DNA of 64,000 bases from Dryococelus australis (taxonomy: Eukaryota > Arthropoda > Insecta > Phasmatodea > Phasmatidae). Within the stretch, counting starts at the first letter, position 1. Each line of letters starts with the position of its first letter. The stretch spans positions 210,050,709 through 210,114,708 of the forward strand of contig CM057009.1 in assembly GCA_029891345.1 (NCBI GenBank), given 5' to 3'. Both the position numbers and the translations under genes were made by a program. Shown one piece after another: positions 1 to 64,000 of the stretch. The notes beneath the pieces were generated by a model. The model searched no databases, was not told where the DNA came from, and saw only the letters and a list, made by a program, of their open reading frames with translations.

Positions 1-978
1 GCTACCACCACCCAAATTTATAATTCAACAAAGGGATTCGGAACCTGATACTAGATGTTAATTCTTTAATAGCTCGACGAACGCCTATTGCGCGTGGCGG
101 CCTAAGACTTTCTTCAGAGAGGAGTGGGAGTTTGTGGAGCATGCTGACCGAGGACTTGAATGACCCACCAGTTAATATAAATATGCATGGTTCGCATATT
201 AGTGTTAAACAGAAGGGAGCACCAAAACAAAAACTATTCAATTTATATTAAATTCCTATAACATTCGATTGCTTCTGGGATGTAGGCTGGGGAAAGAATC
301 TTTCTTTGAACTCTACAAACACATAGTTGAAGTGTTTTACACTGTGAAACACACATCAGTTAGCTTACTCACTTATCTTAAAAATATGCATCTTACATAT
401 TACCACTCTGAAGTTACCTTAAAATAATAAAATTAGATCTAATTTTTTTCACGCGATATCCTCAACACACTAAAATGAGGAGGGCAGAATCTTAAACTGT
501 TCAATATTAAATATTTTGTCGTATTTCTGGATATAGCCTTGGATTATGATGATGGGCACGCAATAAACACAAGGGAAAACTTTTATTTTACTAATTGTGT
601 ACCCATGATTCAATGTGTGAGACCTGCTCTTACAGAATGGGCAAAGCTTCTGGGGAACTGCACCAAAGTATTCCTGAAAATGTGATTCTCTACTGCATGA
701 ATCAGGATCCATATACTTGATTCTAAATTCCTTGATAATTATCAAATTTTTTTGAGATTCAAGGACATCCAATCAGACAATAAATTCTGAAATAGCGTAA
801 ATGTTTTATTCAATAAATTATTATCTTTATCAAACTCTATGAAGGAAGCACCTTGGATAAGCAATAGTTGACAATGTTATGACAATCCCGAAAATAAACT
901 TCTTACACTCTATGAAGTCTCACTCATTCCATACCTAAAATATTGACATACCTCGGAGAATAATGCCGAAGTCTGGGA

Positions 979-1016
<38 letters not shown>

Positions 1017-3312
1017 TCTCACTAATATTAGGAAGTCAGAATAAAAATGCAAGTCTATGAGAGGGCATTGTCCACTCTCATCGAACCGTCACCCACAGCT
1101 CGTGCGCCCATGAAGCTGTAATTAAAATGTGTACGAAGAAGCAGGGTCTTCCTCTCAGATACCTAGTCTTTCGGCCGGCCATTTCCTCTACCATATCTCT
1201 CCACCAATAGGGACTCTTTTCTCCCCATTTGTACTATTTCCTCCTCTAACACACGCCCACTGGGCGAGGCTGCCCACTATTTGCACTACTCATACAAATG
1301 TATTTTCACAACCAGCCATTATTCTGGGCATCTTCGAGAATCTCTATCAAAGTATTAAACTATTTCCACAAAGTTAAATATAAAAATATTCCAAGAAGAA
1401 AAGTTATTATACTCAAGATTAGAATTCTTAAGGGACTGTCTCCTATAGGTTTTCTGACAATAGAGATTCACAACAGGCTTCTTAACACAGTTAAGCAAGT
1501 AAACTTTCAGAGGAGACTGGCAGCTTTCCGATTCTGGCATGGTTTGTTTTTTTTCGGAATTAGAGCTTCTGACCAAGGGAACAGCTCACAGTCCTCAGTT
1601 CCCCTCCTTTTATTCTTCTATTTCTTTCGTAGTTTTAGAAGCTTCCAAGGAAAGACTTTGCTCCCTCTGGGTAACACCTGCCGAACTTACTACACCTCCA
1701 ATCATTCCACAACTTCTCTGGTTACAGAAGCTCAAAATGATAGGACATGTATGTTGCTCCCTGTGGGTGATGCCTACTTGGCATACTTATTTTTATTGTG
1801 TGGCTACAGCACGAAGTAAGAGTCAGTGTAGTGACAAACAGTACACACAGCCGATTTGGTGTGTATTGATGTGTGTTGTGAAGGGGGTAGTAGGGGAAAG
1901 TTTTTCATGGGGGCGACTCCGCGAAAGGCGTTCACTGTTGTTCAGTTAGTGCTGATGTACGCCACGCCCAGCAGACATCTCTACCAATCAGCAGAGAGAT
2001 CTCAGGCTTCACGTGTGCATTTTCAAGTGTTGTTGCCAGATACTCACTGCCCAGATTCTGGACGTTGACCCAGTCCCTGTCCGTTTCCTGTGCGACATTG
2101 CTATTAGTAAGAGATAATTTCTAGAAGGGCAACGACCTGTCAAATCGCCTCACTATACGTAGTCGCGTATCAGAAAGCATTCTTTAGATAGTACCCCACT
2201 AACTTCACCTGCTGCAGAGATATTTTAGGCATTCAAAGAACTTTTTTTTTTTTACCGCGCTCACGAAAAACCCCAGTTACCCATATTGCATCGAGCCCAT
2301 GAAAGTAGAAGTTTACAGGAAGATTGACAAAGTACACATAATGTTTTGAGGTAAGCAACCTGAGCATAATTAGAATGTTATACAAACCTGTAGAGTATAT
2401 GCAAAAGCTCAATTTATTACTGTGGTGCCATACCACCATGGCTGCTGGGAAAGTGGGCGTAAACTGTTGGCACGGCAAGCGTGCTAATGGTCTGTTGCGA
2501 GAGCAGTAATGGACTTATAGACCACATGGGGTGTGTGTGCGTGAACGCTCACAAGTACCTTTAAGCCGATGCGGTTTTTCCTGGCCCGAGGCCCTTTGCG
2601 ACCAATATAGCAGCTGGCAGTTCCTAGACGCCACTCGTGCAGAACAGTTGTGCTTGTGTACGGTTTGGCAGTTCTAATTAAAATCTTTACACACGCGATG
2701 CATACCATGTTTTTGTTGTCTCCTTAGCTTGCCCTTGCGCTAGAGTATCTGAGGAGCTGCAGTGATAACCCCGACCTGATCAGGGCAAGCACGGATACCG
2801 GGTTCGTGACATGTGTCACACGAAAACTCCGCGTTGCAGGAGGTATAAAACTACCATGCCAAACAGCCTGCCGAGACAGACTATGGCGCAGAAACGAACA
2901 ACACACGCTCGAAAGCAGTGCCTCTTTAGTCCGCATAGCGTCGCATGAGGGACTCCGCCCGCGCCGCGCCACAGCATTCCCACGGTCTGTCGCGCTCGCG
3001 AATAGAGGGAGCTACCATCTTCCGCGACACATATGTTCTCCGAGCCGCGTTCCACAACGTAGCTCTGCGAGCTGAAGCACTCTCGAGTGTCCTTCAGCAG
3101 CACAGTTATCTGCGCCGCCCACGCTCCTGCGATTCGTCACATATCTAATCTTTCTCCTGTGCCACGTGGAACTACTATGAATAGGTGCAGAAGTGGTTAG
3201 AAGGAATAGACTGATTCTGGGAGACTTCGGTACATTTGTATCGGGCTCCTACGAACCATCGCACTTGCGTCCGTGGTAGTTTTGCTGTCGGTTTTGGAAC
3301 ACAGTAGCAGTC
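1..3312. other. Host-like intergenic DNA, no gene recognised
   Basis: I see no gene in this stretch. Its ORFs are short, overlap in several frames and show no domain. It holds a CT microsatellite at 979-1020 and a GC-richer patch at about 2,750-3,160. That patch contains a TATA-like box (ggtataaaact, about 2,841-2,851) and may be the left LTR or leader of the gypsy element that starts at 3,313. I could not find a matching right LTR to prove this. Confidence 0.5.
979..1020. repeat. (CT)n microsatellite
   Basis: About 40 bases of nearly pure CT dinucleotides with two small interruptions. No coding relevance is visible. Confidence 0.95.
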
Positions 3313-4993
3313 ATGTCCGAACCTCGATAGTCAACTGCCTCCGTCAATCGCGTCACTGTCCCGATCCCGCCTTTCTGGGCCCTAGGTCCAGGTATGTGGT
3401 TCGCACAGGTGGAAAATCAGTTCGCACTTGCTAGAATAACATCCAACGAGAAGAAATTTAATTCTGTGGCAGGCAACCTACACTGTAAATATGCTAATGA
3501 AGTGTGTGACTTTCTGATTCGTCCTCCAGCCCAGAACAAATACACTAAACTCAAAACAGAGCTTATTAAATGACTGAGTACCTCATAGGGAAAGAAAACA
3601 AAACAGCTGATAGAACATGAAGAGATCGGCGACCAAAGGCCCGCGCAGTTCCTTCGGCACCTCCGGATCCTAGCATGTACAGCTGTCACAGATGAGCTTC
3701 TCAAGTCGTTGTGGTTGGGCCACCTTCCACCACCGACACAAGTGATCCTGGCAACCCAAGTAAGTTCCACCCTTGATACTCTCATTGATCTCGCAGATGC
3801 CATTGTGTACACCAATCCGAGGCTGTAAGTGGCAGAAACCAACCCACTTGAGGCCAACATTGAAAAAAATGTCGATGCTTATGACCTCCAAAAATGGTGA
3901 AGTGGCTACACAAATATGTCAAGAGATTACAGCAGCCACAACTTATCATGGTCGACATGATGGTTGCCAGCACAATTCTCCATCAGCATCACACCACCAC
4001 CATTCCTGCAGCAGGAGTTAACCTAGGGCCTACTGATACCATCGGCGCTTCGGTGATGAGGGGCGGAAATGTACCATGCCCTGTACATACTCCATTGGAA
4101 ACTACCAAGGGACTCATTGAAATTGGCCCACAAACTCACTCAAACTTCTAGTAACTGCCTTTTCGTCATGAACACAGAGATAAAAGTACATTTTCTAGTA
4201 GACAGAGGTGCGGGCATTTGTGTTTTTCCATGTGCTCGGTTACCAGGCAGGTGTCCAATATCTAACTAATCTCTGTTTGCAGCAAATGGCTCAACCATAG
4301 AAATGCATGGCTTTGTGACATTAACACTCGACTTCGGACTCAGGCGAGATTTATTGTGGCATTTTGTGGTGTCTTATGTGACTAAGCAGATTATTGGAGC
4401 AGATTTCCTCCACCATTACGATCCCCTGGTGGATATCAGAAATTGGCACCTTGTAGACAGCAACACACATCTTTGGCTGCAGACCGCCACAAGGCCACGT
4501 GTGATATAAGCAGTATCAGGAAGCTTCGTCAGTCAGTTCGCTACTCTGATTTGCTCAAAAGGTATGCTACCATAACTCGCCTATTTGACAATAGCAGTCT
4601 GCCCAGAACAACACATTTCACCACATCAATACCACCACTAGGCAACCCGAGCACAGTAGGCCACGGCGTTTGGCTCCGGACAATCTGTGAATTGCGAAGA
4701 AAGATTTGGAAGCTATGCTCAAGATCGGGGCAGCTCAGCCTTCTGACAGCTCATGATCTGCGCCCTTGCACATGTTAACTACTAAAGGTGAGGAATAGAG
4801 GCCTTGTGGTAACTACTGCATGCTCAATTCTAGTGCAATTCCAGACAAATATCCCAATTCCACACATCCAGGACTTCTCCCACACTCTCCATGGCAAAGC
4901 TATATTTTCTGTTTTTGACCTTGTCAAGGCCTACAGCCAAATTACTGTTGCCGAGGCAAGTATCTGCAAGACAGCAATCACTACACCATTCTG
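3313..4993 (+). pseudogene. Ty3/gypsy retrotransposon gag-pol relic (Gag, zinc knuckle, protease, truncated RT)
   Basis: This is a decayed Gag-Pol of an arthropod-type Ty3/gypsy element. An ATG at 3,313 opens a Gag frame with an early in-frame TAG. It then reads through a WFAQVENQFALARI-type motif and the LLKSLWLGHLPPP block typical of gypsy Gag, to about 3,830. A knuckle-like YHRRFGDEGRKC..PC motif lies at about 4,036-4,085. The aspartic protease follows at about 4,157-4,510: FLVDRGAG, where active proteases have DTG or DSG, then GADFLHHYDPLVDIRN. The start of the reverse transcriptase is at about 4,600-4,993: IPHIQDFSHTLHG, then FDLVKAYSQITV, then KTAITTPF. The element stops abruptly inside RT, before the catalytic YxDD. 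RNase H and integrase are absent. Multiple stops and frameshifts mean it cannot make protein. The family assignment is secure from motif order; the exact clade is not. Confidence 0.9.
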
Positions 4994-5606
4994 ACTCTAT
5001 TGTACCATTTCGTGGCACAGTAAGCATTTTGCTTATCTGTTTCTAGTTTTTTCTCATTTATGTGTTTACCTTTGAAAGGAAAAAATAATTTCTCTTGGCA
5101 GAGCCCTTTCCTTGATATTTTTGAGCAACCAGTTATTCTATTGTTTTCAATTTTATATCTGTTATGTGTATAGTGTTATGATAATGATTTAACATGCGCA
5201 ATAGAATATAAATGTTATAAAATATTTTCTTTTCAATTAATAATCCTTGTCAAGATATTTGGAATGTCTGCTAGTTATATTTTTCATTTTATTTGTGGTA
5301 TAGATGGCAGAACTCGTAAGTAATGTATTGTTATTATATGTTTATTTGCTTTAGTTAAGAATAATAAAATATTTTCTACTTATTTGAAGCATAACCATTA
5401 CATTTTGAAACAAAAAAAAAAGTGATGATTTCCGATATTCAAAAGTTCGGAAATTTCATTGAAAGTATTTGCTGGGTGGTAGTCATGCCAGAAATTATAA
5501 TGCCACATGCATTTTTACTCGAACAGGCAAGACAAGTAATTTAAATATTTCTTTACTGTGATAATGCTGTTTCGGCCCCGTCCGGAGAACCGAACCAGCA
5601 CCACAC
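4994..5606. other. AT-rich spacer between gypsy relic and LTR-like repeat
   Basis: AT-rich DNA with no ORF that looks coding and no recognised motif. The gypsy reverse transcriptase ends abruptly at its left edge, so this is either a deletion scar or unrelated host sequence. Confidence 0.5.
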
Positions 5607-6659
5607 TGTAATGCCTTTCCTTTCCAACTCTACTCTGACCACTGAACCAAGTAAATTAATTAAAATATTTCCAATACAAGGGAAGGGGAGAACGTACATG
5701 TTAGACTGGGGTGTAGCTTATGAAATCATTAACCAACTGGGGTTCATAAAAACAACACTTTATTAACATGTATATATACATATATATATACATATATGTG
5801 TAAATAGGAATGGTACAATACGTTACACTGATTACTAAATACACAAGATTCAATTAACACTTACGCATACGAGGCTCGGTGCCTTTAAGTAGGAATACAG
5901 GAATAATCTCAAGTCCCTAGCCCTGCCAATAATATTTATTATTATTAAGGGGGGGATTGTCAGGGTCTCGAAGGACGACATGCACCCTAACAGCTAGCAC
6001 GAGCTATACTCATAAATAACACAGGAAAAACCTGAATGCTCCTCCAAGCCTCGATGTCTTGATGATCCTGTTGTCAGCTCTGGCAACTAACGTAGTATTA
6101 CTTCTGGTGTCGGTGTGTCTCTGGGGGGGGGGGGGGCAGCATTCCCGGTTTTATATACGCCGTGCCCTCAGTAGGTCAGTGTGATGTTTCGCAAGCACTC
6201 AAAATCCTTATTTTGCGTCGTACCTTAACATGTAATTTCGTGTGCAGCTCTCTTCTGGCACCCCCCCCCCCCCCCCGTCTTCCAAGCCGAACAAACAGCC
6301 GTCCCAGCTTTGGCAGTTGTGGAGAAAAAATTCAATAAACAAGTTGGATCCTTCCAAGAGTTGTAGAAACGATGCAGGCTGAGGAGCTTAGGTCAGGGGC
6401 GGATGACCACGAATGGTGGCATTCGCTGTAATATATAAGAGCAGTATCGTAGGGGCAAGGCGAAACTCGAGACATCGTCGAAAAACAAACAATGGAATAA
6501 AGTATGTAAGAGAATTGAATAAGGCGAAATGATAGCAAGTGGCAAGTTAGGGAGAGATCATAAGTGTTATACATTGAAACATAAATTAAGTAATATACAA
6601 AAGTTTTACAAGAGTAGTGTGGCCAAAATTATCTGTAATCTATCTGACCATGTTGATCA
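5607..6659 (+). repeat. Left copy of ~1.05 kb direct repeat, LTR-like
   Basis: This segment is repeated in the same orientation at 13,409-14,449 with high identity, including the start (tgtaatgcct), a middle block (tttatatacgccgtgccctc) and the end (ctgtaatcta...ttgatca). It begins with TG and ends with CA, as LTRs do, and carries a TATA-like box (atatataaga, about 6,433-6,442) about 220 bases before the end. Copies differ by small indels, for example in the poly-G tract at 6,124-6,136 and the poly-C tract at 6,261-6,276. I see no convincing primer-binding site just after it and no matching target-site duplication, so 'LTR' is an inference from structure. Confidence 0.65.
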
Positions 6660-8511
6660 ACACAACTACAGGAGGGAAGAAAGCATGTCCACCGCCACAT
6701 GTAATGTAAAAAAAAATGTAACCCCTTAAAGCTAGGCGATGGACATGGGTAGAGGAAGTTTGAAAGTTTGGGCGCGCGCACTGTACAGGTGCGCTGAACA
6801 ACATGGCAGAGTAATAAAAAGTTGTACAAGTTGATAGGATCAACAAAAGTTCCTTCTGGATTAAGTATTAATAAGTTGGCAATAGCAATGACAAAAGGGA
6901 ATGATAAAATCTATAATTGAAAGTAAAAGTTAAGGTACACAAGGGAAAATTAATGCAAAGGGGAAAGACTACCTGTGTGAAAGATAGGTGGCACTCCAGA
7001 GGTTTTTAGTGCTAGACGGCTGCGCCGTATTTTGTTTGCCGTGCAGCAGCAAGAAGACTTACGGCGCAGTTTATAGCCCGTTTCAAGTGCATGCTTGGTT
7101 TGTGCACAAGGATTACTTACATACATACACCGGTACAATGAGGATATGAGGCGACAGATAGATAAGTACAAACATTGTTTCATATTGACACAACTTGAGA
7201 AAACTGTGTTAAAACCTTTGGCGATTATTACTGTGATGGATAACATGACGTAGCCACACAGTTAAGTTTAAAACTTAATAATGCACGACAAGTAGTGATA
7301 GTAATATAAACGTAACCTAAACAGTACACAATAGGTAGTCGACAATGAATAGAAAATAATAATGAACAGTAAGTATAGAGGTAGACAATAACTTCGAATG
7401 AAATGCATGTGGCATGTTGTGAAAGCATTATGATACACTTTAGTGAAGATAATAGTGTTCCGTGAGGAAGGTCGTTGTAACACATACATAAATATTAGGA
7501 GAGACATGCGACCTACTACAGGTGGTGACATAACGGCATAGATGAACACATATTAAACCGTGAATTAATAAACATATTGAACGGTATTGGTAACTTAGGT
7601 ATACATAATATATGCATATATATAGGCATTTTATAAGCTAGGAAACACTGTGAGTTTAAACAGAAAACCTTTGAAAAAATATATAATTGAATATGGAGAG
7701 GTGCATATACCATGGTAAGCAAGTTTGTGTAGGTGGTTTTCCTGGGCAGTGTGCTGAATGTTCAGACCTCTCTCTGTCATAGTGTTCACATGTAGTATAC
7801 ACACATGAAGGATGGAAAGTTCGTGGAGACACATGAAATATCGTGAAAGCACTATCTGTACATGGCACTGCCTTTTAGGAAAGTTCACTGAACTGAAAGT
7901 TGTCATTAGTGTCCATCACTGTTGAGAGAGGTACATAGAAAATTCCACCAAAATGGGTAAATTGAATAAATAGATGCAATGTTGGCAAGAAATATAACAA
8001 CATGCCCGAAGGCAATATTAACAAAAACAAACGACATATAAGTTATAATAAAAAAAAATTGTAAAGCCATTTTATATGTAGAATAGCGAACTATACCTAT
8101 ACACCAAAACATATTTGCAAACATCTTAGATGCTAGTGGTAGGTTTTTTGGTAAAAGAAAAAATTATTGAACATCATAGATACAAAAGAACATAATAAAA
8201 TCTGCAGATATGGGAAATGGATAATAAAAGGGTGGAGACCTCCTTATAAGCTAACGAGAAAATATCACTAAGTGGCAGAACACATGGCGTCCTCTATAAG
8301 GTAAATGTAATATACCAAGACACATCTCTGCACACAAGGCAGGAGTGTTAAATCAATAATTTGTTTGTACAGAATGCCATGAGGCATGTTAAAATATATA
8401 TCATAAGTAATGATAAAGACCAACCTGTAGGCCAAAGAGAAAAATACTGGAAGGTACCCTTAGTATAAAAACCCATGACTGTGACACTCCATTGAGAGGA
8501 GAAAAATCCAG

Positions 8512-8581
<70 letters not shown>
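8512..8581. repeat. (TA)n microsatellite
   Basis: About 70 bases of uninterrupted TA dinucleotides. Long ORFs crossing it (runs of alternating Ile-Tyr) are artefacts of the repeat. Confidence 0.97.
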
Positions 8582-8583
<2 letters not shown>

Positions 8584-9899
8584 TGCACCAAGTACAGATA
8601 TTCATGAACACAATAATAACTACTAAGACTATAACGTTTATTATGTAACAATGCAAAATTACCTGATGGCAGAATTTTACTTGGTTTTCACTGTTTTTTT
8701 TTTGTTTCTGTATTCCCATTGCTTTGTTTTGTAGTTTTGTTTTGTTGTTTTCATTGGTGAACTGCCACTATATGTCAAAAAGAAAGACTATGTCATATCT
8801 TGGAAATATCATAGATGATATTTTGAATCCTCACACACAAACAGCCTTTGACTGCTAAGTAACCAAAAGAAATATATAACTTTTCATTGTACAATTAAAT
8901 TATAATTACCACTAAAATGAAAATGCCTGTAGTAATGTGACTCAAGTCATATCATATGAAATAATACTTGTAGACCTGTAGATCTAAGGGACAAGCATTG
9001 TAAATAATAATTGTGTATTTCTCCTCGATAGAGAGTAAAAGCAATAAATCCTAACTGTCCATCAGGAGCAGACACATATGAAATTAAGAATAAAAAATTA
9101 TCACTTGAAGATGAAGGTGTAATAACTCAGTTACTGCTCAAAAGGCATGAAGAGATCATCAAAGTATCAAACAGTAATAATATTAATAATAAGACCTAAA
9201 AGCAAGTATTCGTAAACACAAGTTATGCCAGGAAGCATGCTATTTTAATTCTCAACTATAAACCTAAATAAGTAAATAGAGAACTGTTAAGGTAAGCTGG
9301 CAAAAATGTAAAATGCTAATAAATAAAATGATAGATACTGGAACTCCATGTTAAGTGGAGCGAAAATAAAGAAAACGCACTATAATAATTGCAGGTACGA
9401 ATGGGAAATGAAGAGCCTATTGGAAATAATGGAACATGCAAAATTAAGCTGAAATGAACTATTCTGTAGCAGGTAATATGCCGTATTCTTCTGTTTGTTG
9501 TGTGAAAGTAGGTAGGCTGGCATATAGTAGAACATAATAATATAGGGGGTAAATGTATACCAAAATGTCTGCACGCACTAGGCAGAATGTGAATAACGCT
9601 GTAGAAATTAAACAATTTAGATTTCTCTAAGATAGCTGTTGGATATAAATACATAGGTAAGGCAAGTGAGCCTGCTACGAGGCTTGCAAAATGAACTCAT
9701 AAAATGGGAAAGTTAAGGCCTGACCTTTACATGGTAGTATCAAATATTCGTGAGGTATTAGTAAAAGAAAGATGTAAGTATCAGCTGAGACATCACGTTA
9801 AAGGGAATTAAAAGCTAATTGTGTGTAGTAAATGTGACGTACTAACTGAAGTGCAAACATTTCTGAATCCAGGTAACATCTGAAATAAGTAAGCAATTA

Positions 9900-10340
9900 T
9901 TGGGTACGGCAAGGTAACGCCGGTCTGGAGAACGGACAGTACTGCCATGATGAAGAACGCACTCACGGTAGCGAGGCGCAGGTGGGGAGGGTCCAGGGCA
10001 GGGAAAAGTGCCCCCACTCCCTGAAGGCAGCACAACATGTGCTGGCCGTTGCCCTGACAACATTAGGCGCCTGTGCAGAGCGACTCTGCCCCAGCGCAGT
10101 GCAGTCAACCGTGGCGGCCAGCGTGACGGACATCGCCATGCTGCTACGGGAACGACGAGAGGCAAGAAGAGGAGTTGGTAAGCCTGGATCCCTCCTACTG
10201 GGAGCGGACAGAAGACAGTCGCTCGAAAGGTCGGTGAGCGGCAGGAATGCGGCTGTCAACCCACGCTGTGGACATTGCTGGCTCTTACAGGACCATAGCT
10301 CGGTGACCGGGTTTGCCCCTCGGGTGTCTGAAAGTTAGAC
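9900..10340. other. GC-rich island of unknown nature
   Basis: A compact GC-rich, CpG-containing patch inside AT-rich DNA, open in several frames on both strands (for example 9,982-10,338 plus and 9,963-10,259 minus). GC-rich composition alone creates such ORFs. No motif is recognisable, so I do not call a gene. Confidence 0.4.
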
Positions 10341-11205
10341 ATAGTCTGAGAAAACATTCTGTTATGTATTAAAGAACCAAGCGGATGTCACCGTGCATTT
10401 GTTAAATGTCATGAGGGAATATCAAAGTGTGGAATGAATTGAGAATGCAAACATAATTAGCTGTTCTTTGAAAAGACACTGTGATGCCAACTTTATACTG
10501 TTAGCAAAATCAAAACTGGGAACCTATAGTACCACATAACTACCCTATGTATGCACATCATTAGGGAAAAGAGTATCACATGACATGGAAGGATAATACT
10601 CATTAATATTAAATTAAATCATTATAAATAAATAAACAAAAAGTAATGGTTTGCAATTAAATACAAGATAATGGCTGTGCACGTGGAGATTTAGATGAGA
10701 CAAACATGGGAAAGCTGAGAAAATGAGATGGGTACACATTAATGGAAAACAGGGGAAAACAGCTTTTGTGACACACTAACACAGGAATACAATACGGAAC
10801 AAGGAAAACTGGTCTCATGGCTTTCCCTCACCGAGGTCAGAAACGGCCAGTGCACTCGTGTACACTGCCAGGGGAAATTACTGTGTCGTAAGTACGAACC
10901 CCACAGTAAAAAGATACAAACGCCTCTTCTGCCTGAAGCTCCTTCAAGGCCAACTGGGCAAAAAAAAATGGGAAAGTGCCTGGCGGGATCCTCCTCCTAT
11001 CGAAGGCCTGGAATGGTGCATCTTATGCAATACAAAGGGGTTTCAAAGGGCTGAACTCGGGGGGTAAGTATCCATTCAACTGGGGCTAAAACAGTTAGCC
11101 GCAGCAATTCATTTCATTGCTGGGTCCATTCCAATCTTTTTTTGTGTCATAATCAAATGTAGCATGCCATTGAGGTGAGTGGAGTGACTGGGGAATGAGA
11201 TGAGC

Positions 11206-11206
11206 A

Positions 11207-11241
<35 letters not shown>

Positions 11242-11258
11242 GTGTGTATATATATATA
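11206..11258. repeat. TG/TA compound microsatellite
   Basis: A TG run followed by TA, TG and TA runs, about 50 bases in all. Confidence 0.95.
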
Positions 11259-13408
11259 GCCTATAATTACTAATGAAATACAACTGGGGGAGGGGGTGCA
11301 TTGGAAAAATTCTATCGGCAACACTGTTTGTATATATGAACTGTCACGGCATTAAAAACCGTGTACAACCATGTGACACTGATAACTGACTCGTGGAAAG
11401 AAATGAACATGAACTGTAGGAACTTTACATGTCGGAACGAAAGTACGAGCAATGCACACAGAGGTATTATCGCGTAAGTGAAGGTACCCGGAAAAAGAAC
11501 GATTAATCTTTAACATATATATATAATCTATAAAGACCATTGGTAAATTGGAAAAACAATGATTTAAAGGGAAAGTTTCTGAGAACTTAAGATGGAAATG
11601 TAAATGATAAAAACGTGATAAGTGAATTGAAGCAAGTTGTTGCAGTACAAATGTTTTTTGCTGACATGGGAAGGAAGCACAGCACGCACTCGCAAATGGG
11701 TGCCAATGCAAGGTGTAGTGTTTTAACAAGTTTCACAATGGGGAGAGGTGGTGGTGATGTGGGCCCTGGAATGTGGGGCGTGTTCACCGAAAAGAGGCCG
11801 GAGCGGAATGCCACGTCTGGGAGGCCGGAATGCACTCTGGCGTAATGACTCGTTTGTGGGGTATCCCGGCCTTTTACGTGCGATATGCACTGCAGTATAT
11901 GCTCCATTACTGCACAGTGAGTTTATTTCATTTATTCTCACAATGAACCAACATTGCCGCCATCACATATAAAAGTAAAACATACAATCACAAAAGGTTG
12001 GCCATCAAGCCTTACATAATTAATTGAGGAGAAATTAATATATATTACGATGTGGTTTTCCCATCCTACACTTCACCGTTCACACCAAGCGTAACTGTAT
12101 ACTTTATCTTAGGAATGCTTATAAAATCACCTAGATAGCTCCCTCTATTTAATATACGTTATCAGTACTCTACTTCATTATCCTGGACTTCGCGGCAAAA
12201 TAAAACAAAATTAATTAAAGGCAATAGTGTTACCAATGTAATACCTTATTATATTTTCTTAATTACTTCACACAACTGGCACGTAGTTTAGGATGTAGTG
12301 TCATAACCTGAGCCAGACTTCATACATTTATATATATATATAAGTTTTTCCTAATTGTCTAAGTGGCACTTGTAATTTCCCGTTACAGTTCTAACTTCAT
12401 TCATATCAGTACGTTGTTTTTTCAAGGTACGGCCATTGTAATGCACTGTGCAATAACATGCTCAAGTCCACAGTCTACTGAAACATTTATTCAAAGTACT
12501 TCAACACTACCGCAATCATGATAGTGAAATCATTATAATAGGTATACAAATAGGTCCCCACAAACTCCGTAAAGTACCAATATTTTACACTTGCATAACA
12601 GACTCTCTATATGACTATATTATATATTAATGTGGGGCCAATTGCTCTCTTGGGACAGTGCAAATGACTACGAATAAAACACTTATGTGCCTTGCAATGA
12701 AAATCCCCTGTATCCATGATGACCTTAAACCACCCGAAATTATGCACAGTAACAGTGTGCCGGGGTACGGACTCGCAATGTCGGTTCGATTCTGCCGACA
12801 TGCTTTCATTGTCTCTGCGCTCGGGCCTGAAACAATTAAGGTCGGAGTTACCCGATAAGGATGTAATAAGTTTGCTCAGTGCAATTTGTGAGCGAGAACG
12901 TGAGGATTCAGAGTATTAGGTGCCATGCATATTTGTGAAAACCTTAAAATTACTTAAAGCAACAAGGGTAAGAGATATAGGAGATCTCCGAAAAACACGC
13001 TCATCATGAGTGTAGAGAACCTTGCAATTACAGGAATAGAGCCCCACATGCACAAAAAAGCGAATATATGCATTAACTAAAAGCAAAAGCAGAGCTACAA
13101 GAGGCGGGGAGGGTGACAAGACTGGCCTGACTAGGCGTGCTATGCAAGCAGCCATCACGCACACGAGGCGAACTGACCTACTCAATGCTGGCTCGCTTAC
13201 AGCACGTGTCCTGGGCGCATGAAACTAACAGCTGTCAGCGTGTGCGGGCGTGGATGTCTGTTACAGACAGGGAGAGGTGGTGTACTTTGATTACTTTCAA
13301 AATTATGAATAATCGTATAAATACACGTAATGAAAATATTATGCGATGACCTGCGAACAGGTGGAGCTTGGATGAAACAAGGTGAGAATAAAACAGCATC
13401 TGCACCAG

Positions 13409-14449
13409 TGTAATGCCTCCGCTTTCCAACTCTACTCTGACAACTGAACCAAGTAAATTAATTAAAGTATTTCCAATACAAGGGAAGGGGAGAACGTACA
13501 TATTAGACTGGGGTGTAGCTTATGAAATCATTAACCAACCGGGGTTCATAAAAACAACACTTTATTAACATGTATATATATATATATGTGTGTGTAAATA
13601 GGAATGGTACAATACGTTACACTAATTACTAAATACACAAGATTCAATTAACACTTACGCATACGAGGCTCGGTGCCTTTAAGTAGGAATACAGGAATAA
13701 TCTCAAGTCCCTAGCCCTGCCAATAATATTTATTATTATTAAGGGGGGGATTGTCAGGGTCTCGAAGGACGACTTGGACCCTAACAGCTAGCACGGGCTA
13801 TACTCATAAATAACACAGGAGAAAAACTGGAAGCTCCTCCAAGCCTCGATGTCTTGATGATCCTGTTGTCAGCTCTGGCAACTAACGTAGTATTACTTCT
13901 GGTGTCGGTGTGTCTCTGGGGGGGGGGGGCAGCATTCCTGGTTTTATATACGCCGTGCCCTCAGTAGGTCAGTGTGATGTTTCGCAAGCACTCAAAATCC
14001 ATATTGCGTCGTACCTTAACATGTAATTTCGTGTATAGCTCTCCTCTGGCCGCTGCACTGCGCCCCCTCCCCCCTTGCTGTACAAACAGCCTACTCAGCT
14101 TTGGCAGTTGTGGAGAAAAATATCAATGAACAAGTTGGAGCCTTCCAAGGGTTGTAGAAACGATGCAGGCAGAGGAGCTTAGGTCAGGGGCGGATGACCA
14201 CGAATGGTGGCATTCGCTGTAATATATAAGAGCAGTATCGTAGGGGCAAGGCGTCGCTAGAGACATAATCGGAAAACAACAATGGAACTAATTATGTAAG
14301 AAAATTGATTAAGGCGAAATGATAGCAAGTGGCAAGGTAGGGAGAGATCAAAAGTTTTATACATTGAAACATAAATAAAGCACTATACAAAAGTTTTACA
14401 AGAGTAGTGTGGCCAAAATTATCTGTAATCTAACTGACCGTTTTGATCA
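13409..14449 (+). repeat. Right copy of ~1.04 kb direct repeat, LTR-like
   Basis: Near-identical partner of 5,607-6,659, same orientation, again starting TG and ending CA, with the same internal TATA-like box (about 14,221-14,230). The poly-C tract of the left copy is replaced by a mixed C/T stretch. The sequence just upstream has no clear polypurine tract. The 5-6 bases flanking the outer ends of the pair do not match, so the pair either lacks or has lost a target-site duplication. Confidence 0.65.
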
Positions 14450-16865
14450 ATAATGGTGGAAGGGTGGATGAAGAATCCTGTTGTAGTAGTGTTTGCAGAA
14501 CTTAAGTTAAAGATGTGCTCCAGTCATTACAAAAAAAAAACTGTTGTCTAGAAATATCTTATTTTATCGATAAAAAATATGTTTGTTTTCTTTCTTTTTT
14601 ATCATCATAGAACAACTATTAAATTGATATTAACCACATCAGTGTCCTTATAATATATTTTAAGAAGAAAATTTCAGTAAATGAAGTACATTGAAAGATT
14701 CACTTTAAATATATATAAAATTATAAATATAATATGTCTTACAACATGAGCATATATATTTGAGTATTTGTATAAGTAAAATAAATATTTGAATAATTAT
14801 TGCAAATATCAATATATCTTGAGTGTTCAATTTCTTTCGCATTTTTCTGTGTTGTTAAAAACAAAATAAATAAGGCCTTTTATTTATAAACGAAATTACT
14901 CTAAAAAAAATGCTATTATAAGGCAAGTGAAATCACTTTCGGGTACTCGTTTGCAAGTATTAGCCATAAGGCCACATCATATTTTCTTAATTTTGTAGGG
15001 TGCATGTTTGTATCGTCCAAATAAACAGTCATCTTAATTAAATGCCAATGTTAAGGAGATTTAGTTAAGCTGGTCTATGAAACAGTTCATGATAATGAAA
15101 TCTTTAAGCTCGGAGAACGTGGCATGCGAACAAAATTGTTAGATATTACTTGGTGCTGGAGAGAATCAAAATGCCATCTGCTATGCAGGCCAAGAAGCAA
15201 TACTCATGAATCAATAGTTAAAAGGCTGTGGCAAAAACACACCCAGGAAGGATGTAGGGAACATGATCCACTGCATCATAGAATAAATCTCCAACATGAG
15301 CACCGCTACAAGATATATCAAAGAAAATAAAATAATTTGTCTCGGTACACACAAAAATAAATGGTTGTAATAATGGGTGTAAATGGTTTCAGCTCATTAC
15401 ATGCATACTTCTTGCAGTTGGATATTCATTATGCCAATAGTTTGGTTAATTTACCTGATACGTGATTTACAAAATATCTAGTTATCCTTCATGGTTTTTG
15501 AATCGCTACATATAAACTATTTAAATGTGTATAGTCTCACTAAAAATTCATTTTTATTATGCAAATATGCATATTTTACTCTTGATAATGATGAAGTGAG
15601 TACTCAGCTCTCCCGATGTAAGCCTAACGTATCATGATCGATACAATTTTTTAAAGCTTCTCAAAAAATTGGTTAGGTGAATTACCAATCAAAAGGTTAG
15701 CCTGTACAGATAACAATTAAAAATGGTGTTCTTGGGAAGCTTGGGAGAATTTGTTAGCCATTCACAAAATAGTTTTCCTAGAATAATTATAAAGATTAAA
15801 ATGACTTTGGTTATGATAGGGAATGTTAGGAGATACATCGACTTGCATTATGATAATTCGATATTGTGTATCTGATTTCGGCAGCTAGTTGTCTTGGCCA
15901 GAGAACATGAATTGAGTTGGTGAATGCATAATGCATAATTATGTAGGTGTGTATGATGTTTGTTGAATAGTGTATACTTAGCATGAGTGTTATTACAATA
16001 TATTAAATTAGCATGTCATTAACTTAATGATAGATAAAAAGCACAACAATTTAAGAAAATAATTTAATATTTAATGTTTAAGATTAGTAGGTTTAAACAA
16101 ACGTCGCAAATTGTAATTCATATACGCATATTTACCTTGTTGGGAATTGAAACAAAGAATATGCTAGTATAACTGTAAATGGCTACGTTTAGTTTGAAAT
16201 AGTGACTAAATCTGTATGTAAGATCCAATTTTGTCGATTTTCAAAGTACTTAAATATTGATACTTTTAAACAACACGTAAGCTTGTTGTGAGATTAAACA
16301 AGGTTAACTTGTTGTTCAGATAATATCTAAGTAACCTGGAAGGATCGAACCAACAGTAAAAAAGAGTGGATCTTAAAAAACATTCATTGATTAAGGATTT
16401 TTTTAATGAAATAACAAGTTTGTTATTGCTATGTGTAGTATGTGATAACACAATTTGAATGAGACGAGTGTTTTATTTTTATCTCAATTTTGTTTTTATG
16501 ATGTTATAAAGTTAATTAGGAAAAGGGAATCTTGGAAAGCTTTTTACTTTTTTGTATATAATTAAACTTTAAATTAAATATGTGCAATAAAGTGGATTGG
16601 AAGACGGATTATAGAGATTTGTTCATTTGTGTTGTATAATATTTTGAATTACTTTTTTAATTATTTGGCGTTGCTTGTAAAGTTTGATGTCAGGGGTTTC
16701 GCAAGTGGGTGGTATGTTGTTAGTATTATAGTTTGAAATGGTTTCATAATATGATCGTATCTGTTTTTGTATGCTTTGCTCATTTAAGTTGTATGATAAA
16801 TTGATCTAGTTTTCAAGAATTTAGTTTTGCTTCTAAAGTTTGATTATACGGGTTTTGCGACTACC
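14450..16865. other. AT-rich gene-free stretch
   Basis: Very AT-rich sequence without coding-like ORFs, RNA genes or clear repeats. Nothing could be assigned. Confidence 0.55.
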
Positions 16866-16895
16866 TGGTATTGTATGGGCAAATGAGTTGCGTGA

Positions 16896-17030
16896 TTGTG
16901 TGTGTGTTTGTGTGTGAGAATGTGTATTATACTGGGTGTGTTTATATGTGCGAGTGTGTGTTATACTGTGTGTGTTTGTGTGGGAGTGTGTGTTATACTG
17001 TGTGTGTTTGTGTGCATATGTGTGGTATAT
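16896..17030. repeat. TG-rich imperfect microsatellite
   Basis: TG runs alternate with short 'gagtgtgtgttatactg' units, giving a minisatellite appearance. The open frames here are low-complexity artefacts. Confidence 0.85.
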
Positions 17031-17471
17031 AATGTATTTCAACAAACACGAAAAATACAGGCCGGAATCGGGCTGGTAAAATAATAGCCGATAAACTGCG
17101 GCCAGATGATGTTGGCCCGCTGTCTTACGCCGGAAGCAGAAATATGTACTGGTGGCTGTTAGCCGACAGTGTCAAAAATGCACCACACCGCAAACGTCAA
17201 GATACAAAATGTATTCCTGCCCAACATACACAAAAAGTACGGGCCGGAATCGGACCGGTAAAAGATAGCCGACAAACTCCGGCCAGATGATGACGGCCCG
17301 CTGTCTTGTGCCGAAAGCGGCCCGATGGAAATATGGACTGGCAGCTGACTGTTTGCCGAGAGTGTCAAAAATACACCACACCGCTAACTGGAAGATATAA
17401 AATGTATTCCAGCCCAACATAGACGAAAAGTACGGGCCAGAATCGGGCCGGTAAAAGCTAGCCGACAAGTT
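17031..17471 (+). repeat. Tandem repeat, ~177-193 bp unit, about 2.3 copies
   Basis: Three copies of the anchor 'aatgtattyc...aagtacgggccggaatcgg' start at about 17,031, 17,208 and 17,401. The unit is markedly more GC- and CpG-rich than its surroundings. Related words (tcgggcc, gccgaca) recur at about 18,280-18,300 and 18,470-18,515, so the array was probably larger or is dispersed. Confidence 0.85.
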
Positions 17472-18647
17472 TTGGAATCTGCAGCTGCTGTGTGGTGGCA
17501 AGAAGCTGGGACTGCGGGGGCTGGATGGCGATTAGATGCCGGACCTGCGACGGCAGGATGTCGTTACGATGGCGGCCATGCAGCGGCATGATGTCCAGAA
17601 ATAAGCAGTATATGCACAAAAAACCTTATCTTTTCAATTAAATAATTTAGCATTTGTTATTTCCTCTTTACATATATAGTCCTTTCATTTACTTCTCAAC
17701 ACACGATATGATATGAAAGTCTTTTGCTTGCTGAGCGTGGGATTCGAACATAAGATCCTTGAGTTGATAGTCCAGCATGCTAACCTATACACCATGGGGT
17801 AAGTTGCTGATTATCTCCAGTAATTTAAAATTTATCATGACACAAATTATTACAAAAGACTATATATTCCATGACAATATAACAAATAATTTTAAACCAC
17901 TGATTATTTGAAGACTGTTTCTTCGTTTATTCAAAGACTTACAAACAAAATAGTTTTTGTTAGTTTTTAATATATCTGTCAGATGGTTGTACAAATGAAA
18001 TAATTTCAAAGTAAAAAATGCCATGACTACCACGTGACACATATATAAATATGAAAAACACATGCTAACAGTTAATACATAGTCTCAAAAAAGACATTAT
18101 GCCATTAACAGCTAGCTAACATCCCGCTATTCAGAAAACACGTTCCAAAAGTTTGTCAGCAAAAAGACATCATATTTATATCCTTGTTGTGATAAGGAGC
18201 TATGTCTCGAAAACGTTAGCAGGCTGGAATAAATAATATGATGGCCAGCTTACCGAAAAAAACAAAGATGCTGTATCAGAATCGGGCCAGGATATTATTT
18301 TTGCTATTGGTGACATGTTGGCTGTGAGATATCAAGCCGACATAATTGAGGCTATATCCATCTGTCATCCAAAAAAATACAGTATGCCATTGTCTTTCTT
18401 CTAACCGCAAACATACTTTCTCGAAAAAGACGTCATGGCGTTGTCTTCTAGCATTGAAACAACTGTTGCCGACAATACAGGTATCGGGCCGACAATTTGC
18501 CGACACTTTGCCGACAGGTTGTGTTTGCTGGGATGTTTGAGTATGTGTGTGTGTGCATGGTTGTGTGTGTTGGTGTGTGTATATGAGTGGGAGTGTGTGT
18601 GTCTGTTTGATGTTAATGATTTAAGACATTTCCCCACTAAGCAACTA
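17472..18647. other. Gene-free stretch with scattered satellite fragments
   Basis: No coding sequence was recognised. It holds a possible tRNA-derived segment at 17,730-17,800 and degraded pieces of the neighbouring CpG-rich repeat near 18,130-18,515, followed by a TG-rich tract at about 18,545-18,603. Confidence 0.45.
17730..17800 (-). repeat. tRNA-like promoter boxes, possible SINE head
   Basis: On the minus strand the segment has an A-box-like word (tataggttagcatgc) followed about 35 bases later by a B-box-like word (tgttcgaatccc), the spacing of a tRNA gene. The anticodon stem and acceptor stem do not pair properly when folded by eye, so a functional tRNA is unlikely. A tRNA-derived SINE or tRNA pseudogene fits better. 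Confidence 0.35.
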
Positions 18648-18739
18648 GGTAAGTGTGCACTTGGTAGATGTGCACTTGGTAAGTATGCACTTTGTAAGTG
18701 TGCAATTTGTAAGTGTGCCTTTAGTAAGTATGCACTTGT
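18648..18739 (+). repeat. 15-bp tandem repeat, about 6 copies
   Basis: The unit 'ggtaagtgtgcactt' and close variants is repeated head to tail. Being a multiple of three it gives a repetitive open frame (KCALG-like), but nothing suggests this is translated. Confidence 0.9.
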
Positions 18740-19917
18740 TTAGTTTATGCCTAACTATGCTTACAAAAGGGTTTTATGTGTGTTTGACCCTGTGGTGTTG
18801 TTTGTTGTCGAGAATGATATGTAAGTAGTGAATTTGATGACTATAACTTCAGCTGTTCGAAAATGATGATGAAGTGTGCTTATAAAAGGTCATAAGGCAT
18901 AATTAACCTTGCCAGGAAGGACTTAGGGCCTAAATGACCTTGCATTGTGGTGGATGTCGGGTATGATGCCTATGATATGAATTTGATGACTATCTTCAAT
19001 GGTTCCGAAATTATGACTACCTATTCTTATAAAAGAATATAACACATATTTTACCTTCCCAGAAAGGGCGTAAGGCATTAATGATGTGTGGTAATGTAAG
19101 CGATGCATTGTATTTAGTGCTCGGAGTGTTAAAATAATTAATTAATTTAAAAATAAAAAAGACCTGTCCTATGTTTACTAAATTCAATATGGCGATGGGT
19201 ATGTTTACAAAATCATATTCTCTGATGACATATTCTTATTTGTCTAAGACATATGATTGTTTAGACACATCACTCGACATGTTTGTTTGCAATAGTTAAG
19301 TAAATATATTTTTAATTTTAACACACTTCTTCTTTAAAAAAAAACGTTATGCTTTGAATATCTGGCTGTTTTGATCACTTAAACAAATTCTTCTTGAAAA
19401 TATGAGTTCGTAAAGTGTTTGCTTCATACATTTATGTCTTAATATTTAAGTGTTAAATAAAAAATAAATTAATACATAATTTTTCTTATTAAATTATGGT
19501 TTAACTAATTAATGTTTGTGACATAATTTACTACAAATCAATTTTGAATGCACTAGATCATATATATGTGTGTGTCTTTTTTTATACAGCATTCAAATTT
19601 TCAATGTCACTTATGTTTACCAAACTAAGGGTCTGCAGTTCAAACCCACCATGTACCAAAGTTTTTATACTGTACTAAAGTATTACATATAGCATGTAGA
19701 ACATTGTCTTAGCTTCCAGACGATACAAGTGCTCCTACCAATAGATGACAACATTAAAGTACAGTGTTTCTGGCAGGCGAGCGACTCGCATGCTGCCTAG
19801 CATCCGATGCGAGAACTCGAACAGTATTCGAATAATCGAACTGGCTCGCCATATATCAACCAAGTTCAGAACTAGGCTGCTGGCCGATGATGACAGCATC
19901 GCTTCCTACCAAGAAAG
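18740..19917. other. AT-rich gene-free stretch
   Basis: No coding or RNA gene recognised. A B-box-like word (gcagttcaaaccc) near 19,635 lacks a convincing A box and is not called. Confidence 0.5.
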
Positions 19918-20440
19918 CCTATAACTGAAAACAGCATATCTCACAGGGAAATGAATTTTTGGAAGAGGGTGTGGAGCCGGATGAATGGGTGTAGAGGGGT
20001 GTTAGTGTACCAGGCATATGGCGTAAATAGCCGGAGGAGAAGAGCTCGAAAGTCTACAGTCTTACATCAGGGACCCAATTTAATCCAAAACTAATCACAG
20101 CATACCTCATTGTGAAGGAGGTAGGTGAGGGGACGGGTTGTGGTCGGGGGTTTATAATGGAGGGGAGAGGGGTGATAGTGAATAAGGCATCAGTGGTAGA
20201 TAGCCAGAGTAGAGGAAGTTGGAGAGCCTACAGTCTCGCAGAAGGGAGCGAATTAATTCGAAAACTAATCACAGCGTAGCTCATTGTGCAGGAGGAAGGA
20301 GCGGGGAAGGGGTGGGGTGGTGGTTTGTGAAGGGGAGGAGATGGGTTATAGTGGATCAGGCATAAGGACTAGATAACCATAGGAGGAGGGAACAGAGGGT
20401 CTCTCGCCTCGCAGCAGGTTCCCAATTTAATCTGGACAGA
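19918..20440 (+). repeat. Tandem repeat, ~170-180 bp unit, about 3 diverged copies
   Basis: Anchors such as 'aaaactaatcacagc...ctcattgtg' recur near 20,087 and 20,262, with a more diverged copy near 19,930. Each is followed by G-rich sequence (ggaggggagagggg) and 'tacagtct...cccaatttaatc'. It is satellite-like with no coding signal. Confidence 0.8.
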
Positions 20441-20685
20441 GGATCTGTAGGCTACCCTCTGGGACTCAAATTAATCCAACATAGTGTCTCGATTTTTCAT
20501 GCTCTATCATTTCATCTTGTATATTCATGTTCTATTATTCAATGGGATTTCTCTGAGTGCTTCCATTTTCTTTCATTTTATAATTATTTCTTTCCTTTCT
20601 CTCTCTCTTTCTTTCCCTTCTCTCTTTCATTATTTCCATTCTCTCTTTCTTTCGCTTTATCTTTTGTCACCTTCTTCGCCTGCCA

Positions 20686-20910
20686 TATACGTAGTTCGGT
20701 GGCCGCCCGCCAGGGGTTCTGATGTGTCTGCCAACATCTTTGGTTCCTTCATCGCCTGTCAGGGGCACTGGTGGGTCCGCCATCTTATTTGCAGTAGTTC
20801 GTTCGTTCATCACCTGCCAGGGAGTGCTGGTGTGCCTGCCACCATGTTGTTCTTTCCTTCATCGCCTACTAGGAGGTGCTGGTGTGCATCTGCCATCTTG
20901 TTTACAGTAT
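20686..20910 (+). repeat. ~60-bp tandem repeat, about 4 copies
   Basis: Repeats of the pattern 'gcctgycaggg.gctggtgtgyctgccaycttgtt...ttccttcatc' are laid head to tail. They yield an open frame of about 160 codons (20,484-20,966), which I read as a repeat artefact rather than a gene. Confidence 0.8.
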
Positions 20911-22579
20911 GGATCGAAACCGCCGGACCTGGTGGTCACCAGACCAATGCCTTAGACCAGCCATAGACCGGAACACGTGCTGCAGTAAGGCGTTTAAAAT
21001 AAGTGATAGGCTTGTGTGTGCATGTATGCATGCGGTAGGATGAAAGAATATATATATTTCTTTTTATAAGTCTTTTTTACTATCAGTGAAAATAAGACTT
21101 ACACATATTTTAAACCTTGTTTAGCTGCCATCTTGTTTCTGTCCACCACTTTGTTCTTCGCACTTCATGCTCATTCATTCCATCTTGATTTTTCCTGCTC
21201 TATCACTCATTTTTTCCTGCTCTATAAGTATGCAATAAATATTTTTGTTATATTCATAGCATTGCAGTTAGTACATAAGTTAACATTGCAGTTAGCATCG
21301 CATACTCATCAGTTAGCACTGTATGCACTACAGTTAGCTACACATTCACCGCAATTATCACCGCAGTTAGCACCACCCACAAAACAAGACATGTTTGCCT
21401 TTTACTTTGGCGATCACAAGAATAATTAGATTATTTTGTCACAACCATCGATTAGGACCTTGGACAAAAAACACAATGATTAGAAGCAGCAATAAGAATA
21501 ATGAAAACAGCTGAAAGTGGGAGAGATGGAAGAATCTAAGATAAAGAGGCGGAAAAGAAAACAAGTAGATAGACAGATAGATAGTGTAGGTAAGAAAAAT
21601 CTGCCTCTAGTGTTACAAAGAATCTAGATGTTACAAATATAACATATTTCACCCCCACAAGCCCCATAAATTATAAGGGCTGGGACCCCCGGAATTGGTG
21701 CTAATCCCTGGTCATAGGCCCAAACAGAAGTTGCATTCCCAAATAATTGTGCAGCAATGCACAAGCGAAATTGTCGCAGTGTAATATCGGTTGCAACACT
21801 CTATAGTTAAAATTGCTGGTGGTGGTGGTGGTGGCACAATCTCGATCTCGCGATGATAACTGTAGCAGTATGTCAGGACCTTATATATGAATGTGTGCTG
21901 TAAAAAAAAAAAAGTACTAATTTTCACCAAAAGCAAAATGAGAATTTTATAGCTAGTGGAAGTGGTGGAGGTGAAATTACTTCTGTTTTTGACACCTCCG
22001 AGGTGAGGAACTACCCTTGCATCCCGGCCTCATTATCCCAACACGGAGGGAAAGAGATTAATTTGAACATGCCAACCTTCCCCCCTCCCCGGGTCGCTCA
22101 TGGCTTCAATCAGCACTATATTTATCATCACTTATAAAATTTGCAATTACTATTTATCTCAATCATCCTCATCATTAGTAGTAGCAACATCAATCAAAAA
22201 TTTACATACAACACCATATGCTTATATTGAATAGAAATACTAATACTATTATTTTATTTTCTTATCTTCCTTCTTTTCTTCTCTTCTTCTCTTCTTTTCT
22301 TCTCTTATTTTCTTCTATTCTCCTATTTTTCTTTTCTACTTCCCTTCTTTTGCTCTGTTATTTTCTTCTTCTCTTCCTAATTTCTAGCCAATATGGCCAT
22401 ATGATATTTTATGAAATGGTGTTTAATTCTTATATTCGTATGGCACAGTTAAAATCCCACCATCTAATAATTGCCGTTTTTCACCCTGCCATGCGAGCAC
22501 GACTTTATTCATGCACTTCATGGTGGTGTGATCTTATATTGTTCATGGTTACATGCACTACTTGCTGCAGCTCCAAAAC
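20911..22579. other. Gene-free stretch left of the Polinton polymerase
   Basis: AT-rich with pyrimidine tracts (about 22,250-22,380). No coding motifs are visible. If the Polinton extended this way past the polymerase C-terminus, its genes are no longer recognisable. Confidence 0.45.
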
Positions 22580-24370
22580 TCATTTATAATCTTCAACTGT
22601 TATTTTATTCTTAAAACTTGCCTTCTGGATGCCCTTTGCTTTCTTGAGCACATTACTCTCACATACATAGCTATACATTTTGGCATGCAGCCCTAGGAAC
22701 TCACTCATCAGTTCCCTGCCACACTCATCTTTAAATTTCCCTACCAATTTCCTGTTGCGGGGGAATAGCAGAGATGTTTTTGGTGGTAAGGGGGTAGGAG
22801 CTGGAATCCATCCCATGCACGAATGTAGGGTCTTCATAGTAATCCTGTGTTCGATTTCCTAAGTTAACGTGTCGGTATCTGTATATATTAAATTTGTGTT
22901 TTCTTCATACTTCTTTCTCATGATGTCATGATGGAACATGTATATTTGTACATTAAAATTTTTGGAGAGGTCAAACACTGAAAAGCTGGCGTAAATGGGT
23001 TTGTGAAACACTATAGACTCTTCCCATTTTCACTAGGGATATGTTTTCAGTATAAATTGTTCTGCATTTGAAGGTGGGCTATGAAATTAATTTTTTCAAT
23101 CTTCTCTCATTACACACTAATTTCATAACTTGCCAGTTCCTTTTATTTTCCATTAATTTTCCAAAAGTGGCATTGTTCATGAGTTAAAAAAAGTATTTCT
23201 CAAAATCATTGCCAGCTGCCTGCCCTTTTCTGTGTTGAGGTCGATGTATGGTTTGGCCCATGCCTCTTGCTCAAACTGCAGTACAGAATGGATTTTCGTA
23301 ACTTTAAGTCTTCGAGTTGATGTAATGTAATGGGCAAGAACAGCAAGTCTTTGTGAGAGTCGTAGAGTTCTGCGGGATACTCTACATCTACCTCCAGCAC
23401 ATAGCCGAATAGGTAATCGTCTGGCACCATCGTGATGTCGATGGTGGTGCTCACCCACTGGAAGTCATGTATGGGGAGGGGCAGAGACATTACCCACCCA
23501 TACAAGATGTTTGCATGTATGTACTGGAGGTAGATGGGTGGTTTGCTAACATTGTATGTGGATGGGATGTACTTGTTTTTGGCTTTTGCATGGTGCTTCA
23601 CACATTGGACCACTCCATGTCTTATAAAGTCTTTAATGAATAAGTAATTTTCATAATCTGTTAAGAGTTCCAGCTCGACATTGGTGTGCTTCAACATTGC
23701 ATCGAAAGAGAAGCCCGATTTGCTCACATAAGGGACAAAGTCCAGACCATAGGTTTCCAGCCACCATTTTCTAAGGTTTTCAAACACACATGAAAAAAGC
23801 AACACATAATATTTCAAATAAATATTAGAATAATGCCCCAGTTTCTTCCAGTTGAATTTTCGCCAGACTTTAAGAGCATGATTGTAATCATCTTAACTTA
23901 TGGAAGTGTCCATCAATCTATTGTAAAATTTGTTGCTGGGGAGCAGCTGCTTATCTTCCAGTTTCTGCAGGGAGTCTATGTAGTTGCAGGGGAATACAAC
24001 CTTTCTCCCTACTAATTCCAACTCGTCTGAGCTAAATAATTTTGCTGTATTTTTCAGCTGGTCTCTCGGCAGGTTTTCAGAAAGGGTGGCAAGGCTGGCT
24101 GACATGAAGCGGAAGATATCTATAAATTGTAGTGTGAATATCTCCCCCAGCGATTTCGAGATAGTTATTAATTTACCCTCTGCATGCGGAATGATGAATA
24201 TATTCTCTTCATCATAGTCCAGATGATTTATTATAAATTTCTCATCTATGTCAGGGTATGGAATAACATGGGCAACCTTTTCGGGCTGCGGTGGCGTCTG
24301 TTACAGTTATTGCAGGAGGCCCCAATGTAGTTTCCGATGAAGTGGTCGTGGTCCAAAATCTTCAAGTTTG
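22580..24370 (-). pseudogene. Polinton/Maverick protein-primed type-B DNA polymerase (pPolB), decayed
   Basis: Read on the minus strand from about 24,370 down, the segment spells the conserved blocks of Polinton pPolB in the right order. These are: DHDHFIGNYIGASCNNCN (about 24,302-24,350); a region ending IDIFRFMSASLATL; NYIDSLQKLEDKQLLP (about 23,940-23,985); the NILYGW...LP block followed by EVDVEYPAELYDSHKD (about 23,350-23,510); TKIHSVLQFEQEAW..PYIDLNT (about 23,235-23,300); MNNATFGKLMEN (about 23,135-23,170); the catalytic YTDTDT (22,869-22,886); and a C-terminal GKFKDE...KAKGIQK block (22,600-22,760). The family replicates linear mobile DNA with a protein-primed B-family polymerase. Frameshifts separate the blocks, so it is not functional. 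The N-terminal part is separated from the rest by the LTR insertion at 24,380. Confidence 0.9.
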
Positions 24371-24379
24371 ATTAACAAG

Positions 24380-24711
24380 TGTACTTTCAGTGTAATAAGT
24401 TCTGCTTTAATGAGGCTTGCCTCCCATAATCAGAGAGAAATCAGTGCTAGTATCGGCATGTGAAGTGGCCGAAAACTTCGTCCCTTAGAAAAGGGTCTGA
24501 TATAACAATAAGCATAATTTAATTGGTCGTTAAATTAAACTCTCTTTCAAACTGACAGCATATCCGGAGATCACCGCAGGCTGTCGGACCCCCATCATCA
24601 TCGTTCACTCTACCGAACGTGGCTCCGGGCAACATCTTCAGTTCCTGCCATACACCTGCTACCAGGCGGGGCACGAACACTACACATCAACTCTGAGGAC
24701 GCAGCACGTCA
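24380..24711 (+). repeat. 5' LTR of an LTR retrotransposon
   Basis: About 330 bases repeated in the same orientation at 29,116-29,453 (shared blocks: gtacttt.agtgtaat, ttaattggtc.ttaaattaaa, and cacctgctaccaggc.gggcacgaac). It starts TG and ends CA. Two bases after its end comes a primer-binding site, which fixes this as the 5' LTR of a plus-strand element. Confidence 0.8.
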
Positions 24712-24713
24712 AA

Positions 24714-24731
24714 TGGCGCCCAACATGGGGC
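24714..24731 (+). promoter_or_regulatory. tRNA primer-binding site
   Basis: The 18-base word tggcgcccaacatggggc lies 2 bases past the LTR end. A site starting TGGCGCCC and following an LTR by 2 bases is the usual place and form of a retroelement minus-strand primer-binding site. Confidence 0.8.
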
Positions 24732-26814
24732 GAGTAGAACATTAGTCTGCATGAGCAAGCCAATTCGCTACACGCCGTGTGGTTTTACCAAATAGGGCGA
24801 AAAGAACATCCAGGTGCAAAGGAAAGCATAAACAACGCACCAGTAGCCTGCTCAACACAACACATGGTCAACAGGCTACGCTACAATCAACAACAGAGGT
24901 AAAAGTGCTACAAAAGAGCATGGCAACGAACAGCAGCAGTCATTGGTGAGCAACCTGAGACCTTCAGACACATGTAAAAGAACGAATTAACAACAGGGGA
25001 CATTACAGACAAATATGATTCATTTGCGTCACAAGGTGCTTAGAACACGAACAGTCAGTTAATAATACCAGTGCTTTTGTATTATTCATACTGTTCTTTG
25101 TATAATTATTCGTAAAATTATCAACACTCTCATCTTTGTATACACTATTAAGGGTTTATGCGTTACATCAACAGACGTACAGTGATCCGAGTGGGAGTTG
25201 CAACACGTCAACAGACGTATCGTTTGGTCTTGCTTTTGTCTAAACAATCCACTGAGATGTGTTGTTTCATTGCAACGTAAGCTGATGTTTTAAAGATTGC
25301 TGAAACACACTGGTTAAAAGTGACAATACGTGAATACATCTTATCGCAACTGTAAGCTAAAACAAATGCAATAAGACACATCCACACGGCACTGCAAGCG
25401 TAAAAGGGCCATTTTTGTATGTTACAGTGTACATGTATTCAAAGAGGCACATGAGGAAGTTAGCAGCAAACCAGATGTGCCACAGTAAGTGCAGTATTAT
25501 TTCGTAAACACGAGCTCGTGTTCATTTTTCAAGAGTTACGAAACCAGCAATAATAACGTGTGCAGTATTAGCCCATCAGGCTCATGAACAAGCAATTTAC
25601 GGCATTATTAACAAGCAATACGAGCCAGCTCAGCAAAATTTTCAAAACCAATTTAAATTTATTTAAATTTTCTCCGAAACTTTTCCGGAACGTAAACAGC
25701 AATTTTGCATCAGTTTTCAGGAATATCTCATACCAATTCAAAATAAACAATAAACTTTTACAGTGTTTTTCCCATGGACATTTTAAAACTTCTTGTGCGG
25801 CAATTTTCAAAACTTTTTCAAAGTCGTTTTTGAAACATTCAGATCTTTCCAAACTTTTCACAGCTTTTCAAGAATATTTTTCAAAAGTCGTTTCAAAACT
25901 TCAAAGCATTCGCTGCTAAGTAAGGGAAAAATACACGCGCCACACGGTCAACTGTAACATGCGATTACAAGCAGGACAATAGGGTGCTGTGAGAAGCGAT
26001 CAATATTCCCCTCCTCCCCGCGTTTAGTTGTTGAGTTGGGTGGCCGCGAACTGCGTCATCAATAGGTTTGACCTTGAAGCCCATGCTCCGCAACACGTGG
26101 CGGACAAGACAGCTGAGTGCCACGCGTGACCTTGATCACGCGCAGGTTACGTCAGCTGCCCCAAACAAGCACAGAATAGGTTTTGAATTCAATGTACAAC
26201 AGTTTCTTTATAAACACTGCAATAGATTTAAATCGGTAGGAAATCTGACCAGTCGCTTTCAAAAATGCAACTGCAAACCAGAGTCAGAATGGGAACAGTT
26301 CACAAACGGTTCCATTTTCAGCTAATTTTAGCCCAGCAGTACCATTGTGTGCTGCATTTGGCACAAAGGAACGCAGTGCAATCGTAACCGTCTACTGTAC
26401 CAACTGTGCAAAATCATGTCCGCAAGATAAATTGTCAACAAGGGAGCGAGAGATGCACAACACGTTTACCAGCGCATAATGGTGTGACGAGTACTGTGCA
26501 GGGAAAGTAGCATTGCAGTACAGTCACGCCCAAAGTAACTCTGAGGGAACCACATAACCAGTGCCCATTACACAAGTGCCTGGGTTTGCGCCCGCAACCT
26601 TTACAATGACAAACCAGTATGATGGTAGACCACGGAACAACCGGAAATGGAAGCACATAGTAACAGACGATCCACAGCCATGCGGGAAATTGTGGAGGAA
26701 GGTGATTCCGAGAAAAGCAGCAACCCAAAAAACGCAGGTCTTTCGCAACAAAACATCTATCAACAGCTAAAATGTCCATGTGAATCGTTGACGCATAGAC
26801 TGCGCATTGGTCGG

Positions 26815-26925
26815 TTGACAGTTGTGCACACCAACCCGCAACATTCGTGGTGTAAGCATTGCTCAACCGGACGACACTGTCCTGTGCTGCAACCACACGC
26901 GTGCATCAAAGAAGCAGCCGCATCT
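26815..26925 (+). repeat. Direct repeat, copy 1 (~110 bp)
   Basis: Matches 27,450-27,566 closely, sharing caccaacccgcaacattcgt followed by ggtgtaagcattgctcaacc. It lies inside the LTR element. Confidence 0.9.
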
Positions 26926-27449
26926 CAAACAAGCCCGTTCGCAAACACAATGGAAAAAAACGAGTAGTACGAGCAAGGTAGGCTGAGTTCACAAGTGAAA
27001 ATTTAGAAAACCTTTTTTTTTAACCTCAGAAGGGTGATCCGGGATGGCAGGTACGCGCGAACTGCTATTCCCAGCATCATGGTGCAGCAACATGACAGTG
27101 ATGTGTACACTGTCACAATCGCAACAGCATGTTTTTGCCGCTCACCTCACAAAATTCGGAGGGGGGACATAGCTGCCGACTGTGTGACAAACAGGCCACA
27201 TGGCATTGTTCAATGCCACCAACCAGGAGCAAGCACATCAGAATAATAAAACACATCAAACAAAAAGTGTGCACACACTTTGTGCAGAGGAAGCAATGCA
27301 AACCCCAGCAGTCAGCACCACCCAGGCATCACACTAACAGTGACGCATGGAGCATAGGAGGGTTACTGTCCGAGCCAACACCTCAGGTGAAAATGTGCAC
27401 ATTGGTATAGAGTGGTGCAAGTAAGCAATAGCACAAACATAACACAGCA

Positions 27450-27566
27450 ACAGGTTGAGAGTTGTACGCACCAACCCGCAACATTCGTGGTGTAAGCATT
27501 GCTCAACCAGACAACACTGTCCTATGCTGCGACCACATGCGTGCATCAGCGAAGCAGTCGCATCAT
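27450..27566 (+). repeat. Direct repeat, copy 2 (~115 bp)
   Basis: Second copy of the repeat at 26,815-26,925 with a handful of substitutions, probably an internal duplication in the LTR element. Confidence 0.9.
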
Positions 27567-29115
27567 GGGGAAATGGGCCACATCTGGCCAGAGAGTCATT
27601 GAGTAGCCTCATCCTCCTCGTTTGAACGAGTAGTAGGAATAGAATAATTCTGGGCACCGACAACTCTCGGCCGAGATGGAAGGCATCCGAGATCACAGCA
27701 ACTAACAAGATCATTACCTACCAAGAAGAGATGAGCAAACCCGGCATGAAACTCGTTGTATCACCAAGCATCATCATCAACATCATCGAAGCACGAATCA
27801 CCAGCATAGCAGCCACTGCAGCACGGACTGAGCCAATCCAGAGTATCGCGACACCCAGTGTAGTGACACTGATGTCGGGTGATGTCGCACTAAGGGAGTC
27901 AGTGGGGGTCGACCTGCACCGATCAGTGCAGGTCGACAAGAATGGCATGTTTACACTTTTATTGCTGCTCTGCAAACTGTGGGCCACAGGCCACCACATT
28001 TTCAATTTATTACAAAAGTAAACTCTCATAATAAATTGATATACGGTCCAAATGGGTGATTCCTGTAAAGTCGCGACCATTAGACACCACAGCTATTGGA
28101 GGGAATACTGAGGTAAGCAGCGCCACTTTATCCCACGTCTTTTCAACGTGTGCCATGTTGACGGGCCTTGTGGCCGAATCCGAAGTGCCTGGATAAGTTT
28201 AAACTGGCAAGCAGCTCCCAAGCAGCGTTATTTAATTACAGTAGTTACTGTGAGTTGCAGCAACTATTTCACCATAGTTAACTAGGGAAGCCATCAGTTT
28301 TTCCATAGAGGGTTACGAAAATCCCTCAGAGGACAGGGCAGTGCTTTGTCCCTTCTAGTGAAATGAGTATGTCATCATAGGAAATAAAATGCATATGCTA
28401 ATTCCCATTTTTCGCTATAATAATACATGCCAGCATATATTTGTTAATTAAAAGAGTGCATATGTCTTCATTATCGAGAATCAGTCACATAAGGCTTCAT
28501 TTCATTTAATATTACCCTTCAAATTATTGTGACATACTCGTGATGTCACATTCTTAGCCATACCTGTGGCTCCGATGCTCATGGGTATGACACCAAAATG
28601 TTTTTAGTCATTAGCAATAGTTGTGTCAAGTTTTAATTTCTTTAATCATGTAAGTTGTGTAGCTACAGTTTATCATGTTTGCATTTTGAAATTGGGCACT
28701 CGACCATCCAACAGGACAGGCGGTAAGCTCCATTAAAAACCCTTTCGGTTCTTCAAATTAGGCTGCATATTTAACCACAATTGTGTAACGTAGAACAGGA
28801 ACCTTTAACTTAATTTATTTTAGCAGAGGGGAGACCTGACTGCATCCTCAGGTAGTATTCCAGGCCTTCACGTGACGGCACACATTTATCACGTTATTAA
28901 TTCTTAAGGCCCTCGCCTTGCTTTCACAGCAGCAACCATCGGCAGGTCTCGAGTGCCAGGTCCGCATTTAAAAGTGCATGCATTATTTTTGCAGTGACAT
29001 TTGATTGCACACTTTTCATCAATAAAACTGTCACACATTGATGAGGCGGCTTTTATTGACTTTACTCTCCTGAGTAACGTCGGGCATTGCGCCCTATCAC
29101 ATATTCATAAATAAG

Positions 29116-29453
29116 TGTACTTTTAGTGTAATGAGTTTTGCTTTTACGGGTCCTGTCTCTCATAAGCAAAGTAAAATCAGTGCTAGTATAGATGTGCGAA
29201 ACGGCCGAAAACTTTGTCTGTTAGAAAAGAATTTGATATAGCAATAAGCATAATTTAATTGGTCATTAAATTAAACTCTCTTTCAAATTGACCATGTATC
29301 CAGAGTTTGCCACAGGCAATCGACCATACGACCCCCATCATCATCGTTCACTCTACCGAACATGGTGCTGGGCAAATTTTCAGTTCCTGCTATACACCTG
29401 CTACCAGGCAGGGCACGAACACTACGCATCATCTATGTGGATGCAGCACATCA
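29116..29453 (+). repeat. 3' LTR of the LTR retrotransposon
   Basis: Partner of 24,380-24,711, the same length within a few bases, ending ...cacatca. The many substitutions between the two LTRs mean the insertion is old. Confidence 0.8.
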
Positions 29454-31500
29454 TTGTTTTAAAAATGAAACTGTGCCTTGCGGTCGATCGCTGCTTCCAA
29501 ACAAATCTGTTTCGCACTCTGATAGGTTGTCTTTTTTTTTTTTATAAAATATGACATCACACAGACATATTTTTTCTTCTTCACAATCTTTTTTACTTTT
29601 GCTAGTTAACAAGGCTAGGGCACTTATGCTATCACAAAATATTATCTTCATGATTTTTTAAAACCCTTTTAGTATAAACAGTTCATTTCTTGCAGTTTGC
29701 GAACTATTACTACTACTTGTAGAGGTAGCTGGTATTTCTTTCCTACGATTCATCTGTGCATTGTGATCTTCGAATAATGGCATGGAAGGTAATATTTTGG
29801 CAGCTTTATTCTTTCTGGAGCTCGCAGATTCTGTTCTGTTGTTATTGCATTTGTTGTAGATAGGTTGTTTGGTGACAGCTAGAGGCGGCAAGCACAGAGA
29901 TATGCAGTACAGTACATTGATTAATATTTTAACATCTTGATTTTTTGCAAATGCAATAACTTCTTCGGGATAACATTGCAACTTTGTTTCTACTCGCATG
30001 TAGTAAATGCAACACTGTCCACAACCTGTACAGTCCACTATCTGTTGACTGGGTTCAAAGAAAACTAGTTTGTGAGAATATAAAGTATGAAAATTACTGT
30101 CACATTCTTCTGTGGAGGTTCGCGCCAAACTGCCCGACTGTAGGCATAGGTGATACTGTTTAAGCTGGGTTTGGTTCTGGTGTACTGATTTTCAGGGTGA
30201 AATGTAGCCATCTTGACATGGCAGCATTCGGTAGCCAACTGGAATTAGGACGGCTTGAAGAACTGGGACATCGTATCACTCACTTAAATAACTCGGCGAG
30301 TAAAAGCAGTAAATGTGATATGCTGTCACGAAAAGTTTGGGAACATTTGCATTTGCTTTTGCAAATAATTTCGCCTTCAATTGTGTCATGCTCAGAGGCA
30401 CTGGAAGACGTGTCTGTAGGTTCTGGGTTCATAACTGCTACCAGGCAATTAATAGCACAGTTTATTTTTTAGTGCTTGTAGGTATGGCAAATATCTAGAG
30501 TGAAAGGCGAAATCCACGTAGTTAAACATGTCTACGAGAGTTGTGTGTTGGAATCCATCACAATGTTCACTCCAGCTAAAAATATCCTCTGAGACCATAT
30601 ATCCCAGTGTGTAGTCAGTCAAGTCGCCATCTATTTCTTCTTTAAAAATTTCACATGATTCGACACATATGGCGAGGGAGTTTCCACTTGTCGGTAGCTC
30701 GCTGTTTGGTCTCAGATAGTAAATGTCACATATTTCATGATTGAAGCATGGAAGAATTTATTCAGGAAAATTATTGTAGAAATCAAAGAACCTAGACGCA
30801 TCTCATGTGAAATGTACAATTACACACTTTCACTTTCTTAAATCCACATAGCGGTTTGTAGGCAACTCTGCTGTTGCCAACAAGACAACTCGTGTAGGCG
30901 TCCACATCCTCTGGTTTGAATGAAACCTAGTAGTATGGATGAAACATTCTAGCACCTGTTTAACCTCTCTGTAGCAGGCGATGATGACAACTGACTGTGG
31001 AGATCTCATCAGCATTGACAGAAAGATTTCACATGTTAGAGGTGAGCATATCATCTGCCATGTTGTTTTACCTCAAGTCAAAATGGCAGTGTGACATTCT
31101 CCATCGCTGTGCTCCATCCATCGTGTAATGTTGTGGCTGCCAGGTGTCTTGGGTTCATAGCTGATTTTATGCATAGACCACTTTTGGTGTAACTGTTCCT
31201 AGTTAGCTTGAGTCATTAAGCAGTTCATAGTAGTGATTAGTTTGCTGTCTGGACACAAGTGTAGTACACTGGACAATTGAAGAAAACACAATGTATTAGA
31301 ATTAAAGTCATGCACTCATCTTCGTTATTTAAGCACACCCAATGTTCGAGGTCATTGAACGATTCTACATGTTCGCTCAAGCAAAGGGGCTTAAAATGAA
31401 TGCTATGGTAGCCAATAATTATGTATTCATGTTTGCCAATATCGAGCAGTTTGCAAATTACATACATAGTTACATGTGCCAGGAAGGCTGCTAGTCATAT
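29454..31500 (-). pseudogene. Decayed minus-strand coding-like DNA, possibly further Polinton genes
   Basis: Several stretches read as protein on the minus strand and none is recognised. They include 29,658-30,128 (a CTGCGQCC-containing segment, Ser/Asn-rich toward its C-terminus), 30,480-30,790 (acidic, aromatic-rich, one stop), 30,830-31,240 (one frame open across two stops) and 31,237-31,467. Position and strand, between pPolB and the capsid gene, make Polinton accessory or structural genes the simplest reading. I could not find the FtsK-like ATPase, adenain-like protease or integrase motifs expected of a complete Polinton. Confidence 0.4.
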
Positions 31501-31524
31501 ACTAAAACAACAATTTTTCTATTC

Positions 31525-33005
31525 TCATTTCCATTCCAAAAATTCTAAAATGTGAGTGTTTTTCCCATTCGCACCTGGTTCCATGCCACCATACTTCAAG
31601 TGCACATCCAGCTGGTTGAGAGCCATCATGTCTGTCTCGCTAATCAAGTGTACATAGCATTTTGGCAAGTGAACTCTGAAATCTCCATTTAAAAGGCAGG
31701 TCATGCTCTCTCCAAATGATATATTAATTTTTTGAAAATGTGAAACCTCGAATAGTATGCTTATTTCTAAATCTCCCAACATTTGTACTGCATGCTCACA
31801 TGATTCAATTTTTCTAAAAGTCCATCCATGGTACTATGTCCAGGTAAGAGACCACAAGTTCAAAATTTAGACTGGCGAACTCGATTTTTCAGCAGAATTT
31901 TAAACTACTGCTAGGACACGTGACTTTAAGAATTCTCTTGGCAAATGGTGTGACAGTATTTTGTTTCTCTACCCTTAAACAGAGACAGTTGTCTCCACAT
32001 TCCATAGCCCACTTTCATAGCAAGAGCATGTTGAGGTGCAAGCACGACCAGGCTTGTTCGCACACACTGCAAGTGTGATTAATATCAGTGTAAAATCCAT
32101 GTTTTAGTTGCTATAGGGGAAACCTTCTGATTTTAAGAATATTTTAACATTTTTATTTTCACATAGTCAAATGTGGAACGGTCAGCCTTTAAGAAATTTT
32201 GGTTTTCGCATCTGAAATGCTACGATAATTAATCGGAGTTTAAAAGTCACAAAGCTGACTTTTCATTCCAGTTTATGTTCAGAGACCTTGTTAGGTTCGG
32301 GTACATTTCCAAACTCCACATCTGAAAAGCAATATCTATGTTTTGCCCTTTCTCCAAATATTTTAACAAGTTTTACACACTCCACCATTGTATGTTAGGC
32401 AGCAACCAATCAACTGTATGTATACTCAGAATTACATTTTGGGGATTTTCAGCAACATCTCGGATGACATCTGACATCGTTTGCATGTTTGCTTAAAGTA
32501 TGACCAACTCTTGTATTTAATTAATTATGATGTGCTTTTAAACTTCTACGAAACTGAGCAACATCGATAGCAGAACACAAATTTCGAATTTTCCCCCATT
32601 GTAAATGGGTACTTTGTAGTTAGTTTCGATTGTCCATTCGGCCATTTTTGCCACAGGCAGTGAGAGAGAGATAGTTCCTTATGGTATAAGTTAAACTTAC
32701 ATCCCTGCAGCTATCCCCTTCAGATCCATTCATCTCGTACGAAATTCTGTTTATCATATGGAGTATGCCATTTCTGATTATTTTGGTGGTTGCAGGTAGT
32801 GCACCATTAGCTTGTGTAATTGAGCCGCTGAAGCATAAATACTAGTTACATGGTGAAGTATAAATATCTTGATTTTGAACTGGTAAGAGAATCTTAGATG
32901 ATAGTGTATATCGTCCTGGGATATAGAACATAAATATGGAATTTCGTCATTGTAATGCTATCTTTGTAGCTTACTAGCTCATCTACATTTATTATTTCTG
33001 CGCCC
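31525..33005 (-). pseudogene. Polinton double-jelly-roll-type major capsid protein, decayed
   Basis: On the minus strand from about 33,005 downward the reading frames give the block order of the capsid-like protein of arthropod Polintons. First comes LPVQNQDIYTSPC (about 32,830-32,890), then a stretch with SYEMNGSEGDSCRDVSL..IRNYLSL (about 32,665-32,755). This is followed by VDWLLPNIQWW...LLKYLEKG..IDIAFQMWSLEMYPNL (about 32,300-32,420) and VAFQMRKP...STFDYVKIKM (about 32,140-32,230). The protein would form the icosahedral shell of the predicted Polinton virion. Stops and frameshifts interrupt it. The region 31,525-32,060 (containing KYGGMEPGANGKN) continues on the same strand and may be the C-terminal part or a second gene. 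The assignment rests on remembered family motifs rather than an alignment. Confidence 0.65.
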
Positions 33006-33464
33006 ATATTTCTTGATAACTTTAAACTCTAGACTTTTAAGAAAACGTACATTTTCATGTGTAAATGTGCCACCAGTCTGGTGCATACTGATCATGCATT
33101 TGCTGTGGGAGGCCTTTTTTTTTTCTTTTTTAAAAATTCAACCCCATATTTTTTCAAATGTAAATGTAATGAAATTTATTAACCTCTGCAATACATTAAA
33201 CTATTATCTTGATCTATGATTCTCAAAACAACTGAATGTTCTCTCTTGACCACAACTGGCATGTAAATGAGCATTTTATGAATTTCGTCAAGCTTAAAAC
33301 CAGGCAGGACTAAAGCCGAGAATTCGAGAAGTGTCTGACTCTGTTTCCGTTAAGATATGAGTCACTATTTAGATTGCATGTAATTGTTATTATATTTATA
33401 GGTAAGATGATTACAGAACGGATAAACCGGTGCAATTTCTTTGCTTCGTAAATTTTATTTTTAA
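33006..33464. other. Junction between Polinton relic and virus-like block
   Basis: About 450 bases with no recognisable coding sequence on either strand. Left of it the Polinton capsid gene runs leftward; right of it the helicase fragment of the virus-like block runs rightward. No terminal inverted repeat could be identified by eye. Confidence 0.4.
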
Positions 33465-33962
33465 ATCCAAGTTAGAGAATCGTTTGTTGTAACATCAATA
33501 TTTTCAGAACAGAATATTTCTCTTTTTAGAGTATTGAGGTTGCCACGAAGCAGTATATCAATGCCGACTGGCTGCAAAGCCTTCCTCAAATATGTAGAAA
33601 TATCGTCCCGGCCCATATACTGTTTGGGACATGTTGGAGACGAAATACTCATGTGTGACGAGGGAAAAAAAAACCTCTCTCTGATACCAAAATGTTTCTT
33701 CAAGATGAATATCTGTACGATAGATAAATTTGCCTTTCAACACGCATGTGAAGCTACTAAAAACAATAAACTCTTGTTATATGGTTTCCCGCTTCAAATG
33801 ACACATGGAAATACATTTCAGAGCAGCATAGGATTAACAATTGATAATGACATTTATGTACATTTGACGGGATGTACGCTGGAAGAAATTTACGTAGTCT
33901 TATCATGGACGACAAACAAGACTAAATTTGAAATATATTCAAGTGTAAATACTTTTTTGTAA
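33465..33962 (+). pseudogene. PIF1-type helicase, C-terminal fragment
   Basis: The frame is open from 33,465 to 33,962 (about 165 codons). Its last 60 residues carry the C-terminal signature of PIF1/Rrm3-like helicases: YGFPLQMTHGNTFQSSIGLT, then YVHLTG, then EIYVVLSWTTNKTKF. The equivalent active-family motifs are a FPL..A.A.TIHKSQG block and a YVALSR block, so the usual KSQG and LSR residues are altered here (QSSIG, LSW). No Walker A is present upstream, so the N-terminal ATPase half is lost. Nudiviruses and related viruses carry a second, PIF1-like helicase, and Helitrons use the same domain. The neighbours favour the virus origin, but Helitron origin is not excluded. Confidence 0.6.
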
Positions 33963-34082
33963 CTATTGTAAATACATCAATGAATAAATTTTTTTCCCCT
34001 AACATGTTGTGGTTTTTTGACTTCATCCTTTTTATCCTATGTTTCCCAAACTTATGTGAAACTTTTTTTACGTGGTGTATTT

Positions 34083-34277
34083 GTATATAAGACAGTAAAT
34101 AAAAAACGGCAAATATACGCGTTTACCATTATAGTATCTATTTTATTAATTGGAATTTTAGGGTTTGATTTTTGGAAATTTAAAATTAAAATCAAAAGCT
34201 AGGTGAATGCACAATTTGGTGTGAGTACATCTTTCGGAGGTTCTGCTGATTCAGGAGCTGCAGCTGCCGGTAATTAA
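34083..34277 (+). pseudogene. Small single-pass membrane protein, family copy 1
   Basis: Reads YKTVNKKRQIY, then a hydrophobic segment (AFTIIVSILLIGILGF), then WKFKIK, a TAG at 34,200-34,202, and a Gly/Ser/Ala tail (FGVSTSFGGSADSGAAAAG) ending at 34,277. The same layout occurs at 35,184-35,327 and 53,682-53,885: a short basic/Asn N-terminus ending (K/R)Q(I/L)Y, one membrane span, then W(K)xK and a Ser/Thr/Ala/Gly tail. No ATG is present at the expected start. The function is unknown; small type-III-like membrane proteins are common in virion envelopes of large insect and crustacean viruses. Confidence 0.5.
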
Positions 34278-34295
34278 GTAAATTACTAATACAAT

Positions 34296-34673
34296 ATGAA
34301 AAAAACAATAATACCTTGTGATTTTATCTTTGCGATTAGAGAGTTGCTAAAGTTAAAAGCGCGGAGAATATTAAATAAAAACATGACGAATTCTGAATTT
34401 ATGGAATCGGGTGAATTTATAAAACTAAATCCGCCTCTGTACTTGAATTTTTTACATCTGACAGTCATCATAAATAACAGATATTTGCATGATTCCGTAT
34501 TGAGGTTAAAAGGCATAAATATATATTCGTTAATGACTGAACGTGATAAACTCGCTTCTGAAATAAAATTCAAAATTTCGCAATTAACCCATCGTTTAAA
34601 TTTTCTATATCTTAAGCAGTTTATTATCCAACAAAATTGTTTGGCCCGCACGTCACTCGCGAAAACTATATAA
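34296..34673 (+). CDS. Unidentified 125-aa basic helical protein, open
   Basis: Starts ATG at 34,296 and ends TAA at 34,673 with no internal stop, a rarity in this block. The protein is rich in Leu, Ile, Lys and Asn, predicted mostly helical, with no membrane segment or known motif. It begins 18 bases after the membrane-protein frame and is followed 19 bases later by another small open frame, a tight virus-like spacing. An antisense frame (34,286-34,651) is nearly as long and cannot be formally excluded, but the plus strand agrees with the neighbours. Confidence 0.45.
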   Translation: MKKTIIPCDFIFAIRELLKLKARRILNKNMTNSEFMESGEFIKLNPPLYLNFLHLTVIINNRYLHDSVLRLKGINIYSLMTERDKLASEIKFKISQLTHRLNFLYLKQFIIQQNCLARTSLAKTI

Positions 34674-34692
34674 CAATTTTGAGAGACGAAAA

Positions 34693-34839
34693 ATGGCAGA
34701 AAATGAAAATATTAAAAAGTTGACAAAATTACTATACAAATATAATGCCCTATCATTTCAAATTGAGGAGTTTAGGAATAAAGTTGATTCTGTACGACAC
34801 AAGTACAAAAATATATTCAATCTCGTGAAAAAATATTAA
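34693..34839 (+). CDS. Unidentified 48-aa coiled-coil-like protein
   Basis: ATG at 34,693, stop at 34,839, uninterrupted. The sequence is charged with a heptad-like pattern (LTKLLYKYNALSFQIEEF), suggesting a short coiled coil. It sits directly between two other plus-strand frames. Confidence 0.4.
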   Translation: MAENENIKKLTKLLYKYNALSFQIEEFRNKVDSVRHKYKNIFNLVKKY

Positions 34840-34841
34840 TT

Positions 34842-35200
34842 TCTTTTCAAATTACCCCGAAGACGTATTGGTTGATGTAGAGACATTATGGGATGGCGTT
34901 CCAAAGTCAAACGATCCCCAAAAAATACGTAAATCTATGTCACCTCTTATCAATACCATGAGTAATTCTCAAATTTTAGAAATAATGTCTGTATTTTTCA
35001 CTTACCTGTCGGTAAGATACGATGAAAACGCCATTCAAACATAAGTGCAGCAAGTATTTTATGGTTTGCTCACAATCATTTGCGATTCGAGCTCGGTCGT
35101 CATGGCACCCGATGGACAGCTATATAACCGACAATCGCTCTATGTAACTTTGAGTTTTTTTACTATCATTTGCCAATATATAGATAAGAACTGTGAATAA
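34842..35200 (+). pseudogene. Unidentified plus-strand gene with one in-frame stop
   Basis: A single frame reads as protein from about 34,852 to the TAA at 35,198-35,200 and is broken only by a TAA at 35,042-35,044. Segments such as PEDVLVDVETLWDGVPK and MVYGLL-like hydrophobic helices alternate. No family is recognised and no ATG is left at the 5' end. The 3' end overlaps the next membrane-protein frame by 17 bases. Confidence 0.4.
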
Positions 35201-35327
35201 AGGAAATAAACAACTCTACGTGGGATTGGGTATACTCATAGTTAGTTTAATTATTGTAATTCCACTCGGTATATACATTTGGAAAAAACACCACAATTTT
35301 GACACCTCTATAATAGAATTGGATTAG
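35184..35327 (+). pseudogene. Small single-pass membrane protein, family copy 2
   Basis: Reads RTVNKGNKQLY, then the hydrophobic span VGLGILIVSLIIVIPLGIYI, then WKKHH and a short tail. It aligns by eye with copies 1 and 3 (N-terminal K/R-N-rich stretch, (K/R)Q(I/L)Y just before the membrane, Trp-Lys just after). A TAG sits immediately upstream at 35,181-35,183, where copy 3 has its Met, so the start has been lost. Confidence 0.5.
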
Positions 35328-35920
35328 GATCTTGGTGGGGTGGAAAGAAAAAACTACATCTCCACCACGACCGCATCACTGGAAAATGAATTTACTACTG
35401 AAACCGACGATTTTACAAAAAAAAAAAAAAAACCAACGAATCTAGTTTAACCGACAAAAAAATGTCATCTATACGGTCATCATTCATCAAGCCGGGAGAG
35501 GTGGGCATGATTCTTTTTAAAACGGCAAAGAGATACCCTATGACTTTTCCCAGAGGTGTATTTACTTAGTTAATGTTAAAGAAATTTAAACGATTAAATT
35601 TCGGACCATTTAATACAATTTCCGACCTTTTGTACGGACATTCGCAAACTATATTCACGGTTCGTCTAAACGATAAGGAAGACGGCCAAGTCAAGGGTTC
35701 GTTGGATGTCAATGAATTAAATTACGAAACTTTACTCAACCAACCGTTAATTTACAAACAATTTTACATTGAATGGACTTTTGAAAATGGAATCGAATTA
35801 GTATAAGGGTCCGATAACAAACGAATCGTGATTGTATCTCCCGAGGCATCCAGAAACTTCAAAGTGTTTTCAATCAGTTTCGTCACTAATGCCAAAACTT
35901 TTTTGAAATTTGGTATGTAA
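35328..35920 (+). pseudogene. Unidentified gene broken by an A-tract frameshift and stops
   Basis: Protein-like reading starts just after the membrane protein (GGVERKNYISTTTASLEN), shifts frame at an A16 tract (about 35,416-35,432) and continues with SSIRSSFIKPGEVGMILFK. It then crosses a TAG near 35,568 and runs through 35,573-35,806 and a TAA to the terminator at 35,918-35,920. It is a soluble-looking protein of about 195 residues with no recognised domain. Confidence 0.45.
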
Positions 35921-35935
35921 TAAGCAAATGTTAAA

Positions 35936-36100
35936 ATGAAATATGTTTCATCGGTGGTCGCTGCGATATTTGGTAACTTTGATAAACAAAAACTAACCTC
36001 GATTACCCGACTGCTGAGGTCGATAGCGCGAGTCAAACTGCTCTCTCATGAGTCCATTTGTCGTTTACATGAAAATATTTTCAAAGTTACAAAAGTATAA
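35936..36100 (+). CDS. Unidentified 54-aa open frame
   Basis: ATG at 35,936, stop at 36,098-36,100, uninterrupted. Contains VSSVVAAIFGNF followed by a basic helix (RLLRSIARVKLL). It begins 15 bases after the preceding frame ends. An antisense frame of 90 codons overlaps it, so confidence is modest. Confidence 0.35.
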   Translation: MKYVSSVVAAIFGNFDKQKLTSITRLLRSIARVKLLSHESICRLHENIFKVTKV

Positions 36101-36270
36101 AAAAATTTTCAATGAAGCTTGCGTAATGATTGCAGGAACAAAACAAGCAGCATTAGAGTTTAACATTTCGCATAAATGTAAGCTTAATTTTTTTTACACA
36201 ATGCTCATTTAATTGACAAGATCGTGCTAATATGTCCTAGTCATTTTTTTGCATATGAAATTAATCATGC

Positions 36271-37469
36271 ATGGGAAAGTCAAATAAAAAAACATTTTTA
36301 TTCAATTTATCAATGTCGGTGAAATTCACAATACCATATAAAGAAACTTATATTCCTTCTCAGCCAATAAAGGAAAACATAAAAAATCTCGCACACAGCA
36401 TGTATAAAAACGAGACGATTGAACCAAGGGCTCACACTCGCTCTCTGCAAACTACAGAGTGAAGACACTATGAGAGCCAGTAGTGACACCATGAGGGCCA
36501 GTGAAGATACCATGAGAGCCAGTGAAGATACCGTGACAGCCAGTGAAGATACCATGAGAACCAATGAAGAGACTGTGAGAGCAAGTGAAGACACCATGCG
36601 AGCCAGTGAAGATATCATGCGAGCCAGCTGTGACAAACAAAACTTGTTTGACGAGAAGGAACTGTCGCCAGTGAGTTTAGCTGCCTATCGTGGTTGGTTA
36701 GATGAACTTGTACACATGAAGGAGATGAAATTGAATTTTTGAAGAAAAGCATTTTGGTGGTAAATTTCCAATTCAGCGAGCAGCAGCGGCGGGAAATTTG
36801 GAAATTGTAAAATTCCTAATAGAAGAAGGTGTCAGTGTTTCAGCCCAAGATTCAGCAGGTATAACCGTATTGGGGTATGCCAATTATTATTTTGAAAATT
36901 GGCCCGTACTTGTGTATTTGGTGCAAACAATAGACGCGGTAGTGAAAGGGATTCACAAAGACTGGAAATTATTGGTGAAAGCGGCTAATGCAGGTCGTTA
37001 AAACACTGTGCGTTACCTAATTGAAAAAAGTTTGTGTGAACCGGTTTTCTTAGAAAAGTATTTGTTACTGCATTTCGCTGCCCAAGACAGCATCGTGGAA
37101 GTGGTAGATTATCTGCTAGAAAACGGAGCAAATGTTTTATTAATGGGACTTAATATCATTACAGTATTACACGAAGCTGTATCTAGTAAAAATAAATCTA
37201 CAGTTTTGTGTTTTATGGACAATATAAAAGAAGCAGTGAATAACGACAAGGAAAAAAAAATGGAAGATTTCCTAAATACTGAGGATTTGAATGGTGAAAC
37301 TGCAATTATGTGGGATACTACGAATGAAATTTGTGAAATTTTAATTGAACATGATGCAAAACCCTACAACAAGACTAAATTAAGCCAATGCCTTATTTAT
37401 GAGTATGCCAGTAGGTATGTATGTATATATATTTTGAATGAAAAATGTCAAATGTCAACAAAAATGTAA
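36271..37469 (+). pseudogene. Ankyrin-repeat protein with N-terminal 7-residue repeats, decayed
   Basis: A frame from an ATG at 36,271 shifts into 36,419-36,742, where a 21-bp unit encoding (A/T)SEDTMR-like heptads is repeated about eight times. The reading then shifts again to 36,743-37,469, which carries degenerate ankyrin repeats: AAAAGNLEIVKFLIEEGVSV, LLVKAANAGR, LLHFAAQDSIVEVVDYLLEN and GETAIMWDT...EICEILIEHDAK. A TAA at 36,999-37,001 interrupts the ankyrin part. Ankyrin proteins of large viruses usually bind host proteins, often in ubiquitin or NF-kB pathways; the target here is unknown. The charged acidic/basic heptads could form a helical stalk. Confidence 0.65.
36455..36630 (+). repeat. 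21-bp tandem coding repeat, about 8 copies
   Basis: Units of the form 'gccagtgaagataccatgaga' run head to tail within the ankyrin gene's N-terminal part. The repeat length keeps the frame, and variation between copies is mostly at single bases. Confidence 0.9.
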
Positions 37470-37486
37470 ATAATATGTAAAAATCA

Positions 37487-37568
<82 letters not shown>
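37487..37568. repeat. Palindromic (TG)n(TA)n(CA)n microsatellite
   Basis: A run of about 11 TG, then about 21 TA, then about 9 CA forms one self-complementary tract of 82 bases that could fold into a hairpin or cruciform. It lies just 3' of the ankyrin frame. Confidence 0.97.
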
Positions 37569-37689
37569 ATGACGAACAAAGTTGCCAGTTTTCCTTCCCA
37601 TCATCCTCCTCATCCTCCTCTTCCTTTACTCCTTTCACTGATACATTCGTGATTGGTTTTTCCAAATAAATTTTGAACAAGGCAAACAT

Positions 37690-37829
37690 TTTGGATTTGG
37701 ATGTAAGTACGGCTAATGTTATCTTTTTGTTCGAACCAAATAACCACGAGCAAAATAGTCAAGAAGGAGTGCTTGAATCCTCAGGAGAGACTGCTTATTC
37801 GCCAGACATAGTAAACAACCACGAATTAA
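37690..37829 (+). pseudogene. Short coding-like remnant after the ankyrin gene
   Basis: A frame reading LDLDVSTANVIFLFEPNN..., acidic and Asn-rich, ends at the TAA at 37,827-37,829. It may be the displaced C-terminus of the ankyrin protein, cut off by the microsatellite expansion, or an independent fragment. Confidence 0.3.
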
Positions 37830-37835
37830 AGTAAG

Positions 37836-39040
37836 TTGGTGGATCGTAGAAAATTTCATGTAACAGCTATCAATAAAATGCGAAATTCGTCAAACTCGAA
37901 TGATGCGTTAATCAATTACTTTGCGACACTTACGCGTTCTCTAATTTGCATCATTTTTCGTAATGTTTCCGAACAATTTGTCCGCGTTTTGGTGACGAAT
38001 TTGGCCACACTTAAAAGCCAATGGACCAAATACACGCCTATTTTTGTTATGACGGCTAGGCTAAACGATACTTTTCAGGAAAACAAACTAAATACACAAC
38101 TTACTGGTGTTTCGTAAAATATACGCACCACAGCCAATAGTGCCATGTATCAATACATTTGTATAGGAGATCTAAACTCATCCCTGCTCTACGACAGAAA
38201 CAAAAATTAAGCGATTGTCCAAACGATCAGGTCGAATAAAACACTACGATTATTCATTAGTGAAAACCCTAGATAATATGCGAATGCCAACAACAATGAT
38301 GATTTTATGGTCACGGCATCGTTATACAAAACTTCTGTGAACGAACAATTTCCATCAAATGCTGAATATATGTATGGTGTAATTGATGGTCGACATCATG
38401 TTGTAAACCTCTCATCCATTGTTGGTATTCCAGGGATTTCTGCCATTTACGAGGATACAGATCCGGGAGAAATAACCATTGACAACACGCATGACAATCA
38501 CGAACACTATTTTCATCGAATAGTACTATTCAAAGCAATTTTATCTGATTTGTATTATTTGAGCAAGTACTTGGAAGCCATGACCGATGGAAAATACACA
38601 CTAGTGGTGAAGATTATCAATTAATTCACGGGAGATAGCGGTATCGTTTTCAAAACAGACCTAGCCGATTTATTTAACGAAAGTAATGGTTTCCAATGCG
38701 TTAAAAATATTCAGAGGAACCTCGTCATCTTTCAAATGAATCCCCTGAAGTTCTAAACTTTTGTTTGCAATTCGAGGATGGTGCAAACACAAAGATTTTA
38801 TTCCACAGAAACTTTAGCATGTCCGAAGAAGAGAAATTGGTTTTAGATACCGAAAATTTGAAATTTATTGCTGAATCGTATGTAGATAATTTACAATTTA
38901 TCGAAGAGAATTGTGAATTGTTCAAGTTAAATGCCCAAAACAATGCCCGTGCGGATGTGGCATACGTATATTGTGGTGATCAACAAAGCCCGAACCAGTT
39001 TAATTTACAGCTGAATACAGATTTGGACATGAAATACTAA
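37836..39040 (+). pseudogene. Unidentified ~400-aa gene, four in-frame stops and one frameshift
   Basis: One frame reads as protein from 37,836 to 38,756 and is interrupted only by stops (near 38,115, 38,208, 38,276 and 38,622). It then shifts into 38,765-39,040. Protein-like segments include LINYFATLTRSLICIIFRNV, YGVIDGRHHVVNLSSIVGI and FLHRNF-like C-terminal parts. The first good ATG is at 37,878. There is no membrane span and no family is recognised. Its composition (Asn, Ile and Asp rich, long soluble protein) and its place between other plus-strand genes suggest a virus structural or replication gene. Confidence 0.5.
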
Positions 39041-39102
39041 ATATTATGATTTACTTTCTACATGAAATTTCGCTAGCTTCCTTCAATACCATATTGTGAT
39101 TT

Positions 39103-40140
39103 ATGAAAAGTTATCAAAATGCTTTCTATAACCAGGTTGTAATTGCCAGGATTACCTATCTGAAGAAATATAAATTAAACGCATATTACGACGAAATCCA
39201 TCATTATGATAAAATGTTGAATTTTTTGTGCGTATCTAGTTCGAGTAAAATAATTAAAGATATTGAGAGAGGAAATAGTTCAGATAGAATTTACATCAAT
39301 GGTTTTCGTAGTCTAAATGATAAAATTATGGTCTATGTGGATTCGACAAGGAACCCCATACTACCTACTGGTGAAAATGTTATTTCTATTTCGCATACAA
39401 AATTTTGTGGTACAGATAGGTTCGCATGTTTTAAAGAATATACTATTTTAACCATGCAATATATGATCATATATCCTTCGAATTTATATGCAACTAGTAA
39501 TCTCGACACATTCAACCAAGAATTGATCAGGGCGGCAAAAACGAGTCAGATGTGTGTTTGTTACAAGTCCTTCAATCCTTTTCCCAATTTTAATATCGTA
39601 GATGATAGACCATATAGTGTAGTTATAAGTTGGGAGTCTGAGGAATATGAACCACATTTAGGAATTCTTTGGGTAAATATTTGTGCAAAATACAACAATT
39701 CTACAGTGTGTGTGGTTTTCAAAATCGAAATACAACCACAAAAATATTCGCCCGAAAGTATATTTTAATTTGAAAGAAACAAATCCAATACGAATAACAG
39801 AAGAGGAAACTCAAATAGAAAAACTTATAAAAACATTCCCTTCTATCTGTTTGGTACATCCGGGTAAAAAGGATATTTTAGTACCCCGTATAGAGTACAT
39901 AGATAGAGAAAATAAATTTTAATACAAGATTATTATCCATCAACCTGGGAGAAAAAACTTTACGACCACCTACTACACATCAAATTATACGTGTTTGAAA
40001 GCGACAAAGTTTTAAAATATATTTTACGTATTACAAATAACACCTTTCATTTTAAAAACAATTTTTGGGTAAAAGAAAACCGTAATTTTGACCTTTTTGA
40101 TGAGGTAGTAAGTTGTGTTGTGCTCGAAGGCACTCAATAA
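39103..40140 (+). pseudogene. Unidentified ~345-aa gene, first 220 codons intact
   Basis: ATG at 39,103 opens the longest uninterrupted plus-strand frame of the block (to 39,768). Reading then shifts into 39,750-39,922 (VYFNLKETNPIRITEEE) and again into 39,921-40,140 (WEKKLYDHLLHIKLYVFESD), ending TAA. Scattered cysteines (CVSSSS, KFCGTDRFACF, CVCYK) could pair. It has no signal peptide and no recognised domain. It starts about 60 bases after the preceding gene ends and is followed 9 bases later by a membrane protein. Confidence 0.5.
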
Positions 40141-40149
40141 CAGTAGGGC

Positions 40150-40473
40150 ATGGCGGCTGCAGAGATATTAGCAGCTGCTTAAAAAAGTTATACTTTTTTC
40201 AACAATTTGATTGAAAATGCAAATGTTTCGAAAACTAAAACTACTACTGCTACTTTCAACACTAAATATGAACATAAAGAGAAGCTGGAATTGGGAAACG
40301 AAAATTTACAAAACAACACTGTCGATTGGCAATTTTTTAAAAACTATATGATTACGCTGGCCATCATGACTATTGTATTTATGCAAATAATGCAGATAAC
40401 GACAATTATAAAAATCATACTCATATTGATATTTTTAGCACATATTGCATTCATTTATGTAAGTCGTTATTAA
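40150..40473 (+). pseudogene. Small protein with two C-terminal membrane spans
   Basis: An ATG at 40,150 (MAAAEILAAA) is in frame with the open stretch 40,207-40,473, separated only by a TAA at 40,180-40,182. The C-terminal half is strongly hydrophobic (MITLAIMTIVFMQIMQITTI, IILILIFLAHIAFIYV), giving two spans or a hairpin. The stop overlaps the next gene's ATG (TAATG), which is typical of compact virus genomes. Confidence 0.5.
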
Positions 40474-41215
40474 TGTCGATTATAATTTATAGCAATGTCG
40501 ATTATAATTTATTTCGGAAATACAATAAAGCGATATTAAGCCACATCTCAAAGACGAGCATTTCGGTCAGCCAATGTCCCTTGTATCTCATTTTAGTCGG
40601 ACAACCATTGAAAACCTCGGCAAAAATGTTCATGAATCTATTCTCCAACAACAACCGTAAATTTATCGATTCGTTGAAATTGGCCACTTTATTCGAGTAC
40701 TCTACATATACCGAAAACATCGCTAGTACCGATAACCTCAAACTTTTTGCCAAACATGTGATCATTCATGGACTAACGTGGGGTTCTGTTTTGGATCTAG
40801 CGTGTATTGAGAAAGCCAAAGTGAATATGTTTTTCGACCAGCAATATCTAAATATGGAAATAGTCAAACATAATAAACTGATCCATAATAAAACTACCTC
40901 TTTGCCAAACACAGAAGTCGCTATGGAGGATGGCAAAAAAATTATACAATATGTGTTTCCCTAAGCTACCGCCCCTCATGCGATATCAATGTCAATGCGC
41001 TCGGATACATGGCAAACATCGAAATGTTCAACTCAAACTTGGTTAACGGTACGGGATTTTGACTCAGGCACAATCTGGGCAACATGGAAAATGTCGAATT
41101 GGACAATCGGTATGCAAAAGACCTCCAAATCATCATCAATTCCAAACCACTCCATCAAAACATTGATGTTTAGCGTTTGAACTAAATGGGGGTGGAGGGG
41201 CTAAAAATACCAATC
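40473..41215 (+). pseudogene. Unidentified gene, intact for 163 codons then broken
   Basis: ATG at 40,473 overlaps the previous stop. The frame is open to 40,964 (LFRKYNKAILSHISKTSISV; LYLILVGQPLKTSAKMFMN). A second frame from about 40,983 continues as DINVNALGYMANIEMFNSN, a TGA, then NLGNMENVELDNRY and ends near 41,170. The first 39 bases contain a tandem duplication of atgtcgattataatttat. No family is recognised. Confidence 0.45.
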
Positions 41216-41289
41216 GCAAAAGAAAAATCAACAAATGTTCCGAATACATCCCAACTCTTTGTTCGTAAAGAAAATATAAAAAAGCAACA

Positions 41290-43195
41290 CATTATATAAA
41301 AATGTTTTTAGTTACAATTTTGAAAATGAAATGAACTCGTCCAAATTTTTTCTTGTTGGCACAAGTCAAATCTTTATCGTATAAATCAAATTTCACATTA
41401 CCAGAAGCATCTTTTGTAGTGGCAAATTCCACATTCTTTTTCAACATAAAAAACAGTTGAAGTCGTTGCTTGTTTGCTGTCGGCAAACACTCGTACCGTT
41501 CTGTTGACGAATAGGCTCGCTGAAGAATATTGTAAATAGCAGCATTACACCCATTCATCTGCAATTTGTTTATCTACAAATTGTCGAATTTCAAATAACC
41601 GATACTCTTACAATCAGATGCAATGTTTTTCAACACCGCCATCGACGATTTGACACAAAATATATTTGTTGGTATTTTTTTCTCGATTAATACTCATTTA
41701 TTTCAACTACATCAGCGGCGATCGACCGATAACCGAGTAGATCGAAGCCATGCAATCGATATAATCATCTTTCATTTGCATAGGCACAGCTATTCCTTTT
41801 TGTGATTATGCATTGCTAAATTTTAAACGATCGTATAATCGATGCGAGGACTCTACAACCACCTCGAAAGTGAGCCGATTATTATGCACAAAATACACGT
41901 TCGCCTTTACTCGATAGATTTTCGTACATAGAGATAAAATGTCGTTATCATCAACCACCAACGATATTCTGTACATGTTTGTCGACACGCTTACGTTAAA
42001 GTGTGGGTTATTGAAATATTCCAGCGGCTCGGTCAATGAAACTCGCCACAGTTAATGTGTATTTGGACAAAGACCATCACGGATTTATTAAATGGCAGAA
42101 ATACGGGCACTGAGTCCTTGCTAAAGCGAATGCTAAATCTGGTTTTAGAATCGTAGTTGAAAATCATCTGGAAACAACGATAGTGTACGGTCGGAATGTA
42201 TTTATTAGTGTTGATAGCATACCCGTCTTCGGTATGTTGCTGATGACTGGTAAAGTCCGTTTTTAATTTCAGGAACCTCGGATCATCACTCTCTGCATCT
42301 ACATGTTCGCCTTCACCATCCTACGATTTCCGTTCTGCAAAATCCAGGTAAATACCCATGTTTTCTATACCGAGCTCGAAAAGACGAACAAGGGGTTTGA
42401 GTTTAGTTTCGTCTTCAAGTAGTTTATCGCTGTGAAAAGTTTGGTCATTTTCCCATATTGGAACGTGGATCATATTTGCTCTATGATATGCGGTCCGAAA
42501 CAATTATCCATAGTCAAAACACGCTCCTAATCGCCGTCCACGGTCAATTCGAATGCAGATGTGGTGCAGATTCATCCCATTACCTCGTCCACAAATGTCT
42601 TAAATGGCATACCTTTGAAATTATTCAAGTTGAATATACTTTCAAGCACAAGCACCTCGATGAAACCAAACCAGCATCGAATCTTTGAGAGTAGTTTATT
42701 CAGTTTCACTTTAAGATTAAACTTGTAATTCAAGGGAAATATCGAGTTGAATGTGCACAAGTGACTGATAAAAGTATTGTTTTTCATATCTGTAATATCG
42801 CGTTTGTCGAGCGGCAACCAGTACCCTTTAGCAATCAGTTTGGAAATCAGTTTGTCGATCCTACACGAATTGGTGCTCATGGCCAGGTTCACATCCGAGA
42901 CCAGAACCCGATTGAACAAATCGATGGTGACATTTTTTTCGAAAAGACACAAAACTCCCTAATAATCTGTGGGTATCGTGGATGTGTCAATGTTCTTCGG
43001 TACAGGTCTGATGGCGAGTTCATACAAATCTCTATCGCCGATCTGAGGAGTCAATGGTTTATGGTTCAAGTTTGTAATATTTGTTCTCTTTTCGTTTTGT
43101 ACGTATTCGTCATGGAAACGAAATTGCACCAATTGCCCATCGCAACAATCTTTTTTGTCTGTTCTTCATTATTTTCGAATGCATATAAGACCAGT
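41290..43195 (-). pseudogene. Large unidentified minus-strand gene, fragmentary
   Basis: Protein-like minus-strand pieces follow each other through 42,960-43,150 (NLNHKPLTPQIGDRDLYELA), 42,572-42,952 (CRIDKLISKLIAKGYWLPLD), 42,321-42,503 (HVPIWENDQTFHSDKLLEDE), 41,806-42,036 and 41,292-41,564 (NAAIYNILQRAYSSTE), with stops and frame changes between them. Together they would make one protein of about 600 residues or two smaller ones. No motif I know is present. The start cannot be fixed. Confidence 0.4.
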
Positions 43196-43199
43196 TAAA

Positions 43200-44049
43200 T
43201 CAACAACATTGATGGGGAGATAATGAGTTTATTGGAGAAACTATCGATGGGCTGTATATGGCCAACAAATCATTTTAATACATACCCAAAAAGTTGATGA
43301 TCGTAGACAATGTATTTAGCATCCACTTCAAAATACTGCAATTACACAAATCAAGGTCATTTTCAAAGTTTTTGCCTTCAGGATTACGGTGAACAAACTC
43401 GTATGGTTCTTTACCTACGGGCAAAATCAGTTCGACACAATGACCTTTAATTTTTTGGGGGTAACTGTATTTGTTGATGCAAAAGCGATGACTGCGTGTT
43501 CGGCTCACTCGAATGTGCGGAAATTCGCGATTATTCTTCAATATATAGGGAAACCAACACAAAAAAACCATTTTCGACAAAATAACCATGAATTTGGGAA
43601 TTTGTCGTCGAATAATCTTCCATGTTTAATCTCCTCTTTTTAGAATCTTTCACCATATAGTATTCCATTACACATTCGTACAACAATAGTGGTGATGTAG
43701 ATGATGATGAGGGTGATGATACCATTCTGCTGCCATCACAAGAACCACGATAACAATGGAATAATCTCAAATCTAAATCAGATCCTTGCATCACAAGGAA
43801 TATATTGCAGATATGACGATCCTCCATGGTTATACAAGTTGTATAGTTCAAGTTGTGATGATGGCACAAGTACAAGTAAACTTGATTGAAACGAGAACAC
43901 GATGGAATAACACATATGCGAATCAGTTTGCATTTGAGATTTGTATTTTTGTGACAAGGTTGAAAAGTCACATTATGTTTACGAGCCAAATATTCTACAC
44001 AATCGTTGAAATGATTCAAGAAACAGCAAAATAAGAACTCCCTGTGCAT
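43200..44049 (-). pseudogene. Unidentified cysteine-rich minus-strand gene
   Basis: An ATG at 44,049 opens a frame to 43,531 with many cysteines and histidines in its first 100 residues (CVEYLARKHNVTFQPCHKN, CKLIRICVIPSC, LCHHHNLNYTTC, FHCYRGSC). Reading then shifts to 43,275-43,589 (FPHIRVSRTRSHRFCINKYS; LPVGKEPYEFVHRNPEG). The even cysteine spacing suggests a disulphide-rich or zinc-binding ectodomain. There is no signal peptide. It may continue into the gene fragments at 43,195 and below. The family is unknown. Confidence 0.4.
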
Positions 44050-44095
44050 GGTCGTAGAAAAACTGAAATATTTTAAAAGGAAGGTACTGTATTTA

Positions 44096-44113
44096 TAGAG
44101 AGAGAGAGAGAGT
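44096..44113. repeat. (AG)n microsatellite
   Basis: Eighteen bases of AG repeats in the spacer upstream of two divergent genes. Confidence 0.95.
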
Positions 44114-44252
44114 TATTTATTTCAAGTTTTTCCAAGAGTAAAATAAAGGAAATCTTTTATTTAGAAAGTTTTTCTTTTTTTAATGATTAAAATATAAAAA
44201 AATACTGTATATATACCGCCTGTTGTTTGAGTACTATTCGGTGCCGACAACA

Positions 44253-44699
44253 ATGGGTTTCAATAGCGCTTTCTTGGTGGGTTCTGAGGCAGTGGATGCC
44301 TACAAATCCCAGTCTGCATACATTCGAACTCACCACAGGAACAAGAGCAAGTTTCCCAAACTTACTTATGAATTTACGGCCGATGAAAGTTACGGTGATG
44401 CTCACTTGATAATTAACGTACTGATCAAAGGTATGACGAGAAATAACTGTGTTCATGACAAAATAGATGGAGATGTGTATGAAGATGTTAACGTCCGTCG
44501 ATTCTATGTCTTCGATGATGGTAGTGGAAACAAGATGGAAGAACTGCGTGGTAATTGCACCCTGGATCTTGAATCTATTGTGCAAAAAAATTGCAACACC
44601 ACCAAACTCCTTGTTTTTATTCGCAAAATAAATTGGTGTTATCCCATTTCGAAAAAGGATGTCCAATTTACACCAGAAAAAGAAAAGGAGAAAATTTAA
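44253..44699 (+). CDS. Unidentified 148-aa open protein
   Basis: The ATG at 44,253 (MGFNSAFLVGSEAVDAYKSQ) gives an uninterrupted frame to TAA at 44,699. The frame is open a little further upstream without an ATG. Acidic central region with FTADESYGDAHLIINVLIKG and DDGSGNKMEELRGN, and a C-terminal lysine/glutamate tail. It is probably a soluble, beta-rich protein with no family recognised. It diverges from the cysteine-rich gene at 44,049. A 171-codon antisense frame overlaps it. Confidence 0.45.
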   Translation: MGFNSAFLVGSEAVDAYKSQSAYIRTHHRNKSKFPKLTYEFTADESYGDAHLIINVLIKGMTRNNCVHDKIDGDVYEDVNVRRFYVFDDGSGNKMEELRGNCTLDLESIVQKNCNTTKLLVFIRKINWCYPISKKDVQFTPEKEKEKI

Positions 44700-45158
44700 C
44701 ACTCTTAAATATTCGATGCTTGTTGCGATTCAGTCCAGGGACTATTATTACATGGACAATATTTAAAAATAACCACATGTACTGAAGATTATAACATTCA
44801 TCCCATCATGATGTGCTCTTACTCTCGGATTTTTGGAATTCCTTTGTGAATCTTATGTAAAAAAATTTTTTGATTAGAATAAAAATAATTTTAAAAAGGT
44901 ATTTTTTTACCTACTATATTCACAAATGAACTAGTGCTGAAATTAATGGATTCAACCAGGATTGATAATTATCGTACAAGAACAACTACAGTTTGTGTTT
45001 GTCTTCCAATTTTAAGTCTTGGCAAATCAGCATACCTATTTTTATTGGGAAATAAGACAGTGTCGATTCGACTATCAGATTGTGTAGTTTTGTGCGAAAA
45101 AATCTTTTATTTTTACCACTTCGATAATTAATATTTTATTAAAATATTGTTTCACATT
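44700..45158. other. Spacer between convergent genes
   Basis: AT-rich, with one short open plus frame (44,946-45,131, about 61 residues, no motif) that I do not promote to a gene. The flanking genes converge here, so it should hold their 3' ends. Confidence 0.4.
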
Positions 45159-46609
45159 TCAATGATTTTTCAACAACTTTATGGGCGAGCTAATGGTATG
45201 TTTGAGAGCATTTTCCACATCACTTTCTATATCACAGTGATGGTAAAACCATAAATTCACATTTGCAAACACGAAATCCTCTCTTGGACCTAATAAAGTT
45301 TATTATTAACACATAGTATTATTTTGTCACCACTATCCCCACCTTCACCATTGTTGTTTTTTTTTTCTTTGGCACTTTGGTTCGAATTAAAAATGATGGA
45401 GTAAAAGAATCTTCTAAATTGGGTTTTGAAGGGTTCTGCCCGAAACACAACGATATAGGCATCGGTGTTACAAACATTACCAAAGTTCCATTTTCTTGTG
45501 GTTTGTCACCTATTTTTACATTAACAAAACACCTTCATAAAGGAAATATATCCCTTTGTTATCACCGATTGTTCTACTTCCAACAAGTGAGTGTCGGCAA
45601 AAGGACATAGCATAATTATAAAGTAAGAATGGCATTTACTCAAGTAACACAATAGCGAGAAAATCGTGTGATAAACAAAGTTTTCAATTTTTTTCATTTT
45701 TTGCGAATAAACCAATGTGTTTTCAATTGGTGCGATATTCGATCTATAAGTCGCGAACCAACCTCGGGTATCAATCGCTCTGAATGGTGGTATTAATGTC
45801 TATCTTGGTTTATGTTTCGGATATGCAAAATAGTGCCAAAACTATTTGCATTTGATCAAATCGGATAGAAACTCTTTGGCGGTGGATTAGAGTTTGCGAT
45901 CGTCATCTTCATTGTTTTCAATTTCGACCAGAAACAATCTTTGCAAATCAGACTCCACTTTGGTAGGATTCCTTTTCTCTACAAACGAACAAAAATAAAT
46001 ATCTTCTATAAAATTTAAAAAGCAATCATTTACCACGTATGTAAACTGATTAAAATTAAATTTTCGCTCCACTCTCCAGTTTGTTTCTGCATTGAGTTCT
46101 TGAACACAAGGCATTAGAAAATCCAAACCACTCCAAGTACACATATTTGTTGCAAATAGTCTATATTTATAATTGTCTTCTAGTTTATTTTTCCTACAGT
46201 TATGTCTCAACGAATTAATCAAGGAATTCAAGGTGTAAACTTGGTTTAAGTGAAGGTTGTCTTGAGTTGCTGACAACATGCTTGATTTATTGATTTCGTT
46301 TTTTCAATATGCAGTCATGAATTGTGCAGAAATTGTAGCGAGTGGTTATTCTTTTTTCCAATTTTTAAATACAATGTGATTCTGTAAAATTTTTTGTTCT
46401 TTCATTAGTTGGTGGAACATTAGAGAATGTTTTGGTAAAACATAGTCCCATTTGTCGTTTTTAAAGTAACCAAAGGTATCGATAGAGTATTTTTTTAAGT
46501 TGAAAAATACACACAGGAGTGAATTTTCAATGTACATGACTAGAACAGTTGGCTTATGAAAAACGAAAATTCGAGTGGTAATGGACTTTGTTGTGGGATA
46601 CGCTTTCAT
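45159..46609 (-). pseudogene. Unidentified ~480-aa gene, mainly broken by nonsense codons
   Basis: An intact ATG at 46,609 starts a minus-strand frame that stays in the same register to about 45,530, crossing only stop codons (after 46,346, near 45,887 and in 45,720-45,850). It then shifts once and continues through KPQENGTLVMFVTPMPISL (about 45,450-45,510), an A-rich lysine stretch (about 45,360) and PREDFVFANVNLWFYHHCD to a TGA at 45,159. Cysteine-rich middle (NMCTWSGLDFLMPCVQE; KCHSYFIIMLCPFADTHLLE). No family is recognised. Plus-strand frames at 45,377-45,610 are shadows of this gene. Confidence 0.5.
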
Positions 46610-46929
46610 AATAGTTGAATTGAGATTTTTCAGTCAAAGTTGATAAATCACATCGCCCATTGATATCCTGCAAAATTCTTTCATCCAGCTCTACTATATC
46701 ATTTTAGACGATATCGCAATTGAGATATACGTCGGGAGTATATTAGAACTGAAAAGTTTCGAGAGAGTATAGAGGAACTAATGCACGGTACTTGTTAACA
46801 AGATTCTCATTCAAAGATATCGGGTAGGCGATATTTTATCCAGGTCGTGAATAAATATTCCTGTATTTTTTGTATTGAGCATTTATGATGATAGATGAGT
46901 GTTTCCATCGAGACATGTCAACATCGGGG

Positions 46930-48225
46930 GTAAGAAATATGGTTTGAATTCACATTAGTTGAGAGGTTCTTCGTCAAATTGTTAAATGTGATTTTTGTGG
47001 TAATATTGAGACATATTTTCCCAATATAGGTAATCAAGATCTGGAGAATTTGAGGTATAAATAATTTCACCCCTTGTAGAATTTTTTTTGTTCTAAATTT
47101 CAGTATGCCACAAAATGCAAAATCGGATCTCTTAATATTGAGTACAATGGTTGACTAAGTTATCGAATTCGTAGTGCACAAATATAGGTCTTACATCCAC
47201 GATTTCAGGTGATTTACCGATGGGTGGATAATTGGGGTCTTCTGTAGGAGCATGGTAGAAAATACCAGGGTCAATAAAGATCTTGTTGTAGTGACATATG
47301 GAAAACTAGGAATTCTTAAAAACTCTAAATTAATCAGTGCGTATAGCTCTTCAATTTTGAAAGCATAACCAATTAAAGATTTGTATGATACATTTTTTTG
47401 GATGGTATGTGTTTCGCTAACCAATAAAAAAGATTGTGATCCTGAAACTTTAACCAATCCATTCGGTAATCGACCATTATTGATGAGCAGGTAATCATCC
47501 TCATAAGTGATGGGGATGTAATTTGAATTGTATGAGTGATATTCAACTGTGCCTTTCCAGTATCATGAGCCAACATTATCGCTGAGAATCCATTCGTCAG
47601 ACAAGGCATCAATTTTGCAAGGATCTGGTATTTTTTGTTGTCGAATATCTATGAATAAGGATTTGAATTTTGTGTCTAGATAATCATGCCTGATCGGTAC
47701 GAAATCGATGAAATCATCATGTGTAGCCTCGAAATATGTTGATATTTTGCATCAAGGTCTGCCATTAGCAAAGGATTTAAACTGGAGTGGAAGATCACAT
47801 TTGCAGGTAATTCCCTCAAACGAGTTCCATTGTGTCAGATCGTTGGTGTTTGTAGCCTTTGAATTGAACAGACAATGGGAAAATATTGTGCAATTGGCAT
47901 ACAAATTTGCAGAAATGAAAATGTTCGGATATTGACAATCTCAAAGCCACAAGTACCTATTGTTACCATCCGAGGTAAGCATCCATTGACTGCTATTCTT
48001 GGGCCATGCATGTTCGTCGGTCTCTATCATCCAAATACATGCAATACCCTTTGCCAGGCATTTTTTAATAAGACTGGTTTTGGGATCTATGAAAGTGACA
48101 TCAGTATCAAAATGATGGCATATTGATCTATGGTCTTTACAGTTTAAGCAAGCAGTGACTGTTTTAGAATCACATTCGATCAAATTATCACTCATACATT
48201 CGTCATTTTTATTTTCTAATTTCAA
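46930..48225 (-). pseudogene. PIF-1/PIF-2-like per os infectivity factor, decayed
   Basis: On the minus strand the N-terminal part has a CLNCKDHRSICHHFDTDVTF block (about 48,085-48,160), then ...KGIACIW, QWMLTSDGNNRYL, a CQYPN block (about 47,920-47,940) and an NC...C...C-K-C series. A DPCKIDALSDEW block (about 47,590-47,630) and a YEDDYLLINNGRLPNG stretch (about 47,465-47,515) follow, then a distal part to about 46,930. This is the cysteine layout of the PIF-1/PIF-2 family: a C-x2-C pair followed by a C..HF motif, a C-x-YP motif, C-x-C pairs, and DPC. PIF proteins sit in the virion envelope and act in entry into gut cells in baculoviruses and relatives. Several in-frame TGA/TAA codons and at least one frameshift make this a pseudogene. 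The choice between PIF-1 and PIF-2 is open. Confidence 0.65.
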
Positions 48226-48617
48226 TGTATCGAAAACTAATAATGTAAAATTTGAGCTATGTCATTTGAACTTTGTCGAGACTATTGGTAAAACACTTTC
48301 AATTTGCAAGTACAAACAAATAATTACTCAAATTAATATTACAATCACCAAAAAGTGCTATTTTTTACTTAAAATAAATGGAAGCTGTTAATCGAAAAAA
48401 TAACTGAAAATATATTATATAAATTGCATGTATACTTGAAATCACAATCAACCCAAAAAAGCTACCCACCTACAAAAAATCATTTGATTTCAAAAATATA
48501 AAAAACCTAAAAACCCTGGATAGTTTATATAAAAGGAATATTGGATGAGTTGTGTACAAGAACAAAGAAGGAGGGATATGTTTGTTTAGTTCCACGAAAC
48601 ATTACTAGATGTTTCAA
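48226..48617. other. Spacer upstream of the PIF-like gene
   Basis: AT-rich sequence. The PIF-like frame has no clear ATG before 48,225; its N-terminal membrane anchor, expected in this family, may lie in 48,226-48,400 but is not legible. Nothing else is recognised. Confidence 0.35.
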
Positions 48618-49078
48618 CAATAGGAATTTCTTCCCCACCCCCTCACTCTTACTTTCAACAACCAATCACATTGCGGCATTTCATTTCCCCCCTTTCCACT
48701 CATTTTGAAATCAATTTTATGGCCGATAAATCTGGAAAAAAGATGCTAGTCAATGGTGAGTGATGGACAGAAACACCTCAACCTTCCTCCTAGAGCAGAA
48801 GAGGAGCAAGGAATAAGAATAATATATACTATATAGTATATAGTATTATATATATACTGTAAGGTATATTATTATACTTATTCCTTATTCCTCTTTGGCT
48901 CGAGGAGGAAGGTTGATGTTTCTCTGTCCAGCTCTCGCCATTGACTGAAGTCTTTTTTCCAGATTTCTCTGCCATATAGGCGAATTGAAGGAGGGTAAGG
49001 GAGGGGAAATAAAATGCTGCAATGTGATTGTATGTTTTGGCATGATAGTGGGTGGGGGCAGAAATGCCAATAATGGAG
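48618..49078. mobile_element. ~460-bp foldback (inverted-repeat) element
   Basis: The left arm (about 48,618-48,838) and right arm (about 48,863-49,078) are reverse complements with moderate divergence. Shared blocks include caatcacattg, tctggaaaaaag, gtcaatgg.gag, ggacagaaac and aaccttcctcct. The arms meet at a small TA-rich palindrome (about 48,839-48,862). There is no coding capacity. This is the form of a MITE-like foldback element or an inverted duplication. The flanking bases show no clear target-site duplication. Confidence 0.8.
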
Positions 49079-49680
49079 CTCTCTGAATAAATCACATGTA
49101 ACTAAAAAAACTTATTCATTATTTTCTATAAAACTAATTAATATTCAAAGTTTGTCTTGTATCTATAAAGTGATTAGTAATATAATTTATGATGTCATAA
49201 TACCATAACCCTTTACATCCACTTGGAACCAATACTGCATGATGCCATACCTATCCTACTCACCAGAAGGACTAAACTCATGACCTCATCACTCATATAC
49301 AGGTATTTTTGTAAATAGACTTTTCTTGTTTTTCTTTTTTTGCATTTTTTTAATTATTCTATTTTAGCTGTTTGATGTTAACTTGTTTAATAGAAATACC
49401 CATTAGTCATGAAATGTTTTTTGCTATTGCCACATCTGGCAACTTGATTCCTATTGCTTATATATTGGCATTTATGTTTTTTGTGCTTTGGTTCAAATAT
49501 ATTAGTTTTTAATAATAATATTCATTGTTATTGCAAATATTTATTATTGAGATGATGTGTGTTACAAAACCATACTATTTAGAACTGTGTACACACATTG
49601 TATAATTTTAATCAATTAAATTGTATATATACTTTACATTGTTATTTGTTTTGTTTTTATTTGTAAAAAATTTTATTCTT
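49079..49680. other. AT-rich spacer right of the foldback element
   Basis: No coding-like frame on either strand. Long T-runs and TA-rich DNA. This stretch looks more like host DNA than the neighbouring virus-like block, so a larger host insertion than the foldback element is possible. Confidence 0.4.
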
Positions 49681-49689
49681 ATATATAGA

Positions 49690-51258
49690 GAGGGCATTTC
49701 CTTTATTTGAATCACAAGCTTTGGATGTTTGGTACAAAATGGGAGAGCAGCAACAACAACAATCGTGAAATATTCTCGACTGGATTACCAAATGTCCTCG
49801 AAAGGTTAATTATGGAACTCAATTTTCAATCCAACAGCCCATCACTCTTGCAAAATTTAATCAGTTTGTGGAAAATACCGAACCTACACTGATTAGAAAT
49901 TTTATAAAAATGTTTATCATCATGACCGAGCCACGATAAAGAAACTTGGCTGCGAAATCATTTTCAAATCCCCCAATCAGCGAAAATCTAAATCCGAAGT
50001 TTAAATGAATCTGGTATCATTACCTATCAACTCAAAATTTGCTTTACTTGGAGAGTCGAATTAAAGTTTTATCAGGACGAGATGGTGCCTGGGGGTTGAA
50101 GCAAAGCAGTGGAAATTGATCTCGATGTTTGTGATGTGAAGCTCGTAATTTTGGAAGAAACATTGTGAATCGTTCATTATGTGTATTCAATAGCGAGATG
50201 AGGAATGGAATTACTTTTGATCGTGTATTTGACGAAACTTCTCTACTCAACACATATCGAAACACTGTCGAAAACAAAATGTGTGATTTGATCGAAACAT
50301 TCATATGCCATCTTCCCAAAATGTTATTCGACGAATTGATTTACGACTATAGTGGTCAATACAAGAGAGTAGCTGATTTTGTCAATGAAATCTGGCCCAA
50401 TCATGTGGAGAAACTACCCTTTATCGAATGTGTCGCCGTTAGCATTCCACACACCCGATTTACTTTTCGTCCTCTTTTCACCCGCCACTCAAGTGCATAA
50501 TTTCAAATTGAGTGGTTATTATGTCGCATTCGTCAAGGAATTGGAAAACAGCAAAGTTTTAGTTCTCATCGACGTAATGGGTAAAACCAACATTTCGAGG
50601 GTAGATATGAAATAGGTATTACAAAATCATCAAAACCACATTCACACCATATATGAAATTGATATTCTGGAATCAATTTGATTCATGACATTCCATGCGG
50701 AAAAAACAAGCCATTTTGATCAATTGTCTGGTGTGTACCGTTTGAACAAGGACAAGTTATACGCAAACACATTCCATCAATCGGAATGCTCTCTCATGAT
50801 AATTTCATTTCCCACCAATGGCCTGTTGTATTTCCACAAGGACAAGATCGTCAAAGGAAAGAGTGAAAAACAATAGATTTGAAGTTTGAGAGGCAAAATT
50901 TTTTAAAGTATTTAAAAAGTAAAAAAATCCCAAAATTAAAGTTCAAACAGGGATTGTCGTTGGCCGACATGACTATAAAATATCTCGGTCAATATGCAGC
51001 ATTTAGACACCTCATGCCAAAGGTCTAGGTAACTGAAGATGGACATATCTTTGAAGAGATGTTTCCGATTATTCCATCATAATTGACGAGAGTAAGTTAA
51101 ACAAAATTATTCCCGAGATGAGCAAACGTGTGCTGTGCGAAGACATTGCGGTTGATTCGTGTTTCACTTTGGAATTCAAGGTATGTTATGACAATGACGA
51201 AATTGTATTTTGCAAATTTTGCGATAAAACCAAGTGCCAATCCAGCGACTGTAATTGA
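49690..51258 (+). pseudogene. Unidentified ~500-aa gene with C-terminal zinc-finger-like cluster
   Basis: Plus-strand coding-like pieces run from about 49,690 through 50,165-50,500 (FDETSLLNTYRNTVENKMCD; KMLFDELIYDYSGQYKR). They continue in 50,470-50,876 (LSGYYVAFVKELENSKVLVL; YRLNKDKLYANTFHQSEC) and 50,877-51,020 (SLADMTIKYLGQYAAF). They end at 51,258 with CEDIAVDSC...FCKFCDKTKCQSSDCN. The last 16 residues contain a C-x2-C...C...C arrangement compatible with zinc binding. There are at least three frameshifts and several stops. No family recognised. Confidence 0.5.
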
Positions 51259-51283
51259 AAATATTATGAAGAATAAATAAGAT

Positions 51284-51451
51284 ATGTTTCATAACAGTAC
51301 GTTATTTTTAGAATTTCACAAAAAGGTTTGTACCCCTATATTTATAAGTCTGGGAATTATTTTAGCGGATTTCATAATTTTTCTCTTAAAATACTTCATA
51401 AAAGTAATTGTCCAGATGAATAAAATAGAAACAGATGTTCGTTCTGTATAG
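51284..51451 (+). CDS. Unidentified 55-aa membrane protein
   Basis: ATG at 51,284 to TAG at 51,449-51,451, uninterrupted. A single hydrophobic span (IFISLGIILADFIIFLLKYF) follows a short N-terminus, with a basic/polar tail. It begins 25 bases after the preceding gene. It is not clearly a member of the three-copy membrane family. Confidence 0.45.
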   Translation: MFHNSTLFLEFHKKVCTPIFISLGIILADFIIFLLKYFIKVIVQMNKIETDVRSV

Positions 51452-51478
51452 ATAAGACAACATTATCACAAACAATAC

Positions 51479-51892
51479 TTGTCGAAAAATGTTGATGATA
51501 GCAACGATCTTGTAATGAAAACTTTTGAAACTAACTATATGCTTTTACCTCAATACGACTGGCTACAAAACACCGAGCAGTTTTGTAAAATGATTGAAGT
51601 TTTGGAGAAACTTGTGATTAGTACAATGAACGAACGTTCAAAGTACTATAGATCAACAGATGTCTGGAATTGCGTGAAATTTGCCATACACACCATTCAC
51701 AACAAGTTACCGATGCCACCGACAGACTATACTCAGCCGCAGGGTACAGACTGGTATCAATTTTCAATTTCCTTTCCACGGTTTCTCGTCTTTTCAAATT
51801 TTATCTATCTATATTTATTTGACGAAATTGATGAAACTTTACGAAATCAACTGGTTAGCGTGATAAAAAATATTTACCCACACCTACAATAA
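51479..51892 (+). CDS. Unidentified 137-aa open protein
   Basis: Open from 51,479 (TTG, no early ATG; first ATG at 51,488 would be out of frame, an in-frame ATG is at about 51,515) to TAA at 51,892. Segments LPQYDWLQNTEQFCKMIEVL and RFLVFSNFIYLYLFDEIDE suggest a helical soluble protein. Tightly placed after the small membrane protein. No family recognised. Confidence 0.4.
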   Translation: MSKNVDDSNDLVMKTFETNYMLLPQYDWLQNTEQFCKMIEVLEKLVISTMNERSKYYRSTDVWNCVKFAIHTIHNKLPMPPTDYTQPQGTDWYQFSISFPRFLVFSNFIYLYLFDEIDETLRNQLVSVIKNIYPHLQ

Positions 51893-51929
51893 GTACAGGT
51901 TGGCCTAGACCGGACCAAATGCAGTTACG

Positions 51930-53242
51930 ATGGCGGTGCCATTCGTTGGCGCCCACATTTTGATGGGTTGTTTAAAATATGAAATCGACACCGAAGCGAT
52001 GAAACACATTTTATCGCGATTGAAATTCCAAGTGGTTACTTCAATTGAATGTTTATATCAAGACGGAGGGTACGTGTTTCATTAAACTCTCCGAGCCTAT
52101 TGTTATATATATTCTTCGGCTCGGGATTTCTTCGCCCTGCAAGAATTTTTCAATATAGATTCAAAGGCGGTGATTGATAAAGTGTACTGTTGTTGGAGCA
52201 TCCGACAATCCCATTACATTTCGATCCCATGTTTACGAGGACGCCGAGTTTGGTATCTCGCTATAGATGTGATTATGGTTTCTTTGTGATTGATTCGATA
52301 AAAGCAGTGTCGGCCAAGACGGAAAAGTGGATGTTGCAATTCAATGGCCAATGCTCCAAATTCTGTTTTTACGAATCCGACCAAACGTACAATAAATGGG
52401 ATCAATTTTGGGCCATGGCTCGCATGTTTATGTATGAAAATTCCGATACGAAAATTCGCGAAGAGTTTTGCACATATTATCCCGGAGTCATTATCATAAA
52501 CAATAAATTGGTGTCTATGCCGACCACGACAGAAACCACGACAACGTTCATGCAGCAAAGTGCCTTTTCGTGCATTTCCCATTTGGATTAAGTCATTGGT
52601 TAGTATAACGCTTGGACGATAAACAATTGCCAACTAAAAGTGACTTAATTAATTTTAGTAAACGAAACATCCTACACCGTCGCCTATAAAGTACAGTCTA
52701 CTTCGCGGACTAATCGTGATCCCATAAGAGTTTCAGTAAATTTGGGTAAATGCATCACATCTTCCAACCGTTCGTTCAATGCGATGTCAAAGTACCAATT
52801 TGATCAAAACTATTCGTTTGTGCATGTGGGTACTCCGGAATTGACCAAAGTAGTTCGAACGTAAGATAACGAAAGTTTCGATTGTTTGCAGTGCACACCA
52901 AGTATCACCGACGTGGTTGCCTTCAGCACGGTTCACAATAATTCCGACAACGTACGAAACATCTTGGAGAATTTAATCGAAACCTATTATTGCGCTCTGT
53001 ATTTCGAAAACGATAAATTATTTCTCGAGGACGTGAATGCAAACAAAGTATCGATAGGTGTGAAATCCGACACTCCTATATAAATTTTGGAATTTGATGG
53101 CCCGATGATTAGGCGAAAATATAGCGCTGGTGCGAAAATCGTAAACGGAATTTATTAAGAGGGAAAATACTTTACTTCCACTTCATCCATGACGCTAAAT
53201 GCAAAATTTATAAATGTCAAGATTAACCCACGGATAAAATAA
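51930..53242 (+). pseudogene. Unidentified ~435-aa gene, one frameshift and repeated nonsense
   Basis: ATG at 51,930 (MAVPFVGAHILMGCLKYEID) opens a frame with a TAA near 52,083. Reading shifts near 52,185 and then stays in one register to the terminator at 53,240-53,242, crossing stops at 52,591, between 52,600 and 52,650, at 52,861, 53,083 and near 53,157. Distinctive parts are DYGFFVIDSIKAVSAKTEKW, CTPSITDVVAFSTVHNNSDN and a threonine run (TTTETTTTF). No family recognised. It is possibly two genes fused by my reading, with the break near 52,600. Confidence 0.45.
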
Positions 53243-53294
53243 AACAATGGATGCAACGATGCTTCAGGACGAAATAGCTTGTTTACCTAGACAA

Positions 53295-53504
53295 CTACGA
53301 CGAGATATACTCAGTACGAACCACCTTCAAAATTTCTGCTCGATAAGTCAATTGGCTTTTATCGTAAAAAACCTTTACCTGGCCATCAAAATATGAAATG
53401 AATACATTGATGTACAATACTATGATAATAAACGTGGTTGAAATTTGACTGAAATCCATTAAAGCATCTACTTTATTGACCGGTATAAGTACATTCTTAA
53501 TCAA
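53295..53504 (-). CDS. Possible 69-aa membrane protein, minus strand
   Basis: Open minus-strand frame with a central hydrophobic span (STTFIIIVLYINVFISYF). The start (ATT-like or weak codon) is uncertain. Either a small membrane protein oriented against its neighbours or chance. Confidence 0.25.
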   Translation of the reverse strand: MIKNVLIPVNKVDALMDFSQISTTFIIIVLYINVFISYFDGQVKVFYDKSQLTYRAEILKVVRTEYISS

Positions 53505-53681
53505 ATCGTTTGGTTACGATTTAAAGTACATAGAAAAACCCTATTATGTCAATTATTCGAATGAAAGATTTCTTTTTTCACTCGAATAAATAAAAAAATC
53601 ATTTCAAACACGTTTCCCTTACCAGTCTCTCGTACTTTTTAATTTTTGAATTTGTGTAAAGATTATATATTTCCCTACATA

Positions 53682-53885
53682 ATGATATATAAGAAGATTA
53701 ATAATAAAAACCAAATATATCTGTGGACGGGTAATGTCACCATTTTAATACTAGGGGTTGTGGCCTTCGTGATTTGGAAATTTAAAGATAAACTAAAAAC
53801 CTCCTTGAGTACGCATTTTGGTACTAGTGGCACATCGTTAAAAAGAACTACCCCTGCAGGAACTGCTAAGACAACACAGAGTTAA
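53682..53885 (+). CDS. Small single-pass membrane protein, family copy 3 (intact)
   Basis: ATG at 53,682 gives MIYKKINNKNQIY, a hydrophobic span (TGNVTILILGVVAFVIW), KFKDKLK, and a Ser/Thr/Gly/Ala-rich tail ending at 53,885. This 67-residue frame has no internal stop and is the best-preserved of the three related copies (others at 34,083 and 35,184). The shared plan points to a duplicated virus gene family. Function unknown. Confidence 0.55.
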   Translation: MIYKKINNKNQIYLWTGNVTILILGVVAFVIWKFKDKLKTSLSTHFGTSGTSLKRTTPAGTAKTTQS

Positions 53886-53920
53886 GTCGGTGAAAACAAA
53901 ATGTAAAATAAGAATTCAAT

Positions 53921-54007
53921 ATGGGGTTCTTGTCGTTTTGGGTGATGCTGACTACAATAAACATATATTATGGTTTTTTATTTCGATATTTGTATTCGTA
54001 TATTTAA
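53921..54007 (+). CDS. Possible 28-aa hydrophobic peptide
   Basis: ATG at 53,921, hydrophobic and aromatic throughout (MGFLSFWVMLTTINIYYGFL), stop at 54,007. A second frame continues hydrophobic (VFVYLIKTLYMMC), so it may be a frameshifted small membrane protein. Confidence 0.25.
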   Translation: MGFLSFWVMLTTINIYYGFLFRYLYSYI

Positions 54008-54108
54008 TCAAAACATTGTATATGATGTGTATATTATCGACTACGTGTGGATTGTGAAAACAAAATAAAATATATAAATAAGATAAGTAAGGAATTTGAA
54101 AAAAAAAA

Positions 54109-54393
54109 ATGTGTAATCATCTTTCTGGTGTATTGTTTGCTGTGACGATATTCGCGTACATATTCTTTGTAAACCCCTTGCATACGATACACGAAGATGT
54201 GGACCACCTTAGGAGAGCAATAAACAACATGCATACTTTTTACCTCGACCAAAATCACCTTCACCAAAACATTTACCACTCTCAAAACAGACGACTATAC
54301 ACGTATTTGTATTTTTACAAGAACGGTGTGTTGATTGATAACGTGGAAATACAGATGCTGGAAAAAACAACCAAACTAGAATACATTTACTAA
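54109..54393 (+). CDS. Unidentified 94-aa protein with N-terminal membrane anchor (intact)
   Basis: ATG at 54,109 to TAA at 54,393 without interruption. Residues 7-24 are hydrophobic (GVLFAVTIFAYIFFVNPL), followed by a His/Asn/Tyr-rich hydrophilic domain (HTFYLDQNHLHQNIYHSQN), as in small virion envelope proteins with a signal anchor. No family recognised. Confidence 0.5.
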   Translation: MCNHLSGVLFAVTIFAYIFFVNPLHTIHEDVDHLRRAINNMHTFYLDQNHLHQNIYHSQNRRLYTYLYFYKNGVLIDNVEIQMLEKTTKLEYIY

Positions 54394-54480
54394 CATTGTC
54401 TTTTACCAAATCTAAATTTACGCTATAAATATATATATATTTATTTATTTTTTAAGAAAAGGAAAAGGGGTCATACAAGT

Positions 54481-54738
54481 ATAATTTTTTGTAAATAATC
54501 AATAACATTTTCTTTAAATGATTTGTTGAACCTGAAATGTAATAAAAACAAATAGGTAGTAATACTAATCATCAACATACTCTTGGTTATAGCAAGTATT
54601 AAAACTTGTGTGGAATCAATCACCGAGTTGTTGATTATTTTTAATTGTATATTGGCATTCTATCTTACAGTCGTCACCGTCAAACTTCCCAAACCTCTCA
54701 CTTGTGAGTTATACAAAGAAAGTGGTATAACCACATAA
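54481..54738 (+). pseudogene. Unidentified small two-span membrane protein
   Basis: One register reads SITFSLNDLLNLKCNKNK, a TAG (54,553-54,555), then two hydrophobic segments (VVILIINILLVIASI and LLIIFNCILAFYLTVVTV), ending TAA at 54,736-54,738, two bases before the next ATG. The start codon is not visible. Confidence 0.4.
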
Positions 54739-54740
54739 CA

Positions 54741-55878
54741 ATGTTGAAGGCTCTCGTTCAATTCGCCGGTAATGTCGACAAGGCGGGTGAATGTGCAATG
54801 ATTCGACAATCCCTAGTCCCGAATTTACCAAAAGATTCAGTTTCCAAAAAAAATTTTAACAATCAATCTCTGTATGGGTTGCAAAAAAAAAAAAAAACAT
54901 TACGAATTGGCAACACCACGATTGGTGAATTTATGAGCAAGATAAAAAGGCCAGTTTGAAGCCGCTTTCGGTCAAATCGATTGGAGCAACCGTCTCAACG
55001 ACAAAATGCGCAAAGTCTTATTGTACGAAATAAAAAATTTACCGGATTATATGCTGTATAAAATTCAGCTCGGATCCAAAAAACTAAACTCGTTGAAACC
55101 AGCACTGAATAAAGCCACTGTTTCTAACAATATTGTAAAACTAATCATGACCGATCCCAAGCTCACAAAAATAAAATAAAAATTACATTTTTTCTCTCAG
55201 AGAACAAAACTTGTCGGTTACTCCGTTCTTTCTGCCGTAGGTGGTTCGGATTTGACCGCCTATATCGATAGGTACAGGAAGGCGATAAGCGGATGCATTC
55301 GCTACGAAAACGACAATGGCAAACTCAAAGTGTGTAAAGTCAATCATCTCAGTAGTCGGACGTTTCCCAACCATAGTTACTTGGATTCATGCGACGATTA
55401 AGTTTTATGCGATGAGGTAAAAAACGCCCAGTGTTTGGAGGTGGATGGTGACGTTGCGTGCGTTCATTGTGACACTGTTCAAAACGATCCTCGCGCGACC
55501 GACATCAGCGTGGAATATCGTTTTGTCGATGCCTCGTGGACGGATGCGATCGCTGATATATTGGGCAAAGACGTGGAGAATGTTGTGGCTTTTGGTGGCG
55601 ATATAATCGACTATACAAAAAACATATTTCGGTATTTGTATTACGGATTAATTTTTATCGGTGGGGTCATTATTTTGGGTTTTGCCGCCTACATAATAAA
55701 TTTGTTTCGGTTGTGGTTAAAGTGTAAAAGAAAGATAAGTGGAAATTACGAGCGCGGACAATGGGAATTCCATACTCAAGCTGTTAGAGATGTACGAAAT
55801 CGTGTCGCAGATACCCAATTTAACCGATCGCCATTTCAAATTACTCGCAAAGATTTTGGCAACTTATCGTATAGTTAA
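54741..55878 (+). pseudogene. PIF-5 (ODV-E56)-like envelope protein, decayed
   Basis: ATG at 54,741 (MLKALVQFAGNVDKAGECAM) starts a frame that shifts near the A15 tract at about 54,883-54,897 and near 54,955. It continues with IDWSNRLNDKMRK and NSLKPALNKATVSNNIVKLI, crosses a stop at about 55,178, and then reads GGSDLTAYIDRYRKAISGC, CKVNHLSSR and a cysteine cluster. A TAA at about 55,400 follows, then the open part 55,435-55,878 with CVHCDT, DASWTDAIADILGKDVENVV and one strong membrane span (YYGLIFIGGVIILGFAAYII). The order (long N-terminal domain, central Gly-Cys-Tyr-type cysteine motif, C-terminal membrane span) matches PIF-5/ODV-E56, an envelope protein of oral infectivity. This is an architectural match, weaker than for the PIF-1/2-like gene. 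Confidence 0.45.
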
Positions 55879-56364
55879 TCGCCCATTGAATTCCCTCACC
55901 GACCTTTCATTAACCTACTATTTAACCACCTATTTTGCAAATTACTTTCCATGCGATTTGAAAAAAAAAAAAAAAAAACAAACAAACTGTTTACAATCGA
56001 TGCGCAAAATCTACCTCGAGCGGTTGCGGCTGCCGTGAACAAAAAAATCAATAATTCCACATTAAACAAACAGTTGGATCTTATCACACAAGCGTATCGC
56101 TGGTACCGTAATTTTCCGCTAAATTTTGTGCACCCCATTTATTCTTTCGAACTGAACTTGGATTCTCTGCTCGGAGGAATCGATTATTTCAAAGAGCGGT
56201 TTGCACGCATAATGCCTAATGGCACACCAATACTTTCGCTACTCACCAAGATGGATCGCGGGATATTAAATCCCATTAAAGTAAATTTATTGGCCAATCT
56301 CGAATTTAACACGCCAGACTTTCAACATATTGTTGATATCTCACACTCAATTGTTGTTGACTAG
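55790..56364 (+). pseudogene. Unidentified ~190-aa gene split at an A18 tract
   Basis: ATG at 55,790 lies inside the 3' end of the PIF-5-like frame (89-base overlap, different frame). It reads MYEIVSQIPNLTDRHFKLLA to an A18 tract at about 55,961-55,978, where the frame slips and continues as NLPRAVAAAVNKKINN...PIYSFELNLDSLLGGIDYF to the stop at 56,364. The protein is helical with no membrane span. The single lesion is at a homopolymer. It converges with the minus-strand gene at 56,347. Confidence 0.5.
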
Positions 56365-56726
56365 TTTGCACATTGCCGTGTTTTTGTCCGTGACTTCGTC
56401 CCTAAGCTGTTTCATCCTTTCCTCGAATTTAAAACACTCGTGCCGTTTATCGCCAAAGTAATAGTTACTAATCTCGTCGAATCTCTGAAGGTAAATACTC
56501 ATCAATTCAATTTTAATTTTCTCCAGTAATCCACAATGTTGGGGTAATTGACATATGTATGAGATGTGTCGAATATCTGCTTGCTTCGAATAAAGTTGTA
56601 TGTCGCAATGCAAAATTCATCAAGTCGCGATTCGTCATCCACACAATTTTTCGGAATTTCGGCACATTTCGATTTTATCCTATTCAAGTACTCTTCTTCA
56701 AAATGTATCGAAAAGATTTGGACCAT
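56347..56726 (-). pseudogene. Unidentified ~125-aa gene with one frameshift
   Basis: ATG at 56,726 (MVQIFSIHFEEEYLNRIKSK) reads to about 56,525. The frame then shifts and continues LLEKIKIELMSIYLQRFDEI and CFKFEERMKQLRDEV to the stop at 56,347. Charged, helical, coiled-coil-like, with CAEIPKNC as a possible disulphide. Its last 18 bases overlap the convergent gene. No family recognised. Confidence 0.45.
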
Positions 56727-56755
56727 TTTTTTAAAATTAGTTCTTATTAATAAAG

Positions 56756-56971
56756 AGTATGTCTGATCTACTCTAGTTTAGCAATCATAATCATAATTAT
56801 ATATTCAACAAGGAAAAAAAATTATTTTCGACCACGTACGGATGGAATATCACCGAAATATATCTACTGCAACTGCACGCAAACCTGTCGAATTACAAGT
56901 TACTGTCGGCAGTTGATTTTGACGTAAATGTGATTGAGAAATGTTTAATTTACACAATCGATAATCAATAA
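56756..56971 (+). pseudogene. Small protein with N-terminal membrane anchor
   Basis: A plus-strand frame reads an N-terminal hydrophobic span (LIYSSLAIIIIIIYST), a basic stop-transfer (RKKK), then FSTTYGWNITEIYLLQLHAN and ends TAA at 56,969-56,971. The ATG at 56,760 is one frame off, so a single-base slip near the start is likely. It converges on the AAA+ gene, whose stop is 15 bases away. Confidence 0.4.
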
Positions 56972-56985
56972 AAATAGTTTGGTTT

Positions 56986-58480
56986 TTAATTCTTGTCATC
57001 TTGAAATTTATTATGTTCTTCTTCATTCATTGTTCGTGTATTAGCAATTGATTTGTTGAAATGATCCAAGTTTGGACTGAAGAAAATTCGATCGTTTGTC
57101 AGGATGCTGTTCCGGCACAGTTCATAGATGGTTTCGAGACACATAGTCAACACCGTCGATTCGTTTACATTTTCGAGTACTTTTAGCGCCGCTTCATGCG
57201 AAATGCGTTGATTCGTGTAATTTTCCTTTTGTATCTGTACGAGTAGATATTGATTGACGATAGCGAACTAGAATGGCTCGTCTTTAAAGTTTTCCAATCT
57301 CGCCATATCGTGTATGGCCATTGCGTTTCGAAAAGTGAGGTATTGTGGTAGAGAAATATTATCAATCACCCAACGTTGGTATTCTTCATCCCAGTCCTTA
57401 AGATGGTGATTCTTAAACAACTGCAAGAGACCAATTAATGCGCCGCGACATTCTTCCTCCAAGGGCAAGTTGATTAAGTAAAAGGCATGGTTTCGGTCGA
57501 GGATTGTAGGTTTTATTGATTCTTTTACATTGGTTGCAGCTGCAATTAAAACATTATTTTTCATTTGAACACCTCCTTCGAAACTGGTTTCTAGGGTAAT
57601 TGCCACACTTGGCAAATGGGGTGTAATTTCCAAGTTTTGCTAAACTGTCTCATCGATTTCGTCCAGAAATATCACTAATAGCTGGTTCTGGCTCTCTATG
57701 GTCATCTTGAACAAATTGGCTAATTTGCGTTCAGTATCACCGATGGTGGGTGAGGGTAACTGCCCAATGTTGAGTTTGTATAGTTTGGCTTTCCATTCTG
57801 ACGCGATTGCGTCGGCCAGCGTACTCTTACCCGTACCTAGAGGACCGAAAATCATTATAAATTTGAATTGTGGGTTAAACACTTGCGTATAGATTAAAAT
57901 TTTGAGTTCTGCTTTCAACTGATCACGGTCATGTACATCCGTGAAAGAAAATTGGGGTTCTACTCCCCATAGGTCCAGCTCGGATTAAATCTCCGAATTT
58001 GATTCTACTCCAAATAAATCGCTCACATTCTTGGGATTCCGGAAGTAAGCCAAAATCAATTTTCAATCTGGGTCGTTAAATTTTAGAGATTATTTTTCGA
58101 TAGCAAAGCACATTTGAAAATCGCCAATTTTTGTACCAAGTACACCCATGATTTGTAAATAGTGTATTGATTTTCAGCCAGCTTAGATTACCCCTCCTTT
58201 AAAATTTTTGAAAATTCTTCGCCTAAACCAAAGAGCGTAGTCTCTAAATCATCTAAAAGTTTGTCACCTTTCTGCGAAGTGATTTGTGATTTTTCTAGCG
58301 AAGATGACAAAAATTCCGCATGGTTAAGCATTTGAGATAATTTCTCCAAGTTTGTGTATTCGACAAATGAGATTTTCGGCGCACATGTAAATTGAATTAG
58401 ACCGGTTTCTATGATGGCGAGAACGTTTTCATTTATTGTTTTTTTATCTGAGTTTTCCGAAGTACTTATAAGATTCTTTT
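56986..58480 (-). pseudogene. AAA+ ATPase (katanin/spastin/Vps4-like core), broken only by nonsense codons
   Basis: Minus-strand gene in a single register from at least 58,090 to the TAA at 56,986. Motifs in order: a pre-core FTDVHDRDQLKAELK segment; Walker A GPLGTGKST (about 57,819-57,845); Walker B LLVIFLDEID (about 57,653-57,685); sensor-1 NNVLIAAATN (about 57,530-57,562); and a helical lid region (LIGLLQLFKNHHLKDW; AMAIHDMARL). The C-terminal helical tail runs to MNEEEHNKFQDDKN. In-frame stops lie near 57,994, 57,637 and 57,266; I found no frameshift between the motifs. The region 58,200-58,480 is helical on the same strand and may be the N-terminal part. Such ATPases remodel protein assemblies. 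Origin by capture from a host is plausible, as is an old virus gene. Confidence 0.75.
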
Positions 58481-58679
58481 TTTATCGTGATGTAGCACCA
58501 ACAACAGTAACATCAACGAACCTTGTTTCTATTGTTGCAACTTCAACAACTCAGGTCACAGTGCCCCGACTCTGACATTCTCGTAACGAACCAGCAATCT
58601 TATTCTCAGCCGTTAAACTCTTCCCCTCCCCTCCCCCAAACACTCCCCTATTCAGTTACAAAGACCTCATGTAAAGACC

Positions 58680-59424
58680 ATGATTGAAATGTCCATTCCT
58701 CGCATCGGCATACGAATAGAGCCAGATGTTGGGCACGAAGAATTGGTGCAAAAAATTAAAATTTGCATACCTTGATTCGTGGAAATTTTGACGGGAATCC
58801 ATACGACCATCACACAAACAAAAAAAAAGCTGTCGGTGATTCTTCTTGTGCGCTAAATACCTCGGTGGCTATACATTTCGCCGAGCTCGGCCGACTAGAA
58901 TCGGAAATGGTGAATGATGGAGCGGTGAGTCATCAGTATGTGGAAATTAAGACATATATTAAGACATAACGGGAAAATATAACGCGGTTCGGTCGAATCC
59001 TCGAACAACACAATCTCCTAACCACATACATGCTCGTTCAAATGTGGCTGAACGGATCCATCGAAGCACAGCCTGTACTCAACACCCACTCGTTCATCAA
59101 ACACATTAAATTGGTTCCACCTTTGCAATCTCCATTCGAAGCATTTATGAATGCAGCTTTTGAAAAATGCAACAACAGAAATAAATCGACTACGAACTTT
59201 GTCGTATAATATCGGACAATTTGGAAAAGAGCAAAATGTATGTCGTCAGTGAACTCAGACACGAATTTCTACCACTGAGTGAATCAATGTTCAAGAATGC
59301 ATATTTCAACCCCTTCAAGGAGCAATTCGATGGATTTTATAAAACGTCTTTGTTTTTTCTCGAACTGATGAATAAAAATATTTGCGATGTATCTAACTTA
59401 TTTGAAAACATTCAAGTTTCATAA
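58680..59424 (+). pseudogene. Unidentified ~245-aa gene with two or three frameshifts
   Basis: ATG at 58,680 reads MIEMSIPRIGIRIEPDVGHE to a stop near 58,773. A second frame (58,763-58,969) gives IHFAELGRLESEMVNDGAVS, a third from about 58,985 gives RILEQHNLLTTYMLVQMWLN, and a fourth from 59,221 gives MYVVSELRHEFLPLSESMF to the stop at 59,424. All-helical, soluble. No family recognised. Confidence 0.45.
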
Positions 59425-59493
59425 AAAAATTCATAAATAAAAAAGTTTTTTTTTTTCAACTTGTTTTTTATTTATTTATTTTCGTATATTTAT

Positions 59494-59646
59494 CTAACCA
59501 TTGCGTTTGAGTTCTGTCCTCTTGTCATCAGATATATATTCTTCATAATATTCGTTACACTCGACATGTTCAAATACTTCCCGTCGGGAAAACCAATGTT
59601 CAAAAATATAAGATACCATAATACCTAATATAAGAGCGAAAATCAT
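59494..59646 (-). CDS. Unidentified 50-aa membrane protein (intact)
   Basis: ATG at 59,646 to TAG at 59,494-59,496 with no interruption. An N-terminal hydrophobic span (MIFALILGIMVSYIF) is followed by an acidic/tyrosine tail (EHVECNEYYEEYISDDKR). Signal-anchor layout. Too short to be found by length alone, but clean. Confidence 0.4.
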   Translation of the reverse strand: MIFALILGIMVSYIFEHWFSRREVFEHVECNEYYEEYISDDKRTELKRNG

Positions 59647-59739
59647 GTTTGGCGAAATCCTCTGTGAAAGTGTTCTTATTTATAACGAGCAGTTCCGTAT
59701 TAGCATCTTTGATGTTGATTTAGCGATTCACAACATGCG

Positions 59740-61252
59740 ATGTTCTATTTAATCCTAACGGTTATAAAGAATAATTTCCTCATAAATTTATATAAAGCCG
59801 ATATTGATAATGCTCGACATTTGTTTAAGAATATTTCACCAGTGCTGGATCAAGCAGTCAACTACTATGACTATGCTTTGGCTGGTGCTCGTGGAACGAA
59901 ATTAGTGAAGCGAACGCACGATATCGACCAATACGACCAGCATCTTCAATTCATTGGCAATGAGAATTTCGCATTCGACTTTCACAACAATGCCAACAAA
60001 ATGCGTGAAATAAAACGTCAAAAAACCCCACCGCAAAATGAAAGAACCCCGATAATGAACCAGGTTCAGACATCAACTGTGTATTTAAATGAACTATTGG
60101 CAATCGACACACCTCACGTTTTCGAGATGGATATGAGGTTTCAATCAGATGTTTCAAACAACTATTCATTCGAGAATATCGTACAAGAACAACAGCAATT
60201 ACCAGAGCAAAACCAATACACAACAAATTTCGTACCTAATAATTACATACCCAACACACAACTAGAATTACCAAAGCAAGAACAACAATCTATTAATTAC
60301 ATACTTGACGAGCAACAACAACAATTACTAGAGCAAAACTAACTTACCCCGAACTACATACCTAACTAACAAAATATTTTAGAAAAAGTACAAGAGTGGT
60401 ACACTAGAAAACAAGGCCGCCCACACGACAAAACTTCGACAAGTGTCGATGAGTGGATGCTTTTGTTTGAAACACCAAATATTTCCGAACAAGCAATGAT
60501 TGGATTGTATAATGGTGGTTGTGAACTACGAGCTTTTATCGAGAAGGCACTAAATTCGGAAACTTTCAAAAGTAGTGGCGTTGCGAAATACATCATTCTA
60601 AAAGAACAACTTCCAACATTGGATTTTAAACTTGACGAGGTTGAACATAAGTACAACATAAGTTACCAACACCTATATATATTAATATTATTTGATAAAA
60701 TGACTGATGAAATCGTCTGAGAAAACGCTTTACTTTCCAAAAACCAAATCCAATATTTCACTTTCGATCCCCAGGCAGCAATTCGAAACGCCATTAAATT
60801 ATTCGATATGGGTTTGACGGTGTTGCAGAATGTCTTGGTGTTTAATTTTTACCTAGCCAATAGCCATGAGGTTCAAAATTTATTCAAAGTGAAAGTTCTG
60901 GTAATTAAATTACGGGTACGTGCAAGAAGCGGGCATCAGTCCCAAATTCGTCCACAAACGATTCCACGGGCACAATAACGAATCGAGTAACTTTGATACC
61001 GTACATAATTTTTCATCAACGGGCTACGAAAACTTCACGTATAATTTTCCAAATGGAAAAATACACCAGCCGACCAAACAAATAAAAGTTGCGTATTCGA
61101 TCTGTGCCAATACACCACAGCATTTTAAATCGCAGCCGGTAGAACAGATAAGTTTCAATTCGATGCATATTCCGCATTTGAAAGATGTCTCCTCGATCGA
61201 TCTCGACAAAATGCAAGTAAAACCTCAAATAATTCAATCGTCTTTAACATGA
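59740..61252 (+). pseudogene. Unidentified ~500-aa Gln/Asn-rich gene
   Basis: ATG at 59,740 gives MFYLILTVIKNNFLINLYKA, then a hydrophilic region and a glutamine/asparagine-rich stretch with a repeating NYI(P/L)N...EQQQQ pattern (about 60,170-60,370). The register is kept across stops at 60,340 and 60,367 and a TGA at 60,718 up to about 60,915. One frameshift then leads into 60,920-61,252 (FHGHNNESSNFDTVHNFSST; HIPHLKDVSSIDLDKMQVKP). In the repeat, the first stop (TAA) stands where an earlier unit has CAA. The terminal TGA overlaps the next ATG. No family recognised; low-complexity virion or matrix protein is a guess. Confidence 0.5.
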
Positions 61253-61954
61253 GTGGTGACAGATAATCCCAATTACAACAACAAGAATTAACTACATCCC
61301 CAACTCTGCCATTTTCGATTCAAAACATTTCACCCAATTACAACCTATCAGATTTTTTAAGCTTCCTGTCTCCTAAAAACTCTTCTGTGTGTTGCAATCA
61401 ACAAACATCACTCGATGATTTAATGTTCGTTGCTTTACGCTCACACGATCTAATCCCTTCGAATGAAGATGTGATGGCTGGGGGAAGCGGTAACGGATAC
61501 GATCCAACTCGGATAAATGAGGTACACACACCGGTCGAATTCTTCCAGGCGACTCAAATTCAAATAAACGTTCTTCCCGAGGGGAATTTACCCCTTGTTC
61601 CACAAGTCGCTACATTACCCGATGAGTTGATATTTGCCACGTGAGAAGAAAACAATTAATGGCCATTGTCGAATCAAACGACCCCATCGTCTGACGAATT
61701 CATCATCAGTTTGGCAAAGGAATGGGGCAAAAAATAGTAAAACCATTAATATCAAAGAATTTCTTAATAGTATTCACTTTTGCAAAGAAGTCATGGAACG
61801 AACATACGACAACAATCAAGTAAAAGCTGCCCTTTCTCTCGCTGGAATCCATTTGCTTAAATTGGCTGCCGAAAAGAAAATTATCAGTGAAGTATGCGAC
61901 AATCTAAGAATCGCGATCGAATCTTATCAAAAAGCCAATGCATACCTTACATAA
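61249..61954 (+). pseudogene. Unidentified ~235-aa gene overlapping the previous stop by ATGA
   Basis: ATG at 61,249 (4-base overlap with the upstream stop) begins MSGDR, a TAA at 61,264, then LPFSIQNISPNYNLSDFLSF and SLDDLMFVALRSHDLIPSNE. After a TGA near 61,642 and a shift near 61,735 it ends with a helical domain (VKAALSLAGIHLLKLAAEKK) at 61,954. The frame order is convincing; the family is unknown. Confidence 0.5.
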
Positions 61955-62040
61955 TTTACCCTTCCAGGTAAAAATGTGTGATGATTAATACATTTTTGTC
62001 CGGGCAGTGCCTCATCGCCTCGAGTCAACTAGGAACAAAT

Positions 62041-62694
62041 TTAAAAGACTGAAAATTGAAGGTCCGATTTAAAAACTTGTAGTGTATTTCCCACAACGAT
62101 AAAGTCAATTAAATAGCTATCTTCCACCTTCTTGGCCAAATTTGCAACATCTATATATTGTCGCGTATATTTTTTTGATATCAAATTATTTGTATTCTAT
62201 AAACCCTTTGTATAAAATCGAAGAAAATATCTTCTTGGTATCGATGGTTTCCATAAAATCCATCAAGAAAACACCTGCGAAAAACATCGCCAAATACAAC
62301 TTTAATTCTACATTGTATTTCCTATATTCTAATTTTAACGTAGGTTTAACGGAAATTATACTTTCTTCGAAAGGAACTTCACCGATACGAAATTCTCTCT
62401 TTTTTTTTTTTTAATCAACATTCTTACACTTCGACGCAGTATTTTGCTGTGTTTAAGAAAGATTTTTTGATTTTCGATGACCGGTTGTAGTAGTTTATAC
62501 CTATCGCATAGTATGGATAAAATCAATTCGTTCGTATCCGGCACTATCTTAAATCTTAACTGCAGTGATAGGTATTCGGAAAAATGACAGGGAACGGAAA
62601 GAGATAATGTAGGGATAAGTCAGGCAACATCTATCGCATTCGTAATACAAATATTTAAATTTTTGATAACATTCTTTAAAGTGTTCGAATTCAT
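62041..62694 (-). pseudogene. Unidentified ~215-aa minus-strand gene
   Basis: ATG at 62,694 (MNSNTLKNVIKNLNICITNA), then a stop, then CHFSEYLSLQLRFKIVPDTN and ELILSILCDRYKLLQPVIEN. Reading slips at the T14 tract (A-tract on the coding strand, about 62,400-62,413), continues PTLKLEYRKYNVELKLYLAM and AGVFLMDFMETIDTKKIF, slips again near 62,180 and ends KVEDSYLIDFIVVGNTLQVF at 62,041. Helical, no clear membrane span. Plus-strand ORFs here are shadows. Confidence 0.45.
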
Positions 62695-62777
62695 TTCAGC
62701 AATAATTGGCATTTATCTCATACGGGTGCACTATATAACCATTTTCGTTTTGCTAACATTCGGGTTGTAGACAGTTT

Positions 62778-63596
62778 ATTTGGCTTTTAGGAAGCCTGTG
62801 CTCACATTTGACGATTTCTGGTAATCCATGATTACAAACGATGTAGGCATCTTTCGCCTAAGGCGATCTGATTTTGTTCAATTTGTCGACACAAACGTTG
62901 CCAATATCCCTTTCCATCCTAATCGCATCATTGTTCGTATGGCACGCGGTGCCATAAAAATTATATTTTTTGGGCGTACTTCCAAAATCCATTTACGATC
63001 GCATCTCATATACATATCTTCGAGTTTTTTGTATTTATTTGCGGATTCGGAACCACCGATGTTCATAAAGTTGCAATACTGTTCGTACGTTATGAAATCG
63101 ACTTGGTTAGGATTACTTCACTCACTGTACATCAACTTCAGGCCTTCTGAAATGCTCAGTTTCGGGGAGATCGACGCAAATATTAGGGGAATTAAATCAC
63201 CACGTAGCTGGATTTTATAATCCGTCCCGACTTTGACGAGTTTCGGTGAAAGTGGTTGCGTGTGACTACTTTTGAGCCATTTTTGTTTCTCTAAGTTCCA
63301 TCCCTATTCGTGAGGTGTTTTGTCTGTTTCGCTGATAAAATTCACCTCGATTTTCGAGCTTTCTGCATTCTCTGTGCCCGTCGCAAAAACTTCGCACTCA
63401 CAATACGTATTCGTTTTACACAAAGTCACAAATTTAAGTTTTTCATTTTTGACTAGGTTCAACCTAAACAAATATTTACCCGATTTCACGGATCGTATTT
63501 TGGAGTTTTCGCATATAGTAAAAACAAATACACCAAAAATATTACAAGTGATAATACTGCTTCAACAATGATGCTAATCGAGTAGGAATGCATCAT
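62778..63596 (-). pseudogene. Unidentified ~270-aa envelope-type protein with N-terminal anchor
   Basis: ATG at 63,594-63,596 starts with a clear signal anchor (SIIVEAVLSLVIFLVYLFLL). A shifted open part follows (63,304-63,489) with CKTNTYCECEVFATGTENAE, then DYKIQLRGDLIPLIFASISP, YEQYCNFMNIGGSESANKYK and RPKNIIFMAPRAIRTMMRL. The last register passes a TGA near 62,878. N-terminal anchor plus a cysteine-bearing ectodomain is the plan of several per os infectivity factors, but no specific PIF signature could be recognised, so I leave it unnamed. Confidence 0.5.
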
Positions 63597-63661
63597 TGCA
63601 TTTCTTTCTCTCTCACACATTCTCTCTTAGGGAACAAAAAATTGTAATCAAAGGATTGCTT

Positions 63662-64000
63662 TCAAAGCCAATGTATTTTATTCATACCAGCCAATATCAG
63701 CTGCTTCAACACAAATAAAATTGTCAAAATGACCACCCATGCAATAAGGTACCAGACTATATGGCTTCCAGTTCCGATGGTAATTGGACCATTTTGCCAA
63801 ATTAACCCACGTAAATGAACCGCGGCGAATCGATGAAAAGGAGTAGATCTACTAGTCTAGATAAATAAAATTTATATTTGAGATACGTATCAAACCTTTT
63901 CAAAATAATCGAATTCCATACAATTTCATTCATGCTTTTATCCAGCGTGTATAAAACTCGGCCATCGGATGTGTGAGTTTCAATCAAAGGCGTTTTCAAA
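63662..64000 (-). pseudogene. Envelope-type protein with C-terminal membrane span, cut by window end
   Basis: Minus-strand frame open from the window edge to 63,802 (ETHTSDGRVLYTLDKSMNEI; YLKYKFYLSRLVDLLLFI). A one-base shift then leads into a strong membrane span (HIVWYLIAWVVILTILFVL) and a short basic tail ending at 63,662. The 5' part lies outside the window. Confidence 0.45.

Follow-up and report, generated by a model that had tools for sequence, protein, structure and literature searches.

A decayed ODV-E66-like gene and its neighbours: a probable endogenous PIF-class virus in a 64-kb stretch of DNA

Gene content and state of the locus

The right half of the 64,000-nucleotide stretch of DNA analysed here (the window) holds an ODV-E66-like and an AAA+ ATPase pseudogene together in one stretch with few dispersed repeats. 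The features recognised there were as follows (+, forward strand; -, reverse strand):

33984-34199, +, membrane-tail ORF, similar to that at 53643-53882, about 19 kb away
35184-35324, +, candidate for a third membrane tail of this type
36735-37466, +, ankyrin-repeat gene, two same-frame pieces with an in-frame stop at 36999
39100-39765, +, longest unbroken frame of the region, 222 aa from stop to stop, no relative found
47566-48261, -, candidate PIF-1-like pseudogene, split within one frame by single stops into three pieces (47944-48261, 47755-47940 and 47566-47751)
51452-51889, +, ODV-E66-like pseudogene, N-terminal alpha-helical piece (Pfam Lyase_8_N; PDB 3vsm)
51909-52082, +, ODV-E66-like pseudogene, putative active-site piece, with an Asn codon at 51918, a His codon at 52080 and an in-frame stop next
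52181-52588, +, ODV-E66-like pseudogene, central piece (Pfam Baculo_E66; PDB 3vsm)
52649-53324, +, ODV-E66-like pseudogene, probable C-terminal part, its extent taken from the 3vsm match, which predicts an end near 53324
53643-53882, +, membrane-tail ORF, 46% identical over 41 aa to 33984-34199
54708-55875, +, disrupted gene, membrane helix at its C terminus, with single stops and one frame change between its pieces
56989-58481, -, AAA+ ATPase pseudogene, with the P-loop piece at 57643-57984 and same-frame pieces at 57271-57639 and 56989-57267
58191-58481, -, possible N-terminal part of the AAA+ pseudogene, in a different frame

The ODV-E66-like gene, the ankyrin repeats (36.7-37.5 kb) and the paired membrane-tail ORFs are absent from the first-pass annotation. 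The abundance of broken open frames that it reported for 33.4-64 kb was reproduced: there are 36 stop-to-stop frames of at least 100 aa, where 40 dinucleotide shuffles averaged 6.5 and never exceeded 15. Since the left half was equally enriched (41 vs. 8.6 in dinucleotide shuffles), ORF density alone is no proof of a virus and, as it did not separate the halves, was dropped as evidence for one.

For profile matches, the region 33-64 kb was divided into 241 stop-to-stop pieces, and each was scanned against Pfam separately; the results comprise, for 95 pieces, the best 25 of 63 families (down to E 0.0068) and, for the other 146, the full set of 12 families at E ≤ 0.05. In a control, 80 pieces of the left half yielded eight Pfam families at E ≤ 0.1, none of them naldaviral. 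Self-BLASTN of the whole window detected nine repeat pairs, eight in the left 33 kb and one, a 21-nt tandem array, in the right. A foldback element (48.7-49.0 kb) and a TA/TG microsatellite lie inside the presumed viral stretch, and Rfam and tRNA scans found nothing.

The AAA+ ATPase already proposed by the first-pass annotation was confirmed by a Pfam AAA match at 4.7e-16 in the P-loop piece, which is accompanied by in-frame stops and has its closest PDB relatives among proteins of the Cdc48/VCP type. The two ankyrin pieces matched Ank_4 (3.6e-6) and Ank_2 (2.5e-13), and this gene may derive from either a virus or a host. Both AAA+ and ankyrin genes are also common in hosts.

In-frame stops or frame changes interrupt the ODV-E66-like, PIF-like, AAA+ and ankyrin genes as well as the one at 54.7-55.9 kb. 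The splitting stop is not the same throughout, being TGA in the PIF-like gene, TAG in the AAA+ one and TAA in both the ankyrin gene and that at 55 kb; this points to decay rather than to an altered code, and stop-codon recoding was rejected.

An ODV-E66-like lyase pseudogene

The best evidence for a viral origin is the broken gene at 51.45-53.3 kb, which by sequence appears to be ODV-E66-like. Its N-terminal piece matched the polysaccharide-lyase family Lyase_8_N (E 4.6e-5, 23.1 bits, under the curated cut-off of 24) and its central piece Baculo_E66 (E 3.6e-4, 20 bits, under the curated cut-off of 26.5). Among PDB sequences, ODV-E66 of Autographa californica multiple nucleopolyhedrovirus (AcMNPV; 3VSM, family PL23) was the sole match at E ≤ 1 for either piece, covering chain residues 99-151 (E 0.12) and 336-413 (E 0.048), respectively. 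The two pieces are thus colinear on that chain and match the family in sequence, with Pfam scores that are sub-cut-off. In the same scan, the unrelated families DUF2921, TPR_MLP1_2, TelK_stirrup and Pox_H7 reached 0.0014-0.0042 in other pieces. No piece of 52649-53324 matched Baculo_E66 or PIF in Pfam.

The active site of ODV-E66 in 3VSM consists of Asn236, His291 and Tyr299 (PMC12088678). Codons for this triad of a PL23 chondroitin lyase were found here, with an in-frame stop separating His and Tyr: Tyr codons occur at 52098 and 52104, downstream of the stop that follows the His codon. Asn and His are 54 codons apart, and His and the Tyr at 52104 eight, compared to 55 and 8 in 3VSM. The triad forecast from the first 3vsm match (51920, 52085 and 52109) differs from that found (51918, 52080 and 52104) by at most two codons, in a comparison where the motif was spotted by eye before its location was calculated, the offset was calculated with an assumed protein length, and the second 3vsm match predicts a triad 6-7 codons further upstream. 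Across the six frames, 28 of 127996 codon positions have a comparable triad. The active-site piece had no PDB match of its own.

The gene therefore resembles AcMNPV ODV-E66 in two colinear matches and in triad codons close to their forecast positions, but it is distant, as the E-values indicate, and broken by stops and frame changes. Since it is broken, lyase activity is not expected. Baculoviral ODV-E66 has its membrane anchor at the N terminus, whereas here a possible membrane tail lies at the C-terminal side, at 53.6-53.9 kb; this ORF could be either a separate gene or the C-terminal anchor of the ODV-E66-like protein.

PIF candidates and genes without relatives

A PIF-1/2-like gene had been placed at 46.9-48.2 kb. 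A PIF match does fall inside this interval: the 62-aa piece 47566-47751 (-) aligned with positions 216-250 of Pfam PF05092 (PIF) at E 0.024 and 13.8 bits, below the cut-off of 25. The pieces 47944-48261 and 47755-47940 had no Pfam match, and an overlapping frame, 47376-47648 (-), matched the unrelated TelK_stirrup better (0.0029). The 12 families at E ≤ 0.05 among the 146 pieces compare with about seven expected, and taken alone the PIF match is at noise level; a PIF gene in the stretch is weakly shown.

The PIF-5 gene assigned to 54.7-55.9 kb was not supported: no PIF profile, sequence or fold was matched. Pfam returned only unrelated families there (E 0.06-0.09) and no naldavirus profile; CDH1 (0.031) and an antibody (0.75), matched by one piece each among PDB sequences, were both judged to be chance; and no protein homologue was found. 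A single-sequence model of 55402-55875 predicted a hairpin and a long helix (pLDDT 70), whose fold search gave nothing at E ≤ 0.001, the top hits being an unnamed viral protein in BFVD (E 0.11) and a PDB entry at E 2.2. At E 1.1, 51055-51255 was rejected as a relative of the 55.4 kb piece. Likewise, the claimed PIF1-type helicase fragment was not among the Pfam matches listed for the 241 pieces.

The possible third membrane tail matched the other two at E 6e-4 and 0.038 (single BLASTP comparisons). Upstream of the ORF at 33984-34199, the same-frame piece 33465-33959, without a Pfam or PDB match, may belong to it. The longest frame, 39100-39765, had no Pfam match, none of 49 candidates from a homologue search reached E ≤ 0.01, and its model (pLDDT 34.5) was too poor for a fold search.

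Naldaviricetes core genes include pif0/p74, pif2, pif3, DNA polymerase and p33, and lef4, lef8 and lef9 are transcription genes of Lefavirales (PMC12548425). None of these was among the matches listed for the 241 pieces, from a window that spans part of any such genome, nor were RNA polymerase, other core genes or nudivirus transcription or capsid families. Viral-contig scans with four pieces as queries gave no match, and protein searches with pieces of the region no homologue.

Origin of the stretch

We assign a probability of about three in four to the reading that the stretch is the endogenous, pseudogenised remnant of a large dsDNA virus that belonged to the PIF-bearing class (Naldaviricetes type) and was related to baculoviruses. 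The first-pass annotation had proposed such a fossil, and it is still the best reading, mainly through ODV-E66, which was not named there, and weakly through PIF, with PIF-5 and the PIF1 helicase unsupported. A virus of this type would have entered an animal germ line and left a remnant in the chromosome from about 33.4 kb to past 64 kb, where the window stops; a single insertion, its age and an animal host are what we infer. Judging from their families, the ODV-E66-like lyase would once have cleaved chondroitin-type sugars, which in known relatives are those of the host gut lining, and the PIF proteins would have brought the virion into gut cells. After insertion, stops and frame changes would have eroded the genes, and because of this decay the viral function of the stretch is most likely nil.

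An unlikely alternative is that no virus was involved, and that a horizontally gained lyase pseudogene adjoins unrelated host AAA+ and ankyrin pseudogenes and a chance PIF match. AAA+ and ankyrin genes are frequent in hosts, the AAA+ piece is Cdc48/VCP-like, the PIF match reaches only E 0.024, and ODV-E66 is considered to derive from bacterial lyases (PMC12548425). Against this stand the Baculo_E66 match with ODV-E66 as sole PDB match, a PIF match 3.2 kb from the ODV-E66-like gene in an interval predicted beforehand, membrane ORFs sharing a tail 19 kb apart and the scarcity of dispersed repeats in the right half. That a contemporary free virus was wrongly assembled into the contig is highly improbable: no observation supports it, and the recognised genes carry all three stop types and frame changes, with the foldback element and the microsatellite lying within the stretch.

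Within the endogenous PIF-class virus that we favour, the genes present fit lineages of the Lefavirales type (nudi-, hytrosa-, filamentous or labial-gland-disease viruses) somewhat better than nimaviruses. A nudivirus is conceivable, if rather doubtful. The PIF-like (-) and ODV-E66-like (+) genes diverge with 3.2 kb between them, an arrangement that recalls crustacean nudiviruses: the lobster Homarus gammarus nudivirus (HgNV) has two adjacent odv-e66 genes, and its ODV-E66 (ORF25) and PIF-1 (ORF28) are divergent and 2.7 kb apart (PMC6626001). This likeness is one of layout only, in two genes of which one is weakly identified, whereas HgNV is a free virus with a complete core gene set, and the available text on it contains neither 'AAA' nor 'ankyrin' (PMC6626001). 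Further, PMC12548425 does not list nudiviruses as AAA+ ATPase holders, and their transcription and capsid families were missing from the listed matches.

A relative of white spot syndrome virus, that is, an endogenous nimavirus in a crustacean host, seems quite unlikely. Nimaviruses have PIFs and, in their core set, an AAA ATPase (wsv026); endogenous ones are widespread in crustaceans, likewise as large dsDNA viruses in animal genomes (PMC10871703). However, 'e66' and 'lyase' are absent from the available main text of PMC10871703, and nimaviruses are not among the odv-e66 holders named in PMC12548425 (baculo-, hytrosa-, nudi- and certain filamentoviruses and AmFV). Several endogenous nimavirus lineages insert at telomere-type TAACC/GGTTA repeats, while the window has no adjacent pair of either unit; the insertion ends may lie outside, and for some nimaviruses the repeats in question are AT repeats or the site is 28S rDNA.

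An AAA+ ATPase is common to labial gland disease viruses, AmFV, AmFLV, filamento- and hytrosaviruses (PMC12548425). Labial-gland-disease-type viruses combine ODV-E66 with an AAA+ ATPase, as seen here by gene content alone, and the ant elements likewise place naldavirus genes with premature stops and transposable elements in host scaffolds (PMC12548425); in contrast, DNA polymerase and lef genes were not among the matches listed here. The terms e66, AAA, ankyrin, helicase and lyase are absent from the available text of the AmFV genome paper, which is neutral for either side.

Implications

The first-pass annotation described the known endogenous members as a few nimavirus- and nudivirus-like insertions, but the published range is wider: 36 ant species carry endogenous relatives of labial gland disease virus (PMC12548425), and Filamentoviridae genes have been domesticated in Leptopilina wasps (PMC11750357). 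It is possible, though we advance it tentatively and as the less probable case, that the stretch represents an undescribed family-level PIF-virus lineage with ODV-E66, an AAA+ ATPase, possibly ankyrins and membrane proteins with a common C-terminal tail, in a host group new for such viruses. What is known of the deep history of the PIF-virus class comes chiefly from insects and decapods, and endogenous members serve to date and place it. If the lineage has already been described, the stretch would be another decayed copy; if a new host group has an ODV-E66 fossil, infection by the oral route with an envelope enzyme that cuts chondroitin would be older or wider than known.

Signatures of a probable decayed virus

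Stop-to-stop translated frames (pieces) were scanned against Pfam, each separately and none joined. The long set comprised every piece of 75 aa or more that ended beyond 32.5 kb (95 in all; the first starts at 32956), the short set 146 of the 201 pieces of 45–74 aa, and the control 80 left-half pieces with a minimum of 80 aa. The region from about 33.4 to 64 kb is best explained as an endogenous virus, now decayed, of the PIF-bearing class Naldaviricetes, with a probability of roughly 0.75. The features concerned were:

33984–34199, ORF with membrane tail
35184–35324, candidate third tail
36735–37466, ankyrin pieces
47566–48261 (−), PIF-like gene
51452–53324 (+), ODV-E66-like gene
53643–53882, ORF with membrane tail
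57643–57984 (−), P-loop piece of an AAA+ ATPase

The firmest result was the ODV-E66-like gene, which was absent from the first-pass annotation. The pieces at 51452–51889 and 52181–52588 matched Lyase_8_N (E 4.6e-5) and Baculo_E66 (E 3.6e-4), respectively, both below the curated cut-off, in a Pfam scan that also gave unrelated families at E 0.0014–0.0042. The baculoviral ODV-E66 crystal structure was the sole PDB sequence match at E<=1 for each piece (chain 99–151, E 0.12, and chain 336–413, E 0.048), and the order of the two matches was colinear with the chain.

ODV-E66 acts as a lyase on chondroitin, and its triad consists of Asn236, His291 and Tyr299 (PMC12088678). Here, the His motif was spotted by eye and the expected triad places were computed only later. 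From the 51452–51889 match, the triad was forecast at 51920, 52085 and 52109; a single frame had its Asn, His and Tyr codons at 51918, 52080 and 52104. The forecast from the 52181–52588 match (51896, 52061 and 52085) fell 6–7 codons upstream. The forecast offset relies on a total ODV-E66 length that we take to be 704 aa. The pattern N-(54..56)-H-8-Y occurred at 28 of 127,996 codon positions, which gives a chance of about 0.005 by post hoc arithmetic (three frames, seven codons around the forecast). The gene is dead, since its His codon is immediately followed by a stop and the reading frame of the middle piece differs from that of both outer pieces.

The PIF-like gene (48261–47566) is a single frame interrupted by single stops, whose third piece matched Pfam PIF at E 0.024 (profile positions 216–250 of 522). 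Taken alone, this E-value is at noise level, judging by the 12 families that the short-set scan gave at E 0.05 against about 7 expected, and by a better match of an overlapping frame (47376–47648) to the unrelated TelK_stirrup (E 0.0029). The match gains weight because PIF was the sole naldavirus family among the 12 and lay inside the interval where a PIF-1/2-like protein had been proposed beforehand. Neighbouring pieces of the frame had no naldavirus match in Pfam, and the region gave nothing useful against PDB sequences. A foldback element at 48705–48989 (120-nt arms, 80% complementary, 45 nt between) is perhaps a transposon that landed in the viral stretch, with the PIF-like gene on one side and the ODV-E66-like gene on the other.

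Other genes and region-wide features

The AAA+ ATPase named in the first-pass annotation was confirmed (Pfam, E 4.7e-16); its nearest PDB relatives were Cdc48/VCP proteins, and two more same-frame pieces lay beyond single stops. For the PIF-5 proposed at 54.7–55.9 kb, profile, sequence and fold comparisons all gave no naldavirus match, although its predicted layout, a part containing Cys and then a membrane helix, would suit PIF-5. No PIF1 helicase, also proposed, was among the Pfam matches listed for the long and short sets.

The ankyrin pieces, which have clear Pfam matches and are likewise split by a stop, could be host or viral. Eight copies of a 21-nt unit (36458–36627) lie within an open frame immediately upstream. 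A membrane tail was common to the ORFs at 33984–34199 and 53643–53882, 19 kb apart (46% over 41 aa; E 1e-12 pairwise alone, 7.6e-10 all-against-all); by similarity, 35184–35324 (E 6e-4 and 0.038) may belong to this group. The expected end of the ODV-E66-like gene lies near 53324, so the tail at 53.6 kb either anchors that protein or belongs to a separate gene next to it. A series of long frames at 59719–61951 (+), the first Gln-rich, is perhaps one large structural protein; 59719–60339 and 60370–60717 had no Pfam match.

Compact broken genes over 30 kb had been described as a mark of the region. Open frames do exceed the number in shuffled sequence, but to the same degree in the left half as in the right. 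Dispersed repeats were nearly all in the left half (eight of nine BLASTN pairs of the window against itself), where a 1.06-kb direct repeat (5604–6660 and 13406–14450) is 92% identical. Of the 80 control pieces from the left half (1–32500), one matched DUF7041 (E 1.2e-20); a left-half rescan covered eight other pieces. Two long frames at 23209–24300 (−), of 228 and 135 aa separated by one stop, presumably resemble type-B DNA polymerases of Maverick/adintovirus-like elements, and had no Pfam match. Pieces rescanned at 29.6–31.9 kb gave one weak unrelated match only, which makes the placing of the left border near 33.3 kb a guess. No insertion junction or target duplication was identified in the window.

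Lineage and meaning

Nimaviruses possess an AAA ATPase (PMC10871703), but the words e66 and lyase are absent from the main text of that paper. Homarus gammarus nudivirus (HgNV), from a lobster, has a pair of ODV-E66 genes that diverge from PIF-1 across 2.7 kb (PMC6626001); in the present stretch, 3.2 kb separates the divergent ODV-E66-like and PIF-like genes. Gene content thus leans away from Nimaviridae and the two-gene layout recalls nudiviruses, by likeness of genes rather than by a tree. An endogenous nudivirus is nevertheless unlikely, if slightly less so in view of the HgNV table: AAA+ and ankyrin are present here, whereas the HgNV text mentions neither. That no virus is involved is less probable still, the unrelated families in the same Pfam scans adding a little to that reading. 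Three protein searches returned 49, 2 and 12 candidates, none significant, and viral-contig scans with four pieces returned no relative; the pieces were poor queries, as only proteins of similar length were considered.

Under the favoured reading of a decayed PIF-bearing virus, the stretch is most likely inactive as a virus, because its genes are broken, and its remains could possibly serve as a small-RNA source. Baculoviral ODV-E66 is an envelope chondroitinase aiding oral infection, to which PIFs are essential (PMC12548425, in part). Endogenous relatives have already been published from ants, wasps and crustaceans, so the putative fossil belongs to a known kind; it would matter more should a new lineage or host group emerge from the remainder of the contig.
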